A stretch of 64,000 nucleotides of DNA from Pirellula sp. SH-Sr6A (GTDB lineage: Bacteria; Planctomycetota; Planctomycetia; Pirellulales; Pirellulaceae): assembly GCF_001610875.1 (NCBI RefSeq), contig NZ_CP011272.1:3701988-3765987 (forward strand). Reading direction: 5' to 3'. The position numbers and the translations under genes are program-made. The notes below the pieces were generated by a model. The model searched no databases and was not told where the DNA came from. It saw nothing but the letters and a program-made list of their open reading frames with translations. Shown in pieces: positions 1 to 64,000 of this stretch. Position 1 is the stretch's first letter, and each line of letters starts with the position of its first letter.

Positions 1-418
1 AGTGTCCGTGAGGACAGAGAATGCCTGGCCTTTTCGTGTCCGCTGGTTTTCCATCGCGTGGGAGATAAAGGGTACCCGTGACATAGAACCCAGGAAGGCT
101 TTCGAAATAGACCTTGGCAGTCGCGTAGCCATCGAGTTCTTGCAAGCCGTGAACAACAGGTTTCACCGGAGCAAGAGTCGGCTTTGGCAATAGGCCTTGC
201 GAGACAGCCAGTTGTTCCAAGACCTCGGTGCGTCGCGTGTTCCAAGCTTCCAAGGATTCGGGTGGTTGGAAAGGGAAATGACCATCCAGATCTTGGAGCG
301 GAATCGAATCAGCCAGCGGAATGGGATCTGCGGCTTGGACGGCAAATGGTGATGCGAATGAGCAAGAGGCGGCGAGGGCGGCCAGGATTACGAATCGGGA
401 ACGGCGAAGGCTCTTCAC
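1..418 (-). CDS. Secreted alpha/beta-hydrolase (esterase-like), N-terminal part, cut by left edge
   Basis: The minus strand is open from a GTG at 418-416 to the left edge (about 139 codons). Residues 1-30 form a signal peptide: a basic start (VKSLRRSR), a hydrophobic core and an A-x-A-type end (AVQAAD). The mature part contains GFYVTGTLYLPRDG and then GILCPHGH, the pattern that opens many planctomycete acetyl-xylan-esterase-like alpha/beta-hydrolases, where HGH or HGG forms the oxyanion region. The nucleophile and the rest lie outside the window. No in-frame ATG exists between this GTG and the queG stop, so GTG is the best start. It sits 62 bases after queG on the same strand and may be co-transcribed. 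The esterase role is inferred from the fold pattern; the substrate is unknown. Confidence 0.6.
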   Translation of the reverse strand, partial: MKSLRRSRFVILAALAASCSFASPFAVQAADPIPLADSIPLQDLDGHFPFQPPESLEAWNTRRTEVLEQLAVSQGLLPKPTLAPVKPVVHGLQELDGYATAKVYFESLPGFYVTGTLYLPRDGKPADTKRPGILCPHGH

Positions 419-480
419 GATGGTGTCTCGACGAAATGGTAGGGTGGGTGGGAGGGAGTCCGACAGCTGGTATTGTAATC

Positions 481-1614
481 CTAGCCGTTGCGTGCAGGGG
501 GAGGCATTGGATCGGTGATTCGGTTGCGAGCCCATTGCGCGGCGTCGCTCACCACGGGATCCTCGCTTTGAGCATGTCGTTCGATGAGGTCGATCAAATC
601 GGACCGATTGCCGTTTCCAGCGGCGATCAACGCATTGCGTTGCATTCCTCTCAGTTTGGTTCGCCAGAAGGGGGTCGTTCGGTAGAGTTGGCGAAAGGAT
701 TCTTCGTCCAAACTCAACCAATGGCGAAGGGAGTTGCGGCTCTCTTGGTGGATCGGATGGAATTCCGGGAGGTGATCGTCGATCCTTTTGCGATTCCATG
801 GGCAGACGATTTGGCAGAGATCGCAACCAAAGATCCAGTTCCCCATCGATTCGCGGAGCGTCGGTTCGATGGGGCCTCGATGTTCGATCGTCAAATAGCT
901 GATGCATCGCGAGGCGTCGAGGACATGGGGTTCGACGAACGCGTGGGTAGGGCAGACATCCAAGCAAGCTCGACAAGAGCCGCAATGGTTTGTCTGCATC
1001 GGCTCATCTGTTGGTAATTCCAGATCGGTGAGCAGGGCCGCGAGAAAGAAGTAGCTTCCCCATTCGCGATGCAGGAGCAATGTGTTCTTCCCAATCCAAC
1101 CCAACCCAGCCAATCGTGCGTAATCGCGTTCTAACAGGGGGGCGGTATCCACAACGCCTCGCCATTTGCTCCCGGGTGCCGAAGCTTCCATTTTTTTCAC
1201 AATGGTATTGAGTCGACTTCGAATGAAATCGTGGTAGTCGACTTCCCCCATGGCATAATTCCCGATTCGAGCATCCAACCCAGTCGGAAGTTCGCGAAGT
1301 TCAGAACAATTCGTTGCACCTAGCAGATCCGTTGGCGGAGTAGTAGGGGCGGGATGTTTGCGACGGCGAGTATCGGGATGGGAGGCGTAGGGCATCCCTA
1401 GCATCACGATGGAGCGGCAGTTTTCGAGGACGGATCTCGGGTGGCGATACGCGTCGAGTCGGTCGTCGAGGTAATGCATCGTGCCGTGGTATCCCTGCTC
1501 GATCCAGCTTCGGAGGTTGGAGAAGGATTCCGATTCACGTGCGTTGGCGATTCCAAAGAGAGGGAATCCGGCCGAAGCAGCCAGGGCCTCGAGTTCATCA
1601 CGCATCGGCTTCAT
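481..1614 (-). CDS. queG: Epoxyqueuosine reductase QueG
   Basis: A 377-residue cytoplasmic enzyme that reduces epoxyqueuosine to queuosine in tRNA, the last step of queuosine synthesis, using cobalamin and two [4Fe-4S] clusters. Visible motifs are VDTAPLLERDYARLAGLGWIGK around residues 155-176, with the presumed catalytic Asp156, a first cluster motif C211-x2-C214-x2-C217-x3-CP, and a second set C264-x2-C267-x3-CP. Length matches the family. I place the start at the ATG at 1614-1612, because it overlaps the stop of the upstream DUF393 gene as ATGA, which suggests translational coupling. A GTG 15 bases further upstream is also in frame. No other queuosine gene is in the window. Confidence 0.93.
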   Translation of the reverse strand: MKPMRDELEALAASAGFPLFGIANARESESFSNLRSWIEQGYHGTMHYLDDRLDAYRHPRSVLENCRSIVMLGMPYASHPDTRRRKHPAPTTPPTDLLGATNCSELRELPTGLDARIGNYAMGEVDYHDFIRSRLNTIVKKMEASAPGSKWRGVVDTAPLLERDYARLAGLGWIGKNTLLLHREWGSYFFLAALLTDLELPTDEPMQTNHCGSCRACLDVCPTHAFVEPHVLDASRCISYLTIEHRGPIEPTLRESMGNWIFGCDLCQIVCPWNRKRIDDHLPEFHPIHQESRNSLRHWLSLDEESFRQLYRTTPFWRTKLRGMQRNALIAAGNGNRSDLIDLIERHAQSEDPVVSDAAQWARNRITDPMPPPARNG

Positions 1615-2042
1615 CGATGAAGCGAGCACGTACCACCCTCATCACAATTTTTGCCCGCGATGCGATAACGTCGTTTGGCGATCTGGCGGTAGAGCCATCG
1701 CCAGACGGGCATGGAGAAAGGGAGGTGGAGGATGGGAGCGATTGGCCAGAGGAGTGGCAGACGCCGGGAAAGGTATCGCAGTGCGTCGGCGCCACCGAAA
1801 CGTCGTCCATCGGGAGCGACAACCCACATCTGCTCCATGAGCATTTCGTGGGTGAGGTCTGGATAATCGACCGCCACGCAAGGGTCGTGCAAGGAGACGA
1901 AGCGGAGGCGATTCTTTCCGTCGAACCGTCGGAGGTGGTCGGTCTGTCGGCGGCAGAAGTTGCATTGGCCATCGAACAAGACAACATCCGACGCGGGTAG
2001 CGCCTTGGTGGTGCCGATACTCGATAGGATCGCCTGATTCAT
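1611..2042 (-). CDS. DCC-family thiol-disulfide oxidoreductase (DUF393)
   Basis: A 143-residue protein with the family hallmark near the N-terminus, VVLFDGQCNFCRRQ, where the DGxCxxC segment gives the DCC family its name and carries the putative redox-active CxxC. The later segments VSLHDP, MWVVAPDGRRFGGADALRYL and PVWRWLYRQIAKRRY are typical of DUF393. The members are predicted small thioredoxin-like oxidoreductases; physiological substrates are not established. The gene overlaps the queG start by four bases, so the two are probably co-translated. A link to queuosine metabolism is not known and may be only positional. The start at the ATG at 2042 has no clear Shine-Dalgarno sequence. Confidence 0.85.
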   Translation of the reverse strand: MNQAILSSIGTTKALPASDVVLFDGQCNFCRRQTDHLRRFDGKNRLRFVSLHDPCVAVDYPDLTHEMLMEQMWVVAPDGRRFGGADALRYLSRRLPLLWPIAPILHLPFSMPVWRWLYRQIAKRRYRIAGKNCDEGGTCSLHR

Positions 2043-2113
2043 GAAACGTTAAGGGGTTGAAGGGTGCCGCCAGTGCAAGGGCTTTGAAGATATTCTAGGC
2101 TGCGAAATGGTTT

Positions 2114-2602
2114 TCAGGTCGATTTTTTACGGACCATTCGCAAATGGGGCCCTACGTTTGGTATGGAGAAAATCTCGCCGATTTCCTGCCATCCGTTCTT
2201 CCGATAGAAATCGATCGCTTCTTCACGGGCATTGCACCAAAGCCGGATAGCGGGATTGGGGGCGCTCCACGCGTCGATTGCTTGGAGCAGGGTGCGTCCC
2301 ACCCCGGAGCCTTGGACAGCGTCGGAGACCGCCATGCCTCGCAATTGGTACCAAACCCCCGAATGAGGGGGGAGATCGGGTGGTATTAGGGTCGTGGAAA
2401 GCATCAGGCTCGCGCAGCCGACCATTCGGTCCTCGTGCCACGCGGTGAAATGCTGGGTCGTCGCTAGGTCGTCCCCCACAAATCGAGCCGAGGCTGGGTT
2501 TCCTCCGAGCGGTTCACGCAGAACGGCGAATCGAAGATCCCATAGCTCTGCCGGACACTCGGTACCTGGGATCGTGCGTAGAGTGAGGGAATCCAATCGC
2601 AT
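2114..2602 (-). CDS. GNAT-family N-acetyltransferase
   Basis: A 162-residue protein from the chosen ATG. The acetyl-CoA binding motif A is visible as LRGMAVSDAVQGSGVGRTLL (Q-x-x-G-x-G/A pattern), and motif B as CNAREEAIDFYRKNGWQEIG, ending in FSIPNVGPHLRMVR. The fold and the cofactor are therefore clear, while the acceptor substrate cannot be read from the sequence. The frame stays open to a GTG at 2722 with 40 more codons, but that extension looks non-conserved and would run into the divergent promoter region, so I prefer the internal ATG at 2602. It lies divergent to the sugar isomerase gene across about 260 bases with no other gene. Confidence 0.82.
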   Translation of the reverse strand: MRLDSLTLRTIPGTECPAELWDLRFAVLREPLGGNPASARFVGDDLATTQHFTAWHEDRMVGCASLMLSTTLIPPDLPPHSGVWYQLRGMAVSDAVQGSGVGRTLLQAIDAWSAPNPAIRLWCNAREEAIDFYRKNGWQEIGEIFSIPNVGPHLRMVRKKST

Positions 2603-2862
2603 GGTGCGGGACCATAAGCTTTCTGCGAGAACGACCGAGAAGGGAGCAATCGAAGGAGTTCGCTGAGACGACAGCGGTCGAGTAAAGGATACCTTTTCTG
2701 CGTGAGGAATCCATGTCGTCACTCGGCCCGGAATCTAGGCTCGACGCGAGGTTTCCCCGATCCGGAACTCCCGCTTCAGCTACCTGTACTTGCGCTGGCT
2801 ACTTGGTATCCTGGGGGGCCATCATCCGGCCTCTCAACTCAACACATGGAGAAATTCCAAGC

Positions 2863-3861
2863 ATGGCTAGACCTGCCACCTTGTTCACAGGCCAATGGGC
2901 CGACCTCCCTCTTTCCAAGATGGCTCAGCTCACCAAGGACTTCGGATACGACGGGATCGAGCTTGCTTGCTGGGGCGATCACTTCGAAGTGGACAAAGCC
3001 AACTCGGACCCATCCTATTGCGACAACAAACGAGCATTCCTGGATAGTCTTGGTTTGCAATGCCATGCCATCAGCGCCCACTTGGTCGGCCAAGCGGTCT
3101 TGGACACCATCGACATTCGTCACAAGTCGATTTTGCCACCTTACGTTTGGGGAGATGGGAATCCTGCAGGGGTGAACGAGCGAGCTTGTGAGGAGCTAAA
3201 GGCAACGGCTCGCGCCGCCAAGAAGTTTGGCGTGGGAGTTGTCAATGGTTTCACCGGTTCTTCCATCTGGCACTTGAACTACTCCTTTCCACCTGTTCCG
3301 CAGTCGATGATCGACGATGGGTTTAAGCTTCTTGCGACGCGATTCCATCCTATCTTGGACGAGTTTGCAAAGAATGGTGTTCGATTCGCCTTGGAAGTGC
3401 ACCCGACCGAAATTGCGTTTGACATTTATTCGGCGAAGATGGCGCTTGAAGCGTTGGACAATCGACCGGAGTTCGGATTCAACTTCGACCCCAGTCACTT
3501 GATTTGGCAAGGGGTGGATCCGGTCGAGTTCATCCGCGCGTTTCCGGATCGGATCTATCACGTGCACGTGAAGGATGCGACGACCAAGTTGAATGGTCGA
3601 TCGGGTATCCTCTGCAGTCACTTGAACTTTGGCGATCCACGTCGCGGATGGGATTTCCGAAGCCCAGGGCGTGGCAGTGTGAATTTTGAAGAAATCATCC
3701 GTGCGCTCAACGACATCGGTTACAACGGACCTCTCTCGGTGGAGTGGGAAGATAGCGGGATGGACCGCGAATTTGGTGCCGCCGAAGCAGCTCGCTTCGT
3801 CAAGAATTTGGATTTTGCACCGAGCGGTCGCGCATTCGATTCGGCTTTTGAAAAGGCATAA
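2863..3861 (+). CDS. Sugar phosphate isomerase/epimerase (xylose-isomerase-like TIM barrel)
   Basis: A 332-residue AP-endonuclease-2-type TIM barrel. Metal-ligand positions expected for the family are visible: [13 protein letters not shown] near the middle (Glu), [12 protein letters not shown] (Asp and His), YHVHVKDA (His-x-His) and PLSVEWED near the C-terminus (Glu). Members interconvert or epimerise ketoses or dehydrate inosose-type sugars; the exact substrate is unknown. The frame is open from 2713, but the N-terminal 50 residues of that longer reading look non-coding, and [16 protein letters not shown] at 2863 matches the usual N-terminus. Its stop overlaps the next gene as TAATG, so the two form a coupled pair. 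This suggests one sugar pathway. Confidence 0.85.
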
Positions 3862-4823
3862 TGAGCGAAGCAACATTACTTTACCTACCAGCGGACGCGG
3901 CTCTTCGGTTTCTTCCCGAGGGGCCGTATCCCTTTGGTCCGGATCAGTTCTCATGGGTTGCGATCCAGCATGGGGCCGAGAGTCGCGTGGGATCGATTGA
4001 GGTCTTTGATCTAGCGACCCGCACGAATCGAAGCTATCCGTTGCCGGGGCGTCCCGGGTTTGCATTCCGAACCGATCGTGGAAACTTCGTCGTCGGCTGC
4101 GAACGAACGGTTGGGATCTATCATCCCCAGGACGGGTCTATGACCCCCTTGGCCGATGACATCGATGCCGATGTGTCCGGTACCATCATCAATGATGGAC
4201 TGACCTGGGATGGCAATCTCCTGTTCGGGTGCAAGGATTTGGAGTTCACCACCAAGAAGGCGGGGCTTTACTTTTGGCGAGGCGCCGATCGTCGTCTGTT
4301 CAAGCTTCGGGGCGATCAGATTTGCAGCAATGGAAAGTGCATTGCGGGCAAAGGGGATGGTTGGGTCGACTTGCTCGATATCGACACGCCGACGAAGTCG
4401 GTCGTTCGCTATCGCATCGACACCGAGGCAGGGAAGATCGTTTCGGAATCGAAGGTGGTCGATTTAACGAGCGATCCAGCGTTCCCGGATGGAATGACCA
4501 TGAGTCTCGATGGGGAGAGTGTCATCATTTCGCTTTACAACCCCAACCCGGCGGCGTTTGGTCGGACCATTCAAGTCCGATTGAAGGATCAAGCGGTGGT
4601 GGCGGAGTGGCGAACCCCTGCGAGCCCTCAAGCGACTTGCCCGCAATGGTTCGTCGATTCGCAGGATTCGCTGTGGCTGATCATCACCACCGCCGTGGAG
4701 CACATGCCGGCGGAACGGCAAGCCGACACAAAGAATGCGGGTGCGCTCTTCGCAGTTCCCTTTGGCAAGCTCGCAGATAAAGCTACCTACGAATCGCTGA
4801 CCCAGCCGTTTCTCGAATCGTAG
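3861..4823 (+). CDS. SMP-30/gluconolactonase-like beta-propeller protein
   Basis: A 320-residue protein without a signal peptide, so probably cytoplasmic. The sequence shows the repeating blades of an SMP-30/LRE propeller: FAFRTDRGNFVVGCE, INDGLTWDGNLLFGC (the N-D-G metal-site segment), FPDGMTMSLDGESVIISLYN (the second signature, D-G-M with Asp/Asn ligands) and a last blade before the C-terminus. Family members are calcium- or zinc-dependent sugar lactonases such as gluconolactonase. The start codon overlaps the isomerase stop by one base (TAATG), which supports co-translation. A lactonase acting after an isomerase or dehydrogenase on an aldonate route would fit, but the substrate is inferred only from the family. 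A strong terminator follows at 4866-4910. Confidence 0.72.
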   Translation: MSEATLLYLPADAALRFLPEGPYPFGPDQFSWVAIQHGAESRVGSIEVFDLATRTNRSYPLPGRPGFAFRTDRGNFVVGCERTVGIYHPQDGSMTPLADDIDADVSGTIINDGLTWDGNLLFGCKDLEFTTKKAGLYFWRGADRRLFKLRGDQICSNGKCIAGKGDGWVDLLDIDTPTKSVVRYRIDTEAGKIVSESKVVDLTSDPAFPDGMTMSLDGESVIISLYNPNPAAFGRTIQVRLKDQAVVAEWRTPASPQATCPQWFVDSQDSLWLIITTAVEHMPAERQADTKNAGALFAVPFGKLADKATYESLTQPFLES

Positions 4824-4865
4824 ATTCGGTGCATCCTGTTGTTAAAAGACAGGGCCGTAAAAGAC

Positions 4866-4910
4866 AGAGCCGATGGTGTGCCCCCCAGCCCACCATCGGC
4901 TCTTTACTTT
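4866..4910. terminator. Rho-independent terminator between converging genes
   Basis: A perfect 13-bp stem, AGAGCCGATGGTG (4866-4878) with CACCATCGGCTCT (4891-4903), encloses a C-rich 12-base loop and is followed by TTTACTTTTT on the plus strand. The minus strand also has a T-rich tract after the stem (GTCTTTTACGG), so it can serve both the SMP-30-like gene, ending at 4823, and the minus-strand SHD1 gene, ending at 4991. Confidence 0.88.
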
Positions 4911-4990
4911 TTATTCCGTCCGCTGTGGCATTGCGGTCAATCGTGTCAGCAACGTCACCGTCTATCGCTTCTTGAATCTTTGTATGCGGC

Positions 4991-6409
4991 TTATGGCAGT
5001 GCGAAGACTGCGCCGGTAACCGCAGCGGCTTGAACCGCGGCGCCTCGCAAGCTGATGGGGACAGGTCCGACGGTCCAGGGTGCGCAGGAACCTGGTCGGT
5101 AGTAGCCGAGCGAGTACTGGCATTCGTTCATCGGGTGGATTCCCATCTTGTAAGGCAGGACTGCAACGTTCTTGAAGAAATTCAAGCTAGAGATCGCTGG
5201 CTGTGCCCAGGGGCCCCATTCGTGTCCGTATCGCTCCAGCTGCACCTCTTCGAAGTACAGCGGTTTGTGGCAAGCCCCGGATGCTTTCCAAGTCATGGTG
5301 GTTGCGATGAAATTGCGTGGATCCAGCGAGGTGTCGTTGAGAGAGCAGGTCGCTGGGATACCCCAAGCTTCTGCGACGTAGATTTGATCGGCGTCGCTCA
5401 ATCGATTGAGCAGGAAGGTGGAGCGTGTTCCATCGTTTTGTTCGATGACGACCGATCCATACGCAAGGTCCACCAATCGGCCTTCCGCGACCACTTCGCC
5501 CGCTAGGCTATACCAAGGTCGTTGAGGTGCCTGCTGGATGAAAGCATCCTTGGAGTTGGTGGCTCGTTCATTCTTGTATCCCTCGACGAAAGTGGGAGAG
5601 GTATCCACGCTGATTTTCGTGATATCCGATGCCGACAGAGCTTGGCGAAGGGAATCGCAATCGGCCATGGCACGAGACGAAGGACGTACGAACGGCTGCG
5701 ACGTCGCGTTGTCCGATCCCAAGCTCAGGTCGTTCCCTCGCAAGCTGCGATCCGAGGGGGATTGCAATGGCATCGGCATCGGTGCAGTTTCTTGTTTTGG
5801 CAAGAGAGATTGCGGTTCCGAGTCTAGGGAAGGGAGTGGATTCGATGGGGCCGACGGTAAGCCTTGAGGAGCAGGCGGCAGCGAGAGCAAATCTTGTGTT
5901 GGTGCCGCGTCCTGGTAAGTGGCCAAACGGACGCCTTGTGCGCGTCGGTTGGTCGCGGCAGCGTGGGTGGAAGCGGGCTGGATCGCTTGATCGGTGATAC
6001 GATTTGCTGGGGTGACCGGTTGGCGACGTGCGACTGGTTTGAACGAGGTCGATTGCAGTTCCGACTCGGGAATCGATTGGAGCGAGGGTTGTGGAGCGGC
6101 TGCGTTGGTTTGCGGCGCGAGCGATTGCGAGTAGGAAGCAGGCTTTTGTGCTGGTCCCTTTTCGACTTTGCGCCAGCGGGCGACAGCGTTGGCTTCGGCG
6201 GCGTTGCCGCTTCGAAGGCTGTTCGCAGGAGTGGTATCTGCGGATGCGGCTGGTCTCGCATAAGGTTGCGGAGACCAAGCAGGAGGTTGTTGGGCGGAGG
6301 ACTGGTTGGAGAGGGCCAATCCGAAAGGGATCGCACCGAGAAGGGCAACGCGAATCCATTCGCGATGACCGGAATGGCGAAGGCTAGTTGTCCCCTGAGT
6401 GGGAGACAT
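4991..6409 (-). CDS. Secreted SHD1-domain protein with Pro/Gln/Ser-rich linker
   Basis: A 472-residue protein. From the ATG at 6409 there is a hydrophobic signal segment ([20 protein letters not shown]) followed by about 230 residues of low-complexity P/A/S/Q-rich linker. Around residues 296-350 lies an SHD1-like module ([35 protein letters not shown]), a domain first defined in yeast Sla1 and frequent in planctomycete secreted proteins. The C-terminal third is Cys-containing ([34 protein letters not shown]) and ends in an Ala/Val-rich stretch. The function is unknown; a cell-surface or periplasmic structural role is plausible. The chosen start overlaps the end of guaB by 26 bases; the frame is open further upstream, but those residues lie antisense-free inside guaB and lack a signal peptide. 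Confidence 0.72.
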
Positions 6410-7862
6410 CCGAGCTGTAGTTGGGTGCTTCCTGCGTGATGGCGATGTCATGAGGGTGATTCTCGCGGACCGTTGCGGCCGAAACCTGTATGAAACGTGC
6501 ATCCTTGCGTAGCTCCGCGATGGTTTGGGTACCGCAGTACCCCATGCCAGCGCGAAGTCCGCCAACCAATTGGTAAACGTAGTCGGCCAAGGGCCCTTTG
6601 AACGGAACACGTCCTTCGACGCCTTCCGGCACCAGCTTGGACAGCTGATCCTGGCTACCTTGTCGGTAGCGTTCGCTCGAACCTTTGACCATCGCTCCCA
6701 GCGATCCCATTCCCCGGTAGGCCTTGAAGGTTCGGCCTTGGTAGAGGATGGTTCGTCCTGGGCTCTCGGCTAGACCTGCGAACAAGCTCCCGATCATGAC
6801 GCAGGAGGCTCCTGCGGCAATCGCTTTGGTGATGTCGCCGCTATAGCGAATTCCACCGTCTGCGATCGTCGGTATGCCTGCTTTCTCGCAAGCCTTCGTG
6901 GTTTGATAAATGGCGGTGATTTGCGGGACACCTACGCCTGATATCACTCTCGTCGTGCATATGGATCCTGGTCCGATCCCTACTTTGACGGCGTCCGCTC
7001 CAGCGTTCATCAAGTCTTTTCCGCCTTCGTAGGTCGCTACGTTGCCGGCGATGACATCGATGTTCCACTGACGCTTCAGCTGTTTGACGGTTTCGATCAC
7101 GTTGGAGGAGTGACCGTGAGCACTATCGACGATCAGCACATCCACACCTCGGTGAATCAGCTGCTCGGCTCGCTCCAGGTCGAACACCCCGATCGCCGCA
7201 CCGACTCGAAGCCTACCCTGCTCGTCTTTGCAAGCATTTGGGTAGCTTTTGATCATGTCGATGTCTTTGATCGTGATCATCCCCGTCAGTTTGTATTCAT
7301 CGTCAACCAGCAAAAGTTTCTCCACCTTTTTATCCGTTAAAATTCGCTCAGCTTCCGCAAGCGTTACATTCCCCTGCGCCGTAACCAGATTCTCTTTGGT
7401 CATGACAGCAGAAATGGGAAGCTCGGAAGACTCGAGAAACTTTAAGTCCCGGCGGGTGAGAATTCCGACCAATTTGCCGTCTTTCTCTATGATTGGGATG
7501 CCCGACACGTTCTGTTTTCGCATCAAATCCTGGGCTTGCGACACGCTTTCGGTCGGGAGCAGGGTGACGGGGTCGGGAATGATGCCATTCGCGGAACGTT
7601 TGACTTTGGTCACTTCTTCCGCTTGAGCCTCGATGCTCATGTTCTTGTGGATAACCCCCAAGCCACCTACTTTGCCAAGCGCGATTGCCATCTCGCTTTC
7701 GGTGACGGTATCCATCGGGGAGGAAAGAAATGGGATTTGCAGCCGGATGCGGGCGGTCAGCTGCGTGCTTACATCGACACCCGAGGGGAGCACTTCCGAG
7801 AAGCGGGGCTCCAGCAGAACGTCGTCAAAGGTAATGCCTTTGTAAGCGAGCTTGTCTTCCAT
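6384..7862 (-). CDS. guaB: Inosine-5'-monophosphate dehydrogenase
   Basis: A 492-residue enzyme that oxidises IMP to XMP with NAD+, the committed step of GMP synthesis in the cytoplasm. The N-terminus [17 protein letters not shown] and SSPMDTVTE match the barrel start. Two CBS domains fill residues about 96-207 ([14 protein letters not shown], then [13 protein letters not shown]). The catalytic loop [12 protein letters not shown] holds Cys302. The substrate segment [11 protein letters not shown], the flap [10 protein letters not shown] and YCGTQTI near the end are intact. The length is normal for the family. The downstream SHD1 gene begins inside its last codons, probably as a fortuitous neighbour. 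No leader motif was recognised upstream. Confidence 0.97.
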
Positions 7863-8039
7863 AGCGTTTCCTGGATCAAAGGTTTTGGGATCTTGGAAAC
7901 CGTCCTATTATTGCAAAAGTCCGCCGATCCGGTAGGGCTGCGTCCCCCCCCAATGGGGCGGGTTTCGCGGAGAATCCCAGAGGTGGACGAGAATGGGACC
8001 GCGTGTTGAGAATGGAATCGGGTGGTGCCGAACGGGCGA

Positions 8040-9230
8040 TCAGGCGGTAGCTGGAAGGGTATCGAGCCGCCAGAAGATTTTGTTCAACTCGGTTTTTCGA
8101 ACCCGTTGAAAGCCGGTTGTGTCGTCGACGTACGGTCCGCTGATGGAACGATTGCTCTGAAGAAGGTCAATCCGTTGCTGGGCCGCGTTGAGCGTCCGGA
8201 CTATCGGTTTCATTGGGCTTTCGACGTTGCTCCGGACGACGACGGCTCTGGTCTGGTCATCCAGCAAGACAATTGTGCCGATCGGGTAAATCGACATCCC
8301 TCGCATCATGGACTGGATGGTTTTGGGACAGAATTTTCCCTTGGCCGAATGGTTGATCAGATAGACGATGGCGTCGGATTGGACGAATCGGCGGGCTGCT
8401 GAGGAATCGGTGAGCGACAAATAGGCGTCGGCGATGTTCAAGATCACGGCTTGGTACAACGTTTCGTTGAGTCGAAGACCGTTTGGAAATCCGGAGCCGT
8501 CGGCCTGCTCGTGCACTTGCGCGATGGCTTTGAGGACACGTTCGGGGATCCCTGGGGAATTTTGAAGCAATTCCGCCGACTCGATCGGGTGGCGTCGATA
8601 GGACTCGAGATCCTCTCCTTCGAGGGCATCGAGACCGTTGTGGTTGAGCAGTTTCGGATAAAAGATCAAGCTGCAGTCGTGCAACAGGCCGGTCATACCC
8701 ACTTCCAGTGCGAATTGGCTCGACTGACCTTGGCTCAGGCAGGTGACGACCCCGAGGAGCGAAAGTTTGGCACTCCGATCGGCAAGGCGTTGGATGGATT
8801 CCGCATTCTCCACAGGTCGATGGGTAGTCAAGGTCGATAATGCAGCGGCCAAGTCTTTCCCGGCTGTGTCGATGAAGGATTCGACACCCTGCGCGACCTC
8901 GTCCGCATCGACCGATTCTTTCCTCGCCAGTTTTTCAATCGCGTTGACGACCGCGAGCTCGGCTTTCGAGATGGATTCGTGAACCGCTTGCAAGATGGCT
9001 GGATCAAACGCGTTGTTGAGCACGGACTCCACGCGCGATGGCGTCGCTTCGGACGCCCCTTTGATCGTCACCGAGGTGATCCCGATCGCGGCCAATCTTT
9101 CTTTGAGCCTCTCGCTGATCGGCATTCCCGACTTGTGCAATACGTTGCCGTTGGAGTCTAGCAAATCGAAGCTCAATACGGTCCCGATTTGAAGATCTTC
9201 CGTTTGTATCACCCAAGTCTGATCACTCAT
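8040..9230 (-). CDS. HD-GYP-type protein with altered signature residues
   Basis: A 396-residue protein without signal peptide or membrane segment. The C-terminal half resembles HD-GYP phosphodiesterases, which hydrolyse cyclic di-GMP: GLLHDC (HD pair), RRHPIESAELL (third His), QVHEQADGSGFPNGL (equivalent to HHExxDGxGYP) and NIADAYLSLTD (metal Asp). Three positions deviate: HDxGK reads HDCSL, the first His of HHE is Val, and GYP is GFP. Most metal ligands remain, so it could be a weak enzyme or a c-di-GMP-responsive regulator. The N-terminal 60 residues resemble a small beta domain (IGTVLSFDLLDSNGNVLHKSG) common ahead of planctomycete HD domains. It is monocistronic, with about 240 bases of non-coding DNA upstream. 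Confidence 0.78.
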   Translation of the reverse strand: MSDQTWVIQTEDLQIGTVLSFDLLDSNGNVLHKSGMPISERLKERLAAIGITSVTIKGASEATPSRVESVLNNAFDPAILQAVHESISKAELAVVNAIEKLARKESVDADEVAQGVESFIDTAGKDLAAALSTLTTHRPVENAESIQRLADRSAKLSLLGVVTCLSQGQSSQFALEVGMTGLLHDCSLIFYPKLLNHNGLDALEGEDLESYRRHPIESAELLQNSPGIPERVLKAIAQVHEQADGSGFPNGLRLNETLYQAVILNIADAYLSLTDSSAARRFVQSDAIVYLINHSAKGKFCPKTIQSMMRGMSIYPIGTIVLLDDQTRAVVVRSNVESPMKPIVRTLNAAQQRIDLLQSNRSISGPYVDDTTGFQRVRKTELNKIFWRLDTLPATA

Positions 9231-9474
9231 GGCTTTTTTTCACATTGGTTGAGTACGCATACTTTTCGTCATGGGTTATCCGTGTTCGAAGCGGCACGCT
9301 AGCTGAGTATATCGCGATCTGATTCTGGAGTTCTTCATCTCGCGATACTATTTTCCATGGCGATTTACCGCATCGCGTGAATGGGATTCCTATCAACCGA
9401 TACACCCACTACGTGCGTACCGGTTCAGAACGGACTAGGTCGGAATCTGCGGATTTGGTAATCGAGAACGATTG

Positions 9475-10698
9475 TTAAGATCCCGCCACGTTGCCGTGAG
9501 CGGATGAATCGCGATGAAGCTCGAGGATACTCACTTCGGGGGGGCATCCCCACCGGTAAGGGTGGACACCCGAAAGCCCTCGACTGACGTGCATGAGCGT
9601 CTCGGAGATCTCAAAAACGCCGGACGCATATCGACTCCCATACCAACTTGGTGCGACCACAGGTCCGATGGCAGGGAATCGAATTTGGCCACCGTGGGTA
9701 TGACCGCATAACAACAATCGGCACCCCATCTGGACGCCCCATTGAAATTGATCTGGTGAGTGGGAGACCCCGATGACCCATTCGTTCTCAGTGGGCGATG
9801 TTCCCCTCGCCTCGGAATCTCGGTGCCTTGGGTCGGTTCTTTGAAACCATGGGCGCTCGTTTCCCACCAGTCGCAAGGTCGTGTTGCCTCGCTGGACTCG
9901 ATGGATTCTGCAGCCTACATCGATCCATCCCAATCGGTCCATTCTCTCGCAGACCTGCGATGGATCCGCCAAGCGTTTGTCGTGGTTACCCAAAACAAAC
10001 AGTTTCCCCAAAGGTGCCTCGAGACCTCCCAAAACGCCCTCCATGTCGTCGAGAGCGTGCGCGTAATCGACGATATCTCCGGCGATGACGATCAACTCAG
10101 GACGCTTGGATTGAATCCAATCGAACGCGCGGTGGTAGTAGCGATGGGTCATCTGCCCGGTGAGGTGAATGTCGGACAAGTGAGCGATACGAAGTCCAAT
10201 CAAGTCCGGTGGCAATCCCTCGAGCTGCAGTCTCTTGACGTTGGCTTCCGTCCATGCGATCTCGTTGCGAGGGAGCTTTGCCATCCTCGCAAACTTCCGT
10301 CCCCGTATCAGCTTGCCATGGGGATCGCGATCTTTCCAAAGGACTCGTTCCTGGGTCGATTCACGATGGTGGGCCTGCGCGAATTGCGGTCTCGCTTCTA
10401 ACCAAAAGGGGGCCATCACTAATGCGAAGACGGCAACGAGCCCAGCGTAAACCTTGCTGATACCCTGCCACGATCCGAAATCGTACCATCGAATCAGAAA
10501 GTCACCGCAGTAGATTTCCCATGCGAGGATGGCTGCGGGAATGGCGATTCCGAGAAGCAAGATTCCTTTCTCCAACCGCTTGATCGTCACGCGTCGGAGT
10601 CCGGTGGAGTTCAAGACGTTGTAGGAGGTCACCACCAAACCGGCATGTCCGATTGCCGCAATCGCCAGTAGCATGAGTGTTGCGAGCAATCCCATCAT
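9475..10698 (-). CDS. Membrane-anchored metallophosphoesterase (YkuE/YaeI-like)
   Basis: A 407-residue protein. Three hydrophobic segments (about residues 3-25, 45-62 and 83-100) anchor it, followed by a calcineurin-like phosphoesterase domain. All five metal-binding blocks are visible: AHLSDIHLTG, VIAGDIVDY, VLGNHDKR, GVSHSPDQF and LLCGHTHGGQIRFP. The spacing matches the YkuE/YaeI group that acts on phospholipid or UDP-sugar-lipid headgroups, but the substrate is not predictable from this. The C-terminal GLSGVHPYRWGCPPEVSILEL is typical of the group. It follows the PAS-GAF-receiver gene on the same strand with a 69-base gap, so the two may share a transcript. Confidence 0.85.
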   Translation of the reverse strand: MMGLLATLMLLAIAAIGHAGLVVTSYNVLNSTGLRRVTIKRLEKGILLLGIAIPAAILAWEIYCGDFLIRWYDFGSWQGISKVYAGLVAVFALVMAPFWLEARPQFAQAHHRESTQERVLWKDRDPHGKLIRGRKFARMAKLPRNEIAWTEANVKRLQLEGLPPDLIGLRIAHLSDIHLTGQMTHRYYHRAFDWIQSKRPELIVIAGDIVDYAHALDDMEGVLGGLEAPLGKLFVLGNHDKRLADPSQVCERMDRLGWIDVGCRIHRVQRGNTTLRLVGNERPWFQRTDPRHRDSEARGTSPTENEWVIGVSHSPDQFQWGVQMGCRLLLCGHTHGGQIRFPAIGPVVAPSWYGSRYASGVFEISETLMHVSRGLSGVHPYRWGCPPEVSILELHRDSSAHGNVAGS

Positions 10699-10767
10699 CC
10701 GTGATGCGACCTATTCCTGCAGAAGGCTGGAGGCTCCACCACCGATGCTCCGGCCACTACCACCTGC

Positions 10768-12363
10768 TTAAGCACTCTCTGCGGGTGGTTCCGTAGGAGC
10801 GCTGCTAGGTTCCGGCCGATAATCGATGAGAGTTTCCGTGACAAACAACAACTGTTCCAAGCGGAACGGTTTATACAGAATGGCTTTCGGATGCAATCCG
10901 GCCTGTCTCGCTTTGACGATGGAATGACCAGGATCGTAACCAAATCCCGTCATGAGTGCCATCGGCACATGCTCCATGAGCTTTTGCAATCGGATCATGA
11001 GCTGGTAGCCGGAGTAGTCCGGAAGCTTGATGTCGGCGATGATGAGCTGATAGGGTTCGTCGAGTCCGGCTTTGACCATGGCGACCGCTTCATCGCCGCA
11101 GTGGGCTGTTTCAACTACGCAACCATACCGTTCCAGCAACGCGTGAGCCTGCAGTAGGACTTGCTCGTCGGCATCGACAACGAGAATTCGCTTGCCACGC
11201 AATTTGGCGTATCCCTCGATCGTGGGTCCTCCGACGGGGCTCACATCGGCAGGTGCCATCGATTGGCCAATCGACTGGATCGACTTTCGAACCGAGCGCG
11301 CCTTGGACAATACACTTCGCAACCGCAGGACGGTATCGGGGTCGTGCCCGATATACTTCTCCATCAAGTGGACTGCATCGAGTAGTAGCGCATCGATCGG
11401 CAACGCAATCGCCGCATGGATCGCTTCAAAGCTCTGATGGGCGGCGTCGTTTCGCTGGGCGACAAGGAGCTCGAGTGTATTCAACGCTACGGCGACATCG
11501 CGTGCGAAGATCTCCAAGAACTGTTGATCGCTCAAGGAGAAGGAGTCGAGTTTTGGGCTCTCGACATTGATCGTTCCGATGACAGTGTCGTGCAACAGAA
11601 TAGGCACGGTCAGCGAGCTTCGGGCCCCTTTGAATGCCTCCAAGTACATCGGGTCTTTCGTCGTGTCCCGGCAAAGATAGCTGTGGCCACTCGCAGCCAC
11701 GTAACCGGTTACGCCGTTCCCTTGAGGGCTCGCCATCAACCGACGGTCTGCGGCGATCTGATCGATCCCCACCGATAGAAGAGGAATCAAGTCCCCTGTG
11801 GTCTGTTCCAGCAATCGGATCTCGATCACTTCGACATTGAGCAAGTCCTGCGTGTAGTGGCGGATATTGTCTTTCAAGAGCTCGATGCGCTGATCGACAT
11901 CCATCAAAAAGATTTCGTCCGGTTTCAAATCGGTAAGCTTTGCCCCGGCTTGGTGGATCGCGGCAAGCTTCTGCTCTTGCAAGATCTCTTCGGTGACATC
12001 GCTGAGAGTTACCACCACCTTTTCGGTCTTCGATGCCCCGGCCGCGGTATTGTGCAAAGGGGCCGCGTGCACATGGTAGTAATGACCGGTCTGGGTTTGG
12101 AATGTCGAAGTGGCTTGATTGCCGCTCAAGAAACAGGTTTGAAGCGGACACGCCTCGGTCCCCATCAACTCGGGGTTCGCGAGCGCCGAGTAGAAGTTCT
12201 CGCCCGTGCGACTGACACCCCCGGTCCACTGCTCAAAGCACTGGTTCGCCCATAAGATCGACATGTCCGAGCCGATCATCGCGACCCCTTCCGGGAGACA
12301 GTTCAATATGTCCTCGGCAGCAACGCCTGCTACGCTGATTTTTGCCACCCCAACCTCCAACAT
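10768..12363 (-). CDS. PAS-GAF-receiver signalling protein
   Basis: A 531-residue cytoplasmic protein with three recognisable modules. A PAS domain covers residues about 15-130 (LPEGVAMIGSDMSILWANQCFEQWTG, written here only in part as NCLPEGVAMIGSD, with a Cys-containing EACPLQTCFLSG). A GAF domain spans about 155-305 (GVTGYVAASGHSYLCRD, SSLTVPILLHDTVIGTINVES). A C-terminal receiver spans about 395-515 with the acidic start ILVVDADEQ, phospho-acceptor Asp in IIADIKLPDYSGYQ, Thr in ALMTGFG and Lys in ILYKPF. No histidine kinase, GGDEF or helix-turn-helix domain is present. It probably senses a ligand or redox state and is phosphorylated by an unlinked kinase, a phosphorelay role that is inferred only. 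Confidence 0.85.
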   Translation of the reverse strand: MLEVGVAKISVAGVAAEDILNCLPEGVAMIGSDMSILWANQCFEQWTGGVSRTGENFYSALANPELMGTEACPLQTCFLSGNQATSTFQTQTGHYYHVHAAPLHNTAAGASKTEKVVVTLSDVTEEILQEQKLAAIHQAGAKLTDLKPDEIFLMDVDQRIELLKDNIRHYTQDLLNVEVIEIRLLEQTTGDLIPLLSVGIDQIAADRRLMASPQGNGVTGYVAASGHSYLCRDTTKDPMYLEAFKGARSSLTVPILLHDTVIGTINVESPKLDSFSLSDQQFLEIFARDVAVALNTLELLVAQRNDAAHQSFEAIHAAIALPIDALLLDAVHLMEKYIGHDPDTVLRLRSVLSKARSVRKSIQSIGQSMAPADVSPVGGPTIEGYAKLRGKRILVVDADEQVLLQAHALLERYGCVVETAHCGDEAVAMVKAGLDEPYQLIIADIKLPDYSGYQLMIRLQKLMEHVPMALMTGFGYDPGHSIVKARQAGLHPKAILYKPFRLEQLLFVTETLIDYRPEPSSAPTEPPAESA

Positions 12364-12708
12364 TTCGTCGAAAGGGTTTGCTGCTCGACCCTAGCCAAGT
12401 TCCATCACGCTATCTCTTCAAATATAAAAGACTCCCCCTTTGGAGCAACTCGGATGTTGAATTCTATTGAAATCTACGTGAAATTCAGTCGCTTTTTTTC
12501 CAGCGCTCTCGAAGGCTTCGACGCGCTTTGAGGGTGTTAAGACGGGGTGTTTGCATCATCTTTGTCTTGTAACAACTTGTTAGCATTAGACTTTACAATG
12601 ACCCCTCCCCGACGGTCCGCGTCTCTCCCTTTCCTCACAATCAGCATTGGGTCGCCTTTAAGTGTCTCTCAATGTGATTTAACCACCCAATGATCGGAGC
12701 AGCATCCT
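12364..12708. other. Divergent intergenic region, no gene seen
   Basis: About 345 bases separate the start of the minus-strand PAS-GAF-receiver gene from the plus-strand FG-GAP gene. It is more AT-rich than the flanks. A possible -10 hexamer TACAAT lies at 12594-12599 for the plus-strand gene, without a convincing -35 element at standard spacing. No coding potential, RNA gene or strong hairpin was found. It must hold promoters for both directions. Confidence 0.5.
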
Positions 12709-13956
12709 ATGAGCGATCTACTTCCCCGCGTTCGAACCCTGTCTCGCTTCCTCGCACTGATGATGTTTCCGGCGGCGATTTCTCCCGTCACGCTCCTTCA
12801 GGCAGCGGATTGGGAGGCGAAAGTCCTCCCGGTGGAACTCACCGTCGGTTATGCCGTCCGCTGTCTCGACATTTCCGGTGACGGGAAGCTCGATATCGCG
12901 ATTGCCGACTCCAAACGGTTCCTTTGGCTGGAAGCACCCGACTGGCGCGTGCATGTGATCCACGCGACCCCGCAAGCCAAAGCGGACAACGTTTGTTTCG
13001 CCCCTCACGATATCGATGGGGATGGCGACATCGACTTCGCCGTGGGCACCGATTGGCAACCGAACAACACGCGTTCAGGCGGAGCAGTGGGATGGTTGGA
13101 ATCTCCCGCCGATCCGCGCGCTCCCTGGAAACATCACCCGATTGAGTCCACGTTTCCCACCATCCATCGGATGCAATGGCTCGACCTGGATGGGGATGCT
13201 GCAGCCGAACTGGTCGTCGCACCTCTCAAAGGTCGAAACTCCCAACCACCTGGATTCGACGACCAAGGAGTCGAGTTGACTCGATTCTACGTCAAGCGTT
13301 CGAACAGCGCGGTCGCATGGTCCTCATCCATCCTGACCAAATCCTTCACGGTGATGCACAATATTCATCCCTTCCCAAGCCCATGGGACGCGGCCAAAGA
13401 AGATCTTCTCACCGCGAGCTTCGAAGGCGTGCATTGGCTTTCCCAACACTCCGATGGTTCACTGTCCAGCGTGCGACTCGGCGCGGGTCATGAAGCTGCC
13501 GCCCCTGCCCGCGGTGCGAGCGAGGTTCGGCTAGGTAGCGGTCCCGAGAATCGTCACTTCATCGCCACCATTGAGCCTTGGCATGGCAATCAAGTCGTCG
13601 TGTACGAACAGCCAGCCTCCTTTCAGTGGAAGGAATCCTCAACCCATGCTCCCTGGCCGCGCCAAGTCATCGATCGGGAGCTGAAGTGGGGACATGCGGT
13701 CGCATGCGGTAATTTCGATAACGATCCTGAAGAAGAAATTGTCATCGGGGTGCGCGACGAGGACTTGCCCCACCGATGCGGTGTCCGCGTCTACGATCGC
13801 GCCGTCAATGGCCAATGGGTTCGCCAAGCGATCGAGCCAGGGCAGGTGGCCGTCGAGGATTTGGTCCTGGCCGATCTGGACGGGGATCGCAAACTGGAAA
13901 TCGTCGCTGTGGGTCGCGCTACCAAGAATGCTGTGATCTATCGCCAGAAACCGTAA
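12709..13956 (+). CDS. Secreted FG-GAP/VCBS-repeat beta-propeller protein
   Basis: A 415-residue protein. Residues 1-33 form a signal peptide (hydrophobic core FLALMMFPAAISPVTLL, cleavage near LQAAD). The mature part carries FG-GAP/VCBS-type repeats with calcium-binding-like Asp-rich turns: CLDISGDGKLDIAIAD, HDIDGDGDIDFAVGTD, WLDLDGDAAAELVVAP, CGNFDNDPEEEIVIG and LADLDGDRKLEIVAVG. Such seven-bladed propellers are abundant in planctomycete exoproteomes and usually bind ligands or partner proteins; enzymatic activity is not implied. A GGAG ribosome site (gatcGGAGcagc) lies before the ATG. It converges on the GH2 gene with only eight bases between their stops. Confidence 0.85.
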   Translation: MSDLLPRVRTLSRFLALMMFPAAISPVTLLQAADWEAKVLPVELTVGYAVRCLDISGDGKLDIAIADSKRFLWLEAPDWRVHVIHATPQAKADNVCFAPHDIDGDGDIDFAVGTDWQPNNTRSGGAVGWLESPADPRAPWKHHPIESTFPTIHRMQWLDLDGDAAAELVVAPLKGRNSQPPGFDDQGVELTRFYVKRSNSAVAWSSSILTKSFTVMHNIHPFPSPWDAAKEDLLTASFEGVHWLSQHSDGSLSSVRLGAGHEAAAPARGASEVRLGSGPENRHFIATIEPWHGNQVVVYEQPASFQWKESSTHAPWPRQVIDRELKWGHAVACGNFDNDPEEEIVIGVRDEDLPHRCGVRVYDRAVNGQWVRQAIEPGQVAVEDLVLADLDGDRKLEIVAVGRATKNAVIYRQKP

Positions 13957-13964
13957 GCCTTGGA

Positions 13965-16900
13965 TCAATCGGCCCTCTGGACAGCCTCGCTGGCAACTTC
14001 GCGGCGCAACAGCGAGGGCTTGGATGGAGGAGGTTGTTTGGTAAGGTAAACGGGGCGGAAGACACCCCCAGCTCCTTGCCAGTCTTCCACGCGAATCGCC
14101 ATGGTAACTGTCTCCTTGCGCTCGGGAGGTAACGGGACGGCGATGGTTTGCTCGAAGGCGGTTTGTTTGGTCTCGCGATCTCCACCGCCACCGCAAAGAA
14201 CGCCATCGACATAGACCTCAAAAAGATCGTCGACTCCGGTGAAGACGACGTATCGTGCATCCTCGGGGATCGCCAATCGCTGGACGTACCAAGCCCACCC
14301 ATCGAGGCCTCCATAGCCTTGTGAGTCCCATTGCTTAGCAATTTCGATCTTCTCCGGTGCCGCATTGGCATCGATGTCGATGTGCCAACGCTTTGCGAGC
14401 CCCTCGTTCTTAGGGTCCGGTTTAAAGGTCCAGCCCTTTCGCTTCAACTCGACTTGAGGGTTTTCCAAGTCGAACTCGAACCGGGCGATGGTTTCCGCCG
14501 ACAAGGCGCGCTCGAACCTGCTTTCGATCAACGCCTTCACTCCTTGCTCGATCCAACGTTCGCAAGCAGCACCTCGTTCAGGAGAATAGGCCATCGTACT
14601 TACCCACATCTGGCCTTGGCCGACCTTCGCTCCCCAACATTGGGCGTGGATCCGCACTTCAGCGATGTCGTGGTTATCCCACAGCAATGCCCAAGACTCG
14701 ACTTCGTCCAAGTAATCGGGAGTGCGGAGAACGGGGCCACCCAGATCCATCGACTGCAAGTCGGCAGCCATGCGCGCGAGCGATTCGTCCCCCACATGCG
14801 TGCGACTGACCGCGGGTGCTCCTCGCAGGAACCAGTGATCGGATGTGATCAACGAACCGACTCCACCATCGGGGAGCAACACCAGTTTGCCACCGTTGCG
14901 AACCCAAGCCAGCAACTCCCTATCGAGCCGTCGAGCGACCGTGACCCCGGCGGTAGGAGTGTCCGAACTCCATGCACCTGCGAAGAACGTATCGAGCCGA
15001 TCTCCAAGCCGTACACCGTTAGCACTGCGGTGTCGATACCCCCGCGCGGACGAGGGGATGATCGATTCGCTATCGATGAGCCACAGATTCCAAGTGTTGG
15101 ACGCAATGGGACGATCGGAACGAGGTCCCGCGACCCAGCGAACCGAAAAGGCTTTTTTGGAAATCGGTTCCCGCCGATCGTCGGGAACCGCGTTGGGATC
15201 GATGGACCACGCAATCGTCGTCATCCCTGCCTGGCGAAGCGCATCGGCGGAGGTGATGGGTGTGGTTTCCGGCCGTTCAGGCTCCGGAACGATGGGTAGT
15301 TGGAATGTCTTCTCTCCAAACTCCATCGTCGCCACGCCGGTTTCGCCTCGCGTTTCTAGAAAATGCACCTTGCCGGAAATGGGCCCAGAGGTTCGAAAGC
15401 TTCTTCGGTCTTGCTCGGTTTCCCACGCGATGGCGCGATCGCGGTGCCAACTCCAATCGTCCGGAGTGGATTTGGGCCGATCGAAGAAGTCGATCAAGCC
15501 CATGGAGGCGAACGGGAAATCGCGAATCACGCTGACGGTATATCCTTGGCGCGGCATTTGAAAGCGGTACCGCTCGATTTGAAATTTCCGCATCTCCATC
15601 GCATAGGAAAAGGAGGAGGTCGGGTCGAATCTCTCCCCGAGATAGTTCTCCATGCGTTGGATGGCGGGTTCGAGCTGGCCGGCGGACAAAAGTAGGTGTG
15701 GCATTTCAGGCATCGGTGCAGACTTTGGTTTTGAAAACCACGTGTCGGCCGCGATCGCTTCTCCGAGAACCAGCGGTTTGGGGTCGCGCTGCGCGATGTG
15801 ATCTTCCAATCGCTGCAGGGTCTGTTTCCACGTATGGTTGTTTCCGTAGGGATGGTCATCGTAAATGTCGTGTACGCGGTGCCAACCGATCCAGCTGCTA
15901 TCGTCTTCGATGATCGCGCTGGGGATCGCGCGGTGCGCGGAATCGTATAACTCCCGCACAACATCGATATCCGCCGAATGACCCGTCTCGCAGGTCAAGC
16001 TTCGGAGGATGACCGACGGATGATTGCGATCGTAGGCGAAAAACTCTTCATATTCCTGGACCAGCGGAGTCAGAAACTCTTTGGTGAGTTTTGGATGCCA
16101 GGTAGGGTATTCCATCCAAGCCAACATGCCCATCTCATCGCATAGCTCGAAGTAACGCTTGGGTGGTACCCAAAGGCAAAACTTCATCATGTTGAATCCT
16201 CGTTCCTTCGCGAACTGAAGCTCCCGTCGCATCCATGTTTCATCCGATGTGGGGCAGAGGCGAGGTGGGGCATATCCCCAGTTCAAAACGCCGCGCAGGA
16301 TCATGGGCTCACCGTTGAGGTAAATCTCTCTCCCTCTCGTTTCGACACGCCGGATCGCGCTCTGAAAGCGATAGCGATCGATCATGCGTTGCGATTTTTT
16401 TTCTCTTAGGAGCACTTCAAAGGGATATTGAACGGGCGTTTGCGGTGACCACTTCGTCCACGGATCCGAAGCCGGCCGCGTTCGTCGAAACTCCACCTGC
16501 ATTTCTTGCGACGAGAGATCCTGCCACTCAGTCTGTTCGTCGTCGTAGCCCAATTCCTTCAGTCCGACCTCCCAGATCGCAGCGTTATTATCAATGCCTT
16601 GCACCGAAGTTCTCACGGTCAGCGACTCGTCGGTCCATCCGCCAGCGAAAAGAGTGAGGTCATCCAGGAAAGCAGGACCCGTGGTTTGAATGAGCGAGAC
16701 CGGTTTCCAGATCCCACCGAAATGTGGAATGAAGATTGGTAGGAAGCCCTGCGTGTTATGTCCTACTTTTTCATCGACCTCGACGGTTAGAACGGCGTTG
16801 GGTTGGTAACGTTCGGTGATATCGATCCGGAAGGGTGTCCAGCCCCCGAGGTGTTCACCGATAGGCTCGCCGTTCAGCCGAATAACTGCATGGGTGGCGA

Positions 16901-17192
16901 CCGTTTCGAAGTGCAGGAGCAGGCGACCGGTCTGGTGAAGAGGCTCTAGGGCAGGTAGCTGGATTTCGTAGGTTGCCATGCCATCGAACGAATCCCCGAG
17001 GGTCGCTTCCCACGAATTATTTGTATCGATGGAATGCCAAACTTCCGTTCCCTTGGTTTTCACTTTCCAACCGGTTAATTCGTGAGCCCTTCGCAAAGGT
17101 GTTTTCGCGGCCCGATCCGGGGATTGTGCCAAAGCAGGAACGGGAATGGAGAAGAGGGCGAAACAGACAATGAGTCGAAGGAGCGATGGCAT
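13965..17192 (-). CDS. Secreted glycoside hydrolase family 2 enzyme
   Basis: A 1075-residue exported protein. The signal peptide covers residues 1-22 (LLRLIVCFALFSIPVPALAQ). A sugar-binding jelly-roll domain follows (residues about 60-180; WTPFRIDITERYQPNAVLTVEVDE), then an immunoglobulin-like domain and a TIM barrel. The acid/base Glu402 sits in NHPSVILRSLTCETGHS, which matches the GH2 NHPSV...NE consensus, and the nucleophile Glu478 sits in LVLGEAIA. The barrel motif MILRGVLNWGY also fits. Beyond about residue 620 come further beta-sandwich and a C-terminal jelly-roll (ARYVVFTGVDDLFEVYVDG). The likely activity is a beta-glycosidase (galactosidase, mannosidase or glucuronidase); specificity is not decidable. 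It points to polysaccharide degradation. Confidence 0.87.
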   Translation of the reverse strand: MPSLLRLIVCFALFSIPVPALAQSPDRAAKTPLRRAHELTGWKVKTKGTEVWHSIDTNNSWEATLGDSFDGMATYEIQLPALEPLHQTGRLLLHFETVATHAVIRLNGEPIGEHLGGWTPFRIDITERYQPNAVLTVEVDEKVGHNTQGFLPIFIPHFGGIWKPVSLIQTTGPAFLDDLTLFAGGWTDESLTVRTSVQGIDNNAAIWEVGLKELGYDDEQTEWQDLSSQEMQVEFRRTRPASDPWTKWSPQTPVQYPFEVLLREKKSQRMIDRYRFQSAIRRVETRGREIYLNGEPMILRGVLNWGYAPPRLCPTSDETWMRRELQFAKERGFNMMKFCLWVPPKRYFELCDEMGMLAWMEYPTWHPKLTKEFLTPLVQEYEEFFAYDRNHPSVILRSLTCETGHSADIDVVRELYDSAHRAIPSAIIEDDSSWIGWHRVHDIYDDHPYGNNHTWKQTLQRLEDHIAQRDPKPLVLGEAIAADTWFSKPKSAPMPEMPHLLLSAGQLEPAIQRMENYLGERFDPTSSFSYAMEMRKFQIERYRFQMPRQGYTVSVIRDFPFASMGLIDFFDRPKSTPDDWSWHRDRAIAWETEQDRRSFRTSGPISGKVHFLETRGETGVATMEFGEKTFQLPIVPEPERPETTPITSADALRQAGMTTIAWSIDPNAVPDDRREPISKKAFSVRWVAGPRSDRPIASNTWNLWLIDSESIIPSSARGYRHRSANGVRLGDRLDTFFAGAWSSDTPTAGVTVARRLDRELLAWVRNGGKLVLLPDGGVGSLITSDHWFLRGAPAVSRTHVGDESLARMAADLQSMDLGGPVLRTPDYLDEVESWALLWDNHDIAEVRIHAQCWGAKVGQGQMWVSTMAYSPERGAACERWIEQGVKALIESRFERALSAETIARFEFDLENPQVELKRKGWTFKPDPKNEGLAKRWHIDIDANAAPEKIEIAKQWDSQGYGGLDGWAWYVQRLAIPEDARYVVFTGVDDLFEVYVDGVLCGGGGDRETKQTAFEQTIAVPLPPERKETVTMAIRVEDWQGAGGVFRPVYLTKQPPPSKPSLLRREVASEAVQRAD

Positions 17193-17278
17193 AGATGGTA
17201 GTTGGCGGGAGTATCATTGACGACCGGTCATTATTCTAATAGCTGACCCGGTGCATTACCTCCCACTCCTTCTTAGTT

Positions 17279-18808
17279 ATGCCGTTATCCGACACCATTC
17301 CTGCGATTCGCATTTTCCCCGCTAATCGGAATCCGGTCCTCGCATCGGACGTCCCGTCTGAGGGGGACTACGTTCTTTATTGGATGACCGCGTTTCGAAG
17401 AACCCGGTACAATTTTGCGCTCCAACGGGGAGTCGAGTGGGCCAATCGGTTGGGAAAACCATTGCTGGTCTTCGATGCCCTGCGATGCCATTACCGTTGG
17501 GCCAGCGATCGGTTTCATCGTTTTATCGTCGATAGCATGCGGGATACCGCTCGCGCAGTCATCGCGTCGAACGCATCCTACTGTTCTTATGTCGAGCCCG
17601 TGGCCAATCAGGGTCGCGGGCTCATCGAAGCATTGTCGAAGCGAGCATGTGTTCTGGTCAGCGATGATTTTCCGTGCTTCTTCCATCCGACTATGTTTCG
17701 GATGGTCGCTCCGCGAGTTCCTTGTTTGATGGAGATTGTCGATTCGAACACGATTGTTCCGATGCGGGAGATGGATCGGACTTTCACGGTGGCCCACTCC
17801 TATCGTCGCGCGATGCAAAAAGTGGTGTCGGAGACATTTCCCGTTTTTCCGCTTGAAGATCCGCTGCGTTATTTGGAATCGGCGAAGTTACCGGAACTTC
17901 CTCGTTCATGGGCCGAGCGGTATGGGTTGAAGTTGGATCGCGGTTCGCTGGAAGATTTGGAACGGATCGACGTGGGAGGACTTCCAATCGATCATGCTGT
18001 TGCCCCGACTGGCGAACCTGGAGGTGAAGTCGAGGCTCGCAAGGTGTTGGATCGGTTTGTGCGCAGGCGGCTTTCGACGTACGCAGAAGATCGCAACGAA
18101 CCGGAGAAGGCGGGATCGAGCTGGCTATCGCCCTATTTGCACTTCGGGAACATCAGCCCTCATGAAGTCTTTTTGGCAATTGCCAAGCAGACGGATTGGT
18201 CGACCAGCAAGCTTTCCAAACCGAACGGGAAGATGGAGGGCTTTTGGAATATGGGGACGGATGCCGAAGCGTTTATGGATCAGTTGATGACTTGGCGCGA
18301 GATAGGTTTCAACATGTGTGTGCGCGAACCTCATTACATGCGTTACGAATCGCTACCGGAGTGGGCTCTCGCAACTTTGGCCGATCACGCGAGCGATCGA
18401 CGTGAGAACGTCTACGATTTGGAGCAATTCGAAAAGGGAGCGACTCATGATCCTCTTTGGAATGCAGCCCAGAGGCAATTGGTCCGGGAGGGACGCATCC
18501 ACAATTACTTGCGCATGCTCTGGGGCAAAAAGATTCTCCACTGGAGCGAGTCACCGCAGGAGGCGCTTCGCATCATGATTGAGCTCAACAACAAGTACGC
18601 GTTGGATGGCCGAAACCCGAACTCCTATAGTGGAATCTTTTGGGTGCTCGGGCGTTACGATCGAGCATGGGGGCCCGAGCGACCGATTTTTGGAAAGGTT
18701 CGGTACATGACCAGCGAATCGACCGCGAGCAAGTACTCCGTCAAGAAATACATCCGCACGTATAGCGAGGATGCCGGCGGTGGGCTATTCGATCAAGGAA
18801 AGCGGTAG
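17279..18808 (+). CDS. Class II-type deoxyribodipyrimidine photolyase
   Basis: A 509-residue flavoprotein that would use light to split cyclobutane pyrimidine dimers in DNA. The N-terminal Rossmann domain reads YVLYWMTAFRRTRYNFALQRGVEWA, here quoted in part as YVLYWMTAFRRTRYNFAL, typical of class II enzymes. The FAD/DNA-binding C-terminal half contains SSWLSPYLHFGNISPHEV, RMLWGKKILHW, and the class II hallmark NKYALDGRNPNSYSGIFW followed by RPIFGKVRYM. Length is near the family value (450-500). Class I enzymes end very differently, so class II or a closely related FAD-binding cryptochrome-like branch is the better call. It ends 16 bases inside the 3' end of the convergent DUF1571 gene. Confidence 0.85.
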   Translation: MPLSDTIPAIRIFPANRNPVLASDVPSEGDYVLYWMTAFRRTRYNFALQRGVEWANRLGKPLLVFDALRCHYRWASDRFHRFIVDSMRDTARAVIASNASYCSYVEPVANQGRGLIEALSKRACVLVSDDFPCFFHPTMFRMVAPRVPCLMEIVDSNTIVPMREMDRTFTVAHSYRRAMQKVVSETFPVFPLEDPLRYLESAKLPELPRSWAERYGLKLDRGSLEDLERIDVGGLPIDHAVAPTGEPGGEVEARKVLDRFVRRRLSTYAEDRNEPEKAGSSWLSPYLHFGNISPHEVFLAIAKQTDWSTSKLSKPNGKMEGFWNMGTDAEAFMDQLMTWREIGFNMCVREPHYMRYESLPEWALATLADHASDRRENVYDLEQFEKGATHDPLWNAAQRQLVREGRIHNYLRMLWGKKILHWSESPQEALRIMIELNNKYALDGRNPNSYSGIFWVLGRYDRAWGPERPIFGKVRYMTSESTASKYSVKKYIRTYSEDAGGGLFDQGKR

Positions 18809-19803
18809 TCTGGGTTTTCGATATCAAAATCCAAATCGGAGAGGCCGACATTGAACTGAAGTTCGGAGTAAGTGTACTCCTCTTCTAGCAGGGGATCGCC
18901 TCCTTCTTCGCGGGGCCACAGATAGCTGGCGTATTTGATCGGTACCAATTCGTCTTGATCGAACCAGATTTTCGCTTTGTAGAATTCGTGATCTTCCGCT
19001 CGACCGTTCTGCATGAAGCGTCGTTCGGGATGGATTACTTCGATCAGTTCGCACGGGCGCCCTTCGACTTGCTGATCGACGGAGCGCCGGACTTCGCATT
19101 CTCCTCGCAGTCGATCTCGTTCCCCTTTCTCGACCAGTTTGATGATCAGTTTTTCGATCCCCACTTCCGTGATGGGGTAACGATTGCCTCGCATCGCGAG
19201 CTGACTATTCGGGGAGAGTTCGACTGTCAGGAGGCCGAGAAGACCCGACTCGTGGGCTTTGAGCATCCCGTTGTACTTGTTGGGCGCATAGATCACCTCT
19301 CGCCCCGCTTGGGCTTTGGGTTCCAAGAATCGAAAGTAGACATCGACACCGCGGAGATTCCGTTCCGGAATGAGTTCGCGGTATCTCAGTTTCATCGACA
19401 TCTTGGTGGTTGGAGCGAGGTTCTTGCCGATCCGCTCCGTCTTGATCAAGTTAGCAGTGTAGTCGTGGTGTTTCTCGCGATGGCGAGCCAGTGCGGTGCG
19501 CGCCAGTTCGAGGACTTCGTCTAGGGCGTGATTCTCCACGGGGCGCTCGTTGGAGAGTGTTTGGTGTCCCGCGTTATCGACATCTGCCACGATGGGAGAG
19601 ACGATCGTGTCGCGCCCTGAATGGATTATTTGGGTCTGGTGGCTGGACGGCGTATCGGAGGGAATGGATGTGACCACGTCGCCGGTCGTCGCCTGTTTCC
19701 ACCAGCGCCAGCCTAGGAATAGGGTTGTCGAGAGGAAGAGCGTGAATCCGGCCAGCAGCAAGCCTAATCGTGAAGACCGAACTCGGTCCCTTTGTCGATC
19801 CAT
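18793..19803 (-). CDS. DUF1571 protein with N-terminal membrane anchor
   Basis: A 336-residue protein with a basic N-terminus and one hydrophobic segment (residues about 13-32, LGLLLAGFTLFLSTTLFLGW), then a low-complexity linker to about residue 90. The rest matches DUF1571, a family almost confined to planctomycetes: ALARHREKHHDYTANLIKTERIG, quoted here as HHDYTANLIKTERIG, then VYFRFLEPKAQAGREVIY, AKIWFDQDELVPIKYASY and a C-terminal DLDFDIENPDYRF. The fold resembles LolA/LolB-like outer-membrane lipoprotein carriers, but no function is proven. Its start lies 40 bases inside the end of the upstream hypothetical gene, so they are probably one operon. Confidence 0.82.
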   Translation of the reverse strand: MDRQRDRVRSSRLGLLLAGFTLFLSTTLFLGWRWWKQATTGDVVTSIPSDTPSSHQTQIIHSGRDTIVSPIVADVDNAGHQTLSNERPVENHALDEVLELARTALARHREKHHDYTANLIKTERIGKNLAPTTKMSMKLRYRELIPERNLRGVDVYFRFLEPKAQAGREVIYAPNKYNGMLKAHESGLLGLLTVELSPNSQLAMRGNRYPITEVGIEKLIIKLVEKGERDRLRGECEVRRSVDQQVEGRPCELIEVIHPERRFMQNGRAEDHEFYKAKIWFDQDELVPIKYASYLWPREEGGDPLLEEEYTYSELQFNVGLSDLDFDIENPDYRFP

Positions 19804-20285
19804 GGCTGAACCTCTTCCTGGTTGATGGTACGTGATAGGTCGAATCCGCGACTCGTCAGAGAAAAATCGCGGTAAATATGGTGCATGACCAGCCCTAATG
19901 CGCAGAGCTGGCGGAATCCTTCCAGGAAACGGACAGTTACTTCAGGGACATTTGGGTCGCGAAAAGCGATGGTTTGCGTTTCATCCACTTCGATGTAGAC
20001 CGCCAAGAGACGCGAAGGAGCTTCGAAAGCCGTATTCAGCGCCTTGAGTTCGATCACCCCGCGATCCCGAGCTGCGACGAGGATGGCTTTCGCTTCCGGC
20101 AATAGAGAATCCACTGATGGTAACTCTGCGGAAGATAATTTCACCATAGACTCGCTGCTAAGTTGTGATAAGGCGACTAGTACCGGCGCACCTGCACCGA
20201 GCGCTTCCCAGCTACCGCTCAAATAACTATCGAGCGGCTGCATTTTGGTAACGCTGCGGATCGGTTGACGGAAGTCGTTGTCCAT
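19764..20285 (-). CDS. Hypothetical protein upstream of DUF1571 gene
   Basis: I do not recognise this 173-residue protein. It has no signal peptide or membrane segment and is acidic with a soluble alpha/beta look. Segments that stand out are LLPEAKAILVAARDRGVIELKA (quoted as AKAILVAARDRGVIELKA) and VTVRFLEGFRQLCALGLVMHH, and it ends QPWIDKGTEFGLHD. Either the ATG at 20285 or an internal Met at residue 15 could be the start. The last 40 bases overlap the beginning of the DUF1571 gene in another frame, which argues for real, coupled genes. It lies divergent to the aldolase gene. The function is unknown. Confidence 0.65.
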   Translation of the reverse strand: MDNDFRQPIRSVTKMQPLDSYLSGSWEALGAGAPVLVALSQLSSESMVKLSSAELPSVDSLLPEAKAILVAARDRGVIELKALNTAFEAPSRLLAVYIEVDETQTIAFRDPNVPEVTVRFLEGFRQLCALGLVMHHIYRDFSLTSRGFDLSRTINQEEVQPWIDKGTEFGLHD

Positions 20286-20316
20286 GAGGGATACGGGATT
20301 TCAAAGGAAATATGGA

Positions 20317-20345
20317 TTGTCGGACCCGATGATCGAACGCATAAT
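20317..20345 (+). promoter_or_regulatory. Putative sigma-70-type promoter for fructose-bisphosphate aldolase gene
   Basis: TTGTCG at 20317-20322 and CATAAT at 20340-20345 are separated by 17 bases, matching the consensus at 4/6 and 5/6 positions. It would start transcription about 110 bases before the aldolase ATG, leaving a leader that ends with a GGAG ribosome site near 20448. This is a pattern match only. Confidence 0.42.
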
Positions 20346-20461
20346 CCTACGCCATTGAATGGAGGATTTCACCTCCCGTTTGCAGGACACATCGGTCGTT
20401 TCGGCGGCTTACAGGCTGCAAGCATCCGTATTTTTCTGGTATTCCTCTCGGAGACACTGGT

Positions 20462-21463
20462 ATGGCTCTCGTTCCCCTTCGCAAAGTCCTCGATCACGCA
20501 GCCGAGAATGGATACGGCGTCGCTGCTTTCAATGTGAACAACATGGAACAGATCCAATCCATCATGGAAGCGGCCAAGGAAACGAACTCCCCAGTCATCA
20601 TCCAAGCGTCGCGCGGTGCACGGTCGTACTCACAAGATGCGTTCCTGCGACATTTGATGCTCGCGGCAGTCGAGCTCTACCCAGAGATTCCGATTGTCAT
20701 GCACCAAGATCACGGCAATTCTCCAGCGACCTGTCTCTCCGCGATCGAAAACGGATTCACCTCCGTGATGATGGATGGCTCGCTGATGGAAGACGGCAAG
20801 ACTCCTGCTTCCTATGAGTACAACGTCAACGTGACCAAAGAAGTGGTCAAGATGGCGCATGCTCGCAACGTTTCGGTAGAAGGTGAGTTGGGTTGTCTCG
20901 GTTCCTTGGAAACAGGAGGTGGCGAAGCCGAGGATGGACACGGCGCCGAAGGGGTTCTTAGCCATGACCAACTACTCACCGATCCAGATGAAGCAGCCCG
21001 CTTCGTTGCAGAAACCAATGTCGATGCCCTCGCTGTTGCGATCGGTACCAGCCATGGTGCATACAAGTTCACCCGCAAACCGGACGGCGAAGTGTTGGCG
21101 ATGTCCCGCATCGAGGCGATCCATGCCAAGATTCCGAATACCCATTTGGTCATGCACGGTTCCAGCAGCGTTCCTCAAGAACTGCAGGACATCATCAACA
21201 AGTACGGTGGATCGATGAAGCAAACGTGGGGTGTTCCCGTCGAGGAAATCCAACGGGGGATCAAGAGCGGCGTCCGCAAAATCAACGTCGACACCGACTG
21301 CCGAATGGCCATAACCGGTGCGATTCGCAAGGTTCTCGCAGAGCATCCCGATAAATTCGATCCTCGCGATTACTTGAAGCCAGCACGCACGGCGATGAAG
21401 CAAGTCTGCATGGACCGCATGATCGCCTTCGGCCAAGCCGGCAACGCCAGCAAGATCAAGTAA
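20462..21463 (+). CDS. Class II fructose-1,6-bisphosphate aldolase
   Basis: A 333-residue glycolytic/gluconeogenic enzyme that cleaves fructose-1,6-bisphosphate to dihydroxyacetone phosphate and glyceraldehyde-3-phosphate, metal (zinc) dependent. Seen in the sequence are [12 protein letters not shown] at the N-terminus, [12 protein letters not shown] with Asp83 (catalytic) and His84 (metal), [16 protein letters not shown] (Glu), [11 protein letters not shown] (metal His), HGSSSVP and [11 protein letters not shown] with the phosphate-binding region. The shape matches the class IIB/CbbA-like group rather than the longer class IIA. A GGAG ribosome site lies about ten bases before the ATG, and an own promoter and terminator flank it, so it is probably monocistronic. 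Confidence 0.95.
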
Positions 21464-21507
21464 TCTTCCGCTGTGGCCGTTTTCCAAACGGCGTTCTCAC
21501 CAAATCA

Positions 21508-21542
21508 GAGTATGCCGTTCTCGAAGCGGCATACTCTTTTCT
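21508..21542. terminator. Rho-independent terminator after the aldolase gene
   Basis: The stem GAGTATGCCG (21508-21517) pairs with CGGCATACTC (21527-21536), and the loop itself has a TTC/GAA pairing. TTTTCTTTTTT follows directly. It ends aldolase transcription and lies just before the stop of the convergent metallophosphatase gene at 21564. Confidence 0.9.
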
Positions 21543-21563
21543 TTTTTCATTCAGCCCGTCCTT

Positions 21564-22859
21564 CTAACTCAAAGCGGGCTTGAGATCCTGGCGGACCATT
21601 TCTTTTCCGTCCAAGTTCTCGACAATGATCGACAGGGAGTTCTTGTCCCCTACGATGCGCGTCAGCGTTGCGATTTCCATTTGTGGCCCTCCCATCACGA
21701 TTTGTGAGGGCAGTCCATCGACGGCGACATCGAGGCGGGTGCTATGCATATGCCCGCTGACGATAGCCTGCACCTTGGCATCGACCAGCGTTGGCATCCA
21801 AGCTTTCGCACCGAATCCAGAGTAGTACGCATAGCCTTCCATCGAAGTGCCATCGTTTTGGCCCGGAAGCCCGCGCAGCGGGATATGGCAGATCGCCAAA
21901 CGGTAGGGAGCCGTCGCGAATTCCTTCTCCTTCACTGCATTGGCGAGCCAAGCCCCTTGCTGATCGCGGTACGGTTCGTAGGCCGCTGTTCCTTGGAACG
22001 TTGGATGCGCATCCGGTTTATCTTCCCCTGTATCGAGCGTCACCATGGCCATCGGGCCGATCCGATGGAGCGAACAATAGGGTGTGTGAAGCGTGCTCCC
22101 ACCGGCTCCATAGGGCCATCCGGGCAAACAAGTCTGCAATTGGTGGGCGAGTCTCCCTCGGACATCGTGATTGCCGGGGACAAAGATCAGCGGGCGGGAT
22201 GAGGCCCAGCCACCGCCGTCCTTATCACCCGTTTTCCCCGGCCCTAGCAGGATGGAAGCTACATCCTTACCCGGGTGGAAATCGTTGCAGGTGTCGCCAT
22301 TCCAGATCAACCAATCGGGATCATGCGATTCGATCCTCTCGCAAAGTTTTGCAATTGTCTTCGCGTTCTCATGCGTATCGTTTACCACCGCAATGTGGAC
22401 ACGATCCGGATTGTTGGGGAACGCTCTTAAACAATGAACTGTACCGATGTCCTCTTCCCCGTATTGCACGTTTCGATCCACCACTCGCAAAGGGACCGCG
22501 TGCAGGCGATAGTAGATCGGTGCATCAGCAAGTTCTGAACCATGGTTAACATGGATGGCAAGCGCGAGGTCAGATGCGGTCTTCAGTCCGTGATGTTGTC
22601 CAATGGCACGGCGATCCAATTTGTCCGGTGTGGTGCCCCACTCCACCCAACCTGTCGCCAACGCTTTGACTTGAAAGACCACCGTGAATCCGGTTGGGGT
22701 TCGATGCTGTACCACAGGCGGGCTCGCGATCACCGGACCTGAGTTCTGCGTGGGATTGCCCGCGGCTGGCTGTTGGTCTTGGGCACGGAGCAAGCAATCG
22801 GTGGAGAGAGCGAAGGCGGTAAGGGGGGCAGCGCCCAGCAAGATTCGGCGGTGGAGCAT
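21564..22859 (-). CDS. Secreted purple-acid-phosphatase-like metallophosphatase
   Basis: A 431-residue exported protein with an N-terminal signal (RRILLGAAPLTAFAL; the RR pair suggests Tat export, not proven). Residues about 45-140 form a fibronectin-like domain (TPTGFTVVFQVKALATGWVEWG, quoted as GFTVVFQVKALATGWVEWG), as in purple acid phosphatases. The phosphoesterase domain follows with VVNDTHEN, LIWNGDTCND, VPGNHDVRG, ICHIPLRG and IVSGHMHSTR, covering the metal ligands. Substrates are not predictable; phosphomonoesters or phosphodiesters are likely. It ends in a beta-rich tail. It lies divergent to the PQQ-propeller gene, with 168 bases between the starts. Confidence 0.85.
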   Translation of the reverse strand: MLHRRILLGAAPLTAFALSTDCLLRAQDQQPAAGNPTQNSGPVIASPPVVQHRTPTGFTVVFQVKALATGWVEWGTTPDKLDRRAIGQHHGLKTASDLALAIHVNHGSELADAPIYYRLHAVPLRVVDRNVQYGEEDIGTVHCLRAFPNNPDRVHIAVVNDTHENAKTIAKLCERIESHDPDWLIWNGDTCNDFHPGKDVASILLGPGKTGDKDGGGWASSRPLIFVPGNHDVRGRLAHQLQTCLPGWPYGAGGSTLHTPYCSLHRIGPMAMVTLDTGEDKPDAHPTFQGTAAYEPYRDQQGAWLANAVKEKEFATAPYRLAICHIPLRGLPGQNDGTSMEGYAYYSGFGAKAWMPTLVDAKVQAIVSGHMHSTRLDVAVDGLPSQIVMGGPQMEIATLTRIVGDKNSLSIIVENLDGKEMVRQDLKPALS

Positions 22860-23027
22860 GGGGGGATGGTTTGTAGAGAGGGGAGGGATGGGGGCGCTCG
22901 TTTCTTGAGTTTAGACAGGTGCATGAGCCTCTGCCACCCAATAGCCGGATGTTCGCGTATCGATCGCGAAGATTTGATAAGATGGGGGGCGACCGCCGCT
23001 TCGAACTTCTCTGATGAGGATGGATTG

Positions 23028-24275
23028 ATGAAATCAATGCTTGCACGGACAATTGCCGTTGGAACGCTACTTGCCATTGCAAACGGGTCGATGGCTACGG
23101 CTGCCGATTGGACTCAGTTTCGGGGTAACCATCGAGACGGTAAATCGAATGAGAAGGGGCTCGCGAATCAATGGCCAGCAGAGGGTCCGAAGCTGCTGTG
23201 GCAGGCGACCCAACTGGGGAGCGGCTACTCCTCTCCTTCGATTGCGGGTGGGCTCGCCTATCTGATCACCAATCAGGGCTTGGAAGCAGAAGAGGCGATT
23301 GCAATCTCCATGGCGGATGGGAAGGTGCAATGGAAAACCAAGCTGGGTAAGGTCGGACCCAATCGCGGTCCGCAATATCCAGGGAGCCGCTCGACTCCGA
23401 CCATCGATGGGGATCGCATCTATGCACTGGGATCCGACGGAGACCTCGCTTGTTTGGATGCCAAGCGGGGCACGGTTCTTTGGACCAAGAACCTCCAACG
23501 GGATTTGGGTGGCAAGCCTGGATCGTGGGCTTATACGGAATCCCCTCTCATCGACGGCGATCAGCTTATCTGTTCGCCCGGTGGCCCGGATGCAACAGTC
23601 GTTGCACTGAATAAAGGGACAGGGGAGTTGATTTGGAAGTGCGCGACCGAGGAAGGGGACGAAGCCAGTTACTCCTCTCCGATCCGAGCGGAAATCGACG
23701 GAGTTCCGCAATATGTTTTGTTCCTTTCCAAGGGGGTGGCGGGCATCGACGCGAAGACGGGGAAGTTCCTCTGGCGTTATAAGAAAACGGCCGATCAAGC
23801 GGCCAATGTTCAGACCCCGGTAGTCAGCGGCAATTTTGTTTATACCGGCGCCAGTCGAGTGGGCGGTTCGGTCGCTGCGATCACCCGTGGCGCGACGGAA
23901 GCCAAGGAGGTTTACTTCAGCAAGACCTTGCCGACCGGCATGGGGGGGGCGGTCCTGGTGGGGGACTATCTCTATGGAACTTCAGGTCCCACGATTCTTT
24001 GTGTGAAGTATTCGACGGGCGAGATTCAATGGCAGGAGCGCAGCATTGGAGCGAGTTCGATTTGCTACGCAGATGGAAAGCTTTACTTGCATGGAGAGAA
24101 CAACGACATCGCCGTCGTGGAAGCCAACCCCACCTCTTACAAATTGCTCGGAAAGGCCACGCCACCCAATGCACCCGAGCGTGGGCAATCGAAGGCTTGG
24201 ACCTATCCAGCCATTTCCGATGGCAAGCTGCTCGTCTTTGACGCCGGTTCACTCTGGTGTTACGACATTCGATAG
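23028..24275 (+). CDS. Secreted PQQ-propeller-repeat protein
   Basis: A 415-residue exported protein. The start ATG at 23028 has GAGGATGG upstream and opens a signal peptide (LARTIAVGTLLAIANGSMATA), whereas the longer frame from 22773 has no such feature. The mature protein begins DWTQFRGNHRDGKS, the standard opening of planctomycete PQQ-binding-like beta-propellers, then repeats of about 40 residues: WQATQLGSGYSSPSIAGGLAYL (quoted as GYSSPSIAGGLAYL), STPTIDGDRIYALGSDGDLACLD, SPLIDGDQLICSPGGPDAT and AYPAISDGKLLVFDAGSL-like last blade. Most such proteins lack catalytic PQQ ligation and act as BamB-like scaffolds or carbohydrate-related proteins; the role is unknown. Confidence 0.83.
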   Translation: MKSMLARTIAVGTLLAIANGSMATAADWTQFRGNHRDGKSNEKGLANQWPAEGPKLLWQATQLGSGYSSPSIAGGLAYLITNQGLEAEEAIAISMADGKVQWKTKLGKVGPNRGPQYPGSRSTPTIDGDRIYALGSDGDLACLDAKRGTVLWTKNLQRDLGGKPGSWAYTESPLIDGDQLICSPGGPDATVVALNKGTGELIWKCATEEGDEASYSSPIRAEIDGVPQYVLFLSKGVAGIDAKTGKFLWRYKKTADQAANVQTPVVSGNFVYTGASRVGGSVAAITRGATEAKEVYFSKTLPTGMGGAVLVGDYLYGTSGPTILCVKYSTGEIQWQERSIGASSICYADGKLYLHGENNDIAVVEANPTSYKLLGKATPPNAPERGQSKAWTYPAISDGKLLVFDAGSLWCYDIR

Positions 24276-24312
24276 CGGGTGGTCGTTCGTGGGCATTGGC
24301 AAGTTTGCATGC

Positions 24313-25509
24313 CTAGGTCATTTGTTGTTTACGAAAGCGTCCCGGGGTGATTTGGTAACGTCGTTTGAAGACGACGTTCATGTACTCCGGGTGTTCGAAC
24401 CCGCAGCGATTTGCGATTTCCTCTAAGGGTAGATCGGTTTCTTGAAGCAAACGTCGCGCCCGTTCCATGCGAACGCGCGCGATCATTTCGTGGGGAGTGG
24501 TCCCGGTTGCTTCGACAAATTGGTATTCCAGTTTTCGGCGGGACAGCGGAATGTGTTGGAGGACATGGCTGACATCGATTCCATCGCAGGCATGGTCTCG
24601 GATGAACCGAACTGCTGCGGCGATGTCCGGGCTCGATACGGCCGTCGCATCGGTGGATTGTCTAGATTCGATACCGAGAGGTTTGAGCAAGATCGATTCG
24701 GGGAGCGATTTCGGAGGGCCTTTGGTGTTTCGGCGTGGGCAGCGTTGCATCCAAGCATCGAGGAGTTCGGCGGCTCGTTGCCCTGCGCCGCGCGCGTCGG
24801 GGATGACACTGGTAATAGACGGGTGAGCCAGATTGCAGACGATCGGATCGTTGTCCACTCCGATCACGGCAATTTGTTCGGGGACTTGAATCCCCAGATT
24901 GCGACAATGGTCTAATACGATTTGGGCTTGGATGTCGAATGCGCAAAAGAGACCAACCGGTTTGGGAAGGGAATCGAGCCAGTGGTCCATCGGGGACTCG
25001 GGTGATTTGCGAGAAACAGACTTCGCGAACTGCGATTGCGATCGGAATTCCGTCCAGTGAACCGAGATATCCAGACCAGCATCGATACAACGCCGTTCGA
25101 ATTGCTCGCCGCGCCACAGAGCCCAATTGAAGCCCCTGGGTCCGCAGAATGCGAAGTGCCGGAATCCCCGTTCTCGCAAATGCTCGAACGCGAGATCGGC
25201 AACGCGAACGTCGTCGGTTTCAACCCAAGGGATGTTCGGCACGCGTCGAGCAGCGCTCACATCGATCGTCGGGACTTGCAATTGCGAGACCGCCGCCGCG
25301 ATCGCCTCGGTCTCGATGCGCGCGATCACCCCGTCTCCTTTCCAATCGCTCAGCCAATCCGGCGGGCTGGCCCCTCGCTCCAGTTCGGGGAGGTAGACCG
25401 ACCACTGATCCCGCGTCCGCTGGTACTCGACAATGCCTTCCAGGATCCCCCGCGCGTACGCATTCGACGTCTCGATCAGGAGCGCTACCGTTTTTCGCCG
25501 TTTGGCCAT
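24313..25509 (-). CDS. XylR-like AraC-family transcriptional regulator
   Basis: A 398-residue regulator. The N-terminal 280 residues are a periplasmic-binding-protein-like sugar sensor of the LacI/XylR type (VALLIETSNAYARGILEG, HFAFCGPRGFNW, GLFCAFDIQAQIVLDHC, IAVIGVDNDPIVCNLAHPSITSV, each quoted within one line). An AraC double helix-turn-helix follows at residues about 300-398 (IRDHACDGIDVSHV, LQHIPLSRRKLEYQF, RRLLQETDLPLEEIANRCGF, FKRRYQITPGRFRK). This layout is that of E. coli XylR. It is transcribed divergently from a Gfo/Idh/MocA oxidoreductase, so that gene is the likeliest target, with a sugar or aldonate effector. GAGG before the ATG serves as ribosome site. Confidence 0.9.
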   Translation of the reverse strand: MAKRRKTVALLIETSNAYARGILEGIVEYQRTRDQWSVYLPELERGASPPDWLSDWKGDGVIARIETEAIAAAVSQLQVPTIDVSAARRVPNIPWVETDDVRVADLAFEHLRERGFRHFAFCGPRGFNWALWRGEQFERRCIDAGLDISVHWTEFRSQSQFAKSVSRKSPESPMDHWLDSLPKPVGLFCAFDIQAQIVLDHCRNLGIQVPEQIAVIGVDNDPIVCNLAHPSITSVIPDARGAGQRAAELLDAWMQRCPRRNTKGPPKSLPESILLKPLGIESRQSTDATAVSSPDIAAAVRFIRDHACDGIDVSHVLQHIPLSRRKLEYQFVEATGTTPHEMIARVRMERARRLLQETDLPLEEIANRCGFEHPEYMNVVFKRRYQITPGRFRKQQMT

Positions 25510-25541
25510 TTGTAAAATACCTCAATTTTTTTGCGCATTTT

Positions 25542-25571
25542 ATCATAGTCCAAAGTCCGGGTTTGATCCAA
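25542..25571 (-). promoter_or_regulatory. Putative promoter for the XylR-like regulator
   Basis: On the minus strand TTGGAT (25571-25566) and TATGAT (25547-25542) are separated by 18 bases; the -10 matches consensus at 5/6 positions and the -35 at 3/6. The predicted transcript start lies about 25 bases before the ATG, with GAGG in between. A sequence-pattern call only. Confidence 0.38.
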
Positions 25572-25637
25572 GATTTAGAACTCTACAGCGGGAAACTGGG
25601 CGCGCTTGGGTCGCGTTAATGGAATTCTCGCTGCCGT

Positions 25638-25657
25638 AGGGGGTTGTTGTTCCCCCT
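25638..25657 (+). promoter_or_regulatory. Leader hairpin upstream of Gfo/Idh/MocA gene
   Basis: AGGGGG (25638-25643) and CCCCCT (25652-25657) enclose the loop TTGTTGTT, just 30 bases before the GTG start of the oxidoreductase. No U-tract follows, so it is not a typical terminator. It could affect translation or mRNA stability; no riboswitch class was recognised. Confidence 0.35.
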
Positions 25658-25688
25658 CGTTCCTTTCCAAGCATCTCAGGTAAAAGAC

Positions 25689-26801
25689 GTGTCTAAGAAG
25701 TTCAATGTCGCCATGGTTGGTCTCGGATTTGGCTCCGAGTTCATTCCTATCTACCAGCGTCATCCCCATGCGAATGTCGCTGCGATTTGCCGCCGAAACG
25801 AGCACGAACTGCACGAGGCGGGGGACAAGTTTGGAATCGCTAAGCGCTACACCGACTTCGACAAAGTCCTGGAAGATCCCGAGATCGATTTCGTACACAT
25901 CAATTCTCCGATTCCCGATCACGCATGGATGAGCATGCGGGCGCTTCAGGCGGGGAAGCATGTGATGTGCACCGTCCCCATGGCAACCAACATCGAAGAT
26001 TGCGACAAGATCTGCCAATTGGTCGCAGACACAGGTAAGAAATACATGATGGCCGAAACGGTCGTCTACAGCCGCGAGTTCTTGTTCATCAAAGAAATGT
26101 TCCAGAAAGGGGAGCTTGGAAAGATTCAGTATATGTCGGCAAGTCATCCGCAGGACATGGAGGGTTGGCCGGAGTACTGGGAGCGGATGATCCCCATGCA
26201 CTATGCGACGCACGTCGTCTCGCCGGTTCTAGGATTGGTCAACGGTCGTGCAGAGTATGTTTCCTGTTTCGGTTCCGGAACGATTCGAGACGAGTTGGCA
26301 AAGAAGTCCGGCAACAAGTTCGCCGTCGAAACCTGCCATATCAAGATCAAGGATTCCGACATCGCCGCCCACATTTGGCGATTCCTGTTTGATACCGCGC
26401 GGCAGTACCGCGAAAGCTTCGACGTCTACGGTACCAAAAAGAGTTTCGAGTGGTCGCTCGTGGAAGGGAAGAATCACATTCTCCACACGGCGAAGCTTCC
26501 GGAGCACGAGATTGCGAGCGAAGTCGTGGTGCCCGACTATGCGCACTTGCTCCCCGAACCGATCCGAGCCTTTACCAAATCGATTCAAGACGCAGACCAC
26601 TTGTCGTTTATTCAAGGGGGAGGGCATGGCGGTTCTCACCCCCATTTGGTCCACGAATTTATCAGCTCATTGGTAGAAAATCGGGACCCATGGCCCAACG
26701 CAGTCACCAGTGCCAACTGGACCTGCGTCGGCATCTGCGCCCACGAAAGCGCCGTAGCGGGCGGGCAAATCGTCCGGCTCCCCGCGTTCACCCTCCAGTA
26801 G
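25689..26801 (+). CDS. Gfo/Idh/MocA-family NAD(P)-dependent oxidoreductase
   Basis: A 370-residue sugar or inositol-type dehydrogenase. The Rossmann fingerprint is KFNVAMVGLGFGSEFIP, with VAAICRR following as the dinucleotide-binding strand, then VHINSPIPDHAWM and the family signature GKHVMCTVPMATN (usual EKP reads TVP, with Val in the Lys position). The C-terminal domain contains the substrate-facing HYATHVVSPVLGL with two conserved His. I use the GTG at 25689 because AGG precedes it by nine bases and it opens directly with MSKKFNVAMVG. Its divergent XylR-like regulator suggests sugar-induced expression. The missing catalytic Lys is noteworthy and could mean altered chemistry. Confidence 0.87.
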   Translation: MSKKFNVAMVGLGFGSEFIPIYQRHPHANVAAICRRNEHELHEAGDKFGIAKRYTDFDKVLEDPEIDFVHINSPIPDHAWMSMRALQAGKHVMCTVPMATNIEDCDKICQLVADTGKKYMMAETVVYSREFLFIKEMFQKGELGKIQYMSASHPQDMEGWPEYWERMIPMHYATHVVSPVLGLVNGRAEYVSCFGSGTIRDELAKKSGNKFAVETCHIKIKDSDIAAHIWRFLFDTARQYRESFDVYGTKKSFEWSLVEGKNHILHTAKLPEHEIASEVVVPDYAHLLPEPIRAFTKSIQDADHLSFIQGGGHGGSHPHLVHEFISSLVENRDPWPNAVTSANWTCVGICAHESAVAGGQIVRLPAFTLQ

Positions 26802-26811
26802 CCAGCATCTG

Positions 26812-26831
26812 GCAAACGACCGTTCGTTTGC
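26812..26831 (+). terminator. Possible weak terminator hairpin after the oxidoreductase gene
   Basis: GCAAACGA (26812-26819) pairs perfectly with TCGTTTGC (26824-26831) around a four-base loop, ten bases after the stop codon at 26801. The downstream tract is pyrimidine-rich but not a clean T run, so termination may be partial and some read-through into the ThuA/cytochrome gene is possible. Confidence 0.42.
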
Positions 26832-26882
26832 TCTAGAACCTTTCCTTCCTTCCCATCTATCACCGCAGCCCTATCGAGAACT

Positions 26883-29800
26883 ATGAGTTCTATCATTCAA
26901 AAACCATACGGCATGGCCCCGCAGCAAGGGGTTATCGCATGGAGAACGGTCCTGAACGGATTGTTATCTCTTTGCATCCTCGTTGGACTGAAGGCTCCCC
27001 TCTTTTCGCAGGAGTCGGTCCGAGTCCTGTTGTTGGGCGATCGGGGGCACCACCGTCCTTCTGATTTCTACCGAGCCATAAAAGAGCCCCTTCAAAAGAA
27101 CGGGATTGCGATCGAGTACACGGAGGATGTGTCCAGTGCTCTTTCGAAAGAAAAACTGAGTGGTTTGGATGCGTTGATGGTGTATGCCAATATCAACGAA
27201 GTGTCGCCGGAACAAGAGGCTGCACTGCTCGAGTACGTCGAGAACGGTGGTGCGTATGTCCCTGTCCACTGCGCTTCCTACTGTTTTTTGAACTCGCCCA
27301 AATTGATTGCCTTGACCGGAGCTCAATTCAAAGAGCACGGTGGCGAACGGTTCCGAACCGTCATGGTTGCACCCGATCATGAACTGATGAAGGGGTACGA
27401 CGGGTTCGAAAGTTGGGATGAGACCTACGTCCACCACAAACACAATCCCGAGGGGCGTGTCGTACTGGAAGCACGGCGGCAGGGACGATTGGCTCCCGGC
27501 ACCACCGAAGAACCTTGGACATGGGTTCGCACCCAAGGCAAAGGGCGGGTTTTCTACACCGCTTGGGGCCACAATATGGACACTTGGAGCCAACCAGGAT
27601 TCGTCAATCTCTTGGAAAGGGGAATCCGATGGGCGGCCAAGAAGTCGCCTGAGAAGGTCGCTCCGTTCCGAGATGCGAGTCGATTCACCGTTCCCAAGAT
27701 GACCGAGATCTCGAAGGATCTGCCACCCTTCACCTATTCGAATGTCGGGAATGCGATTCCCAACTACCGAGGTCGCCAGCGATCAGGCGAGGGGGATACC
27801 ATCCTCAGCGAAATGCAGAACCCGCTCCTAGCAGTGGAATCGGTCAAGCGTTATTCGACGCCTGTCGACTTCTCGCTCCGTTTGTGGGCTTGCGAGGACG
27901 ATTCGTTGGGTGGTAGCAAGCGATCGAGCTTTGCGGGGCTCGCCGGAAAAGCGTTGGCCATGAACTGGGATCACCGTGGACGATTGTGGCTTTGTGAAAC
28001 GATCGATTACCCCAATGAGCTTCAGCCGGTAGGCAAGGGACGGGATCGCATTCGCATCTGCGAGGATACCGACCGCGATGGGGTGGCGGACAAGTTCACG
28101 GTCTTCGCATCGGGCCTTAGCATCCCGACCGCCATCGTCTGCTATCGAGGAGGGGCGATTGTCCAAGACGGAACGACGACGGTGTACCTCAAGGATACCG
28201 ATGGGGATGATGTGGCCGACTTCCGACAAGAACTGATCACCGGTTGGGCGATGGGAGATACCCACGGGGGTGTCAGCAATTTTCAATATGGACTCGATAA
28301 CTGGATCTGGGGCATGCAGGGTTACAACGACTCGCGTCCTGTGATCAACGGAGAGCGCCAGCAAGGATTCCGTCAAGGGTTCTGGCGATTCGCTGTCAAG
28401 GCAGGTGCATCGGACGACACCGCTCCTGTCTTCGCCATGAAAGAGGGTAAGAACACGCTCGAACGATCCAGTCGATTCGATCAGCACAGCATTCGCGTCT
28501 CCAAATTGGAGTTCGTTCGCTCGACGAACAACAACACCTGGGGGATTGGAATCAGCGAAGAAGGGCTGATTTTTGGCTCTACGGCCAACGGCAATCCTAG
28601 CAACTTCATGCCCATCTCTAATCGCTATTACGAGCGAGTCAATGGATGGTCTCCAGAGGTCCTCAAGACCATTGCGGATACTTTTAAATTCCAAGCGATC
28701 ACCCCCAAGGTACGACAGGTCGACTACTTCGACGGTTACACCGCCGGTGCGGGGCACTCGCTTTACACCGCTCGCAATTATCCAAAGGAATGGTGGAATC
28801 GTTTGGCGTTCGTATGCGAACCGACCGGACACCTTGTCGGCTCCTTCGTTCTGAATAGGGACGGTGCGGGGTACAAGAGCACCAGCCCGTTCAATCTCGT
28901 CGCGAGCGTGGACGAATGGGCTTCTCCCACCATGGCAGAGATCGGTCCCGATGGAAACGTTTGGGTCATCGATTGGTATAACTTCATCGTTCAACACAAC
29001 CCTACCCCGCAAGGATTCAAGACGGGGCGTGGAAATGCCTACGAAAGCGAATTGCGAGACAAGAAACATGCTCGTATCTACCGCGTGGTTTACGAAGGGA
29101 AGGATGGATTGGACAAAGCGTTGCTGGAACAATCCGATGCACTGGTGCGCGATGGGTTGGATCCCAACAATGAATCGCAGTTGGTCGCGGCATTGAAGCA
29201 TCCCAATTTTCTTTGGCGGCGCGCCGCACAGCGACTGCTCATCGAAAAGGGTTCTTTGAGTGATACGACTCTTCAAGCTCTCAACGGGTTGATCCAAGAC
29301 AAATCGATCGATTCCGTGGGTTTGAATGTGGGGGCGATCCACGCGTTATGGGTATTGCAAGGCATCGGGAGCGCGCTGCCAACGGCGGCCGCTGTCGAGC
29401 ATCCGAGCCCCGCGGTCCGTCGCAATGGCGTGCAAACGGCTCAAGATTCGTTGGCCTCGTTGAAGACGATTGCGGACAAGAATTTGTTGTTCGATGAGGA
29501 TCCACAAGTCCGCCTGACCGCGTTGTTGAAAGTAGCAGATAGCGACGCGACCGAGCCTCGTGTCATCGCCGCGCTCGCGAACCCGAGTCGACTCGCATCG
29601 CTTTCGGGCTCCCAACGAGCCGATACGTGGCTCCTGGACGCCTGGACCAGCGCAGCGAGCGTTCACTGGAAAGAAGTTCTTCCGAAGTTGTTGGCGACCA
29701 AGGAGCCGCAATCCGCGGAAGCTCTGGCACGGATATCCATCGTCGCGGAACACGCGTCCCGATCCCGCATGTCCCCAGAGGCTTTTGCCATTCTGGGTGA

Positions 29801-31481
29801 ATCCCCATCGCAAATGGAGGTTGCCGGCGCGATCGTGTCGGGAATTGCCAAGGGGTGGCCACGCGAGTACGAATTCAAAGCGCCAGCAGGACTGGGAGAC
29901 AAGATTGCCGGCGTATGGCTTAAGTCCGAGGTTCCTGTGGAAGTGAAGAGCCAAGTCCTGATGTTGGCCAATAACGCGGGGATTCAAGAGATCGCCGATG
30001 CCCTCGCTCAGATCGTAGGAGAGCTGGCGACCGCGGCAATCGATTCGGAACGTCCTATCCCAGCGCGGATCGCGGCTGCGAAACAAGCCATGGTGCTTCA
30101 ATCCGACAGCACCGAGTTGGTGACGAAGTTGCTGGAGGCCCTTTCTGCCCAGAGCAGCCCGGATTTGGTCGAAGGCATCATGCAGAGTTTTGCGACGGTG
30201 AAGGTCGATGGGCTCGCCAAGCTACTGATGACCAAGAGCAATGGGATGCCTCCCGAGTTTCGCCGCAATGCGATTCGATTGCTCTTGGCTCGCCCGCAGA
30301 CCACCAATGAACTGCTCGATCTGATCGATACTGGTTCCCTTTCGTGGAATGATTTTCAATTGGATCAGAAGCAGGCGCTTCGAGACCATCCCACCGAATC
30401 GATTCGAACGCGTGCGAACGAGCTTCTCAAGTCGAAGGGACTGGCGATGAATGCCGATCGCCAGAAGGTCGTCGAATCTTGGATGGAGATCACCCATGAG
30501 CAAGGAGATTTGGAGAACGGCAAGGCGATGTATGCCAAGCATTGCGCGCTGTGCCATGTTCATGGAACCATGGGCGTTCAGATCGGTCCCAACTTGACCG
30601 GGATGGCAGTCCATCCGAAAGAAGAATTGCTTGTTCATATTCTCGACCCCAGTCGGAGCGTCGAAGGAAACTTCCGAACCTACAGCATTCGAACGGTGGA
30701 TGACACGATCGTCACCGGGATGTTGGCAGGTGAAAGCAAGACGTCACTCGAGATCATCAACTCGCAGGCGAAGAAGGAAGTTGTCCTCCGCGAAGACATC
30801 GATCAGCTCATCGCCTCTCAAAAGAGCTTGATGCCCGAGGGATTTGAGAATCAGATGACCAAGGTGGAGATGCGAGACTTGCTCGAGTTCCTCACGAGCA
30901 AAGGCAAGTACGTTCCACTCGGAATCGATACGGTAGCGACCTCCATCACGACCAAGGGGATGTTCTTCGACGAATCGGGTATGTCCGAACGTCTGGTCTT
31001 CCGAGATTGGGGAGTGAAGACGTTTAAAGATATTCCATTCACGCTGGTTGATCCCCAGCGCGGTACCAAACCGAATGCGATCATGCTCTACGGCCCTTAT
31101 GGCAACATGGCGCCGAAGATGCCCAAGCGAGTGGAGCTTCCGTGCAAGACGTCTGCAGTCGCCATCCATATGCTCAGCGGCATCGGCGGATGGTCCTACC
31201 CTGCCTCCGCCAAGGGGAGCAAATCGCTGATCGTTCGGCTGACTTACGAAGATGGAAAGACCGAGGATCACGAACTGATCAACGGTGAGCACTTTGCCGA
31301 CTATATCCAGCGGGTCGACGTTCCCCAGAGCGAGTTCGCCTTCAATTTGAATGGGCGGCAGCTTCGGTACCTCTCGATCAAGCCGCGTTCGAAAGATCCG
31401 CTGGCCAAATTGGAGTTGATCAAAGGGAATGACGTCTCTGCACCGATCGTTATGGCGATTACGGTTCAGACGACCGAGTAA
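26883..31481 (+). CDS. ThuA-PVC-type c-type cytochrome fusion protein
   Basis: A 1532-residue exported protein. A hydrophobic signal segment lies at residues about 23-42 (TVLNGLLSLCILVGLKAPLF). Domain order: ThuA-like glutamine-amidotransferase-fold domain (residues about 45-265; YVPVHCASYCFLN, GRVFYTAWGHNMDTW), PVC-type membrane-bound dehydrogenase propeller (about 330-740; NWDHRGRLWLCETIDYPNEL, ICEDTDRDGVADKFTVFASGL and EIGPDGNVWVIDWYNFIVQHNP, quoted in short parts), HEAT-like helical repeats (about 770-1180), and a cytochrome c domain with heme motif C1221-x2-C1224-H1225 and a candidate Met ligand in SLMPEGF. The C-terminal 200 residues are a beta-sandwich. It probably oxidises carbohydrate-derived substrates in the periplasm; the reaction is inferred. 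Confidence 0.86.
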   Translation: MSSIIQKPYGMAPQQGVIAWRTVLNGLLSLCILVGLKAPLFSQESVRVLLLGDRGHHRPSDFYRAIKEPLQKNGIAIEYTEDVSSALSKEKLSGLDALMVYANINEVSPEQEAALLEYVENGGAYVPVHCASYCFLNSPKLIALTGAQFKEHGGERFRTVMVAPDHELMKGYDGFESWDETYVHHKHNPEGRVVLEARRQGRLAPGTTEEPWTWVRTQGKGRVFYTAWGHNMDTWSQPGFVNLLERGIRWAAKKSPEKVAPFRDASRFTVPKMTEISKDLPPFTYSNVGNAIPNYRGRQRSGEGDTILSEMQNPLLAVESVKRYSTPVDFSLRLWACEDDSLGGSKRSSFAGLAGKALAMNWDHRGRLWLCETIDYPNELQPVGKGRDRIRICEDTDRDGVADKFTVFASGLSIPTAIVCYRGGAIVQDGTTTVYLKDTDGDDVADFRQELITGWAMGDTHGGVSNFQYGLDNWIWGMQGYNDSRPVINGERQQGFRQGFWRFAVKAGASDDTAPVFAMKEGKNTLERSSRFDQHSIRVSKLEFVRSTNNNTWGIGISEEGLIFGSTANGNPSNFMPISNRYYERVNGWSPEVLKTIADTFKFQAITPKVRQVDYFDGYTAGAGHSLYTARNYPKEWWNRLAFVCEPTGHLVGSFVLNRDGAGYKSTSPFNLVASVDEWASPTMAEIGPDGNVWVIDWYNFIVQHNPTPQGFKTGRGNAYESELRDKKHARIYRVVYEGKDGLDKALLEQSDALVRDGLDPNNESQLVAALKHPNFLWRRAAQRLLIEKGSLSDTTLQALNGLIQDKSIDSVGLNVGAIHALWVLQGIGSALPTAAAVEHPSPAVRRNGVQTAQDSLASLKTIADKNLLFDEDPQVRLTALLKVADSDATEPRVIAALANPSRLASLSGSQRADTWLLDAWTSAASVHWKEVLPKLLATKEPQSAEALARISIVAEHASRSRMSPEAFAILGESPSQMEVAGAIVSGIAKGWPREYEFKAPAGLGDKIAGVWLKSEVPVEVKSQVLMLANNAGIQEIADALAQIVGELATAAIDSERPIPARIAAAKQAMVLQSDSTELVTKLLEALSAQSSPDLVEGIMQSFATVKVDGLAKLLMTKSNGMPPEFRRNAIRLLLARPQTTNELLDLIDTGSLSWNDFQLDQKQALRDHPTESIRTRANELLKSKGLAMNADRQKVVESWMEITHEQGDLENGKAMYAKHCALCHVHGTMGVQIGPNLTGMAVHPKEELLVHILDPSRSVEGNFRTYSIRTVDDTIVTGMLAGESKTSLEIINSQAKKEVVLREDIDQLIASQKSLMPEGFENQMTKVEMRDLLEFLTSKGKYVPLGIDTVATSITTKGMFFDESGMSERLVFRDWGVKTFKDIPFTLVDPQRGTKPNAIMLYGPYGNMAPKMPKRVELPCKTSAVAIHMLSGIGGWSYPASAKGSKSLIVRLTYEDGKTEDHELINGEHFADYIQRVDVPQSEFAFNLNGRQLRYLSIKPRSKDPLAKLELIKGNDVSAPIVMAITVQTTE

Positions 31482-31521
31482 GCGAAACGCTCAGTGATCG
31501 TTTCCCCACTGCAGCGTTGAA

Positions 31522-31562
31522 AACGCCTCGCAGGGAGCAATCCTTGCGAGGCGTTCGCTTTT
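31522..31562 (+). terminator. Rho-independent terminator after first ThuA/cytochrome gene
   Basis: AACGCCTCGCAGGG (31522-31535) pairs with CCTTGCGAGGCGTT (31542-31555), a 14-bp stem with one G-U pair and a six-base loop, followed by CGCTTTTTTGG. It separates the two large PVC-cytochrome genes into distinct transcripts. Confidence 0.85.
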
Positions 31563-31704
31563 TTGGGGGGAAGATCTCCCTATGAATTTGTCGAGATGAA
31601 CCGTTCAACCTTCCCCCGCTTTTGGACTATACTTGAGACGCGGTCCGCGAACCGGGCCCCCCTCCGTTTAAGCCTCACAACCTCTCTACCACGCTGAAGA
31701 GTCC

Positions 31705-34700
31705 ATGAAACAGCTTCTTTCGTTCCTTTGGGTCGCCTTGGTCGGGCTAATCCCAAGTCTTTATGCAACGGGTTTGCTGCAAGCGGCCGACAAACTGGTC
31801 CTCGAGCCAGCCGATGGTAAAGCCAATGGCAAACATGTCGTCTTGATCGCAGGCGACGAAGAGTATCGAACCGAGGAATCGATGCCGATGTTGGGGAAAA
31901 TCCTCAGCCAGCGGTACGGTTACCGATGCACGATCCTCTTTGCATGGGGACCGGATGGGGCGAACTATATCGATGCTAATAATCCGCGCGGTCTCCGAGG
32001 GCTCGACGCCTTGGCCGATGCCGACCTGATGATTATTGGGACGCGATTTCGCAATCCTGATAGTGAGCAGGCGAAACACATCACCCATTATTTGAACGCC
32101 GGCAAGCCTGTCATCGGTTTTCGAACGGCAACGCATGCGTTCCAAGGCAAAGGTGACTTTGGAGGCTTGGCATACAATGACTTCGGACTGAAGATTCTCG
32201 GGGAAACTTGGGTTAGCCACCATGGCAAGCACAAAGTGCAGGGGGCGCGGGGTGTCGTGGTTCCCGAGCAGAAATCGCACCCCATTTTGCGATCCGTGCA
32301 GAATATCTTTTGCCCTTCGGACGTCTATGGTGTGATCCATTTGCAAAACACCGACGAGATTCTGATGCGAGCCGCGGTTACCGAGTCACTCGATCCATCG
32401 TCTTCAAATGTGGCGGGCTCTATCAACGATCCGATGCAACCCTTCGCATGGGTTCGTGAATATCAGCGGCCGAACGGCGCCGGGACTGGAAAAGCGTTCT
32501 GCACCACCGGAGGGGCATCGATCGATTTCTTGAACGAAGATCTGCGCCGGCTCGTCATCAATGCCTCGCTCTTTTTGACGGGAAAAGATGTACCCGAGAA
32601 GACGAACGTGGACTTTGTCGATCCGTTCCAACCGACTTTTTATGGATTCATCAACGATAAGACGTATTGGCAATCCTTGAACCGGAACGCCGAAGATTAC
32701 GGGCTGGGTAAATCGCCGACACAGAAAGATCCTCCAGGATCTCCCGAATGGAAGTTCCGATTGACATCGACCAACACGGCCCCATCGTCTCAGTCACCTG
32801 CTTCCTTCGAGCCGCGGCAAGGAGAACGGATTGCGTTTGTCGGCAGTTCGCTCGGCGAACGTATGAATTTGTTCGGATACTTCGAGACGTTGTTGCATAC
32901 TCGATTTCCCCACAAGCAACTGGTGGTTCGCAATTTCTCTTGGCCTGGAGATGAAGTAGGGCTACAGCAACGCCCCGATGACTACACGAAGGTCGACGAT
33001 CCGATGGAAGAGTTTGGTCCTGAACTCTTCATTTGCTTCTTTGGAATGAACGAACATTTTGTGGGAGGATCGGATCCACAGCTCGAGAGCTTCAAGGATA
33101 AATACCGCGAATGGATCGCAAAGACGAAGAGCAAGTTCTCGAAGAAGGATCGTGAAGCGAGATTTGTATTGGTTTCGCCGATCGCGATGGAGCAATCGAA
33201 GAATGTCCATTTACCCGATTCGAGCAAGAACAATCCTGTATTGGCGAAGTATGCCACGGCGGTGCAACAGGTTGCTAAGGAGCTGGGCCTGCCGTTCGTC
33301 GACGTTTATACCCCTAGTTTGAAGGCCTTTGGAGAAGAGCCAGATCTGCAGTACACCATCAACACGCTGCACGTCAACGAACGTGGCGACCGATTGTTGG
33401 CCAAGGAAATAGACTCTCAACTCTTCGCGACCCCACATCCCACGGGCACCGATGTGTCGGAATTCCACAACACGCGAAAATGGGTGAACGACAAGTCATG
33501 GCTTCACCTCCAAGACTACCGAATGCTCAACGGTTGGTATGTGTATGGAGGTCGTCGCACCTGGGACACTGAGACCTTCCCCAAAGAATTCCAGAAGATC
33601 CGCAAGATGGTGGGAGTTCGCGACCAATACATCTGGGATATCGTCGCTGGCAAGAAAGTGGCCGAGCAACCAGACGATTCGAAGACGGGCGAGGTCTTTA
33701 TCCCCGAGACCATGTTCGGAACCCGAGATGACGGTTTCCGTCAGATGCGAGAACCTAAGACTTTGGTTTATCCGACTCCGGAAGAGTCGATCAAGCAGAT
33801 GAAGGTGCCTGAAGGGTTCGAGGTGCAACTCTTTGCTTCCGAAAAAGATTTCCCCGAGTTGGCCAATCCAACGCAGATGATGTTCGACAAAAAGGGTCGG
33901 CTCTGGGTTTCGTGCATGATCAACTATCCGCAATGGCTACCAGGATCTGCGAAGCCAGGCGATAAGATTCTTATCTTTGAAGATACCGATAAAGATGGAA
34001 AAGCGGACGTCTGCAAGACCTTCTACGACAAACTCATCTGTCCGACCGGATTTGAATTCCATGAAGACGGAGTGCTCGTGGTCGATCAACCTCGCATCAT
34101 TCTTCTGCGCGACACCGATGGTGACGACAAAGCGGACGAGGCCACGCAAGTCATCGATGGAATTGCGACCGATGACACCCACCACACCGTGGGTGCTTGG
34201 GAATGGTCTCACGGTGGGTTGTTGTACATGCTCGAGGGCGTTTCCATGTCCACCACGATGGAGACACCTTGGGGACCTTTCCGAAACAAAGGACCGTCCG
34301 GGGCATATGTTGTCGATCCCAAGTCGTGGAAAGTTCGGCATTTCCGTACGCCCGGTTATGGAAATCCATGGTGCATGGTGTTTGATAAATGGGGGATGGG
34401 AACGATCGGGGACGGAACCAATGCGCAGCAGCATTGGACCAGCCCTCTTTCTGGATTCGCCGTCAATTCCCGCAAGACGCTTCGTCCCAATTTCGACAAT
34501 CAAGGCATTCGTCCCGCAGTCGGGAACGATTTCTTGTTCACACGACAGTTTCCGGATGAAGTCCAGGGGCAATTTATTTACGCATGTGTGATCAATCTGC
34601 ACGGACTTCCTCGCTTCAACGTTCGCGATGAATCGGAAGGAGCGGGTTTCACGGGCGAACGCGTCGATGACTTGATCGCTTCCACCGACAACTTCTTCCG

Positions 34701-36459
34701 GCCTGTGGATCCTCAGATCGGTCCGGATGGGGCCCTGTGGTTCGGAGATTGGTGCAACGCCTTGATCGGGCACATGCAGTATTCGCAACGGGACCCGAAT
34801 CGAGATCACGTTCACGGTCGCCTTTACCGCTTGGTGTACAAGAACAAGCCGCTGCTCAAGCCGGTGTTGCAGGACAAAGCGAGCATCGATGAACTGCTAG
34901 GGCAGCTCAGCGAATACGAACCGCGAACTCGTTACCGAGCTCGACGCGAACTCTGGTCGCGAGATGAGAAAGAAGTCTTGGCAGCCGTAGATCGATGGGT
35001 ATCCGGAAACGTAACGGAGGAGCGATTGTGTGAAGCGCTGTGGCTTCAAGAGCGATTTAACAAGATCGATCCGAAGCTTGCGAACCGTTTGCTTCAAGCC
35101 AAAGACTTCCACGCTCGCGCAGCCGTGGTACACGCCGTTTCGAATCAATGGGAGACCTATGCCGATGCCATGCAGGTCCTCAAGCGAGCCATCGTCGATG
35201 AACATCCTCGTGTACGATTGGAGGCAATTCGAGGCCTGAGTTTCATGCAAACCGTCGAGGCAGCCGAAGTAGCGCTCTTGGCCACAACCAAGCCGATGGA
35301 CTATTGGATCGAGTACACGCTGGAGCATACGCTGCAAGCACTCGCCCCCAAAGTGGATGACGCCATTCAACAAGGCAAGTTCTTGGCCGATGCAACGGAT
35401 GGAAGGCGGAAGTACTACGATGATTACAAGTTGGCGTCTGGCCCCGGCGGACGAGTCGTGAAGCCCTTGCGTGATGCTGAGAACCCGGAACTCCCTCAAT
35501 GGAAACGGGACGAAGCGATGCGCACTATCGCATCGATTGAAGGGGGCAGCAGCCGCCGCGGGGAGATAGTGTTCAACCGCGTTTGCTCCGCATGCCACCA
35601 GATTGGCGATCAAGGCAAGCCGTTTGGCCCTCGCTTGGATGATGTCGGTGCCCGTTACGGCAAAGACGCGATCATTCGGCATATCCTTTGGCCGAACGAT
35701 ACGATCGCTAAAGGTTATGAGACCATCCAGTTGGTGACCGTGGATGAAGAGGTCGTCACCGGCTTTGTTCTCAAAGAGACGCCAGAAGCAATCACCCTCG
35801 GAATTGCCACCACCGATGGAAAGGGGAAAGAACGCGAAATTCTCAAATCAGAAATCGATTTGAGGAAAGAGATGAAGGCCAGCTCGATGCCTGAAGGATT
35901 GGCCAAGACGATCGCACCGAGCGAGTTCCTAGATTTGATCGAATATCTCGGTCGGCAGAACAAGTTTACCATTCGAGAAGATGGTTGGATCGAAACCGGA
36001 GCTCCAGACGGCGAGCTTCGCAAATCGGGCGAATTCGTGGAGATTTCGCGCGACGCGCAGATTCAGCTTCCCAACAACTTTCCAGCGCAATGGTCAGGCT
36101 CGGCCAATCTCGTCTTGAGCGCTGTCGATCCTACCCAACGAGAGTTCTCGTTCCACTCTCCCAACGAAGGCTCCGAGTCGCCAGCTGTTGGTATTCGTTT
36201 GGCGAGCGAGAAGGAGATTCGCGTGATCCAAATCCAAAACCGACGCAGTCCGCAGTTCTACGAACGGGCAAAGGATCTGGCCGTGTGGATTTCCACCGAT
36301 GGTCGGGAATGGAAGCAAGTTTGGAAATCGTCAAAGCCCGCTGAGAACTACAAGATCGAGCTGCCCGCGGGAACGCGAGGTCGCTACATCAAAGTAGGTC
36401 TCGACGGTCGGGGCATCTTGCATCTGAACCAGATCGCCGTCTTTGGTACGGGCAAGTAG
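31705..36459 (+). CDS. ThuA-SGNH hydrolase-PVC-type c-type cytochrome fusion protein
   Basis: A 1584-residue exported protein with a signal peptide (MKQLLSFLWVALVGLIPSL, ending about QAADK). Domains in order: ThuA-like (about 42-290; VVLIAGDEEYRTEESMPML, GKPVIGFRTATHAF), SGNH/GDSL hydrolase (about 370-580) with block I IAFVGSSLGER, where Ser382 is the presumed nucleophile, GMNEHFVGGS as the Asn block and LHVNERGDR with His556, then a PVC propeller (about 700-1030; FEDTDKDGKADVCKTFYD), HEAT-like helices, cytochrome c heme C1294-x2-C1297-H1298, and a C-terminal discoidin-like domain (RSPQFYERAKDLAVWIS). The Asp of the GDSL block is Ser and DxxH reads NTLH, so hydrolase activity is uncertain. 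The likely task is de-esterification plus oxidation of polysaccharide fragments, inferred. Confidence 0.86.
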   Translation: MKQLLSFLWVALVGLIPSLYATGLLQAADKLVLEPADGKANGKHVVLIAGDEEYRTEESMPMLGKILSQRYGYRCTILFAWGPDGANYIDANNPRGLRGLDALADADLMIIGTRFRNPDSEQAKHITHYLNAGKPVIGFRTATHAFQGKGDFGGLAYNDFGLKILGETWVSHHGKHKVQGARGVVVPEQKSHPILRSVQNIFCPSDVYGVIHLQNTDEILMRAAVTESLDPSSSNVAGSINDPMQPFAWVREYQRPNGAGTGKAFCTTGGASIDFLNEDLRRLVINASLFLTGKDVPEKTNVDFVDPFQPTFYGFINDKTYWQSLNRNAEDYGLGKSPTQKDPPGSPEWKFRLTSTNTAPSSQSPASFEPRQGERIAFVGSSLGERMNLFGYFETLLHTRFPHKQLVVRNFSWPGDEVGLQQRPDDYTKVDDPMEEFGPELFICFFGMNEHFVGGSDPQLESFKDKYREWIAKTKSKFSKKDREARFVLVSPIAMEQSKNVHLPDSSKNNPVLAKYATAVQQVAKELGLPFVDVYTPSLKAFGEEPDLQYTINTLHVNERGDRLLAKEIDSQLFATPHPTGTDVSEFHNTRKWVNDKSWLHLQDYRMLNGWYVYGGRRTWDTETFPKEFQKIRKMVGVRDQYIWDIVAGKKVAEQPDDSKTGEVFIPETMFGTRDDGFRQMREPKTLVYPTPEESIKQMKVPEGFEVQLFASEKDFPELANPTQMMFDKKGRLWVSCMINYPQWLPGSAKPGDKILIFEDTDKDGKADVCKTFYDKLICPTGFEFHEDGVLVVDQPRIILLRDTDGDDKADEATQVIDGIATDDTHHTVGAWEWSHGGLLYMLEGVSMSTTMETPWGPFRNKGPSGAYVVDPKSWKVRHFRTPGYGNPWCMVFDKWGMGTIGDGTNAQQHWTSPLSGFAVNSRKTLRPNFDNQGIRPAVGNDFLFTRQFPDEVQGQFIYACVINLHGLPRFNVRDESEGAGFTGERVDDLIASTDNFFRPVDPQIGPDGALWFGDWCNALIGHMQYSQRDPNRDHVHGRLYRLVYKNKPLLKPVLQDKASIDELLGQLSEYEPRTRYRARRELWSRDEKEVLAAVDRWVSGNVTEERLCEALWLQERFNKIDPKLANRLLQAKDFHARAAVVHAVSNQWETYADAMQVLKRAIVDEHPRVRLEAIRGLSFMQTVEAAEVALLATTKPMDYWIEYTLEHTLQALAPKVDDAIQQGKFLADATDGRRKYYDDYKLASGPGGRVVKPLRDAENPELPQWKRDEAMRTIASIEGGSSRRGEIVFNRVCSACHQIGDQGKPFGPRLDDVGARYGKDAIIRHILWPNDTIAKGYETIQLVTVDEEVVTGFVLKETPEAITLGIATTDGKGKEREILKSEIDLRKEMKASSMPEGLAKTIAPSEFLDLIEYLGRQNKFTIREDGWIETGAPDGELRKSGEFVEISRDAQIQLPNNFPAQWSGSANLVLSAVDPTQREFSFHSPNEGSESPAVGIRLASEKEIRVIQIQNRRSPQFYERAKDLAVWISTDGREWKQVWKSSKPAENYKIELPAGTRGRYIKVGLDGRGILHLNQIAVFGTGK

Positions 36460-36474
36460 CCGGAGGTTCAGGTG

Positions 36475-36558
36475 GTTAGGTTGGCTCGCCAAGGCGCCAA
36501 GGTCGCAGAGTGGACGGTTCGGTTCGCTCGCCAAGGCGCAAAGGTCGCAGAGTGGAGC
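36475..36558 (+). repeat. Two tandem copies of a 42-bp unit
   Basis: Units 36475-36516 and 36517-36558 share the near-identical 31-base core 36484-36514 and 36526-36556, which contains CTCGCCAAGGCGC and AAGGTCGCAGAGTGGA and differs at one base. They lie between the second cytochrome gene and the small membrane protein gene. Similar CGCCAAGGCGCAAAG-type elements are seen as dispersed intergenic repeats in other bacteria, from memory. No open frame of interest crosses it convincingly. Confidence 0.85.
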
Positions 36559-36626
36559 GCGCGGGCGAGCGACTCGCGAAATCGGGTGGCGGAGTGAGTG
36601 GCACGCCCCCGAAGTGGGAAGCTGGG

Positions 36627-36866
36627 ATGTACACCCAAACCGAGAAACGCGAAAAGTTACCTTGGTATCAGTTCCATTTAAGTACCCTGTTCGTGGTGAT
36701 GGGGATTGTCGCTGCGTTTTTTATTGGTTTAAGTTGGTGGGGAGTCGAAGGTCTATGGGAGCGATTCTCGATTGCAATGCGGATCGGTGTGATCGTGGCG
36801 CCTTTTGCTGAGCTTCATAGACGCTTTCACGAACAGGACTTTCCGTCCGACGGGCCCTGTGTTTAA
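36627..36866 (+). CDS. Small planctomycete membrane protein (79 residues)
   Basis: From the ATG at 36627 the protein reads MYTQTEKREKLPWYQFHLST followed by LFVVMGIVAAFFIGLSWWGV, one clear membrane segment (residues about 20-40), then a short soluble tail rich in charged residues. The WYQFHLSTLFVV-type motif (W-Y/F-Q-F-x-L-R/S-T-L) recurs in many small planctomycete membrane proteins of unknown role. The frame can be read 117 bases further upstream across the tandem 42-bp repeats, but that part looks non-coding. A GGAAG precedes the ATG by nine bases. Its stop lies within the first unit of the next repeat array. The function is unknown. Confidence 0.65.
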   Translation: MYTQTEKREKLPWYQFHLSTLFVVMGIVAAFFIGLSWWGVEGLWERFSIAMRIGVIVAPFAELHRRFHEQDFPSDGPCV

Positions 36867-36904
36867 AGCGGGCCCTGTGTTTAAAGCGGGCCATCTGTTT
36901 AAAG
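36851..36904 (+). repeat. Three tandem copies of an 18-bp unit
   Basis: Units CGGGCCCTGTGTTTAAAG at 36851-36868 and 36869-36886 are identical; the third, CGGGCCATCTGTTTAAAG at 36887-36904, differs at two positions. The first copy supplies the stop codon of the 79-residue membrane protein, and the last ends ten bases before the next start codon. Each copy holds GTTTAAA, a weak AT-rich element. Copy-number variation here would alter the spacing to the next gene. Confidence 0.9.
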
Positions 36905-36914
36905 GGAAACATCC

Positions 36915-37811
36915 ATGACGACGCCAAGTGCTCACCGATTTCCCTTGCCATGGATCCGGTTTCCTATCATCTGCATCGCAGCGCTAGGTCTGGTTTGCCC
37001 CATCTGTTGTGCCCAGGATCTCTCGGGCCAACCGGTGCGGGAAACTCTCGCATCCCAAGCGAATACGAAGTACATGCCGTTCGCGCACGCACATAACGAT
37101 TATTTGCACCGAAGACCGCTTCGGGATGCGTTGGAGAGTGGATTTGCATCCGTCGAGGCGGATGTGTTTTTGGTCGATGGGGATTTGTGTGTTGCGCATA
37201 CGGCGGCGGAAATCGATCGCGCGAAGACCTTGCGAAACCTTTACTTGGAGCCTTTGCGTCAGATTGTCGAAGGGAACGGCGGACGGGTGCGTGCTGGAGT
37301 CTCGCAGCCGCTGGTGTTGTTGGTCGATATCAAGTCCGATGGCAGGAAGACTTTTGCGGAGCTGCATCGGCAATTGCTCGCGTATCGTTCGATGTTGTTC
37401 GCACGCGGGCCGGACGGAGAGAATCCTAAGGGGGCGGTCCAAGTGATCGTGAGTGGCAATCGTCCATTCGAGGACATAGAAAGTGCGAATCCTCGGCTGG
37501 CCACTATCGATGGTCGCCTCTCGGATTTAGGTCACCTGAGGTCATGCGACCTCTATCCTGTGCTCAGCGATAATTGGAACTTGCACTTTCGATGGCGAGG
37601 TGTCGGAGAGATCGGCCAAGAGGATTTAGAAAAGCTTCGAACGCTCGTGAAGTCGGTACATGCCGAGGGGAAGAAGCTTCGATTCTGGGCTATTCCAGAT
37701 CGGGAGGAGGTATGGCGTCTGCTACAGCGCGAGCAAGTCGATTTCATCAATACGGATCGACTCAAAGACCTGCAAATGGTCTTGGGCGCGAACGATTCGC
37801 CCCGCGAGTGA
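36915..37811 (+). CDS. Secreted GDPD/PI-PLC-superfamily phosphodiesterase
   Basis: A 298-residue protein with a signal peptide (residues about 12-33; WIRFPIICIAALGLVCPICCAQ). The mature enzyme shows the superfamily pattern FAHAHNDYLHRRPL near residue 56, then SVEADVFLVDGDLCVAHT, in which Glu, Asp and His form the metal site, and VLLVDIKSDG later. The C-terminal strand LRFWAIPDREEVW and FINTDRLKDL match the AIM6-like branch annotated as phosphatidylinositol-specific phospholipase C/glycerophosphodiester phosphodiesterase. It probably hydrolyses extracellular phosphodiesters. The 18-bp repeat array lies immediately upstream and may house its translation signals. Confidence 0.83.
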   Translation: MTTPSAHRFPLPWIRFPIICIAALGLVCPICCAQDLSGQPVRETLASQANTKYMPFAHAHNDYLHRRPLRDALESGFASVEADVFLVDGDLCVAHTAAEIDRAKTLRNLYLEPLRQIVEGNGGRVRAGVSQPLVLLVDIKSDGRKTFAELHRQLLAYRSMLFARGPDGENPKGAVQVIVSGNRPFEDIESANPRLATIDGRLSDLGHLRSCDLYPVLSDNWNLHFRWRGVGEIGQEDLEKLRTLVKSVHAEGKKLRFWAIPDREEVWRLLQREQVDFINTDRLKDLQMVLGANDSPRE

Positions 37812-37863
37812 ACGTTAACCTCTTCGCGGAGCAATGAATATCGAGCGGAAACGAATTCCTGCC

Positions 37864-38319
37864 CTACGCTTGGATATGCATTCGTTTGCAGGCTTCGGCG
37901 CACTCGCGGCAAACGCTCGCGCACTTTTTCATCATCGGGTCGGCCGCGAGTTTCTCACACTCGATCGAGCATGCCAAGCAGGCTTGGACGCACGCATCGC
38001 GAACGATCGACAGGAATGCACCATGGCGACCGACAACTCGGCTTGCCATCGCACAGATATCGGCGCAATCCAAGCAGGCTGCGGCGCATGCGGCATGCTC
38101 TTTCTTTCCAGCCGCGACGTTCATGGTGCAGTGCGAGTAGCAACTGCTGCATTCGACAGAGCAAGCGGCAATTTTCTGGGCAATGGCTGCCATGGCGTGG
38201 TGTGGAGCCGCATCTCCCGCAGGGACTTTAGGTTCTTGGGCTGTGGAGAAGCCACCTAAGAGAGCGCCCGCCATCGAGGTTGCGCCTAAACCCAATATAA
38301 GTTCGCGTCGGACCATCAT
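37864..38319 (-). CDS. Csp-like four-helix copper-binding protein (DUF326)
   Basis: A 151-residue exported protein. A strong ribosome site GCAGGAG lies seven bases before the ATG. The N-terminus MMVRRELILGLGATSMAGALLGG resembles a Tat signal (RR followed by a hydrophobic stretch); quoted core RRELILGLGATSMAG. The mature part is a Cys-rich helical bundle: IAACSVECSSCYSHC, HAACAAACLDCADICAMAS, ACVQACLACSIECEKLA and CASVCRECAEACKRMH. At least 17 Cys face the bundle core, as in Csp1/DUF326 proteins that store many Cu(I) ions. It would protect periplasmic or surface copper enzymes or store copper; direct role inferred from the family. Confidence 0.9.
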   Translation of the reverse strand: MMVRRELILGLGATSMAGALLGGFSTAQEPKVPAGDAAPHHAMAAIAQKIAACSVECSSCYSHCTMNVAAGKKEHAACAAACLDCADICAMASRVVGRHGAFLSIVRDACVQACLACSIECEKLAADPMMKKCASVCRECAEACKRMHIQA

Positions 38320-38716
38320 AATACTCCTGCTGTGAATGACGAACTTTGATATGGTCGCCAGCTAGCTGCGGCGACGATCGCGGCAGGAGTGGCGAGCATG
38401 ACCTAGAAGAAGCAGGGCAAGTTGCGCGCCAAGCACCGAGTCCGATTCGCAAGTCCTGTTTCAAGCGACGATTGTCGGAAGCACTGGCTCTCGATGCTCC
38501 TTCATCGACCAACCTGTCTCCCCATCGACCGGCGGTGCGAGTGTTGGCGACGTTTGTGTGGATGTTTGACAATTCGTGGTGGTTCTGGTCCGCCGATTGC
38601 GATGTCCAAGGAGACACGAGGGACGAATGGCGGCTTGTCCTAGCCATCGAACCGGATCGTGTTGTATCGGGAACAGGAATTCGAGCGAAAGCTATTTAAA
38701 GGAAAGAGAGCAGATC
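38320..38716. other. Intergenic stretch, no gene supported
   Basis: About 400 bases between the Csp-like gene (minus) and the 34-residue peptide gene (plus). Frames on both strands are open for 70-139 codons, but their compositions are unlike proteins of this genome and none has a ribosome site or a domain. I saw no clear terminator or repeat. The stretch contains the promoters of both flanking genes. Confidence 0.5.
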
Positions 38717-38821
38717 ATGGGAATGGGTAAGAAGTCGATATTTGCGGCCCTCTGGGTTTTGGGGATACCGTTGCCGTTGTTGGTGATCGTCTACTTTCTC
38801 ACCTCGGGGGGGTGCAACTGA
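38717..38821 (+). CDS. 34-residue predicted membrane peptide
   Basis: ATG at 38717 is preceded by AGGAAAGAGAG at a normal distance. The peptide MGMGKKSIFAALWVLGIPLP continues LLVIVYFLTSGGCN: a short basic head, one membrane segment of about 20 residues with a central IPLP kink and a GGC-containing tail. I cannot name a family. The strong ribosome site and the clean membrane pattern support it, but the short length leaves doubt. It lies 100 bases before the S9 peptidase gene and could act as a small membrane accessory. Confidence 0.5.
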   Translation: MGMGKKSIFAALWVLGIPLPLLVIVYFLTSGGCN

Positions 38822-38920
38822 CCCGGTTGGTTGTGATAGGTGGCTTCTGGAAGTATGATGGCAGGTTCTTCCTCTCGGCATTCACGAATCTGTTCGTCAA
38901 CTCCCTTCTCAGCGCTGCGC

Positions 38921-41071
38921 ATGTTGACCAAGCAACCTTCACTCGGACATTGGGCGGTAATTCTTTTGAACGCCATGATCCTATCGGGCTCTACAGTTTC
39001 CTATGACTCTAGAGCTCGATGCGATGGTGCCGAGCCGATGTCCTTGGAAGGGTTATTCCAGCTAGAGCGGGTCGCGGATCCGCAGTTGAGCCCGGACGGA
39101 TCGAAGGTTGTCTATCAAGTGACAAAGATCCTCGATGCGTCGAAGAATCAAAAGGCGACTCAGCTTTGGTTGGCCAATGCGGATGGTTCCGGGAGCAGAC
39201 AGTTAACGACTTCGGGCAAATCCGATACGCACCCTCGTTGGTCGCCCGATGGCACCAAGATCCTTTTTGAATCGACCCGAGATGGGTCTTCTCAGATCTA
39301 CGTTCTCGATCTCGCTGCGGGAGGCGAGCCGAGGAAAGTGACCCAGATTGCGACGGGTGCCAGCAATGGGATCTGGTCGCCGGACGGAGGCCGCATCGCA
39401 TTCCTCTCGACCGTGCGACCGGAGTGGAGCGCTCTTCCCTTTGCGGAGTCGGATGCCAAGAACAAAGATACGGACGAGGCTGCTAGCAACTCTTTAGTGA
39501 AAGCGAAGACCTTCACGAAGTTGTTCTATCGCCACTGGGATTCATACGTCGAGGACAAAAGGAATCATTTGTTCGTCATCCAAGCCGATGGCACGGATTG
39601 TCGGGATGTGACGCCGGGAGATCGGGACGCTTACCCGACGAGTTCGACGTTCAGTGCGGGGGACGAATTCACATTCTCTCCAGATGGAAACTATCTTCTG
39701 TTCACGGCCGTACCGGCAAAGGGAGAGTCGTGGAGTACGAATCATGACATTTGTCGTGTATCGATACAGAACAAGGAGCAAGAGTGGCAACCGATTACCT
39801 CCGGTCCAGCTGCCGAGAGCTTGATCCAGTTCAGTCCTGACGGAAAGTGGGCTGCTTATCGGGCTCAATCCAAGCCCGGATATGAAGCGGATCGCTGGCA
39901 ATTGATCGTATGCGAATGCAATCCAGATGGCACCTTTCGCGGGACGCCTACTTCCTGGACCGAGAGTCTGGACAGCCCGGTGAACGATTTTCGATGGCTC
40001 GACAGCGCGAGAATTCTATTCACTTCGGATAAGAACGCATCGAGTGTTCTTTTTCTAGCAAGTGCAAGTAAGCAGCCTGAACCAGTCGCTGCACCTTTTG
40101 AGGGTGGTCGGATGGGCCAGTTGACGGGTCTTTCGCTTCGAGGGGATCGTTATGCTTTGGCTCGTGCGACGATGAACGAACCTGCCGCTTTGTACACGGG
40201 TAGTTTGGCGGGGGGCGTCGCGTTGTCCATCACGGCGCACAATCGAGAGTTGCTTGCAAAGTGGGAGCGTCCCGTGCCGGAAAGCATGCAGGTTCCGGTG
40301 GAGGGGGATGTGCAGATGCAGATGTGGATCTTGAAGCCACCTAGCTTTGATCCCGCCAAGAAATGGCCTGTTGTTTACTTGATCCATGGCGGGCCACAGG
40401 GGGCTTGGGAAGACGGCTGGAGTTTTCGTTGGTGCCCCCAGATTTGGGCAGCTCAAGGCTATGTCGTGGCCATGCCGAATCCGCGAGGGTCGACCAGTTT
40501 TGGCCAGAAGTTCTGCGACGAGATCAGTGGCGATTGGGGTGGCAAGTGCTACCGAGATCTGGTGGCGGGGTTAAAGCAGATCCAGTCGCTCGATTATGTC
40601 GACGCGGGCAGGATTGCATCGGCTGGAGCCAGTTTCGGTGGCTACATGCAGAATTGGTTTGCGGTCAATGAGATCTCGAAGGAGTTCCGCTGTTTGATCA
40701 CCCACTGCAGCGTCTACAATTTCGAGAGTATGTGGGGGACGACCGACGAGTTATGGTTTGATGAGTATGAGCATGGTGGCATGCCATGGGAGAAGCAGGA
40801 AAAGTACCGCGAGTTCAGCCCCCATCGCTTGGCAGGCAATCTCACCAAATACAAAACTCCGATGCTGGTGATCCACAATGATCTCGATTTTCGTTGCCCG
40901 ATAGGGCAGGGGCATGAGCTCTTTCAGGCATTGCAACGATTGGGAGTCGAGAGTCGGTTCGTCAATTTTCCTGACGAAGGGCATTGGGTGAACAAGACAG
41001 CGAACAGCCTTCATTGGCACCGCGAGATCTTTGGTTGGTTGCAAAAGTATTGCCCGCCGGGCGCGAAGTGA
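38921..41071 (+). CDS. Exported S9-family serine peptidase (prolyl-oligopeptidase type)
   Basis: A 716-residue protein. The ATG at 38921 opens a signal-like segment (HWAVILLNAMILSGSTVSY); a longer frame from 38840 does not. Residues about 45-440 are a WD40-like (PD40) propeller with repeats such as DTHPRWSPDGTKILFES and GIWSPDGGRIAFLST. The alpha/beta-hydrolase domain contains PVVYLIHGGPQGAW, the nucleophile Ser571 in SAGASFGGYM, Asp656 in IHNDLDFRCP and His688 in PDEGHW. Family members cleave peptides, often at the N-terminal end or after proline. It may feed amino acids to the symporter encoded 42 bases downstream. Confidence 0.9.
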   Translation: MLTKQPSLGHWAVILLNAMILSGSTVSYDSRARCDGAEPMSLEGLFQLERVADPQLSPDGSKVVYQVTKILDASKNQKATQLWLANADGSGSRQLTTSGKSDTHPRWSPDGTKILFESTRDGSSQIYVLDLAAGGEPRKVTQIATGASNGIWSPDGGRIAFLSTVRPEWSALPFAESDAKNKDTDEAASNSLVKAKTFTKLFYRHWDSYVEDKRNHLFVIQADGTDCRDVTPGDRDAYPTSSTFSAGDEFTFSPDGNYLLFTAVPAKGESWSTNHDICRVSIQNKEQEWQPITSGPAAESLIQFSPDGKWAAYRAQSKPGYEADRWQLIVCECNPDGTFRGTPTSWTESLDSPVNDFRWLDSARILFTSDKNASSVLFLASASKQPEPVAAPFEGGRMGQLTGLSLRGDRYALARATMNEPAALYTGSLAGGVALSITAHNRELLAKWERPVPESMQVPVEGDVQMQMWILKPPSFDPAKKWPVVYLIHGGPQGAWEDGWSFRWCPQIWAAQGYVVAMPNPRGSTSFGQKFCDEISGDWGGKCYRDLVAGLKQIQSLDYVDAGRIASAGASFGGYMQNWFAVNEISKEFRCLITHCSVYNFESMWGTTDELWFDEYEHGGMPWEKQEKYREFSPHRLAGNLTKYKTPMLVIHNDLDFRCPIGQGHELFQALQRLGVESRFVNFPDEGHWVNKTANSLHWHREIFGWLQKYCPPGAK

Positions 41072-41113
41072 TCCGCTTCGTCTTTCCTAACGAGTAGCCA
41101 TTAGAAAGAAGCT

Positions 41114-42445
41114 ATGAGCGAATCGAACGCGCGAGGCCTCGCCTTGCATTGGCGCATCCTGATCGGTCTTGCGGTAGGGGCCATAGCGGGGCTGGTATGC
41201 AAGCAATGGCTAGGGGATCATCCAGGACTCAAATGGTTTAGTGAGAACATTGCCAACACCGTTGGGCAAGTCTTTCTGCGACTCATTTTCATGGTGGTGA
41301 TACCACTCGTCTTTTGTGCTCTGACGCTTGGAGTGGCAGAGATCGGCGATGTTCGAAAGCTGGGTCGACTGGGGCTGATGACGTTCCTGATGACTCTTCT
41401 TTTTTCCGGCGCCTCGGTGGTTATCGGATTGGGGTTAGCGAACACGCTCAAGCCAGGTACCAGTTTGAGCGATGAAAGCAGGGAGAGGCTCAAGGAGCAG
41501 TTTACGAGCGATGCGGATGACAAGATCAAGAAGGCAGGTAGTTCTAAGGGAATTATCGCGACGCTTCTCGAGATCATTCCACGCAATCCGCTCCAAGAAG
41601 CTGTCGGTGCTTTAGACGGATCGTCGCCTGGGAGCGGCCTGCTCGGCGTGATGTTTTTCTCGCTGTGTATGGGGGTTGCGCTGACAACGATTGGGGACAA
41701 GGCGAAGCCGGTCCTCGCCGTGTTGGAGGGGTTCTATGAAGCGATCATGGCGATCATACGCACGGCCATGTCGCTCGCGCCCTACGGGGTTGCGGGGCTG
41801 GTCTTTTACGCTACGACGCTGCTGGGCTTCGATATCATTCGGTTGTTGGCGGGATATGTGGTCGCGGTCATACTCGGGCTCAGCATCCACATGTTTGTCG
41901 TTTATTCGATTGCCATTTGGGTGATCGCGAAGCGGAACCCGCTAACCTTTTTTCGAGATATCCTCGAAGTGCTCGTGACGGCGTTTGGGACATCGAGTTC
42001 GAGCGCCACGTTGCCCACTTCGATACGGGTGGTAGATGAGAATCTCAAACTGAATCGAAAAATATCGCACTTTGTCTTGACGATCGGCTCGACAGCGAAC
42101 CAGAACGGGACCGCGTTATACGAGGGGATTACAGTCTTATTCCTCGCGCAAGTCTTTGGTGTGGAGTTATCCCTGAGCCAACAGATTATCGTCGTGTTGC
42201 TATCGATGTTGGCTGGCATTGGGACGGCAGGTGTGCCAGGGGGATCGCTCCCGCTGGTCGTACTGGTGCTTCAGTCGGTGGGTGTCCCTCCTGAAGGAAT
42301 CGCGATCATTATGGGGGTCGATCGTTTGCTCGACATGTCCCGAACCACAGTCAACGTTTGTGGGGATGTCGCGGTTGCGGTATGTGTCGATGCGATTGAG
42401 GGGAAGCGGATGGAATCGCATTCGGACGCAATCACGGCAAGTTGA
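41114..42445 (+). CDS. Dicarboxylate/amino acid:cation symporter (DAACS family)
   Basis: A 443-residue inner-membrane transporter with about eight transmembrane segments plus hairpins. The family motifs are visible: the Ser-rich hairpin AFGTSSSSATLPTSI, the NMDGT-like NQNGTALYEGI, GIGTAGVPGGSLP and the C-terminal DRLLDMSRTTVNVCGD with the Asp and Arg that bind substrate carboxylates. It would import glutamate, aspartate or C4-dicarboxylates with protons or sodium. NMDGT is altered to NQNGT, and the residue changes could shift the cation or substrate preference. Its 3' end overlaps the end of the opposite VWA gene by 14 bases. Confidence 0.93.
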   Translation: MSESNARGLALHWRILIGLAVGAIAGLVCKQWLGDHPGLKWFSENIANTVGQVFLRLIFMVVIPLVFCALTLGVAEIGDVRKLGRLGLMTFLMTLLFSGASVVIGLGLANTLKPGTSLSDESRERLKEQFTSDADDKIKKAGSSKGIIATLLEIIPRNPLQEAVGALDGSSPGSGLLGVMFFSLCMGVALTTIGDKAKPVLAVLEGFYEAIMAIIRTAMSLAPYGVAGLVFYATTLLGFDIIRLLAGYVVAVILGLSIHMFVVYSIAIWVIAKRNPLTFFRDILEVLVTAFGTSSSSATLPTSIRVVDENLKLNRKISHFVLTIGSTANQNGTALYEGITVLFLAQVFGVELSLSQQIIVVLLSMLAGIGTAGVPGGSLPLVVLVLQSVGVPPEGIAIIMGVDRLLDMSRTTVNVCGDVAVAVCVDAIEGKRMESHSDAITAS

Positions 42446-45400
42446 TCGGCAAGGGCAGGTATTCGCTCGCTTCCCGAATTTCGATCTCGATAGGTTCTTC
42501 GTTTTCGAGGCTCCAAGCACCGGATGTGAGACTTCCTTTGTTGTAAATCTCGATTCGATTCGCATTGGACTGGGTGGCGCGGAGTCTAGCTTCTCCTTGG
42601 AAATGAAAGGAGTGCGTTGCGCTCTTCTGCGTGTCGTCGTATTTATGCCGCACCTTGGTAGGGAGGGCATCGGGTGCCGCGACAAACTGCACTTTGGTTT
42701 GATGGATATCGTTTCCTTCCAATTCCTTGCTTTCTTTCACCGTGACGGAATCGATCGTGCGGGAGGACTCAGTAGGCTGCAGGGTGCATTGAACTCGGTA
42801 TCCGGGAATGGAGGGAACGGGCACGCCTGAGGCAAACTTGCTGGGATTGCTCAGTAGCTCTGGGATTGGAATGGAAAGAAGGGGGGTGGCTGGTTCGTCC
42901 GAAAACCAGATCTTGATACTGGCCTGGGTGGCGCGATCGGGCCAATTTCCTGCTCGGCAGTCGACGAGTGGAACCGGAACTCCGCTCTTCCAGTGCTTAT
43001 CGAAGAAGACATAAGGTTTCCCAATGTTTTGTTTCGACTCGGTCTGTGCTTGGATTTCGATCCAAAGTTCGCGGGGTCTGCGAGTGTAGTGGCTATTGGG
43101 ATTTTGGATGGAGATGGGGAAAAGAACCGAGTTGGCTTCAACGGTGGGACGATGGACTCGAGCAATTCGACGTTCTTGGGAATTGGCTTTGCGCAGTACC
43201 CCTAACTTCGGCGAGCCGACGGAATAGGGCTCCGATCGTATTTCGAGTCCGTCTTCCCTCAAGCTCAGTTCGATCGATTCCCCACCCTCTAGAACCATTT
43301 CCTTTTTGATCGTCTGGAAGGAAAGCTCGACTCGTTCGGTGCCGCGTGAGCCGAGTTCGATCTGTACGGGAGAATTGAGTTTGCTAACGGTTTCGTTCCG
43401 TCGCGCGTCGAGTTGAATGTCCGAGCTATTGGAGGAGTTCGAGATCCGATATTCCCCTTTCGAGAGTTGTTCCATCAAGGCTCGGAGCAGCGCGGTACGG
43501 TTGCCGACATCGTAGTATTGGCCGCCGGTGACATCGGCGATTCGATTGAGGTTTTGCCAAGCTTGGCTATCCTGGGTGCGATCGATTCCGACCCCGAGAA
43601 CAAAGGTAGGAACTTTTCGTTGTTCCCAAGCCCGCAGCACATCCTCGAGCGTTGTATCGGCCTCCCGATCACCTCCCGGGGTACGAAGTGCATTGAATTG
43701 GAAATTGTCGCCATCGGTAATCAAGACGACGCACTTTGCGGTCGAGTTGGAGTCGGCGTCGAAGTCCGAATAGGCTTCGATCACCGATTGGTAGACCGGA
43801 GACTGGCCCCAGGGAACGACGCTGCCCAATAGATCGGCGAGTTCGGAAATGGATTGCGGCTGAAAACGGCCGAGCGGCATCACATTCTCGACATCTCGAC
43901 TTGGTGTTAAGCCATCTGGGATCGCTCCGATGTAATTCGGCTGAAGCAGCAGACGGGTGGAGCCGGTGGCACCCGATTTTGAATCGCTGATGGGCCTGGA
44001 CCATCCCATTCGATGTCCGAACAAACGGACACCGACGCGGGCATCCGGAAACCCTGCTAGTTGGTCGAGCAGTTGCAAAATGCCGGCTTTGGCGGCGTCC
44101 AGTTTCGATTGAACTCTCGCATCGACCGCTTCGAGAGGAATCATTCCACCCATGCTGGACGAACAATCAAGCACGAAAACGATCGAGGGTTGTTTTGGCT
44201 TGTCACCAAACAAGACGATTTCAGAACGTCGTTCAGGAACCCACTCGTCCTCTACGACATGGAAGCGATCGATGCTGAGATCTTTCGTGAATTCATGACC
44301 TCGAAATGCGGCCACGAATTCGCTTCGTGCGCCAGACGACGAGTCGAGGGGAGTGTTGAGTACGGACGAGATGGATTCATCGCCGCTAGGAAGTTTGAGT
44401 TCTCGTTCGAGCGAGATCAAGTCGCCAGCAGATGTGCGTTGAAAGAGACCCACGGAACCTGAGGGTAGCTCTGGATTCCACTGGCCTCCGTCGGGCAATC
44501 CAATGCGACTGGTACGGAGTGATATCGATAACGGGTCCGACTCTTCGTCGCCTGTTTTCATATCGAGTATCAAAGCTTGACGATAGGAGCCCACCCGCAC
44601 ATCTAATTGCCGTTGAATCGAAGCGGACAACTCGTCGAGGTCTGCAGAGTTCGCCGGTAACTTCGCTAGATTAGAAAGAAGCTGTTCGACAGCGACTTTG
44701 AAAAAGGGAGCGGCATCTCCCTCGACGGACTTCGTTGCATAGAAATCTTCGAGCGACCGCTGCGCGTACCAGCTCAGTAGATCTTTGATGGCGATATTGC
44801 GAAACAGAGCAAATCCGTGGGCATCGGTTCTTCGTGAGGACCAAGGCGCGAGAATGCGTTCCACATAGTCGGCATACACGGCAGTGGCCCAAGACGCGTT
44901 GGTGTCTTGCAAGGGAAGATCGATACCGGCATTCCGACACCACGCCGCAACGCGGTTAGGAGTGAAGGCAGGGAAGGCATTGAACAAATTGCGCAATTGG
45001 CGATTGCCCTTTTCGATTCGATCCGCCATTTCCGATGGCTCCCCAGCGCCGGCTGTAGCATCTGCAGGATCGGGTTCGAGCAAGGGATAGGTGCTCTGTA
45101 TGTAGGTCAAGAAGGGATGCTCGCCCCAGGCTTCCCAATGAGGGCGCCAGCCGGAGGGGTTTTGCGACGTCTGGAGCATGGAGGCGTCGGCGTTCACGCC
45201 AGGAATCGCATTCTTTCGCCAATTGGATTTCAAACTCTCGACCAAATGATTTCGATTGGATTCATGGTTCGATTCGAGAATCTCTGCTTCCAAAGCACGA
45301 AGTCGATCTCGCACTTCCTTGTCGCTAATCAGAATCTGAAGCTCCGTTCCCACTTCAGCAAGGAGCGCTGCGCCTCGGTCTCGATTTTGCAGGGCGAGTT

Positions 45401-47573
45401 GAGCGTCGAGAGTCCACTGTGTCTGAAGGAATAACCAGTCTTGAAGAATCAGATCCGCTGCATCGCGAATTCGTTCCATTCGAGCGGAGTCCCCTTCGCC
45501 CTCAAGCGAAAGAAGCTGAGTGAAATCCTTGGTAGCATCCAACAATTGGAGAAAGCGATCGATCCCAGCTCGTTTTCGATTCGAGAGACGTGAGGAGGAG
45601 ATCGCTGCGGTTCCCGGCAAGACCAGTTCACCGGAAAGATCCAGCTCGGATCCGGCAGGTGAAGCGAGCGCTTCGTCGCGAAGGGAATGCTCGGCGTCGA
45701 GCCACGCAAGTATATGAGGAGATGTGACTAGAAATAGATCTCGAGTTCGGATCGCTTGATTCGCAAGAGATGCAATGGCTGTCGGATTGGCTTGGAGATC
45801 CGTCAGCGCGCTCTGGAGTGCCTGCGTCTTGGAGTCCAGGAGATCGGTTTGACCCGATAACGCTGTGTCCTCCAAGGAGCGTCGAAGACGGTCCAACGTC
45901 TCTAAATCGGGTCTCTGAATGCGAGTGACCCGCACGTCCCCTGCGCTGACGAATCGCTCCATCTCGTTATGGAGGACCGCGATTTGCTCGATCCGCTCGC
46001 GTGTTGCGGACGGAGCTGCCAGCGCGAATCGTTTGAGCAAATTCACGAAATTGACTTCATTCCAAATGCTCCCGCTCGGAGCGATCTGCGCGGACTTTCC
46101 AAACAGCTCGGTATCGATGAGGTTCCCGTCGGCGATCAGTCCGGGCAGTTCGCTTTGTAGCCGATCTTGGGACGGCCCATCGATTTCACCAAACATCCCT
46201 TTGAGTGCGAGAGAGGGCCAAGGTCCGAAACGAGGTATCGGGGCAGTGGTATTTGCAAGAATCTGCTCTCGTTCGAAGATACTTCGTGCCTTGGGCCCTT
46301 TGGAGCGTTCAACATATCTTTCGAGAGAGCGACTGACCTGCGAGAGCAAGGTCCGCTTCAGCGAATCGCTAAAAGCCATACCAGAGCGATTTGCCTCTTC
46401 TAAGCGAAGCAGCCCTACTTCCATTTCGGTCCAGCGACTCGGGTTATCCAAGTACAGTTGTTGATCGCGAAGCAGGTGATACATCTCCCACAATCGACTT
46501 CGTTCATCGAGTGAGACCGCGGGGCTGGGCAAGTTGGAAGTGATGATCGAGTCCAACAGTTTGGTCTTTTCGTCAGCCAAGCTCGCACGGGCCACAGCGG
46601 TCGATCCCGAGGCTTGGCTCACCAGTAGCGGGGTCTGTTCTTCTCGACGAAATTCCTTGGACCAATCCTGTACACGGGTGGAAACAAACTTTGCCAGTTC
46701 CTGGACCGTAACGACTCCGTCTCCCGGTCGGTTCAAGACATCGGTCCGGTTGATGGCTTCGTAGACATCGGCCCCGCCCGACAAACCCAATCGGAATTCG
46801 CGTCCGAAAAGCGATCCATTCAAATCCGCCGATGCGATGATGTCTTGGCCATCTTTCGCGGCGAGAAGAACGGTTAGATTGGATTCCTTTCGCTCATTCA
46901 TCCACTCCGATACACGGAGAGTGAAGGTTTGAGTGAGCACGCCGGTATGCCAATTCGGTTTCAGATCGATCGGATCGATGACGAGCAAACAGTGCACGCC
47001 CGTGGGCATCGCGGAAACCAGAATGTCCGCGATCTCTTCTACCCCGATCCAGCTGGCCGGATCGAGCGGATCTCCTTCGGTGGGGATCAAGCATGGTTTG
47101 CTCTCATCGTTCACCACACCCTGCATAGCCAGATAGATCACGCAATTCCCAGAACGAGCCGCTTGTTTGGAGAAGCTCGCCACTCGCCGTTCGAGATCTG
47201 CCAACGCCGCGGGTTTGGTCGTCCATTCGCGGCTCGCGTTGATCCAATGGATGGTTTTTCCATTCAACTTTTGGAGCTCGGAGAAATCTTCCGACCGCCA
47301 AGCGGGGAGTTTGATCGGCCACGCGTATTGGCCAGCGCAGACAGCGAGGACGGGTGTTTTGACCGGAGCGTAGGTCAGCAGATAGACCAGCCATCCGGTG
47401 AGAACCACGCCCACCACGACTCCCAGGAGAGGCAAACTGTTTCGTTGACCTTGGACCTTGCCCTTAGAAGTAGGGCTCTCGGTGGACTCCAATTGCCAAC
47501 GATGTTTCTTTTCGTCAATGACAACGGGAGCGTCACCCTTCCAGTTTCGTTCACGGCTACCATTGGTTGTCAT
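42432..47573 (-). CDS. Giant membrane protein: pseudo-caspase domain plus VWA domain
   Basis: About 1713 residues from the ATG at 47573 (TTG at 47588 is also in frame). A single membrane helix sits near residues 46-67 (LLGVVVGVVLTGWLVYLLTY). Residues about 73-335 resemble a caspase-fold (CHAT/C14-like) domain, but the catalytic His region reads YLAMQGVVND and the Cys region LLVIDPIDL, so both catalytic residues are missing. A long helical stretch follows. Residues about 1125-1370 are a VWA domain with an intact metal site: VFVLDCSSSMGG (DxSxS), GQSPVYQS and VLITDGDN. The last 330 residues are beta-rich with no known domain. It is likely an envelope scaffold; function unknown. It is last in the VgrG-associated minus-strand run. 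Confidence 0.82.
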   Translation of the reverse strand: MTTNGSRERNWKGDAPVVIDEKKHRWQLESTESPTSKGKVQGQRNSLPLLGVVVGVVLTGWLVYLLTYAPVKTPVLAVCAGQYAWPIKLPAWRSEDFSELQKLNGKTIHWINASREWTTKPAALADLERRVASFSKQAARSGNCVIYLAMQGVVNDESKPCLIPTEGDPLDPASWIGVEEIADILVSAMPTGVHCLLVIDPIDLKPNWHTGVLTQTFTLRVSEWMNERKESNLTVLLAAKDGQDIIASADLNGSLFGREFRLGLSGGADVYEAINRTDVLNRPGDGVVTVQELAKFVSTRVQDWSKEFRREEQTPLLVSQASGSTAVARASLADEKTKLLDSIITSNLPSPAVSLDERSRLWEMYHLLRDQQLYLDNPSRWTEMEVGLLRLEEANRSGMAFSDSLKRTLLSQVSRSLERYVERSKGPKARSIFEREQILANTTAPIPRFGPWPSLALKGMFGEIDGPSQDRLQSELPGLIADGNLIDTELFGKSAQIAPSGSIWNEVNFVNLLKRFALAAPSATRERIEQIAVLHNEMERFVSAGDVRVTRIQRPDLETLDRLRRSLEDTALSGQTDLLDSKTQALQSALTDLQANPTAIASLANQAIRTRDLFLVTSPHILAWLDAEHSLRDEALASPAGSELDLSGELVLPGTAAISSSRLSNRKRAGIDRFLQLLDATKDFTQLLSLEGEGDSARMERIRDAADLILQDWLFLQTQWTLDAQLALQNRDRGAALLAEVGTELQILISDKEVRDRLRALEAEILESNHESNRNHLVESLKSNWRKNAIPGVNADASMLQTSQNPSGWRPHWEAWGEHPFLTYIQSTYPLLEPDPADATAGAGEPSEMADRIEKGNRQLRNLFNAFPAFTPNRVAAWCRNAGIDLPLQDTNASWATAVYADYVERILAPWSSRRTDAHGFALFRNIAIKDLLSWYAQRSLEDFYATKSVEGDAAPFFKVAVEQLLSNLAKLPANSADLDELSASIQRQLDVRVGSYRQALILDMKTGDEESDPLSISLRTSRIGLPDGGQWNPELPSGSVGLFQRTSAGDLISLERELKLPSGDESISSVLNTPLDSSSGARSEFVAAFRGHEFTKDLSIDRFHVVEDEWVPERRSEIVLFGDKPKQPSIVFVLDCSSSMGGMIPLEAVDARVQSKLDAAKAGILQLLDQLAGFPDARVGVRLFGHRMGWSRPISDSKSGATGSTRLLLQPNYIGAIPDGLTPSRDVENVMPLGRFQPQSISELADLLGSVVPWGQSPVYQSVIEAYSDFDADSNSTAKCVVLITDGDNFQFNALRTPGGDREADTTLEDVLRAWEQRKVPTFVLGVGIDRTQDSQAWQNLNRIADVTGGQYYDVGNRTALLRALMEQLSKGEYRISNSSNSSDIQLDARRNETVSKLNSPVQIELGSRGTERVELSFQTIKKEMVLEGGESIELSLREDGLEIRSEPYSVGSPKLGVLRKANSQERRIARVHRPTVEANSVLFPISIQNPNSHYTRRPRELWIEIQAQTESKQNIGKPYVFFDKHWKSGVPVPLVDCRAGNWPDRATQASIKIWFSDEPATPLLSIPIPELLSNPSKFASGVPVPSIPGYRVQCTLQPTESSRTIDSVTVKESKELEGNDIHQTKVQFVAAPDALPTKVRHKYDDTQKSATHSFHFQGEARLRATQSNANRIEIYNKGSLTSGAWSLENEEPIEIEIREASEYLPLPINLP

Positions 47574-47652
47574 GTTGCGATCACTCAATCAACGCATGGA
47601 TGTGTTGGGCACCAAAGGCTGCTGCAACCTCCGGAATGGATTAGATGGTAGT

Positions 47653-49335
47653 CTAGCGGACTGGTTCGATCGAACGTTTTGAAGCCATTTGAACTGGATT
47701 GCTATCGTGAGCGGTCCCCTCTTCCAAGACGGTCCACACCGAGCTCGCGGCGCGGAGTTGCGCCAACAAGTTCTGCTCAGCTTGGCGTTTGCGCTCCGCG
47801 AGGATTTGCTGCTGAATCTCAGCGGCGCAGTCTGCCAAGGAACGGACTTCTGAGGGAGCGCGTTCCAGCACTCTCAAGACAAACAGTCGTCCATCGTCTT
47901 CGATGATGGGACTGACCTGACCCACCGGCAGTGACTCCAAACACTTGGCCAGTGCCACCGAATCCACGGAGCTCGTGGGCATCCAAGGATAAGAGTTCGT
48001 GTCGAATTGGTGTTTCTGCAGAGTCATGCCGGGATTGGCTTCATAGCCCTCGGCACGTCTTCGAAGTGTTTCCGCGAGACGGATTGCATTTGCCTTCGTT
48101 CCGCACTCGCTCACGTAGACCACCAACTCCTCCCACCTCACTCGGCTCGGTCGGGAGAATCTAGGGCGATGCACCTCGTAGTATGCGGCAATCTCGGAGG
48201 CGGAAATGTAGCTTTCCGTCGGCGATCTTTTTTCAAACCAAGCTCGCATTTCATCCGGTGAAACCGCGTTTGCTGAACTACCTCCGGCCAAGCGCACCTC
48301 GCTTCGAACTTGTTGCTCGATCATTTTCCAGTTCACGGCCTTCTCCACCGCGCGTCGCAACCGGGATTCTTCATCGCGGGGCGAGTCGGTGAGAAGAGAG
48401 CGATCCCCATCGCTTTCGAGCAAGCTGGCGATTTGGCTCCTCGTAATGGATTCGCCATTGACCACTGCGAGGACGCCCTTGTCGGGGCTTCCGTTATTGC
48501 CGTGATCCGTCGTGGTCTGGAACGACACCTTTTGAATTCCGTCGAAAAGATCCGATTCCTTCCTCGCTGCAATCGCTTCTCCGTCCAAAGGGGCTACGGC
48601 AGGGGTCGGGCCTTCTTTCGGTGCATCTTCTTGTTCTAAAGGTTTTGTCGAGCAGCAAGCGAGGGCCAATCGCGCGTGGCGTCGGATTCGGGCGGAGGGT
48701 TCTTTCTCGCAGCGAGTGAGTTCCTCGAGCTTCTTGCGGACGCTGGCACTGCAGCAGGAGGGAGAGCTGCAATATCGGCAACCGCATTCCGGTTTGCATT
48801 GGAGTGCTCGAACTGCTTCGTAGCGAACCGATTCGGTGCAATCTCCCAATCCTTCCAGAAGAGCCTCTTCCACTTTCTCGTAGCATCCCCCACATCCGAG
48901 AGTGGCCAAATATCGAATGGCCATGATCTTTTGTTGGGCGCTGTCCTCTTCCTTCTTAATCTCTGCCGCTGCTTGCACCGCAGGTGGGGCTTCAGGGCCC
49001 ATATTTTCAGGGGCTGTCAGAGGTAGGACAGGGGGTTGCGGTTGGAGCCCCGGAAAACGCCCGGTCAGGTCGAGCGAAGATAACAATCGGCTCCCCAACC
49101 TCTGGAGGCCACCCCCGATGCCTTGTGCGGCGGCGTCTAATCCCAAGAACTTCGGAAGGGTCGTATCGCAAGCTGGGCTGGAGGGTTGGATCGCGACAAT
49201 CGTCGTGCTTCCAGCGTTCGCGCTGGTGGGAGGCGGGGCGGTAGGAGCGGGTTTAGGAACCGAGGCGCAGCCTACCAGGGGGGCAAAGAGGAGCCATCCG
49301 AACCAATACCACCCTCTGGGAAGGCTCAAAGCCAT
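47653..49335 (-). CDS. Cys-rich HEAT-repeat lipoprotein with SurA/PpiC-type foldase domain
   Basis: About 560 residues. The ATG at 49335 opens a lipoprotein signal, GWYWFGWLLFAPLVGCAS, with lipobox LVGC; a GTG 30 bases upstream is an alternative start. After a Pro-rich linker come HEAT-like helices (residues about 135-255) bearing an unusual Cys cluster (LGCGGCYEKV, LQCKPECGCRYCSSPSCC, LACC). The C-terminal half resembles a SurA N-domain and parvulin module: VVNGESITRSQIASLLES, then WEELVVYVSECGTKA and VGQVSPIIEDDGRLFVLRVL, with no second parvulin copy. Parvulins are peptidyl-prolyl isomerases that chaperone outer-membrane proteins. It lies between the two giant genes, 79 and 147 bases away, so it may assist their assembly. 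Confidence 0.75.
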   Translation of the reverse strand: MALSLPRGWYWFGWLLFAPLVGCASVPKPAPTAPPPTSANAGSTTIVAIQPSSPACDTTLPKFLGLDAAAQGIGGGLQRLGSRLLSSLDLTGRFPGLQPQPPVLPLTAPENMGPEAPPAVQAAAEIKKEEDSAQQKIMAIRYLATLGCGGCYEKVEEALLEGLGDCTESVRYEAVRALQCKPECGCRYCSSPSCCSASVRKKLEELTRCEKEPSARIRRHARLALACCSTKPLEQEDAPKEGPTPAVAPLDGEAIAARKESDLFDGIQKVSFQTTTDHGNNGSPDKGVLAVVNGESITRSQIASLLESDGDRSLLTDSPRDEESRLRRAVEKAVNWKMIEQQVRSEVRLAGGSSANAVSPDEMRAWFEKRSPTESYISASEIAAYYEVHRPRFSRPSRVRWEELVVYVSECGTKANAIRLAETLRRRAEGYEANPGMTLQKHQFDTNSYPWMPTSSVDSVALAKCLESLPVGQVSPIIEDDGRLFVLRVLERAPSEVRSLADCAAEIQQQILAERKRQAEQNLLAQLRAASSVWTVLEEGTAHDSNPVQMASKRSIEPVR

Positions 49336-49482
49336 TCGACCATGGAGAAAATCGGGTGCGATCACGTTGGGAGCCCGTCTTGCAATCAGACAAATTGGAA
49401 AAAGCGATCCATACGTAATGCTTCTTCGACTTTCTCGGTGGAATAACTTGAAACTTCTAAATTGCAGGAGGGCACGAACAAG

Positions 49483-52400
49483 TTATTTTAGCTGGATCTC
49501 CTTCCGCAGCGGTGTGGCGGGTTCCCCTTTGACCGTCAGGCTCTCTTCGAATCGCCTTGGACGATTCTTAATGACCGCTGTTGCTGAAAGTTTGTACTTC
49601 CCTGGCAAAACACCTTGAAGGCGAAACAGCCCGAGCGCATCGACGGAAGTGCTAGCGATCACCTCACCGCTTTCTTTGGATAAGGTCACCACGGCATTGG
49701 AAACAGATCGCTCCGCGTAGGTCACCAGTCCGACGATTTCGCGAGGGCGCGTAGCAATCATCTTTTGCCATTCGTCCTCTCCGACCAGCTCAATGGTTCG
49801 CCTCTCGATCTCGCTCACATTTCCTGCGCGATCTGTTGCGGCAACTATGAGCGTAGACATGCCGGTGGGGGCTTCGGAGGTGGGCACCGTGATTCGCCAT
49901 GTTTGGTCTTCTTGACGCACTCCCAGTACCGGTGCTTGGATTTCAGACCACTTCAAAACACCTCGCGTGTCGATCGCGGCTTGCACTCCTGCTACTCCAC
50001 TCAACGAGGCATCGTCGGCGGAAACGCGAAGGTCGAGGTCCGTGCCCTTGGGGAGACGCATGCTGGGTTTTATTTCGATACCTTGGATCGATGGCTTATC
50101 CCCGTCGATCACAACAGGAATCGGTGTACTCCACACGGATTGACCGCCGCTTTGGAGTCTTGCCAGCAAATTGATCTTCCGGTTCACGGGGGTGGGAGGG
50201 GGGAGATTTAACCGGAAGTCGGTTACCTTGGGTTGAATCTTGGTTCCTTGAATGCCGTAACGGGAGGCTTGGATCGTCAGGTCGCGATCGGAACGAATCA
50301 CGAGTGGTGTCTCATCTTCAAATTCGCGATCTTGGTCTTCATCCCATCCGATTTCGAGACGGTCGCCATCATTGAGAAAAGAGTCCGCCCATGCGTCGAC
50401 GAGGACTTGGACATCCGGCAGCGTTTGTCCAGGCAAGAGCGCCGAGTTGGGAAGTACGTTTTCGATTTGAATGCGAGGTCGATCGTTGCGTACCGGGGCG
50501 CTGGAGAAGGTTCTCCAACAGGGAATGCTAGCTACGAAGGCTCTTGGGTACTCTTCGACATCGAGTTCGACGTTCAGCATTCGCAGAGTTGTAATGGGTA
50601 CTTTGCAGTACAAACGAAGGGGCGTGTCGGGCAGTAGGGTTCCCGAAAGCTTCATTTCGGTACCCTTAGGAAGGTTCTCGCGAACGCGACCGGCCACGGG
50701 AACTCCGGCGGCTGGGAGGAGAGATGGATCTCGGCAAGTGAGCACCAATTCGGCTGTTTCCGAGATACTGTCATAGCTGCAACGCGCATCGATATAGCTT
50801 CTCGGGTGTCGAGTTCGCATCGTGATCCATCGCCAACCGGTTCGTCCGGTTTCTTGGTTCTGGAATTCGGCAATCACTCCATACGAGACGGTGTCCATCG
50901 GTTCGGGAGCTGCTCCGTCGCCCGCTGCGGTTTTGCTAGTCAATTCCGTCGAGGTAGCGCCCGGAGCGTTCGGGGCGGAAGGTGGCGCAGATTTGGGAGA
51001 AAACCAAGCGGTGGATTCAGCGCTGGTGAGTTCGACTGCGTTGCATTCCTGCCAGAGTTTCAACTCAGGGAGCTTGGTCTTGAGTGTCGCGCTCGCTTCA
51101 TTGGAGAGCTCTCCGGTTGGCAACAATACCGAGATGGGACTTTGAGGAATCCAAAGCCGAACGTCGTATTTACCAGCTCCCACTTCCGAGGCTCGCAGGC
51201 CGAATCTCGCCGATGCGGTGCGATTGGGGAATAGATCGATATCGATGCCTGAGGAGGACGGACGCCATGCCCCTCCCTGGATTTCCGCCATCAATCGAAC
51301 ATCGCTCGACGAGGGTAAGCGAACGCGGGTTTCCAAACGGGTGTACTGCGAGCGAGTGACCACTTTCCAAAGGACTTTCTGGCTCCCATCCGGTCTTTCG
51401 CTTCGCGAGATTCGGAATGAAATGTCTTTGGTGCTGTTGGGTGGAATAGCGATCGTGGGTTCCACGGTGGCTGCGACGGGATCGATGGGATAGAGGAGTC
51501 CATTCGTCAACTGTTGCATGCTGTTTCGGACAGCTTGCGCATCGCGACGATCGCTGGTGGGAGGTGAGGTCGCGAGAAGCGCGGCGAGGCGTTCCTCCAA
51601 GCTCTTCTTCTCCTTTTGCAATCGATCTTGGAGATCGGGGAGAAAGTAAAGTGGTTCACCCTGAAGCGGTTCGATGGCGATGGACTGAGCATCCAGATCA
51701 GCTAGAAGCCAGACTTCCTGCACCGAAGGACTTCGATTTCTCAATCGCAGGGAGACGATCTGTTCGCGACTCGATTCCAATGAGATTTGAGGTGGGGCTT
51801 GTGCGACCACGTCATTGGGTGCGAAGGGGGAGTCCTGCGAGGTCGGCAGGATGGTCGCCAACCTTTCTCGCAGTTGAGTATCGGCCGTCCAATAGAAGTT
51901 ATATTCCTCTTCCGTCGCATCTTTCAAAGCCTGGCGAAAGCATGCGCGGCGAACACGCATCAACTGGGCAGCTTCCTGCCTCGCGATCGATTCGAACAGC
52001 AAGCGAGGGTTTAATGCATCGGGCGAATCCACTCGCACTTGCCGAACTGCGTTTTCCTGCCGGCGCAATGTCTCAAGAGTCGATTCTTGATCCCACTGAG
52101 TAGGGTCAACACGAAATGTCGCTCGCCAGTTCTGCAACTCATTCCAAAAAGGGGCCCGCTCGGAACCTCGCCCGTCGGTATTGAAAAAGGGAATCGCTTC
52201 CAACACCGATTTGACGGGGGCAGGTGATTGGATCCATTGTAGCCATCGTTGAAAGAGGCGATCGCGTTCTGGGCCGCTGTAGTAGGACCACTCTAGCAGC
52301 TCATGGATCAGCCAGTAATCCGAGACTTTGGGTTCGGAGTCCACGCCGTCGAGTCGACTGGCTTCTTGAACCCAGATGTCTTGCAAGACTCCCAGCTGTT

Positions 52401-54654
52401 CTTCGAGAGCGACCGTCGTTCGTTGAATGCTTTCGAGCGAGCTGGACTCAAGGCTTATCAATTGTTCCGTGAGTTCGCGATGCAAAGGAAGGGTTCGGGC
52501 GAGTGTGGACTCGATCGCAACATCGAAATCCGTGCGTTGAACGGGCGAAGCAAGTCGTTCATTCCAACCGTTCCATTCGTAATGGACGCGATACCAAAGT
52601 CTTTTTGCCAATTGGACTTGTTGGACCTGCTGCTCGGCGTTGACCAAATCCCTTTCCACATTGTCAAAGCTTTCCCTCGCACGGGTTTCCCAGTCATTCG
52701 GAACCAGGTCCGTGCATAACCTCGTCGCCCGCAACCACTCTTGGAACGCGGACTGCAGTTTTGCACTCAACTCGCGATTGCTGCTCGCCGGTTCGGAAAG
52801 CAAGTGATCGAGCTTGCGAAAGAGTCTCAACGCTCGTCGGGTGAGTTCCCAAGGAGCTTGCTGGTCGACCGTCAATCTCCTCGCATAGAAGCAATCGGCG
52901 AGCAAACTTTGTTCGAACGGAGCTGGAGTTTCTAATAGCTTGGTCAGCGCCTCCGCGTTGGGGGCGATCAACGCATCATCAAAGGACCGAGTCCATTCGG
53001 TGACTGCGGGCGCCATCTCCGTGCCTCGCGAGGCGATGGCGAGCCACGTCAAAGAGACGGGGGGGATCTCGTCGGACATCGGTGCAGGGAGTTGTTTTTG
53101 CCAAGCCTCTAAAGGGCCTTCGAGCTTGACGGACTTGTCGGTGGCCAACTGGTGGATGGCGACGATGAGAGCGACCAGTTCTGCACGGGATATCGAGGTA
53201 TCGGGGGAGCCCCCCAGTCGCAGTTTGCTCTCCATGTTGCGAAGTTTGCTAATCGTGTAGGCCCATGCGACGGGGATCGATTCCCATGGCCGAAAGGGAC
53301 TTGCATGATTCTGTTCGACGTAGGAGCAATACTGTCGCGCCAGTTGGAGCAATTGCACGGAGTCGTTGATCGCAGCGGCGAGGGATCGGAGATCGGGACC
53401 ATTTGGGAGTTGGAGATCGGCGGGAGGCGTCGAGCTGTCGGTTTTGTCGGTAGCGGCGGGATCTTCGGCGAGATCGGGGCGGAGACCGATCGAGACTTTG
53501 ATGGGGTCGGCGACAAAAGAGGGGAGTAGATCGATGTTATCGGAAATTTCGTCGGCGATGCGTCCTGAGACCCGTTCCGACTTCTCTGCTGCAAGTTTGG
53601 AAAGCCATCCTTGCGCTTTTTTATTTTCTTCCTTGAGCACCTCCGCTTCAGGGGGAGGTTCGGTTGGGGAAGCCGACTGCTCTACCGTTTGTTGCATCTC
53701 GAGCAATCGTTGCTTCCAAGTTGATTCAGGGACGCTGGCCACGGTCCAATCGTTGAAGGCCTCCAGTCTCCGACGATCTCCTAAAAAGAGTGGAGTTTGG
53801 GCGACTTCACCTTGCGATTCGGATTGGACGATCTCAGCGGTCGTGCGTTCGACGAAGCGAAAGAATTCTTGGAAGGATACTTTCTTGTCCTCGCCGATCG
53901 AGCCGTCGCCTGCGAGTGCGCGGGAGCACGCGACGAGGAATGCGGGAACGCGATGGGTTACCGACAGATGGCTGCGCTCGGTAGCTGAATGGGATGCGAT
54001 CACCCAGAGTTTTGCATAATTGGGTTGTTTCAGCAGCTCATGCAGATTGTCGAGAATCGAGGGTGGTCCCGACGTTGGAGGAGCTTGGAGAGATTCGAAA
54101 TCGACGAGGACCAGAACGCGCTGGACGGGTAGCTGAGCGAGCTTGCTAAAGATGTCTTCAAACAGCACGGCGCTGGCATCGGCGTTTCCGGGTATCAGGT
54201 CGGAGGAGTGGAGTGACGCGCGTCCGTTGACGATCGATGCTTTGCCGCTGAGGTAGATGATCGGTAAATCGGAGGTTCGCCAGTTTTCCTGGAGAAGGTT
54301 GTCGATGGAAGCCAGAGCCTCGGGGGGGGAGGACCATTCTCGAAATTGCGAGGACGCCTCTGCTTCGTCGAAGTACCCGTCGCTGGAGAGAAAGCGAATG
54401 GCAGCATCTCGAAAAAAGGGAACAGGCTCAACCCATGGAGACCGATAGTCCCCGGCAGAAAAGAAATAGAGTCGAACGTTTGGGTGATAGAACGGCGCGA
54501 AAAGGAGGTAGGCAAAGAAGCAGAGTACCGCTGTCAGCACGAACGAGAACAGGGCTCGTCGCAAGACGATCGACTGGAGTTCGCGAAACGAACCCTCGTT
54601 CTGAGGTCGCCAGGATTCGCGAAGCGTCGCAGGTCGGATAGTTCGATTTGGCAT
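49483..54654 (-). CDS. Giant membrane protein: pseudo-caspase domain plus C-terminal Ig-like/regulatory domain
   Basis: A 1723-residue protein. One membrane helix lies at residues about 34-54 (ALFSFVLTAVLCFFAYLLF). Residues about 60-310 look like a caspase-fold domain with lost catalytic residues: IIYLSGKASIVNGRASLH replaces the His motif SGHG, and VLVLVDFESLQ replaces the Cys motif; LWVIASHSATERSHL and VPAFLVACSRALAGDG follow as in CHAT/C14 proteins. A helix-rich middle of about 650 residues lies between. The C-terminal third is beta-rich and ends in a carboxypeptidase-regulatory-like domain (VVTLSKESGEVIASTSVDA, FRLQGVLPGKYKLSA). Its start lies two bases after the FHA gene stop, so the two are coupled. 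The function is unknown. Confidence 0.82.
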   Translation of the reverse strand: MPNRTIRPATLRESWRPQNEGSFRELQSIVLRRALFSFVLTAVLCFFAYLLFAPFYHPNVRLYFFSAGDYRSPWVEPVPFFRDAAIRFLSSDGYFDEAEASSQFREWSSPPEALASIDNLLQENWRTSDLPIIYLSGKASIVNGRASLHSSDLIPGNADASAVLFEDIFSKLAQLPVQRVLVLVDFESLQAPPTSGPPSILDNLHELLKQPNYAKLWVIASHSATERSHLSVTHRVPAFLVACSRALAGDGSIGEDKKVSFQEFFRFVERTTAEIVQSESQGEVAQTPLFLGDRRRLEAFNDWTVASVPESTWKQRLLEMQQTVEQSASPTEPPPEAEVLKEENKKAQGWLSKLAAEKSERVSGRIADEISDNIDLLPSFVADPIKVSIGLRPDLAEDPAATDKTDSSTPPADLQLPNGPDLRSLAAAINDSVQLLQLARQYCSYVEQNHASPFRPWESIPVAWAYTISKLRNMESKLRLGGSPDTSISRAELVALIVAIHQLATDKSVKLEGPLEAWQKQLPAPMSDEIPPVSLTWLAIASRGTEMAPAVTEWTRSFDDALIAPNAEALTKLLETPAPFEQSLLADCFYARRLTVDQQAPWELTRRALRLFRKLDHLLSEPASSNRELSAKLQSAFQEWLRATRLCTDLVPNDWETRARESFDNVERDLVNAEQQVQQVQLAKRLWYRVHYEWNGWNERLASPVQRTDFDVAIESTLARTLPLHRELTEQLISLESSSLESIQRTTVALEEQLGVLQDIWVQEASRLDGVDSEPKVSDYWLIHELLEWSYYSGPERDRLFQRWLQWIQSPAPVKSVLEAIPFFNTDGRGSERAPFWNELQNWRATFRVDPTQWDQESTLETLRRQENAVRQVRVDSPDALNPRLLFESIARQEAAQLMRVRRACFRQALKDATEEEYNFYWTADTQLRERLATILPTSQDSPFAPNDVVAQAPPQISLESSREQIVSLRLRNRSPSVQEVWLLADLDAQSIAIEPLQGEPLYFLPDLQDRLQKEKKSLEERLAALLATSPPTSDRRDAQAVRNSMQQLTNGLLYPIDPVAATVEPTIAIPPNSTKDISFRISRSERPDGSQKVLWKVVTRSQYTRLETRVRLPSSSDVRLMAEIQGGAWRPSSSGIDIDLFPNRTASARFGLRASEVGAGKYDVRLWIPQSPISVLLPTGELSNEASATLKTKLPELKLWQECNAVELTSAESTAWFSPKSAPPSAPNAPGATSTELTSKTAAGDGAAPEPMDTVSYGVIAEFQNQETGRTGWRWITMRTRHPRSYIDARCSYDSISETAELVLTCRDPSLLPAAGVPVAGRVRENLPKGTEMKLSGTLLPDTPLRLYCKVPITTLRMLNVELDVEEYPRAFVASIPCWRTFSSAPVRNDRPRIQIENVLPNSALLPGQTLPDVQVLVDAWADSFLNDGDRLEIGWDEDQDREFEDETPLVIRSDRDLTIQASRYGIQGTKIQPKVTDFRLNLPPPTPVNRKINLLARLQSGGQSVWSTPIPVVIDGDKPSIQGIEIKPSMRLPKGTDLDLRVSADDASLSGVAGVQAAIDTRGVLKWSEIQAPVLGVRQEDQTWRITVPTSEAPTGMSTLIVAATDRAGNVSEIERRTIELVGEDEWQKMIATRPREIVGLVTYAERSVSNAVVTLSKESGEVIASTSVDALGLFRLQGVLPGKYKLSATAVIKNRPRRFEESLTVKGEPATPLRKEIQLK

Positions 54655-54656
54655 CT

Positions 54657-55583
54657 CTATTCCTGCGTTCTTGCGCCCGGGATAAGGTAGTTTGTGGGGG
54701 GCATGCTTTCCATCCAGGTCTGAAGAACGAGATGGGATGCGGTGGGGTGATGCCGACGCGCCAATTGCTCGACCGCGATCGCAACGAGCCGGCTAGTCAA
54801 ACGTGGATCGGGGGGAATCGGTTCTCCCTCCGCAGGACCGAGGGATCCTCCGCTCCATCCGATTGCCGCCGCCAGGGCCGCGACGGGGCCCGCCCACTTC
54901 AGTTTCTTCGCTAGTTCCAAGGCCGCGACCCGATCGGCGTCGTTTGGTTGCTCCATCCAATTGCGGCAGTGAGTCCAAGCATCCCGTTCGGCCGGCTTTT
55001 GGGGTGATTCAAGATGAGTCCCGATCAATGCACCGGCCCATGCGATCAGTTCGTGTCGATCGCAGTGGAAGCCTTTCCATCGCAGGGAATCGCTGTACCG
55101 ATTGGCACTGACTAGCTTGCGTTCAATGGCATCGCCTTGGGAGCCATCCGACACGAGTTCGGAGGGGTCCTCTTCGATTTCGAGGTAAGTCACCCTCTCC
55201 GCCCAATGCGCTACATCGAATTCAGCGCGCGCCGTCTGGGTATCGACCATTCCCATTCCCGGCATGGGTACCGAAGCACCTTCGATCGCGAAGAGGAACT
55301 CGGATCGACCGATGCTGAGCCTGTCGCGATCATGCAAAAGGTGCTCGCAGGGATTGGCTAATGGACTGCCGTTGAGCAGCGGGCTGCTCGACGCGGATCG
55401 GACGACCAAGACTCCTGCGTGGGGTTCGCAGCGAATGACGAATGGTGAGTCGTCCATACGATCATCTTCCGGGATGGCAAAGTCATTCCAATCCGAGCGT
55501 CCAACGCTCGCCAGCTGACCGCTGCGCAGAACAAATCGCTGCCCCGTAGAAGGACCTGAAGTGACGGTGATGGCAATTCGCAT
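54657..55583 (-). CDS. FHA-domain protein with C-terminal DUF6931-like domain
   Basis: A 308-residue soluble protein. An N-terminal FHA domain (residues about 1-110) shows LASVGRSDWNDFAIPEDD (the G-R-S phosphothreonine-binding motif), FVIRCEPHAGVLVVRS and PLLNGSPL with the conserved N-G. Residues about 130-308 resemble DUF6931: HCRNWMEQPNDADRVAALE, AAAIGWSGGSLGPAEGEPIPP, and SRLVAIAVEQLARRH. This domain is common beside VgrG in type VI-linked neighbourhoods, from memory. GAGGG precedes the ATG. FHA proteins of type VI systems bind phospho-threonine targets to trigger assembly; here the kinase is not encoded nearby. It lies 21 bases downstream of vgrG and is coupled to the giant gene behind it. 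Confidence 0.8.
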   Translation of the reverse strand: MRIAITVTSGPSTGQRFVLRSGQLASVGRSDWNDFAIPEDDRMDDSPFVIRCEPHAGVLVVRSASSSPLLNGSPLANPCEHLLHDRDRLSIGRSEFLFAIEGASVPMPGMGMVDTQTARAEFDVAHWAERVTYLEIEEDPSELVSDGSQGDAIERKLVSANRYSDSLRWKGFHCDRHELIAWAGALIGTHLESPQKPAERDAWTHCRNWMEQPNDADRVAALELAKKLKWAGPVAALAAAIGWSGGSLGPAEGEPIPPDPRLTSRLVAIAVEQLARRHHPTASHLVLQTWMESMPPTNYLIPGARTQE

Positions 55584-55604
55584 CTGAAAAACGCCCTCGC
55601 GTGA

Positions 55605-57584
55605 TTAGTTGATGTTGATCACTCCACCCTTCAAGTCGAGCGTTGCCGATGCCTCGACTTTTCCGGTTGTCGAAGTCATCTCGGCCGAAAGTCCCGCTTC
55701 GATTTTGATATTGGTGGATTTGAGGGTGATGCTCGATCCATCGATGACAATACTACTACCTCCGACCTGCAAAGTGATTTTTTGCCCAGCGTCGATGGTG
55801 CAGGTGCCTGATGGAATGGAGATAGATTGGTTACCAGCCGAGATAGTGAGCGAATCGTTTCCTTGTTCGATCTTCGTGGTGCGATCGCCGGTTTTGATAG
55901 TCTCCTTTTGGTCCTTCCAGATCTCGATCGTTTGGCTGCCGTCGCTCGATTCTTGTGTCCCCACGTGGATGGTTTGGTTGTTGAAGACGTCGACGGTCTG
56001 ATCGCCTTTATCCTTTTTGATAAATCCAACTTTGAGGCTATCGTTGTTTTCGACGACCCGTTCGAAGTCCTTTTCGGCGTGGAAGTAGACGAGTTCTTCG
56101 TCTTTCTTGTCGACGAATCGCAACTCGTTATACGTCTCTGCGGTGCCGGAGGGGGTCGACCTGGTCTTGATACCGCTCGTCGCCGCTTGATCGGGAAGTG
56201 CATATGGGACGACTTGGTCGGTGTTGTAGACACGACCGGTGATAAGGGGACGATCGGGGTCACCTTCCAAAAACTCCACGACGACTTCTTGACCGATTCG
56301 CGGAATGAACATGGCTCCCCAGGATTTGCCTGACCAGATTTGCGCGACGCGAATCCAGCAGGAGCTGTTTTCATTGGAAGTCCCTTCGCGATCCCAAGGG
56401 AATTGAACCTTGACTCGTCCGAGATTATCGGTCCATATTTCCTCTCCGTTCTTTCCAACAACCTTGGCGGTCTGGGGGCCCGCGATAATCGGCCTAGGAG
56501 TGGTGACCGGCGTTCGGAACTGTTGGGTCTTTTTGATTGCAACGAACTCCACGATCGATTCGTTATCGGAGTCCTGTCGGGCTTGGTCGATCTCTCCCGA
56601 AGTGATGGTGGTTCGAGACGAGATGATCAGATAAAGCTCATTCTCGGAATTCGATGGATGTTCGGATAATTGGAAGACGTATCCCGGTCTTAGTCTCCAA
56701 GACTTTGCAACACCTTGGATTTGCGCGAACTGGCTACCATGCAATTCCGACAGGACTCGCACGTAGTTAGTGCCATCCGCTGTTTCGGAGTAGAGTCCGG
56801 GGTAGTCGAAATGTTCGAAGCTCGAATGGGGGTGTGATTGCTCCCCGTTGAGTCGGACTTCCAGATTGACGTTCGGCTTGATGTAGTCAAAATCCCTATA
56901 AACAAACTTGCCCGGTTGAATTACCAGGCGATGTTTCCACACGTAAATATGCTCGTCGGCCGCTTCCGCATTGTTGGGCGGTCGAAATGGAATTGTGGGG
57001 GTGCCGCTGATTTTGGCGTGGGATGAAACGTTGTCGACCAAAATCATCTTGTGGTCGGATTGCGAGTGATCGAAGTAATAGTAGATCCCTTCCTGCTCCA
57101 TCAATCGGCTCGCGAACTGAAAGTCCGATTCTCGATATTGCACGCAGTAATCTCGGACCTTGTACGTCTTCGTGAGTTTGGATTGGTAATCGGTCAACCC
57201 ATTCTTGGTTCGAAAAACATATTCAATGATTTTCGATGGATCCAATTGCTGGTGGATCCGGCAATCGCTCGTGTGAGTTAAGAGCCAGAACCAAGGCTTC
57301 AATTCGAATTTGTACAAGAAATAACTACCGATCTCGCCGACCAGTTCAAAGTGCGAGATGATTCCGTGAAAGAATCGTGATTCTCCCCAGTTCGCTACTT
57401 CGATCGCAACCGATTTGCCGATCGTCAGATAGGGGCTGATGTCGGATTTGGTCGAAAGGACTTCGACCTGGATGGAGAACAGCCGCCCCAAGTGTTCTTC
57501 TGCAACCAGTTTTCGGAAGATCGTCGACTCGTCAAAAACACCGTGAATCTTGTTGATGCGTTGGGCGTTGACTCCGCTCGACAT
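55605..57584 (-). CDS. VgrG/TssI-like spike protein
   Basis: A 659-residue protein of full VgrG layout. The gp27-like N-terminal half (residues about 1-375) contains LVAEEHLGRLFSIQVEVLST, quoted in part, and LMEQEGIYYYFDHSQSDHKMILVD, the FxxxxLxxEGIxYxFxH motif. The gp5-like OB region (about 380-470) carries the most conserved block: KVVGKNGEEIWTDNLGRVKVQFPWDREG (quoted as WTDNLGRVKVQFPWDREG), SCWIRVAQIWSGKSWGAMFIP and EVVVEFLEGDPDRPLITGRVYN. The C-terminal 190 residues form a beta-helix (GNQSISIPSGTCTIDAGQ), ending without an effector extension. VgrG trimers form the puncturing tip of contractile secretion systems; no Hcp, TssB, TssC, TssK or PAAR gene is in the window, so it is an orphan or distal locus here. 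Confidence 0.92.
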   Translation of the reverse strand: MSSGVNAQRINKIHGVFDESTIFRKLVAEEHLGRLFSIQVEVLSTKSDISPYLTIGKSVAIEVANWGESRFFHGIISHFELVGEIGSYFLYKFELKPWFWLLTHTSDCRIHQQLDPSKIIEYVFRTKNGLTDYQSKLTKTYKVRDYCVQYRESDFQFASRLMEQEGIYYYFDHSQSDHKMILVDNVSSHAKISGTPTIPFRPPNNAEAADEHIYVWKHRLVIQPGKFVYRDFDYIKPNVNLEVRLNGEQSHPHSSFEHFDYPGLYSETADGTNYVRVLSELHGSQFAQIQGVAKSWRLRPGYVFQLSEHPSNSENELYLIISSRTTITSGEIDQARQDSDNESIVEFVAIKKTQQFRTPVTTPRPIIAGPQTAKVVGKNGEEIWTDNLGRVKVQFPWDREGTSNENSSCWIRVAQIWSGKSWGAMFIPRIGQEVVVEFLEGDPDRPLITGRVYNTDQVVPYALPDQAATSGIKTRSTPSGTAETYNELRFVDKKDEELVYFHAEKDFERVVENNDSLKVGFIKKDKGDQTVDVFNNQTIHVGTQESSDGSQTIEIWKDQKETIKTGDRTTKIEQGNDSLTISAGNQSISIPSGTCTIDAGQKITLQVGGSSIVIDGSSITLKSTNIKIEAGLSAEMTSTTGKVEASATLDLKGGVININ

Positions 57585-57686
57585 TTCGAACTACCTTTCA
57601 AGCAATCACTGCAATATCGAACAGGAAAAGATCTCGGTGGTGTGGGCATCGCTCCGGATCGCTCGAGAACATTCAGTGCCCAACTC

Positions 57687-57732
57687 CGTACTGTACCCAA
57701 ACCAGTCACTCGCACTGTACCCAAACCAATCA
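57687..57732 (+). repeat. Two direct copies of a 22-bp unit
   Basis: CGYACTGTACCCAAACCARTCA occurs at 57687-57708 and 57711-57732, with two differing bases (C/T and G/A) and period 24. The second copy ends with the stop codon of the small minus-strand gene at 57730. They lie between that gene and vgrG. Confidence 0.8.
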
Positions 57733-57942
57733 ACTATCGCGACTCTTCGAACCTTTTCCGCCCCGCATGGTACTGATGTTCGAAGCCACTTCTTTCATCT
57801 CGCGTCTCCGGTTCTTGGCGACTTGATAATGTCGCTGGAGACGGGCGTGTTTCGCTCGCAAGTTGAGATGGAGGTTTTTCAAGAAGGAAAGCCCGGGAAC
57901 TTCTTTTAGTTCATTGAGGATGCTATCGAGTAATTCGAACAT
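57730..57942 (-). CDS. Small basic protein upstream of vgrG
   Basis: Seventy residues from the ATG at 57942, which has GGAAG about seven bases before it (GCGGAAGAATCGCATG). The sequence MFELLDSILNELKEVPGLSF leads into an amphipathic helix and a strongly basic tail (NRRREMKEVASN, KGSKSRDS). No domain, signal or membrane segment was recognised. A 13-residue longer start is possible. It sits 145 bases upstream of vgrG on the same strand and may start that transcript. It could be an adaptor or chaperone, but that is only a guess. Confidence 0.48.
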   Translation of the reverse strand: MFELLDSILNELKEVPGLSFLKNLHLNLRAKHARLQRHYQVAKNRRREMKEVASNISTMRGGKGSKSRDS

Positions 57943-58099
57943 GCGATTCTTCCGCTTCCCTAAGAGACGACTCCTGGTCAAAGCGATGGTTGTATGCGAA
58001 CCTGAGCTACCCAGTGCGGCTCGGCTCCCACTATACTATCGTCGATTTCGAGCTGCAACTTCGTTGCAGTCAAAGGAAATAACGAAACCCATCAGGAAA

Positions 58100-60190
58100 A
58101 TGCAATCATCGGAAGACGAAGCCCGGGAACCGGATCTCTCGCTGATTGGGATCAACCCCAGGGAAGTATTCGAGCTAGGGGCGCGGGCGGCCCAGTCGGG
58201 TGACTGGAACACAGCGGTGCAATGCTATCGTCGTGTTACCCAGCTCGCTCCGCAGGTGGAGGCGGGGCATTTCAATCTGGGAAACGCTCTTTTTGAACTG
58301 GCTCGATTCCGTGAGGCGGCGGACGCGTACCGTGCAGCGCTGGCATTATCCGATGACCCTGCCAGCTGGAACAATCTTGGCAACGCGTTGAGCGAACTGC
58401 AGGAGTCCGAAGATGCCGCAGCCGCCTACGTTCGAGCTCTTCGGAGCAGCAGCATTCCTCCTGAGCTGGCGTCGCAATGTTTCTTCCATTTAGGACGTGT
58501 CCAGCTGGCACTCGCTCGCTATTCGGACGCCGCAGATTCGTTTTGCCGGTCTTGGGAGAAAGCCCCCGGCAATCCTCGTCCCGTGGAGCGTGGTCTCCGA
58601 ACATTGGGACTCCTTCGCGAATGGGATCGCGGGGTGCGTTTGGGAGAGGAGGCTCTCGCGCATGATCGTTGTAAAATCGATGCTTGTTTTGGGCTCAGCG
58701 CTCTCTGGGAGGAGCGGGATCGCTGGGATTTAGCATTGTCGTACTTGGTGCAAGCGGTCGACTGGTTTCCGGAAGACCCGCGCACCTTTTCGAGGTTGGC
58801 TCAGCATCACGCACGGCGAGGTCGTGTGTCGGAAGCTACCGCCTGCATCCATCGTGCGGCCACGCTTCGAGAACCGTCTGCAGAATTATTTAGCCACTGG
58901 ATTCAGATGCTCCAGCTCTCTTCGGTGCATCATCCGAACAAAGTGCGAGATGAAGCGAAGAATTGGCGAGTTGCGAAGTCTGGGCCTACGCGATCGAGCG
59001 TCCCCCCGTTTGGCAGAGCGCATCCCACGCGTTCCGAAACCAAAAACGGGGAGGACGAAGTAGTCTCCTCGAGTCCCCAAACAACTCGAGGTCGGCGCAT
59101 TGCTGTTTTGGTTCATGAAGAGGCGTTGGAAGCCATTGTATTTCAGCTTTTGCCCTATCTGAAGCAACGCGACCGATCCCTTCACTCGATCCATATCTAT
59201 TGGTGCTCCCTCGACGAGCATCCGATTCAGAAGGAGCTACAACCGCTCGTCGATCAGTGGTCGATGTCCCACCAATGGACCGACGCATCGATCGCAGGGC
59301 GCATGGAGGCAGAGAGGTCCGATATCTTGGTCGACATGATCGGGCATGGTCCTTCCACGAGGCTGGGAGTGGGCAAGCTTCAGCCCGCAAAGGTAAATGT
59401 TTTTTGGAACTACTCGCAACAGACGAGCGGTCAGCCCGATTTTGCCTTTCGCCTTTTGCATCATTCCGACCCCGCCGCGTTCCGGCATGAAGCAACGGAA
59501 TCCGCCGTCGTCGTGAATTATCCAGCGATGACGGAATCGGATCTGCCCCCGGAGGAATTCGACCCTGCTTTGGATGAAACGTCGAAGATACTTCCGCTCC
59601 GATTTGGGTTTTGCGGCGCGATGAAATGGATGACTCACGAGTCCCTCGATTTTTGGGCCTCCCTCCTCGCTGCGTTTCCCGATTCCTCGCTAACCCTACT
59701 ATCGTCGGAGTTAAGAAGCCAAGGAACGGATGGGGAGATTCGCGACGGATTCGCGCGTCGAGGTATTCTCGAGTCGAGAATCTGCGTAGATTCCGATTAC
59801 GATCCAAGTTCCTTTGCGTCGATTGCAAAATGGTGTCAAGGGCTGGACGTTTTTGTAACGAGCCTGCCTGTCGCTTCGATGCCGAGCCCGCTGGCAGCCC
59901 TTTCCACGGGATGCTCGGTAGCGGGTTTGCTCGGGGATTCTGCTCCCCGAAGTGGGCTCGCACCGTTGCAGTCGCTCTTACCCGAGTCCGTGGTTCTGGG
60001 CTCCACCGTTCCAGAGTGTATCGACGCGCTTCGGGGGAAGCTCGAGCAACTCCGAGTCTACCGACAGCAGCGAGTCGAGCGACGACACGCGTTTCTGCGT
60101 TCGCCACTTGCGAAGGGGGACGTTTATGCTCGCTCGATCGACGATGCTTGGTTGGAAGTCATCGATCGATTCTCGCGAGTGAATGCCTGA
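58100..60190 (+). CDS. TPR protein with degenerate GT41 (O-GlcNAc-transferase-like) C-terminus
   Basis: A 696-residue protein. The ATG at 58100 is preceded by AGGA; the upstream frame back to 57863 overlaps the divergent small gene and looks non-coding. Residues about 20-280 hold TPR repeats: AVQCYRRVTQLAPQVEAGHFNLG, quoted within CYRRVTQLAPQVEAGHFNLG, AADAYRAALALSDDPASWN and ALSYLVQAVDWFPEDPRT. Residues about 330-690 resemble bacterial SPINDLY/OGT enzymes: DILVDMIGHGPSTRLGV, NVFWNYSQQTSGQPDFAFRL, FGFCGAMKW and LAALSTGCSVAGLLGD. Several expected donor-binding residues are changed, so activity is doubtful. Family members add GlcNAc or fucose to proteins. The stop overlaps the next gene by eight bases. 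Confidence 0.8.
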   Translation: MQSSEDEAREPDLSLIGINPREVFELGARAAQSGDWNTAVQCYRRVTQLAPQVEAGHFNLGNALFELARFREAADAYRAALALSDDPASWNNLGNALSELQESEDAAAAYVRALRSSSIPPELASQCFFHLGRVQLALARYSDAADSFCRSWEKAPGNPRPVERGLRTLGLLREWDRGVRLGEEALAHDRCKIDACFGLSALWEERDRWDLALSYLVQAVDWFPEDPRTFSRLAQHHARRGRVSEATACIHRAATLREPSAELFSHWIQMLQLSSVHHPNKVRDEAKNWRVAKSGPTRSSVPPFGRAHPTRSETKNGEDEVVSSSPQTTRGRRIAVLVHEEALEAIVFQLLPYLKQRDRSLHSIHIYWCSLDEHPIQKELQPLVDQWSMSHQWTDASIAGRMEAERSDILVDMIGHGPSTRLGVGKLQPAKVNVFWNYSQQTSGQPDFAFRLLHHSDPAAFRHEATESAVVVNYPAMTESDLPPEEFDPALDETSKILPLRFGFCGAMKWMTHESLDFWASLLAAFPDSSLTLLSSELRSQGTDGEIRDGFARRGILESRICVDSDYDPSSFASIAKWCQGLDVFVTSLPVASMPSPLAALSTGCSVAGLLGDSAPRSGLAPLQSLLPESVVLGSTVPECIDALRGKLEQLRVYRQQRVERRHAFLRSPLAKGDVYARSIDDAWLEVIDRFSRVNA

Positions 60191-61286
60191 CGAAGGGCCA
60201 CAACCATCAGGAAATAAATTGAGCACGAAGAACATTCAAAAGCTTTTCGCTTCCATCACGCACCAGAGCATTTGCCTTTACATGGAGAAGACTGGCTGGT
60301 CTTCCATGCAACGTGGGGATCGGCTCGATTTTCAGAAACAACTGGAGAATTCGGAGACGCCTCAAACCCTCTACATTACCGCTCGAGAGGATCATCCCAA
60401 GTTTCGGAGCTTGGTACCGAATTTGATATTCAGCCTTTCGGTCTTGGAGGAACGCGAGGCTTACAGCGTCGCGGAGAGTATCCATCGCGTTGTGCAGGAA
60501 ATGCGTCGTCCAGACGGAACTCCCTCTTCGGGATCGGTTGCGAGCGTTTCGGCCGAACCTACCTCACCCACCCGTAGCGATCGCGAGCGATCGAGGTGGA
60601 TTCGGATTCGAAACGGTACCTCTTCGTCGATCGAGGTTGCTTGGGGAGAGCAACGCAATTCAGCACGGTTACCTGGGGGGGAAACGTTGTTGGTGGACCC
60701 GTCCGACTTCGAGCTGGGGTTCGAGGTTCAAGGCGATGTGAGGATTTTCGGCGCACCCAAGAGAGAGGGGCTTCGAATACGTCCACTTCTCGATTTGCCA
60801 GGCCGCAGGATTTCGAGCCCGAAGCTCGTCGAGCAGCAGATCCTTCGTATCCTGCACAGTCAGCGTGATACGACCGATTCGGCGTTGCCTGAGTCATTTG
60901 ATGCTCCGCAGAACGAATGGCTCGGTTTGGTGCATCGATTCTTTTTCGCCAACGGCGTGCATGATTCGGGGAAAGTCGCGTTGCCGACACGGGAAGCGAC
61001 GGGGCAGCTCTTGCGGTCTTTGTCCATGTTGCTGGCAGATCTTTCCGAACGCTTGGATTCTACCGAGGGTCATTGGAAGGGAGAGCATTCTAGTTCACTT
61101 TTCGAAATCAGCCGCTGGCTTTTGGCGATGTGGGGAATTACATTCACCGCTGATCCTGATGCACCGTTTCAGCTTTGCACTGCATTGCTCTCGGACCGCG
61201 GTACCACTCCCATCCAAACGCTTGAATGGCTGGAGGCGAACTGTGAATCGATCGCCGGTGTAGACATAGACACGTCCCTACCCTAG
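60183..61286 (+). CDS. Hypothetical protein between GT41-like and channel genes
   Basis: I do not recognise this 367-residue protein. It starts with an ATG eight bases inside the preceding gene, so the two are translationally coupled. No signal peptide or membrane helix is present. A first domain (residues about 15-110) has the acidic/hydrophobic pattern LFASITHQSICLYMEKTGW, then a linker rich in Ser/Pro (about 112-135), and then a beta-rich segment (RWIRIRNGTSSSIEVAWGE, quoted as RIRNGTSSSIEVAWGE) like a small Ig or PEGA fold, then helices with LLRSLSMLLADLSERLD and FEISRWLLAMWGITF. It may be a partner of either neighbour; function unknown. Confidence 0.7.
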   Translation: MPDEGPQPSGNKLSTKNIQKLFASITHQSICLYMEKTGWSSMQRGDRLDFQKQLENSETPQTLYITAREDHPKFRSLVPNLIFSLSVLEEREAYSVAESIHRVVQEMRRPDGTPSSGSVASVSAEPTSPTRSDRERSRWIRIRNGTSSSIEVAWGEQRNSARLPGGETLLVDPSDFELGFEVQGDVRIFGAPKREGLRIRPLLDLPGRRISSPKLVEQQILRILHSQRDTTDSALPESFDAPQNEWLGLVHRFFFANGVHDSGKVALPTREATGQLLRSLSMLLADLSERLDSTEGHWKGEHSSSLFEISRWLLAMWGITFTADPDAPFQLCTALLSDRGTTPIQTLEWLEANCESIAGVDIDTSLP

Positions 61287-61319
61287 TTGCTTTCCTATTT
61301 CCGTTTACGGAGTTACCAA

Positions 61320-62237
61320 GTGGTCGAGTTTTGTAAACGAGTCACCGAATCGTCGCTGTTCAACAGATCGATCCTTGGGCTGATCGTTTTGTCTGGTATT
61401 CTCGTCGGCGTGGAAACCTATCCAGCTTTTGGAGAGGGGACTCGATGGGGGGAGCTACTGCAGTGGATCCAGTCCGTAATTCTTCTGGTGTTTGTGATCG
61501 AAATCGCGATGAAAATCATCGCTTGTGGTAGCAAGCCTCAGAAGTTTTTCGCGGAACCTTGGAACTTATTCGATCTCGCCATCATTCTGATCTGTCTGCT
61601 ACCCTTTAATTTGCAGTCGGCAGCAGTGGTTCGCATGGCTCGTATATTGCGGGCTCTTCGCATGATTACCATCCTGCCGAGGTTGCGATTGCTGGTTAGC
61701 GCTCTGCTCCGTTCGATCCCTTCGCTGGGGTATATTGGCGTTCTTCTCGGTCTTCACTTCTATATTTATTCGGTCATTGGGACCATCGCGTTTGGAAAGA
61801 ACGATCCCATTCGATTTGGGTCGCTTCATGCAACCGCATCCACGTTGTTTCAAGTCCTCACGTTGGAAGGTTGGAATGACGTGCGCGACACGCAAGTCAT
61901 GGGGAGCGATGTGACGTACGATGAAAGTTGGAAAGAGATCACTTCGTCGAATCGTATATCGCAGCCGATGCCATTGTCCGCTACGTTCTATTTCATGTCT
62001 TTTATTCTTCTCGGAACGATGATCATGCTCAATCTCTTTACGGGAGTGATCATTAGTAGTATGGAGGAGGCCCAATCGGAAGTCGCCGACCATGGGGACC
62101 GAGAAACGCAGCTGGCAGAGAAAGGTTTTTTAACCTTGCATGATGAGCTGGCTATTATCAACGATCAGCTTCACAAAATCGCTGCTCAGGTCGCGAAGCT
62201 TCAAAATCCGCCGTCGGAAACAGACCGTTTGTCTTGA
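61320..62237 (+). CDS. Voltage-gated cation channel (NaChBac-like)
   Basis: A 305-residue channel with six transmembrane segments. The voltage sensor S4 is textbook: arginines 105, 108, 111 and 114 every third residue (RMARILRALRM), plus R121 and R123. The pore loop reads FQVLTLEGWNDV, so the filter is T181-L-E-G-W-N-D, close to the TLESW type of sodium-selective bacterial channels, with Ser replaced by Gly. The C-terminus has a predicted helix with coiled-coil character (LAEKGFLTLHDELAIINDQLHKIAAQVAKL). I choose GTG at 61320, which has ACGGAG eight bases before it; a TTG at 61287 directly after the previous stop is possible. Sodium or calcium selectivity is inferred. Confidence 0.85.
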   Translation: MVEFCKRVTESSLFNRSILGLIVLSGILVGVETYPAFGEGTRWGELLQWIQSVILLVFVIEIAMKIIACGSKPQKFFAEPWNLFDLAIILICLLPFNLQSAAVVRMARILRALRMITILPRLRLLVSALLRSIPSLGYIGVLLGLHFYIYSVIGTIAFGKNDPIRFGSLHATASTLFQVLTLEGWNDVRDTQVMGSDVTYDESWKEITSSNRISQPMPLSATFYFMSFILLGTMIMLNLFTGVIISSMEEAQSEVADHGDRETQLAEKGFLTLHDELAIINDQLHKIAAQVAKLQNPPSETDRLS

Positions 62238-62272
62238 GTGGCTTCGCGGTCCCACCGACGGGCGCGATCGAG

Positions 62273-64000
62273 CTATTCGTTCGTTGGAAACGAGTCGATT
62301 CGCGGAGCGATAGGATCAAAGGAGGGCTCGGTCGTCGGTACAACGATCGAGTCCGATATCCCCAAGTCGGATGTTCCCAAGTTCGATAAAGCTGGGTTCG
62401 ATAATGCTGAGGCTTGGGTCGTCGGCTCGAGAGGGATTTGCGGTAGGGCTGGAGGGGGGAGTGCCTCTGGGGGAACATCGATGGTGGTCGATGGGAGCGG
62501 CGAAATCGGTAAATCGCCCTCTGGGGCTTGCACTCGCCACTTCGGAGTGGAGGATCTCGATGTTTTGATTCCATCGGCAAAGACAATGTTGTTGTATTCC
62601 AGCAGCGTTCCTTTTTCGAAGTGGATATTCTTTAACGCGATCATGTATCGAACCAACGCATCGTAGAAAGCGGTGTCGGACTGCGAAACACGGCTTTGTG
62701 CATCCAGGATTTCGTTCACGTTGACTTGGTTGTTATTCTCTTCCAAGTTTTTTAGGATGGCGAGTTGCTCGTAGGCTGCCAATCGCTGGTTGAAGGTGGT
62801 TTGAGCAACAGAAAAACTTCGAATAGCGGCCGCGTAGGCATTGCTCAAATCATGAACGACTCGCCGCTCTTTCGCTTGGAGCAATTCTTGATCTTTCGCG
62901 AGCTTCAGCTGTGCATTTTTGACGTTGTTGTACGCGCGTCGGAATCCCACGGGTAGGTTCATCTCCAGGCCGAATTGCCACTCTTGGAATTGACCGGAGG
63001 TCATACTCGCTACCGCGTTGTCGAATTCCGCTTGGCTCTGGCTCCACAAGCTATCGCCGAAGCCGCGGATGCGGTATTGCGAGATCAGATCGAGTTGTGG
63101 TTTGAGAGCATTTTTGCTAGCGAGCAGTTCTAATCGGCTACGCGAGATTTGAAGATCTTGTTTTCTCAGTTCGGGTCGCAGACTCAGCGACTCTTGTACT
63201 AATTGTCCCCAATCGAATAAGACTTGAACCAGGATGGGGTCGTGCGCGGGGCGGATCATTCGTCCATCATTGATGGGAAGATTCATCAAGAGCCTGAGCC
63301 GGCGCTCTGCGGTGTGAACCCCTTCGATCGCTCGAAAGGACCCGCCGCTGCTTCCATTGTTGGTTCGTGTACCGTCGACTTCTCGTCCTGTCATCGCATC
63401 GAGGACTTGCGCTTCAAACCGGTAGTACTGTTCCCTCGCCCTTGCTTCTGAATCGCTCGATCCCGACTGTTGGTCTCGATAGTTCTTCTCAATTCGCCAC
63501 GTATTGAGAGCGGCGTCTCGGGCCGCGATTTTCGCTTCGAGGTTGCGGTATGCGAAATAGAGATCCCAATAGGCGTTCTCGACGTCGCTGACAAGATCCC
63601 GTATGGCCATCTCGTAGTCGAGGATTGCGGAATCGGTGTTGACGCGTGCGACGAGGATACCGTTGTAGACCCCCGGCGTGGATTTCGGGCCCGCGATTCG
63701 GTTGTATTCGAGCCCCCCTCCTCGTGCCAGGGGATGGCGAAATCCGACTTCGATATTCGTTTGCCAAACGCTGGGAAAAAGATTACTCGGCGCGTTGTTC
63801 GCATCGTACGACGTGTTTTTACGCGCGTAGAGATCGGTTCCGTACGCAGTTGTTTTGGTGAGTTCATTTTGGTAGTTGATCAAGTCTTGCTGGAGCAAGT
63901 TGGTACCACCACCGATCAATCGGTTGTTCAGAGGCAAGTCATTTTTGTTGACAGTGAGCCTGCTGTTGAATTGGGCGTCAAAGGCAGCGAGGGCCGATTC
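62273..64000 (-). CDS. TolC-family outer-membrane efflux protein, 5' end beyond the right edge
   Basis: At least 576 residues are visible; the frame reads through the right edge (ESALAAFDAQFNSRLTVNKN), so the start is outside. Features of the TolC/OEP family: a first repeat of long amphipathic helices (ENAYWDLYFAYRNLEAKI) with a beta-strand FQEWQFGLEMNLPVGFRRAY, then a second (LEENNNQVNVNEILDAQSRVSQSDTAFYDALVRYMIALKNI, quoted as NEILDAQSRVSQSDTAFYDA). TolC trimers form outer-membrane exit ducts for efflux or type I export. The C-terminal 90 residues are a Pro/Ser/Thr-rich tail (PEALPPPALPQIPLEP), unusual for TolC. It converges on the channel gene across 35 bases. No partner pump gene is inside the window. 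Confidence 0.87.
   Translation of the reverse strand, partial: ESALAAFDAQFNSRLTVNKNDLPLNNRLIGGGTNLLQQDLINYQNELTKTTAYGTDLYARKNTSYDANNAPSNLFPSVWQTNIEVGFRHPLARGGGLEYNRIAGPKSTPGVYNGILVARVNTDSAILDYEMAIRDLVSDVENAYWDLYFAYRNLEAKIAARDAALNTWRIEKNYRDQQSGSSDSEARAREQYYRFEAQVLDAMTGREVDGTRTNNGSSGGSFRAIEGVHTAERRLRLLMNLPINDGRMIRPAHDPILVQVLFDWGQLVQESLSLRPELRKQDLQISRSRLELLASKNALKPQLDLISQYRIRGFGDSLWSQSQAEFDNAVASMTSGQFQEWQFGLEMNLPVGFRRAYNNVKNAQLKLAKDQELLQAKERRVVHDLSNAYAAAIRSFSVAQTTFNQRLAAYEQLAILKNLEENNNQVNVNEILDAQSRVSQSDTAFYDALVRYMIALKNIHFEKGTLLEYNNIVFADGIKTSRSSTPKWRVQAPEGDLPISPLPSTTIDVPPEALPPPALPQIPLEPTTQASALSNPALSNLGTSDLGISDSIVVPTTEPSFDPIAPRIDSFPTNE

Follow-up and report, generated by a model that had tools for sequence, protein, structure and literature searches.

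Two giant pseudo-caspase proteins as a candidate replacement for the periplasmic part of the type VI secretion membrane complex in Planctomycetia

Introduction

Passage of a type VI secretion system (T6SS) through the periplasm normally depends on the periplasmic domain of TssM, capped by the lipoprotein TssJ. How this compartment is crossed without a TssM–TssJ channel has so far been answered for the Bacteroidota, where T6SS-iii relies on TssNQOPR. According to the accessible part of PMC10781749, that system has lost TssL and TssM altogether and uses five smaller proteins, including TssR, with a vWA domain, and TssP, with two PKD (Ig-like) domains; no caspase fold is mentioned there. A non-canonical T6SS membrane complex of Acinetobacter, described in the available sections of PMC10564176, has TsmK, TagX and TslA. 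Within the Planctomycetes, Rhodopirellula baltica has T6SS genes (accessible parts of PMC5394234 and PMC2660368), and the open-licence PMC matches listed held no description of a planctomycete T6SS membrane complex, of a TssM without its periplasmic domain or of the giant proteins considered here.

Here we analysed 64,000 nucleotides of the Pirellula sp. SH-Sr6A genome (the window) and compared the locus that it contains with other genomes. Besides the T6SS spike, this locus probably supplies the periplasmic part, in a variant of the system where two giant proteins replace periplasmic TssM and TssJ. Across the T6SS-positive genomes of the whole class in our sample, the TssM base is kept and its periplasmic half is gone, and the candidate replacement is paired and genetically linked to that base. 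Cultured members of this class include Thalassoglobus neptunius KOR42 and Blastopirellula marina.

Results and discussion

Open reading frames and Pfam and TIGRFAM profiles confirmed five minus-strand genes of the first-pass annotation at their coordinates, and the sixth, for the small basic protein, is an open frame:

57730..57942, minus strand: small basic protein, 70 aa; open frame from the ATG at 57942; a possible gene, conservation judged by eye
55605..57584, minus strand: vgrG (tssI), T6SS spike, 659 aa; PF05954 1.7e-82, TIGR03361 2.1e-177
54657..55583, minus strand: FHA-DUF6931 protein, 308 aa; DUF6931 7.4e-23, FHA E 0.1
49483..54654, minus strand: giant A, 1723 aa; predicted N-terminal membrane helix, pseudo-caspase, helical part and Ig-like C-terminal part
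47653..49365, minus strand: PPIase/HEAT lipoprotein, 570 aa; Rotamase_2 1.9e-8, HEAT_2 0.0049, lipobox LVGC at residues 30-33
42432..47588, minus strand: giant B, 1718 aa; predicted N-terminal membrane helix, VWA 3.1e-6

The 1713 aa first given for giant B hold when counting from the first ATG (47573), and the frame reaches 1718 aa from a TTG start. The DUF6931 half of the FHA-DUF6931 assignment stands at 7.4e-23, with the FHA part reaching only E 0.1. From vgrG through the FHA-DUF6931 gene, giant A and the lipoprotein gene to giant B, the intergenic gaps are 21, 2, 117 and 64 bases, and a scan found promoter- and terminator-like sites at the locus no more often than in shuffled sequence. Genome-wide profile searches returned the window's vgrG as the genome's sole VgrG match and its FHA-DUF6931 protein as the sole DUF6931 match. 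The lipoprotein combines a HEAT-like part with a C-terminal PpiC-type PPIase; 4 of 9 HEAT proteins are without a lipobox. For the small basic protein, tblastn beyond the window gave no convincing match (best E 1.1).

The locus had been described as lacking a contractile core, with Hcp, TssB/C, TssK and TssM all missing. The lack of a core is only apparent, because the window edge leaves out a T6SS tail and baseplate cluster of this genome, 33-55 kb to the right of the window, with TssC matches at C1:3798783-3799649 and 3810182-3811090. Within the window, vgrG is the only tail gene seen; profile searches show that the genome as a whole carries TssB, TssC, two copies of Hcp, TssE, TssF, TssG, TssK, ClpV, VgrG and PAAR, that is, the sheath, tube, baseplate, ClpV, spike and PAAR genes of a T6SS in the broad sense. 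In a relative (G274), the T6SS core is on one 42.6-kb contig, adjoining the same five genes as in the window. The earlier idea of a distinct envelope machine without a contractile core is therefore rejected.

What departs from the ordinary is the membrane complex. TssL/DotU is present (PF09850, 1.1e-26), and TssM stops at the third predicted membrane helix; neither PF06744 nor PF06761 (TssM periplasmic domain) has a match in the genome. TssJ (PF12790) was found neither here nor in 15 other T6SS-positive genomes of the class, although a very diverged TssJ could still be encoded in them. Thus, of the canonical T6SS-i membrane complex, TssL was found and periplasmic TssM and TssJ were not, and of the three proteins whose absence defines T6SS-iii (TssJ, TssL and TssM), TssL and the N-terminal part of TssM are present. 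A short TssM with undetected TssJ recurs in 16/16 T6SS-positive genomes of the class in the sample; outside the class, the TssM frame is at least 1000 aa in 59 of the 62 genomes with a TssM match. TssJ likewise had no match in 24/64 genomes outside the class, and PF06761 none in 30/64, most of these genomes having a long TssM and no giants. An undetected TssJ is not peculiar to the class, which counts against the membrane-complex reading.

Sequence comparison shows that giants A and B share a homologous region, which extends to about residue 770 of giant B. Behind a predicted N-terminal membrane helix, giant A has a pseudo-caspase domain (residues 55-307), a helical part (425-935) and then beta structure and an Ig-like C-terminal part; giant B has its own predicted N-terminal helix and a vWA domain with a DCSSS motif. 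In both giants, a helical stretch of about 500 residues follows the caspase-fold domain. The fold of residues 55-307 of giant A comes from a predicted model, for which the Foldseek and VIA lists were full of caspases; it is shared with the caspase/paracaspase family (MALT1, caspase-3), but the catalytic His-Cys pair of such peptidases is replaced (by alignment, giant A has K/F at these positions and giant B has Q/P). Of 25 giants in the alignment, 12 retain His, 4 retain Cys and 3 retain both. No TssM chain appeared among the Foldseek and VIA rows listed for giant A, which caspases fill and which are uninformative on the helical and beta folds. Residues 560-1718 of giant B gave a poor model, with a pLDDT of 54 and a pTM of 0.30; in profile searches of PDB sequences, the giants matched vWA- and Ig-type entries weakly, and TssM gave nothing usable.

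The giants diverge very fast: phmmer with a single giant as query found itself alone, so every broader claim made here is profile-based. A search with the combined giant alignment returned four proteins, including a new giant (P0017) and a WD40 protein (P0018). All 14 giant groups compared match either profile A or profile B at E <=6.2e-6, with four controls at E >=0.024; as exceptions to this typing, the giant 5' of TssM in G361 fits B, not A, and the order of types is swapped in G121 and G339. A quick tree of 41 giants, with long branches, was relied on for the nearest partners of the window copies and for close pairs only.

Giants accompany the short TssM in 14 of the 16 genomes by profile; for the remaining two, gene neighbourhood and a profile-profile match show it. 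Conversely, of 15 genomes in which the profiles find a full-length giant, 14 are TssC-positive, versus 85/392 overall, the exception being G298, whose assembly is 83% complete. Gene neighbourhoods were read in 14 class genomes, and each of these has two giants; linkage of giants to TssM, ClpV and TssC was seen in this reading. Six genomes have the order giant-TssM-giant, and in the six f1 genomes read, the window's own included, TssM is not adjacent to the giants. The shared system proposed in the first-pass annotation was to fail if giants occurred mostly without vgrG, and this check comes out in its favour: in 11/14 class genomes, VgrG and a giant share one retrieved stretch (in G087 this holds for one of the two giants only), the others being G137, G194 and G307. 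Ser/Thr kinase genes occur near the giants in G105, G373, G333, G381, G087 and G298, and Pfam confirmed the kinase domain in all three of those scanned. The 16 genomes belong to one class, so TssM truncation, TssJ loss and the acquisition of giants may have happened together once; the counts carry no tree correction.

Co-occurrence, the giant-TssM-giant order, the truncated TssM and the undetected TssJ together lend good support to the earlier suggestion of giants that take the place of the membrane complex or extend it. In the arrangement that we consider probable, TssL and a TssM ending at its third membrane helix would form the base in the inner membrane to which an ordinary baseplate docks, and giants A and B would build the periplasmic passage in place of the TssM periplasmic domain and TssJ. 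Each giant would be anchored by its N-terminal helix, with the caspase-fold domain beside the inner membrane, followed by the roughly 500 helical residues, and with the Ig-like (A) or vWA (B) end facing the outer membrane. As a possible TssJ substitute, the HEAT lipoprotein, whose gene lies between those of the giants, may be the outer-membrane partner, which is the weakest step; assembly may be controlled by the FHA-DUF6931 protein and by the Ser/Thr kinase whose gene is close to the giants in several genomes. Points against this arrangement are that TssM and the giants are not adjacent in the f1 genomes, that G298 has a full giant and no TssC match, that the giants diverge so fast, that several HEAT proteins have no lipobox and that hhalign showed no homology between giants and TssM periplasmic regions. 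The complete hybrid reading for the Planctomycetia, with a T6SS-i base joined to a lineage-specific channel of two paralogous pseudo-caspase giants and the HEAT lipoprotein standing in for TssJ, is slightly more likely than not.

Other roles for the giants were weighed. As vWA, caspase-fold and Ig-like modules are frequent in sensing and adhesion, the giants could be T6SS-linked envelope sensors or regulators that, with the FHA protein and a Ser/Thr kinase, license firing upon contact or damage, the short TssM being completed by another, unrecognised periplasmic protein; the neighbouring FHA gene and the kinase genes in six genomes would fit. However, the giants come as a pair in every class genome read, repeatedly flank TssM and occur exactly where its periplasmic half is missing, and an unsystematic reading noticed no other conserved periplasmic candidate, which leaves this explanation unlikely. 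A large gene close to vgrG often encodes cargo or an adaptor, and fast divergence would suit effectors, adaptors or immunity-like partners in a vgrG operon, but the N-terminal membrane helix, the conservation of the A/B pair across genera and a neighbour that is TssM, not vgrG, in G137, G194 and G307 make such a role very improbable. Scarcely credible is an envelope machine of its own, functionally unconnected with the T6SS: it draws on the window by itself, which shows no tail gene except vgrG, and runs against the core elsewhere in the genome, the TssC-positive state of nearly all genomes with full giants and the linkage to TssM, ClpV and TssC.

Finally, the giants could be a split-off, highly diverged and duplicated TssM periplasmic domain fused to a caspase-fold domain, in which case TssM would have been split, not replaced. 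A giant gene lies directly 3' of TssM in several genomes, and the succession of about 500 helical residues and then beta structure after the caspase domain resembles the periplasmic region of E. coli TssM in the available part of PMC3213119. Against this, hhalign of four TssM periplasmic-region groups (19 genomes) with four giant profiles, the A-type and B-type sets being picked from the results of the profile typing, gave E >=0.05, a weak test because the TssM groups hardly match one another (5/6 pairs at E >=0.006). The giants are thus not supported as a recognisable TssM periplasmic domain by this weak test, and we consider a split quite unlikely.

Set beside described systems, the proposed complex of base and giants shares with the T6SS-i TssJ-TssL-TssM complex of E. 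coli TssL/DotU and the N-terminal part of TssM with its membrane helices, the tail, baseplate, ClpV, VgrG and PAAR being of the ordinary kind, but it differs in a TssM without periplasmic domain, a TssJ that was not found and two added single-pass giants (accessible part of PMC3213119). With T6SS-iii, likened from the description in the available text of PMC10781749, it has in common lineage-specific, non-TssM envelope proteins in the T6SS locus, the vWA domain of TssR recalling that of giant B and the Ig-like domains of TssP those of giant A; the complex of the giants would be functionally like TssNQOPR. The Acinetobacter complex is also without TssJ and has co-opted an enzyme-like fold that lost its catalytic residues and there stabilises the complex, but TsmK is located mainly in the cytoplasm, and the TssM of that complex retains its periplasmic domain (available sections of PMC10564176). 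If the replacement is real, the T6SS anchor would have a swappable module as its periplasmic half, built here by co-opting a dead caspase fold, which would add a structural use of this fold in the bacterial envelope, and a short TssM would serve as a marker for finding such systems.

Some smaller observations accompany these results. Weak matches to the giant A profile in frames below 1000 aa were not counted as giants; they occur in 11 genomes (G020, G075, G111, G123, G134, G162, G191, G266, G315, G340 and G365), of which G123, G134 and G191 are TssC-positive. A 711-aa frame at 3833841 in G307 also matches and was left uncounted, and G274 has, judged by eye, a small frame 5' of vgrG comparable to that of the small basic protein.

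The contractile core and the window locus

Judged by its tail and baseplate, the system is a type VI secretion system (T6SS). The Pirellula sp. SH-Sr6A genome is a single 6.53-Mb contig, of which the window forms bases 3701988-3765987, and a T6SS cluster lies 33-55 kb past the window's right end. The first-pass annotation had described the window locus as lacking a contractile core; because the core genes lie 33-55 kb outside the window on the same contig, that absence was a window-edge effect. The genes from vgrG to giant B that it had described were present where reported, on the minus strand.

T6SS-related features of the Pirellula sp. SH-Sr6A genome
Window, minus strand, in order: vgrG, FHA-DUF6931 gene, giant A, PPIase/HEAT lipoprotein gene, giant B
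Giant A, minus strand: 1723 aa
Giant B, minus strand: 1718 aa with TTG as the start, 1713 with the first ATG
3783615-3789041: kinase gene
Within 3798519-3820882, minus strand: TssA, TssB, TssC, two Hcp, ImpE/TagJ, TssE, TssF, TssG, ClpV, second sheath-like gene, PAAR
Within 3798519-3820882, plus strand: TssK, TssL, TssM (629 aa)

Intergenic gaps from vgrG to giant B were 21, 2, 117 and 64 bases. The VgrG, the genome's sole PF05954 match, was full and typical (TIGR03361, 2.1e-177), and the FHA-DUF6931 protein gave a clear DUF6931 match (7.4e-23) and a weak FHA match (E 0.1). The second sheath-like protein of the core (567 aa, C1:3798519-3800222) matched both the TssB (PF05591, 5.6e-10) and TssC (PF05943, 4.3e-45) types, as if it were a TssB-TssC fusion; diverged TssC-like relatives occurred near other T6SS loci (G274:C266:13924, G291:C1:7372029, G333:C6:397340 and G381:C1:1580060).

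A short TssM and no TssJ match

TssC (PF05943) was matched in 85 of 392 genomes of the phylum sample, 80 of which were taken into later searches, and 78 of these 80 carried the N-terminal part of TssM (PF14331). PF14331 was the only domain match of the window genome's TssM, whose hydrophobic segments are N-terminal, plus one at the extreme C-terminus; the periplasmic domain PF06744 had no match across that genome. In the class Planctomycetia, the stop-to-stop TssM frame was 542-647 aa in all 16 genomes, versus at least 1000 aa in 59 of 62 genomes with a PF14331 match outside it, the three exceptions (G197, G268 and G271) being fragmented assemblies. Matches to PF06761 (0/16 versus 34/64), PF06744 (0/16 versus 22/64) and TssJ (0/16 versus 40/64) were likewise confined to genomes outside the class. 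Since TssJ and PF06761 also went unmatched in 24 and 30 of those 64 genomes, mostly with a long TssM, it is TssM length that marks off the class. The last hydrophobic peak of 13 short TssM was followed by just 1-17 residues, versus 679-1098 residues beyond the third helix in 19 long TssM cut at that point; a simple scan gave two N-terminal segments in 10 of the short proteins and one in 3. Many TssC-positive genomes outside the class (for example, L095, L099, L100 and L103) encode a 1400-1600-aa TssM with a long periplasmic region matching neither PF06761 nor PF06744, often with no TssJ match, possibly yet another type of membrane complex.

Scanning named GTDB genomes with a short-TssM alignment, a query that biases the sample towards short TssM, gave 43 loci (L063 and L080 duplicate G274 and G194), labelled mostly Pirellulaceae, Planctomycetaceae, Gemmataceae and other Planctomycetota; a few Nealsonbacteria and Kuenenia labels may be binning errors. 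A TssM frame was present in 42 of the 43, and 42 of 44 frames with an intact 3' end stopped at most 7 residues past the last hydrophobic window. The remaining frames (L070 and L073) were N-terminal pieces, 202 aa long, of a TssM encoded by two separate genes. In these planctomycete MAGs, the N-terminal piece has two membrane segments and adjoins TssL and a giant; the C-terminal segment lies on its own in another frame, which adjoins TssK (L070, 6296-6904 and about 9248-11065); L065, L071 and L072 likely share the split. Giant-like frames occurred in the available flanks of 11 of the 43 loci; many of the contigs were short, and the frames were broken or cut in L055, L078 and L079.

Distribution and placement of the giants

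The 392 genomes were searched at E 1e-10 with a giant A profile of 8 rows and a giant B profile of 5 rows. Giant B matched 16 genomes. Of these, 14 were TssC-positive members of the class, and the remaining two were G075 (79% complete), with fragments, and G298 (83% complete), whose 7.7-kb contig carries a full giant next to a kinase-like gene. Giant A matched 25, with frames of at least 1400 aa confined to those same 16; full-length giants were thus found by profile in 15 genomes, 14 of them TssC-positive. The class-versus-outside difference (14/16 versus 0/64) gave a Fisher p of 8e-14, a statistic that ignores kinship among genomes sharing ancestry. The two class genomes without a match in that search, G137 and G194 (one genus), nevertheless have giants on both sides of TssM (first giant against profile A, 1.6e-7; second against A and B, about 1e-9; four control proteins, 0.024 or worse).

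Neighbourhoods were covered for G298 and for every class genome except G205 and G327, 14 of the 16 with the window genome among them; each of the 14 encodes two giants. The order giant-TssM-giant occurred in G105, G137, G194, G307, G361 and G373, extended to ClpV-VgrG-FHA-giant-TssM-giant in G105 and G373 and, with one opposed gene interposed, in G361; G291 has TssK-TssL-TssM-giant with the other giant divergent. Across diverged genera the giants thus recur around TssM, and this is their strongest tie to it. No giant adjoins TssM in G087 or in six genomes of the window's own group (the window genome, G121, G274, G333, G339 and G381). The window's gene order, vgrG-FHA-giant A-lipoprotein-giant B, recurs in the relative G274, where it adjoins the core. 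In G333 and G381 the order is giant-HEAT protein-giant-Hcp-VgrG.

A candidate membrane complex

These patterns most likely reflect a T6SS membrane complex in which the giants would take the place of periplasmic TssM and TssJ. The weakest part of this reading is that the HEAT lipoprotein may replace TssJ. HEAT-like relatives occur within T6SS loci or next to giants (G274, G333, G381, G361, G137, G194, L066 and L077), and none of five scanned had a PPIase domain; conservation of the lipoprotein therefore lies in its HEAT part. A lipobox was matched in the window and G274 proteins and discerned by eye in G333, G381 and L077; none was seen in the other four HEAT proteins checked.

Lacking periplasmic TssM and TssJ, the planctomycete system falls outside the tested definition, that of the T6SS-i membrane complex; its retained TssL and TssM base sets it apart from T6SS-iii. 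Among the matches listed in the open-licence PMC literature there was no earlier description of this arrangement. The closest functional analogy is the Bacteroidota membrane complex, with vWA in TssR and PKD domains in TssP (PMC10781749).

Kinase genes and other neighbours

By similarity, a kinase gene lies near giants in G105, G373, G333, G381, G087 and G298, and a Pfam kinase domain was confirmed in all three proteins scanned (window genome, G105 and G381). Together with the FHA protein, this suggests phosphorylation control, which is known from other T6SS. In three genomes, a kinase-WD40 protein of ~1800 aa has a very large neighbour (2324-3548 aa) whose N-terminus resembles LExRxVL(N/A)A(A/D), and in all three the pair lies between giant locus and T6SS core.

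Kinase-WD40 and very large protein pairs
Window genome: C1:3783615-3789041, C1:3773015-3783661
G381: C1:1603207, 1608830
G333: C6:420344, 425865

Elsewhere in the window, two large adjoining ThuA-DUF7133 proteins (26883-31481 and 31705-36459, plus strand) match cytochrome c weakly, and GDSL lipase and F5/8 type C domains are further present in the second; 61287-62237 (plus strand) encodes an ion channel of voltage-gated type (Ion_trans, 1.4e-43).
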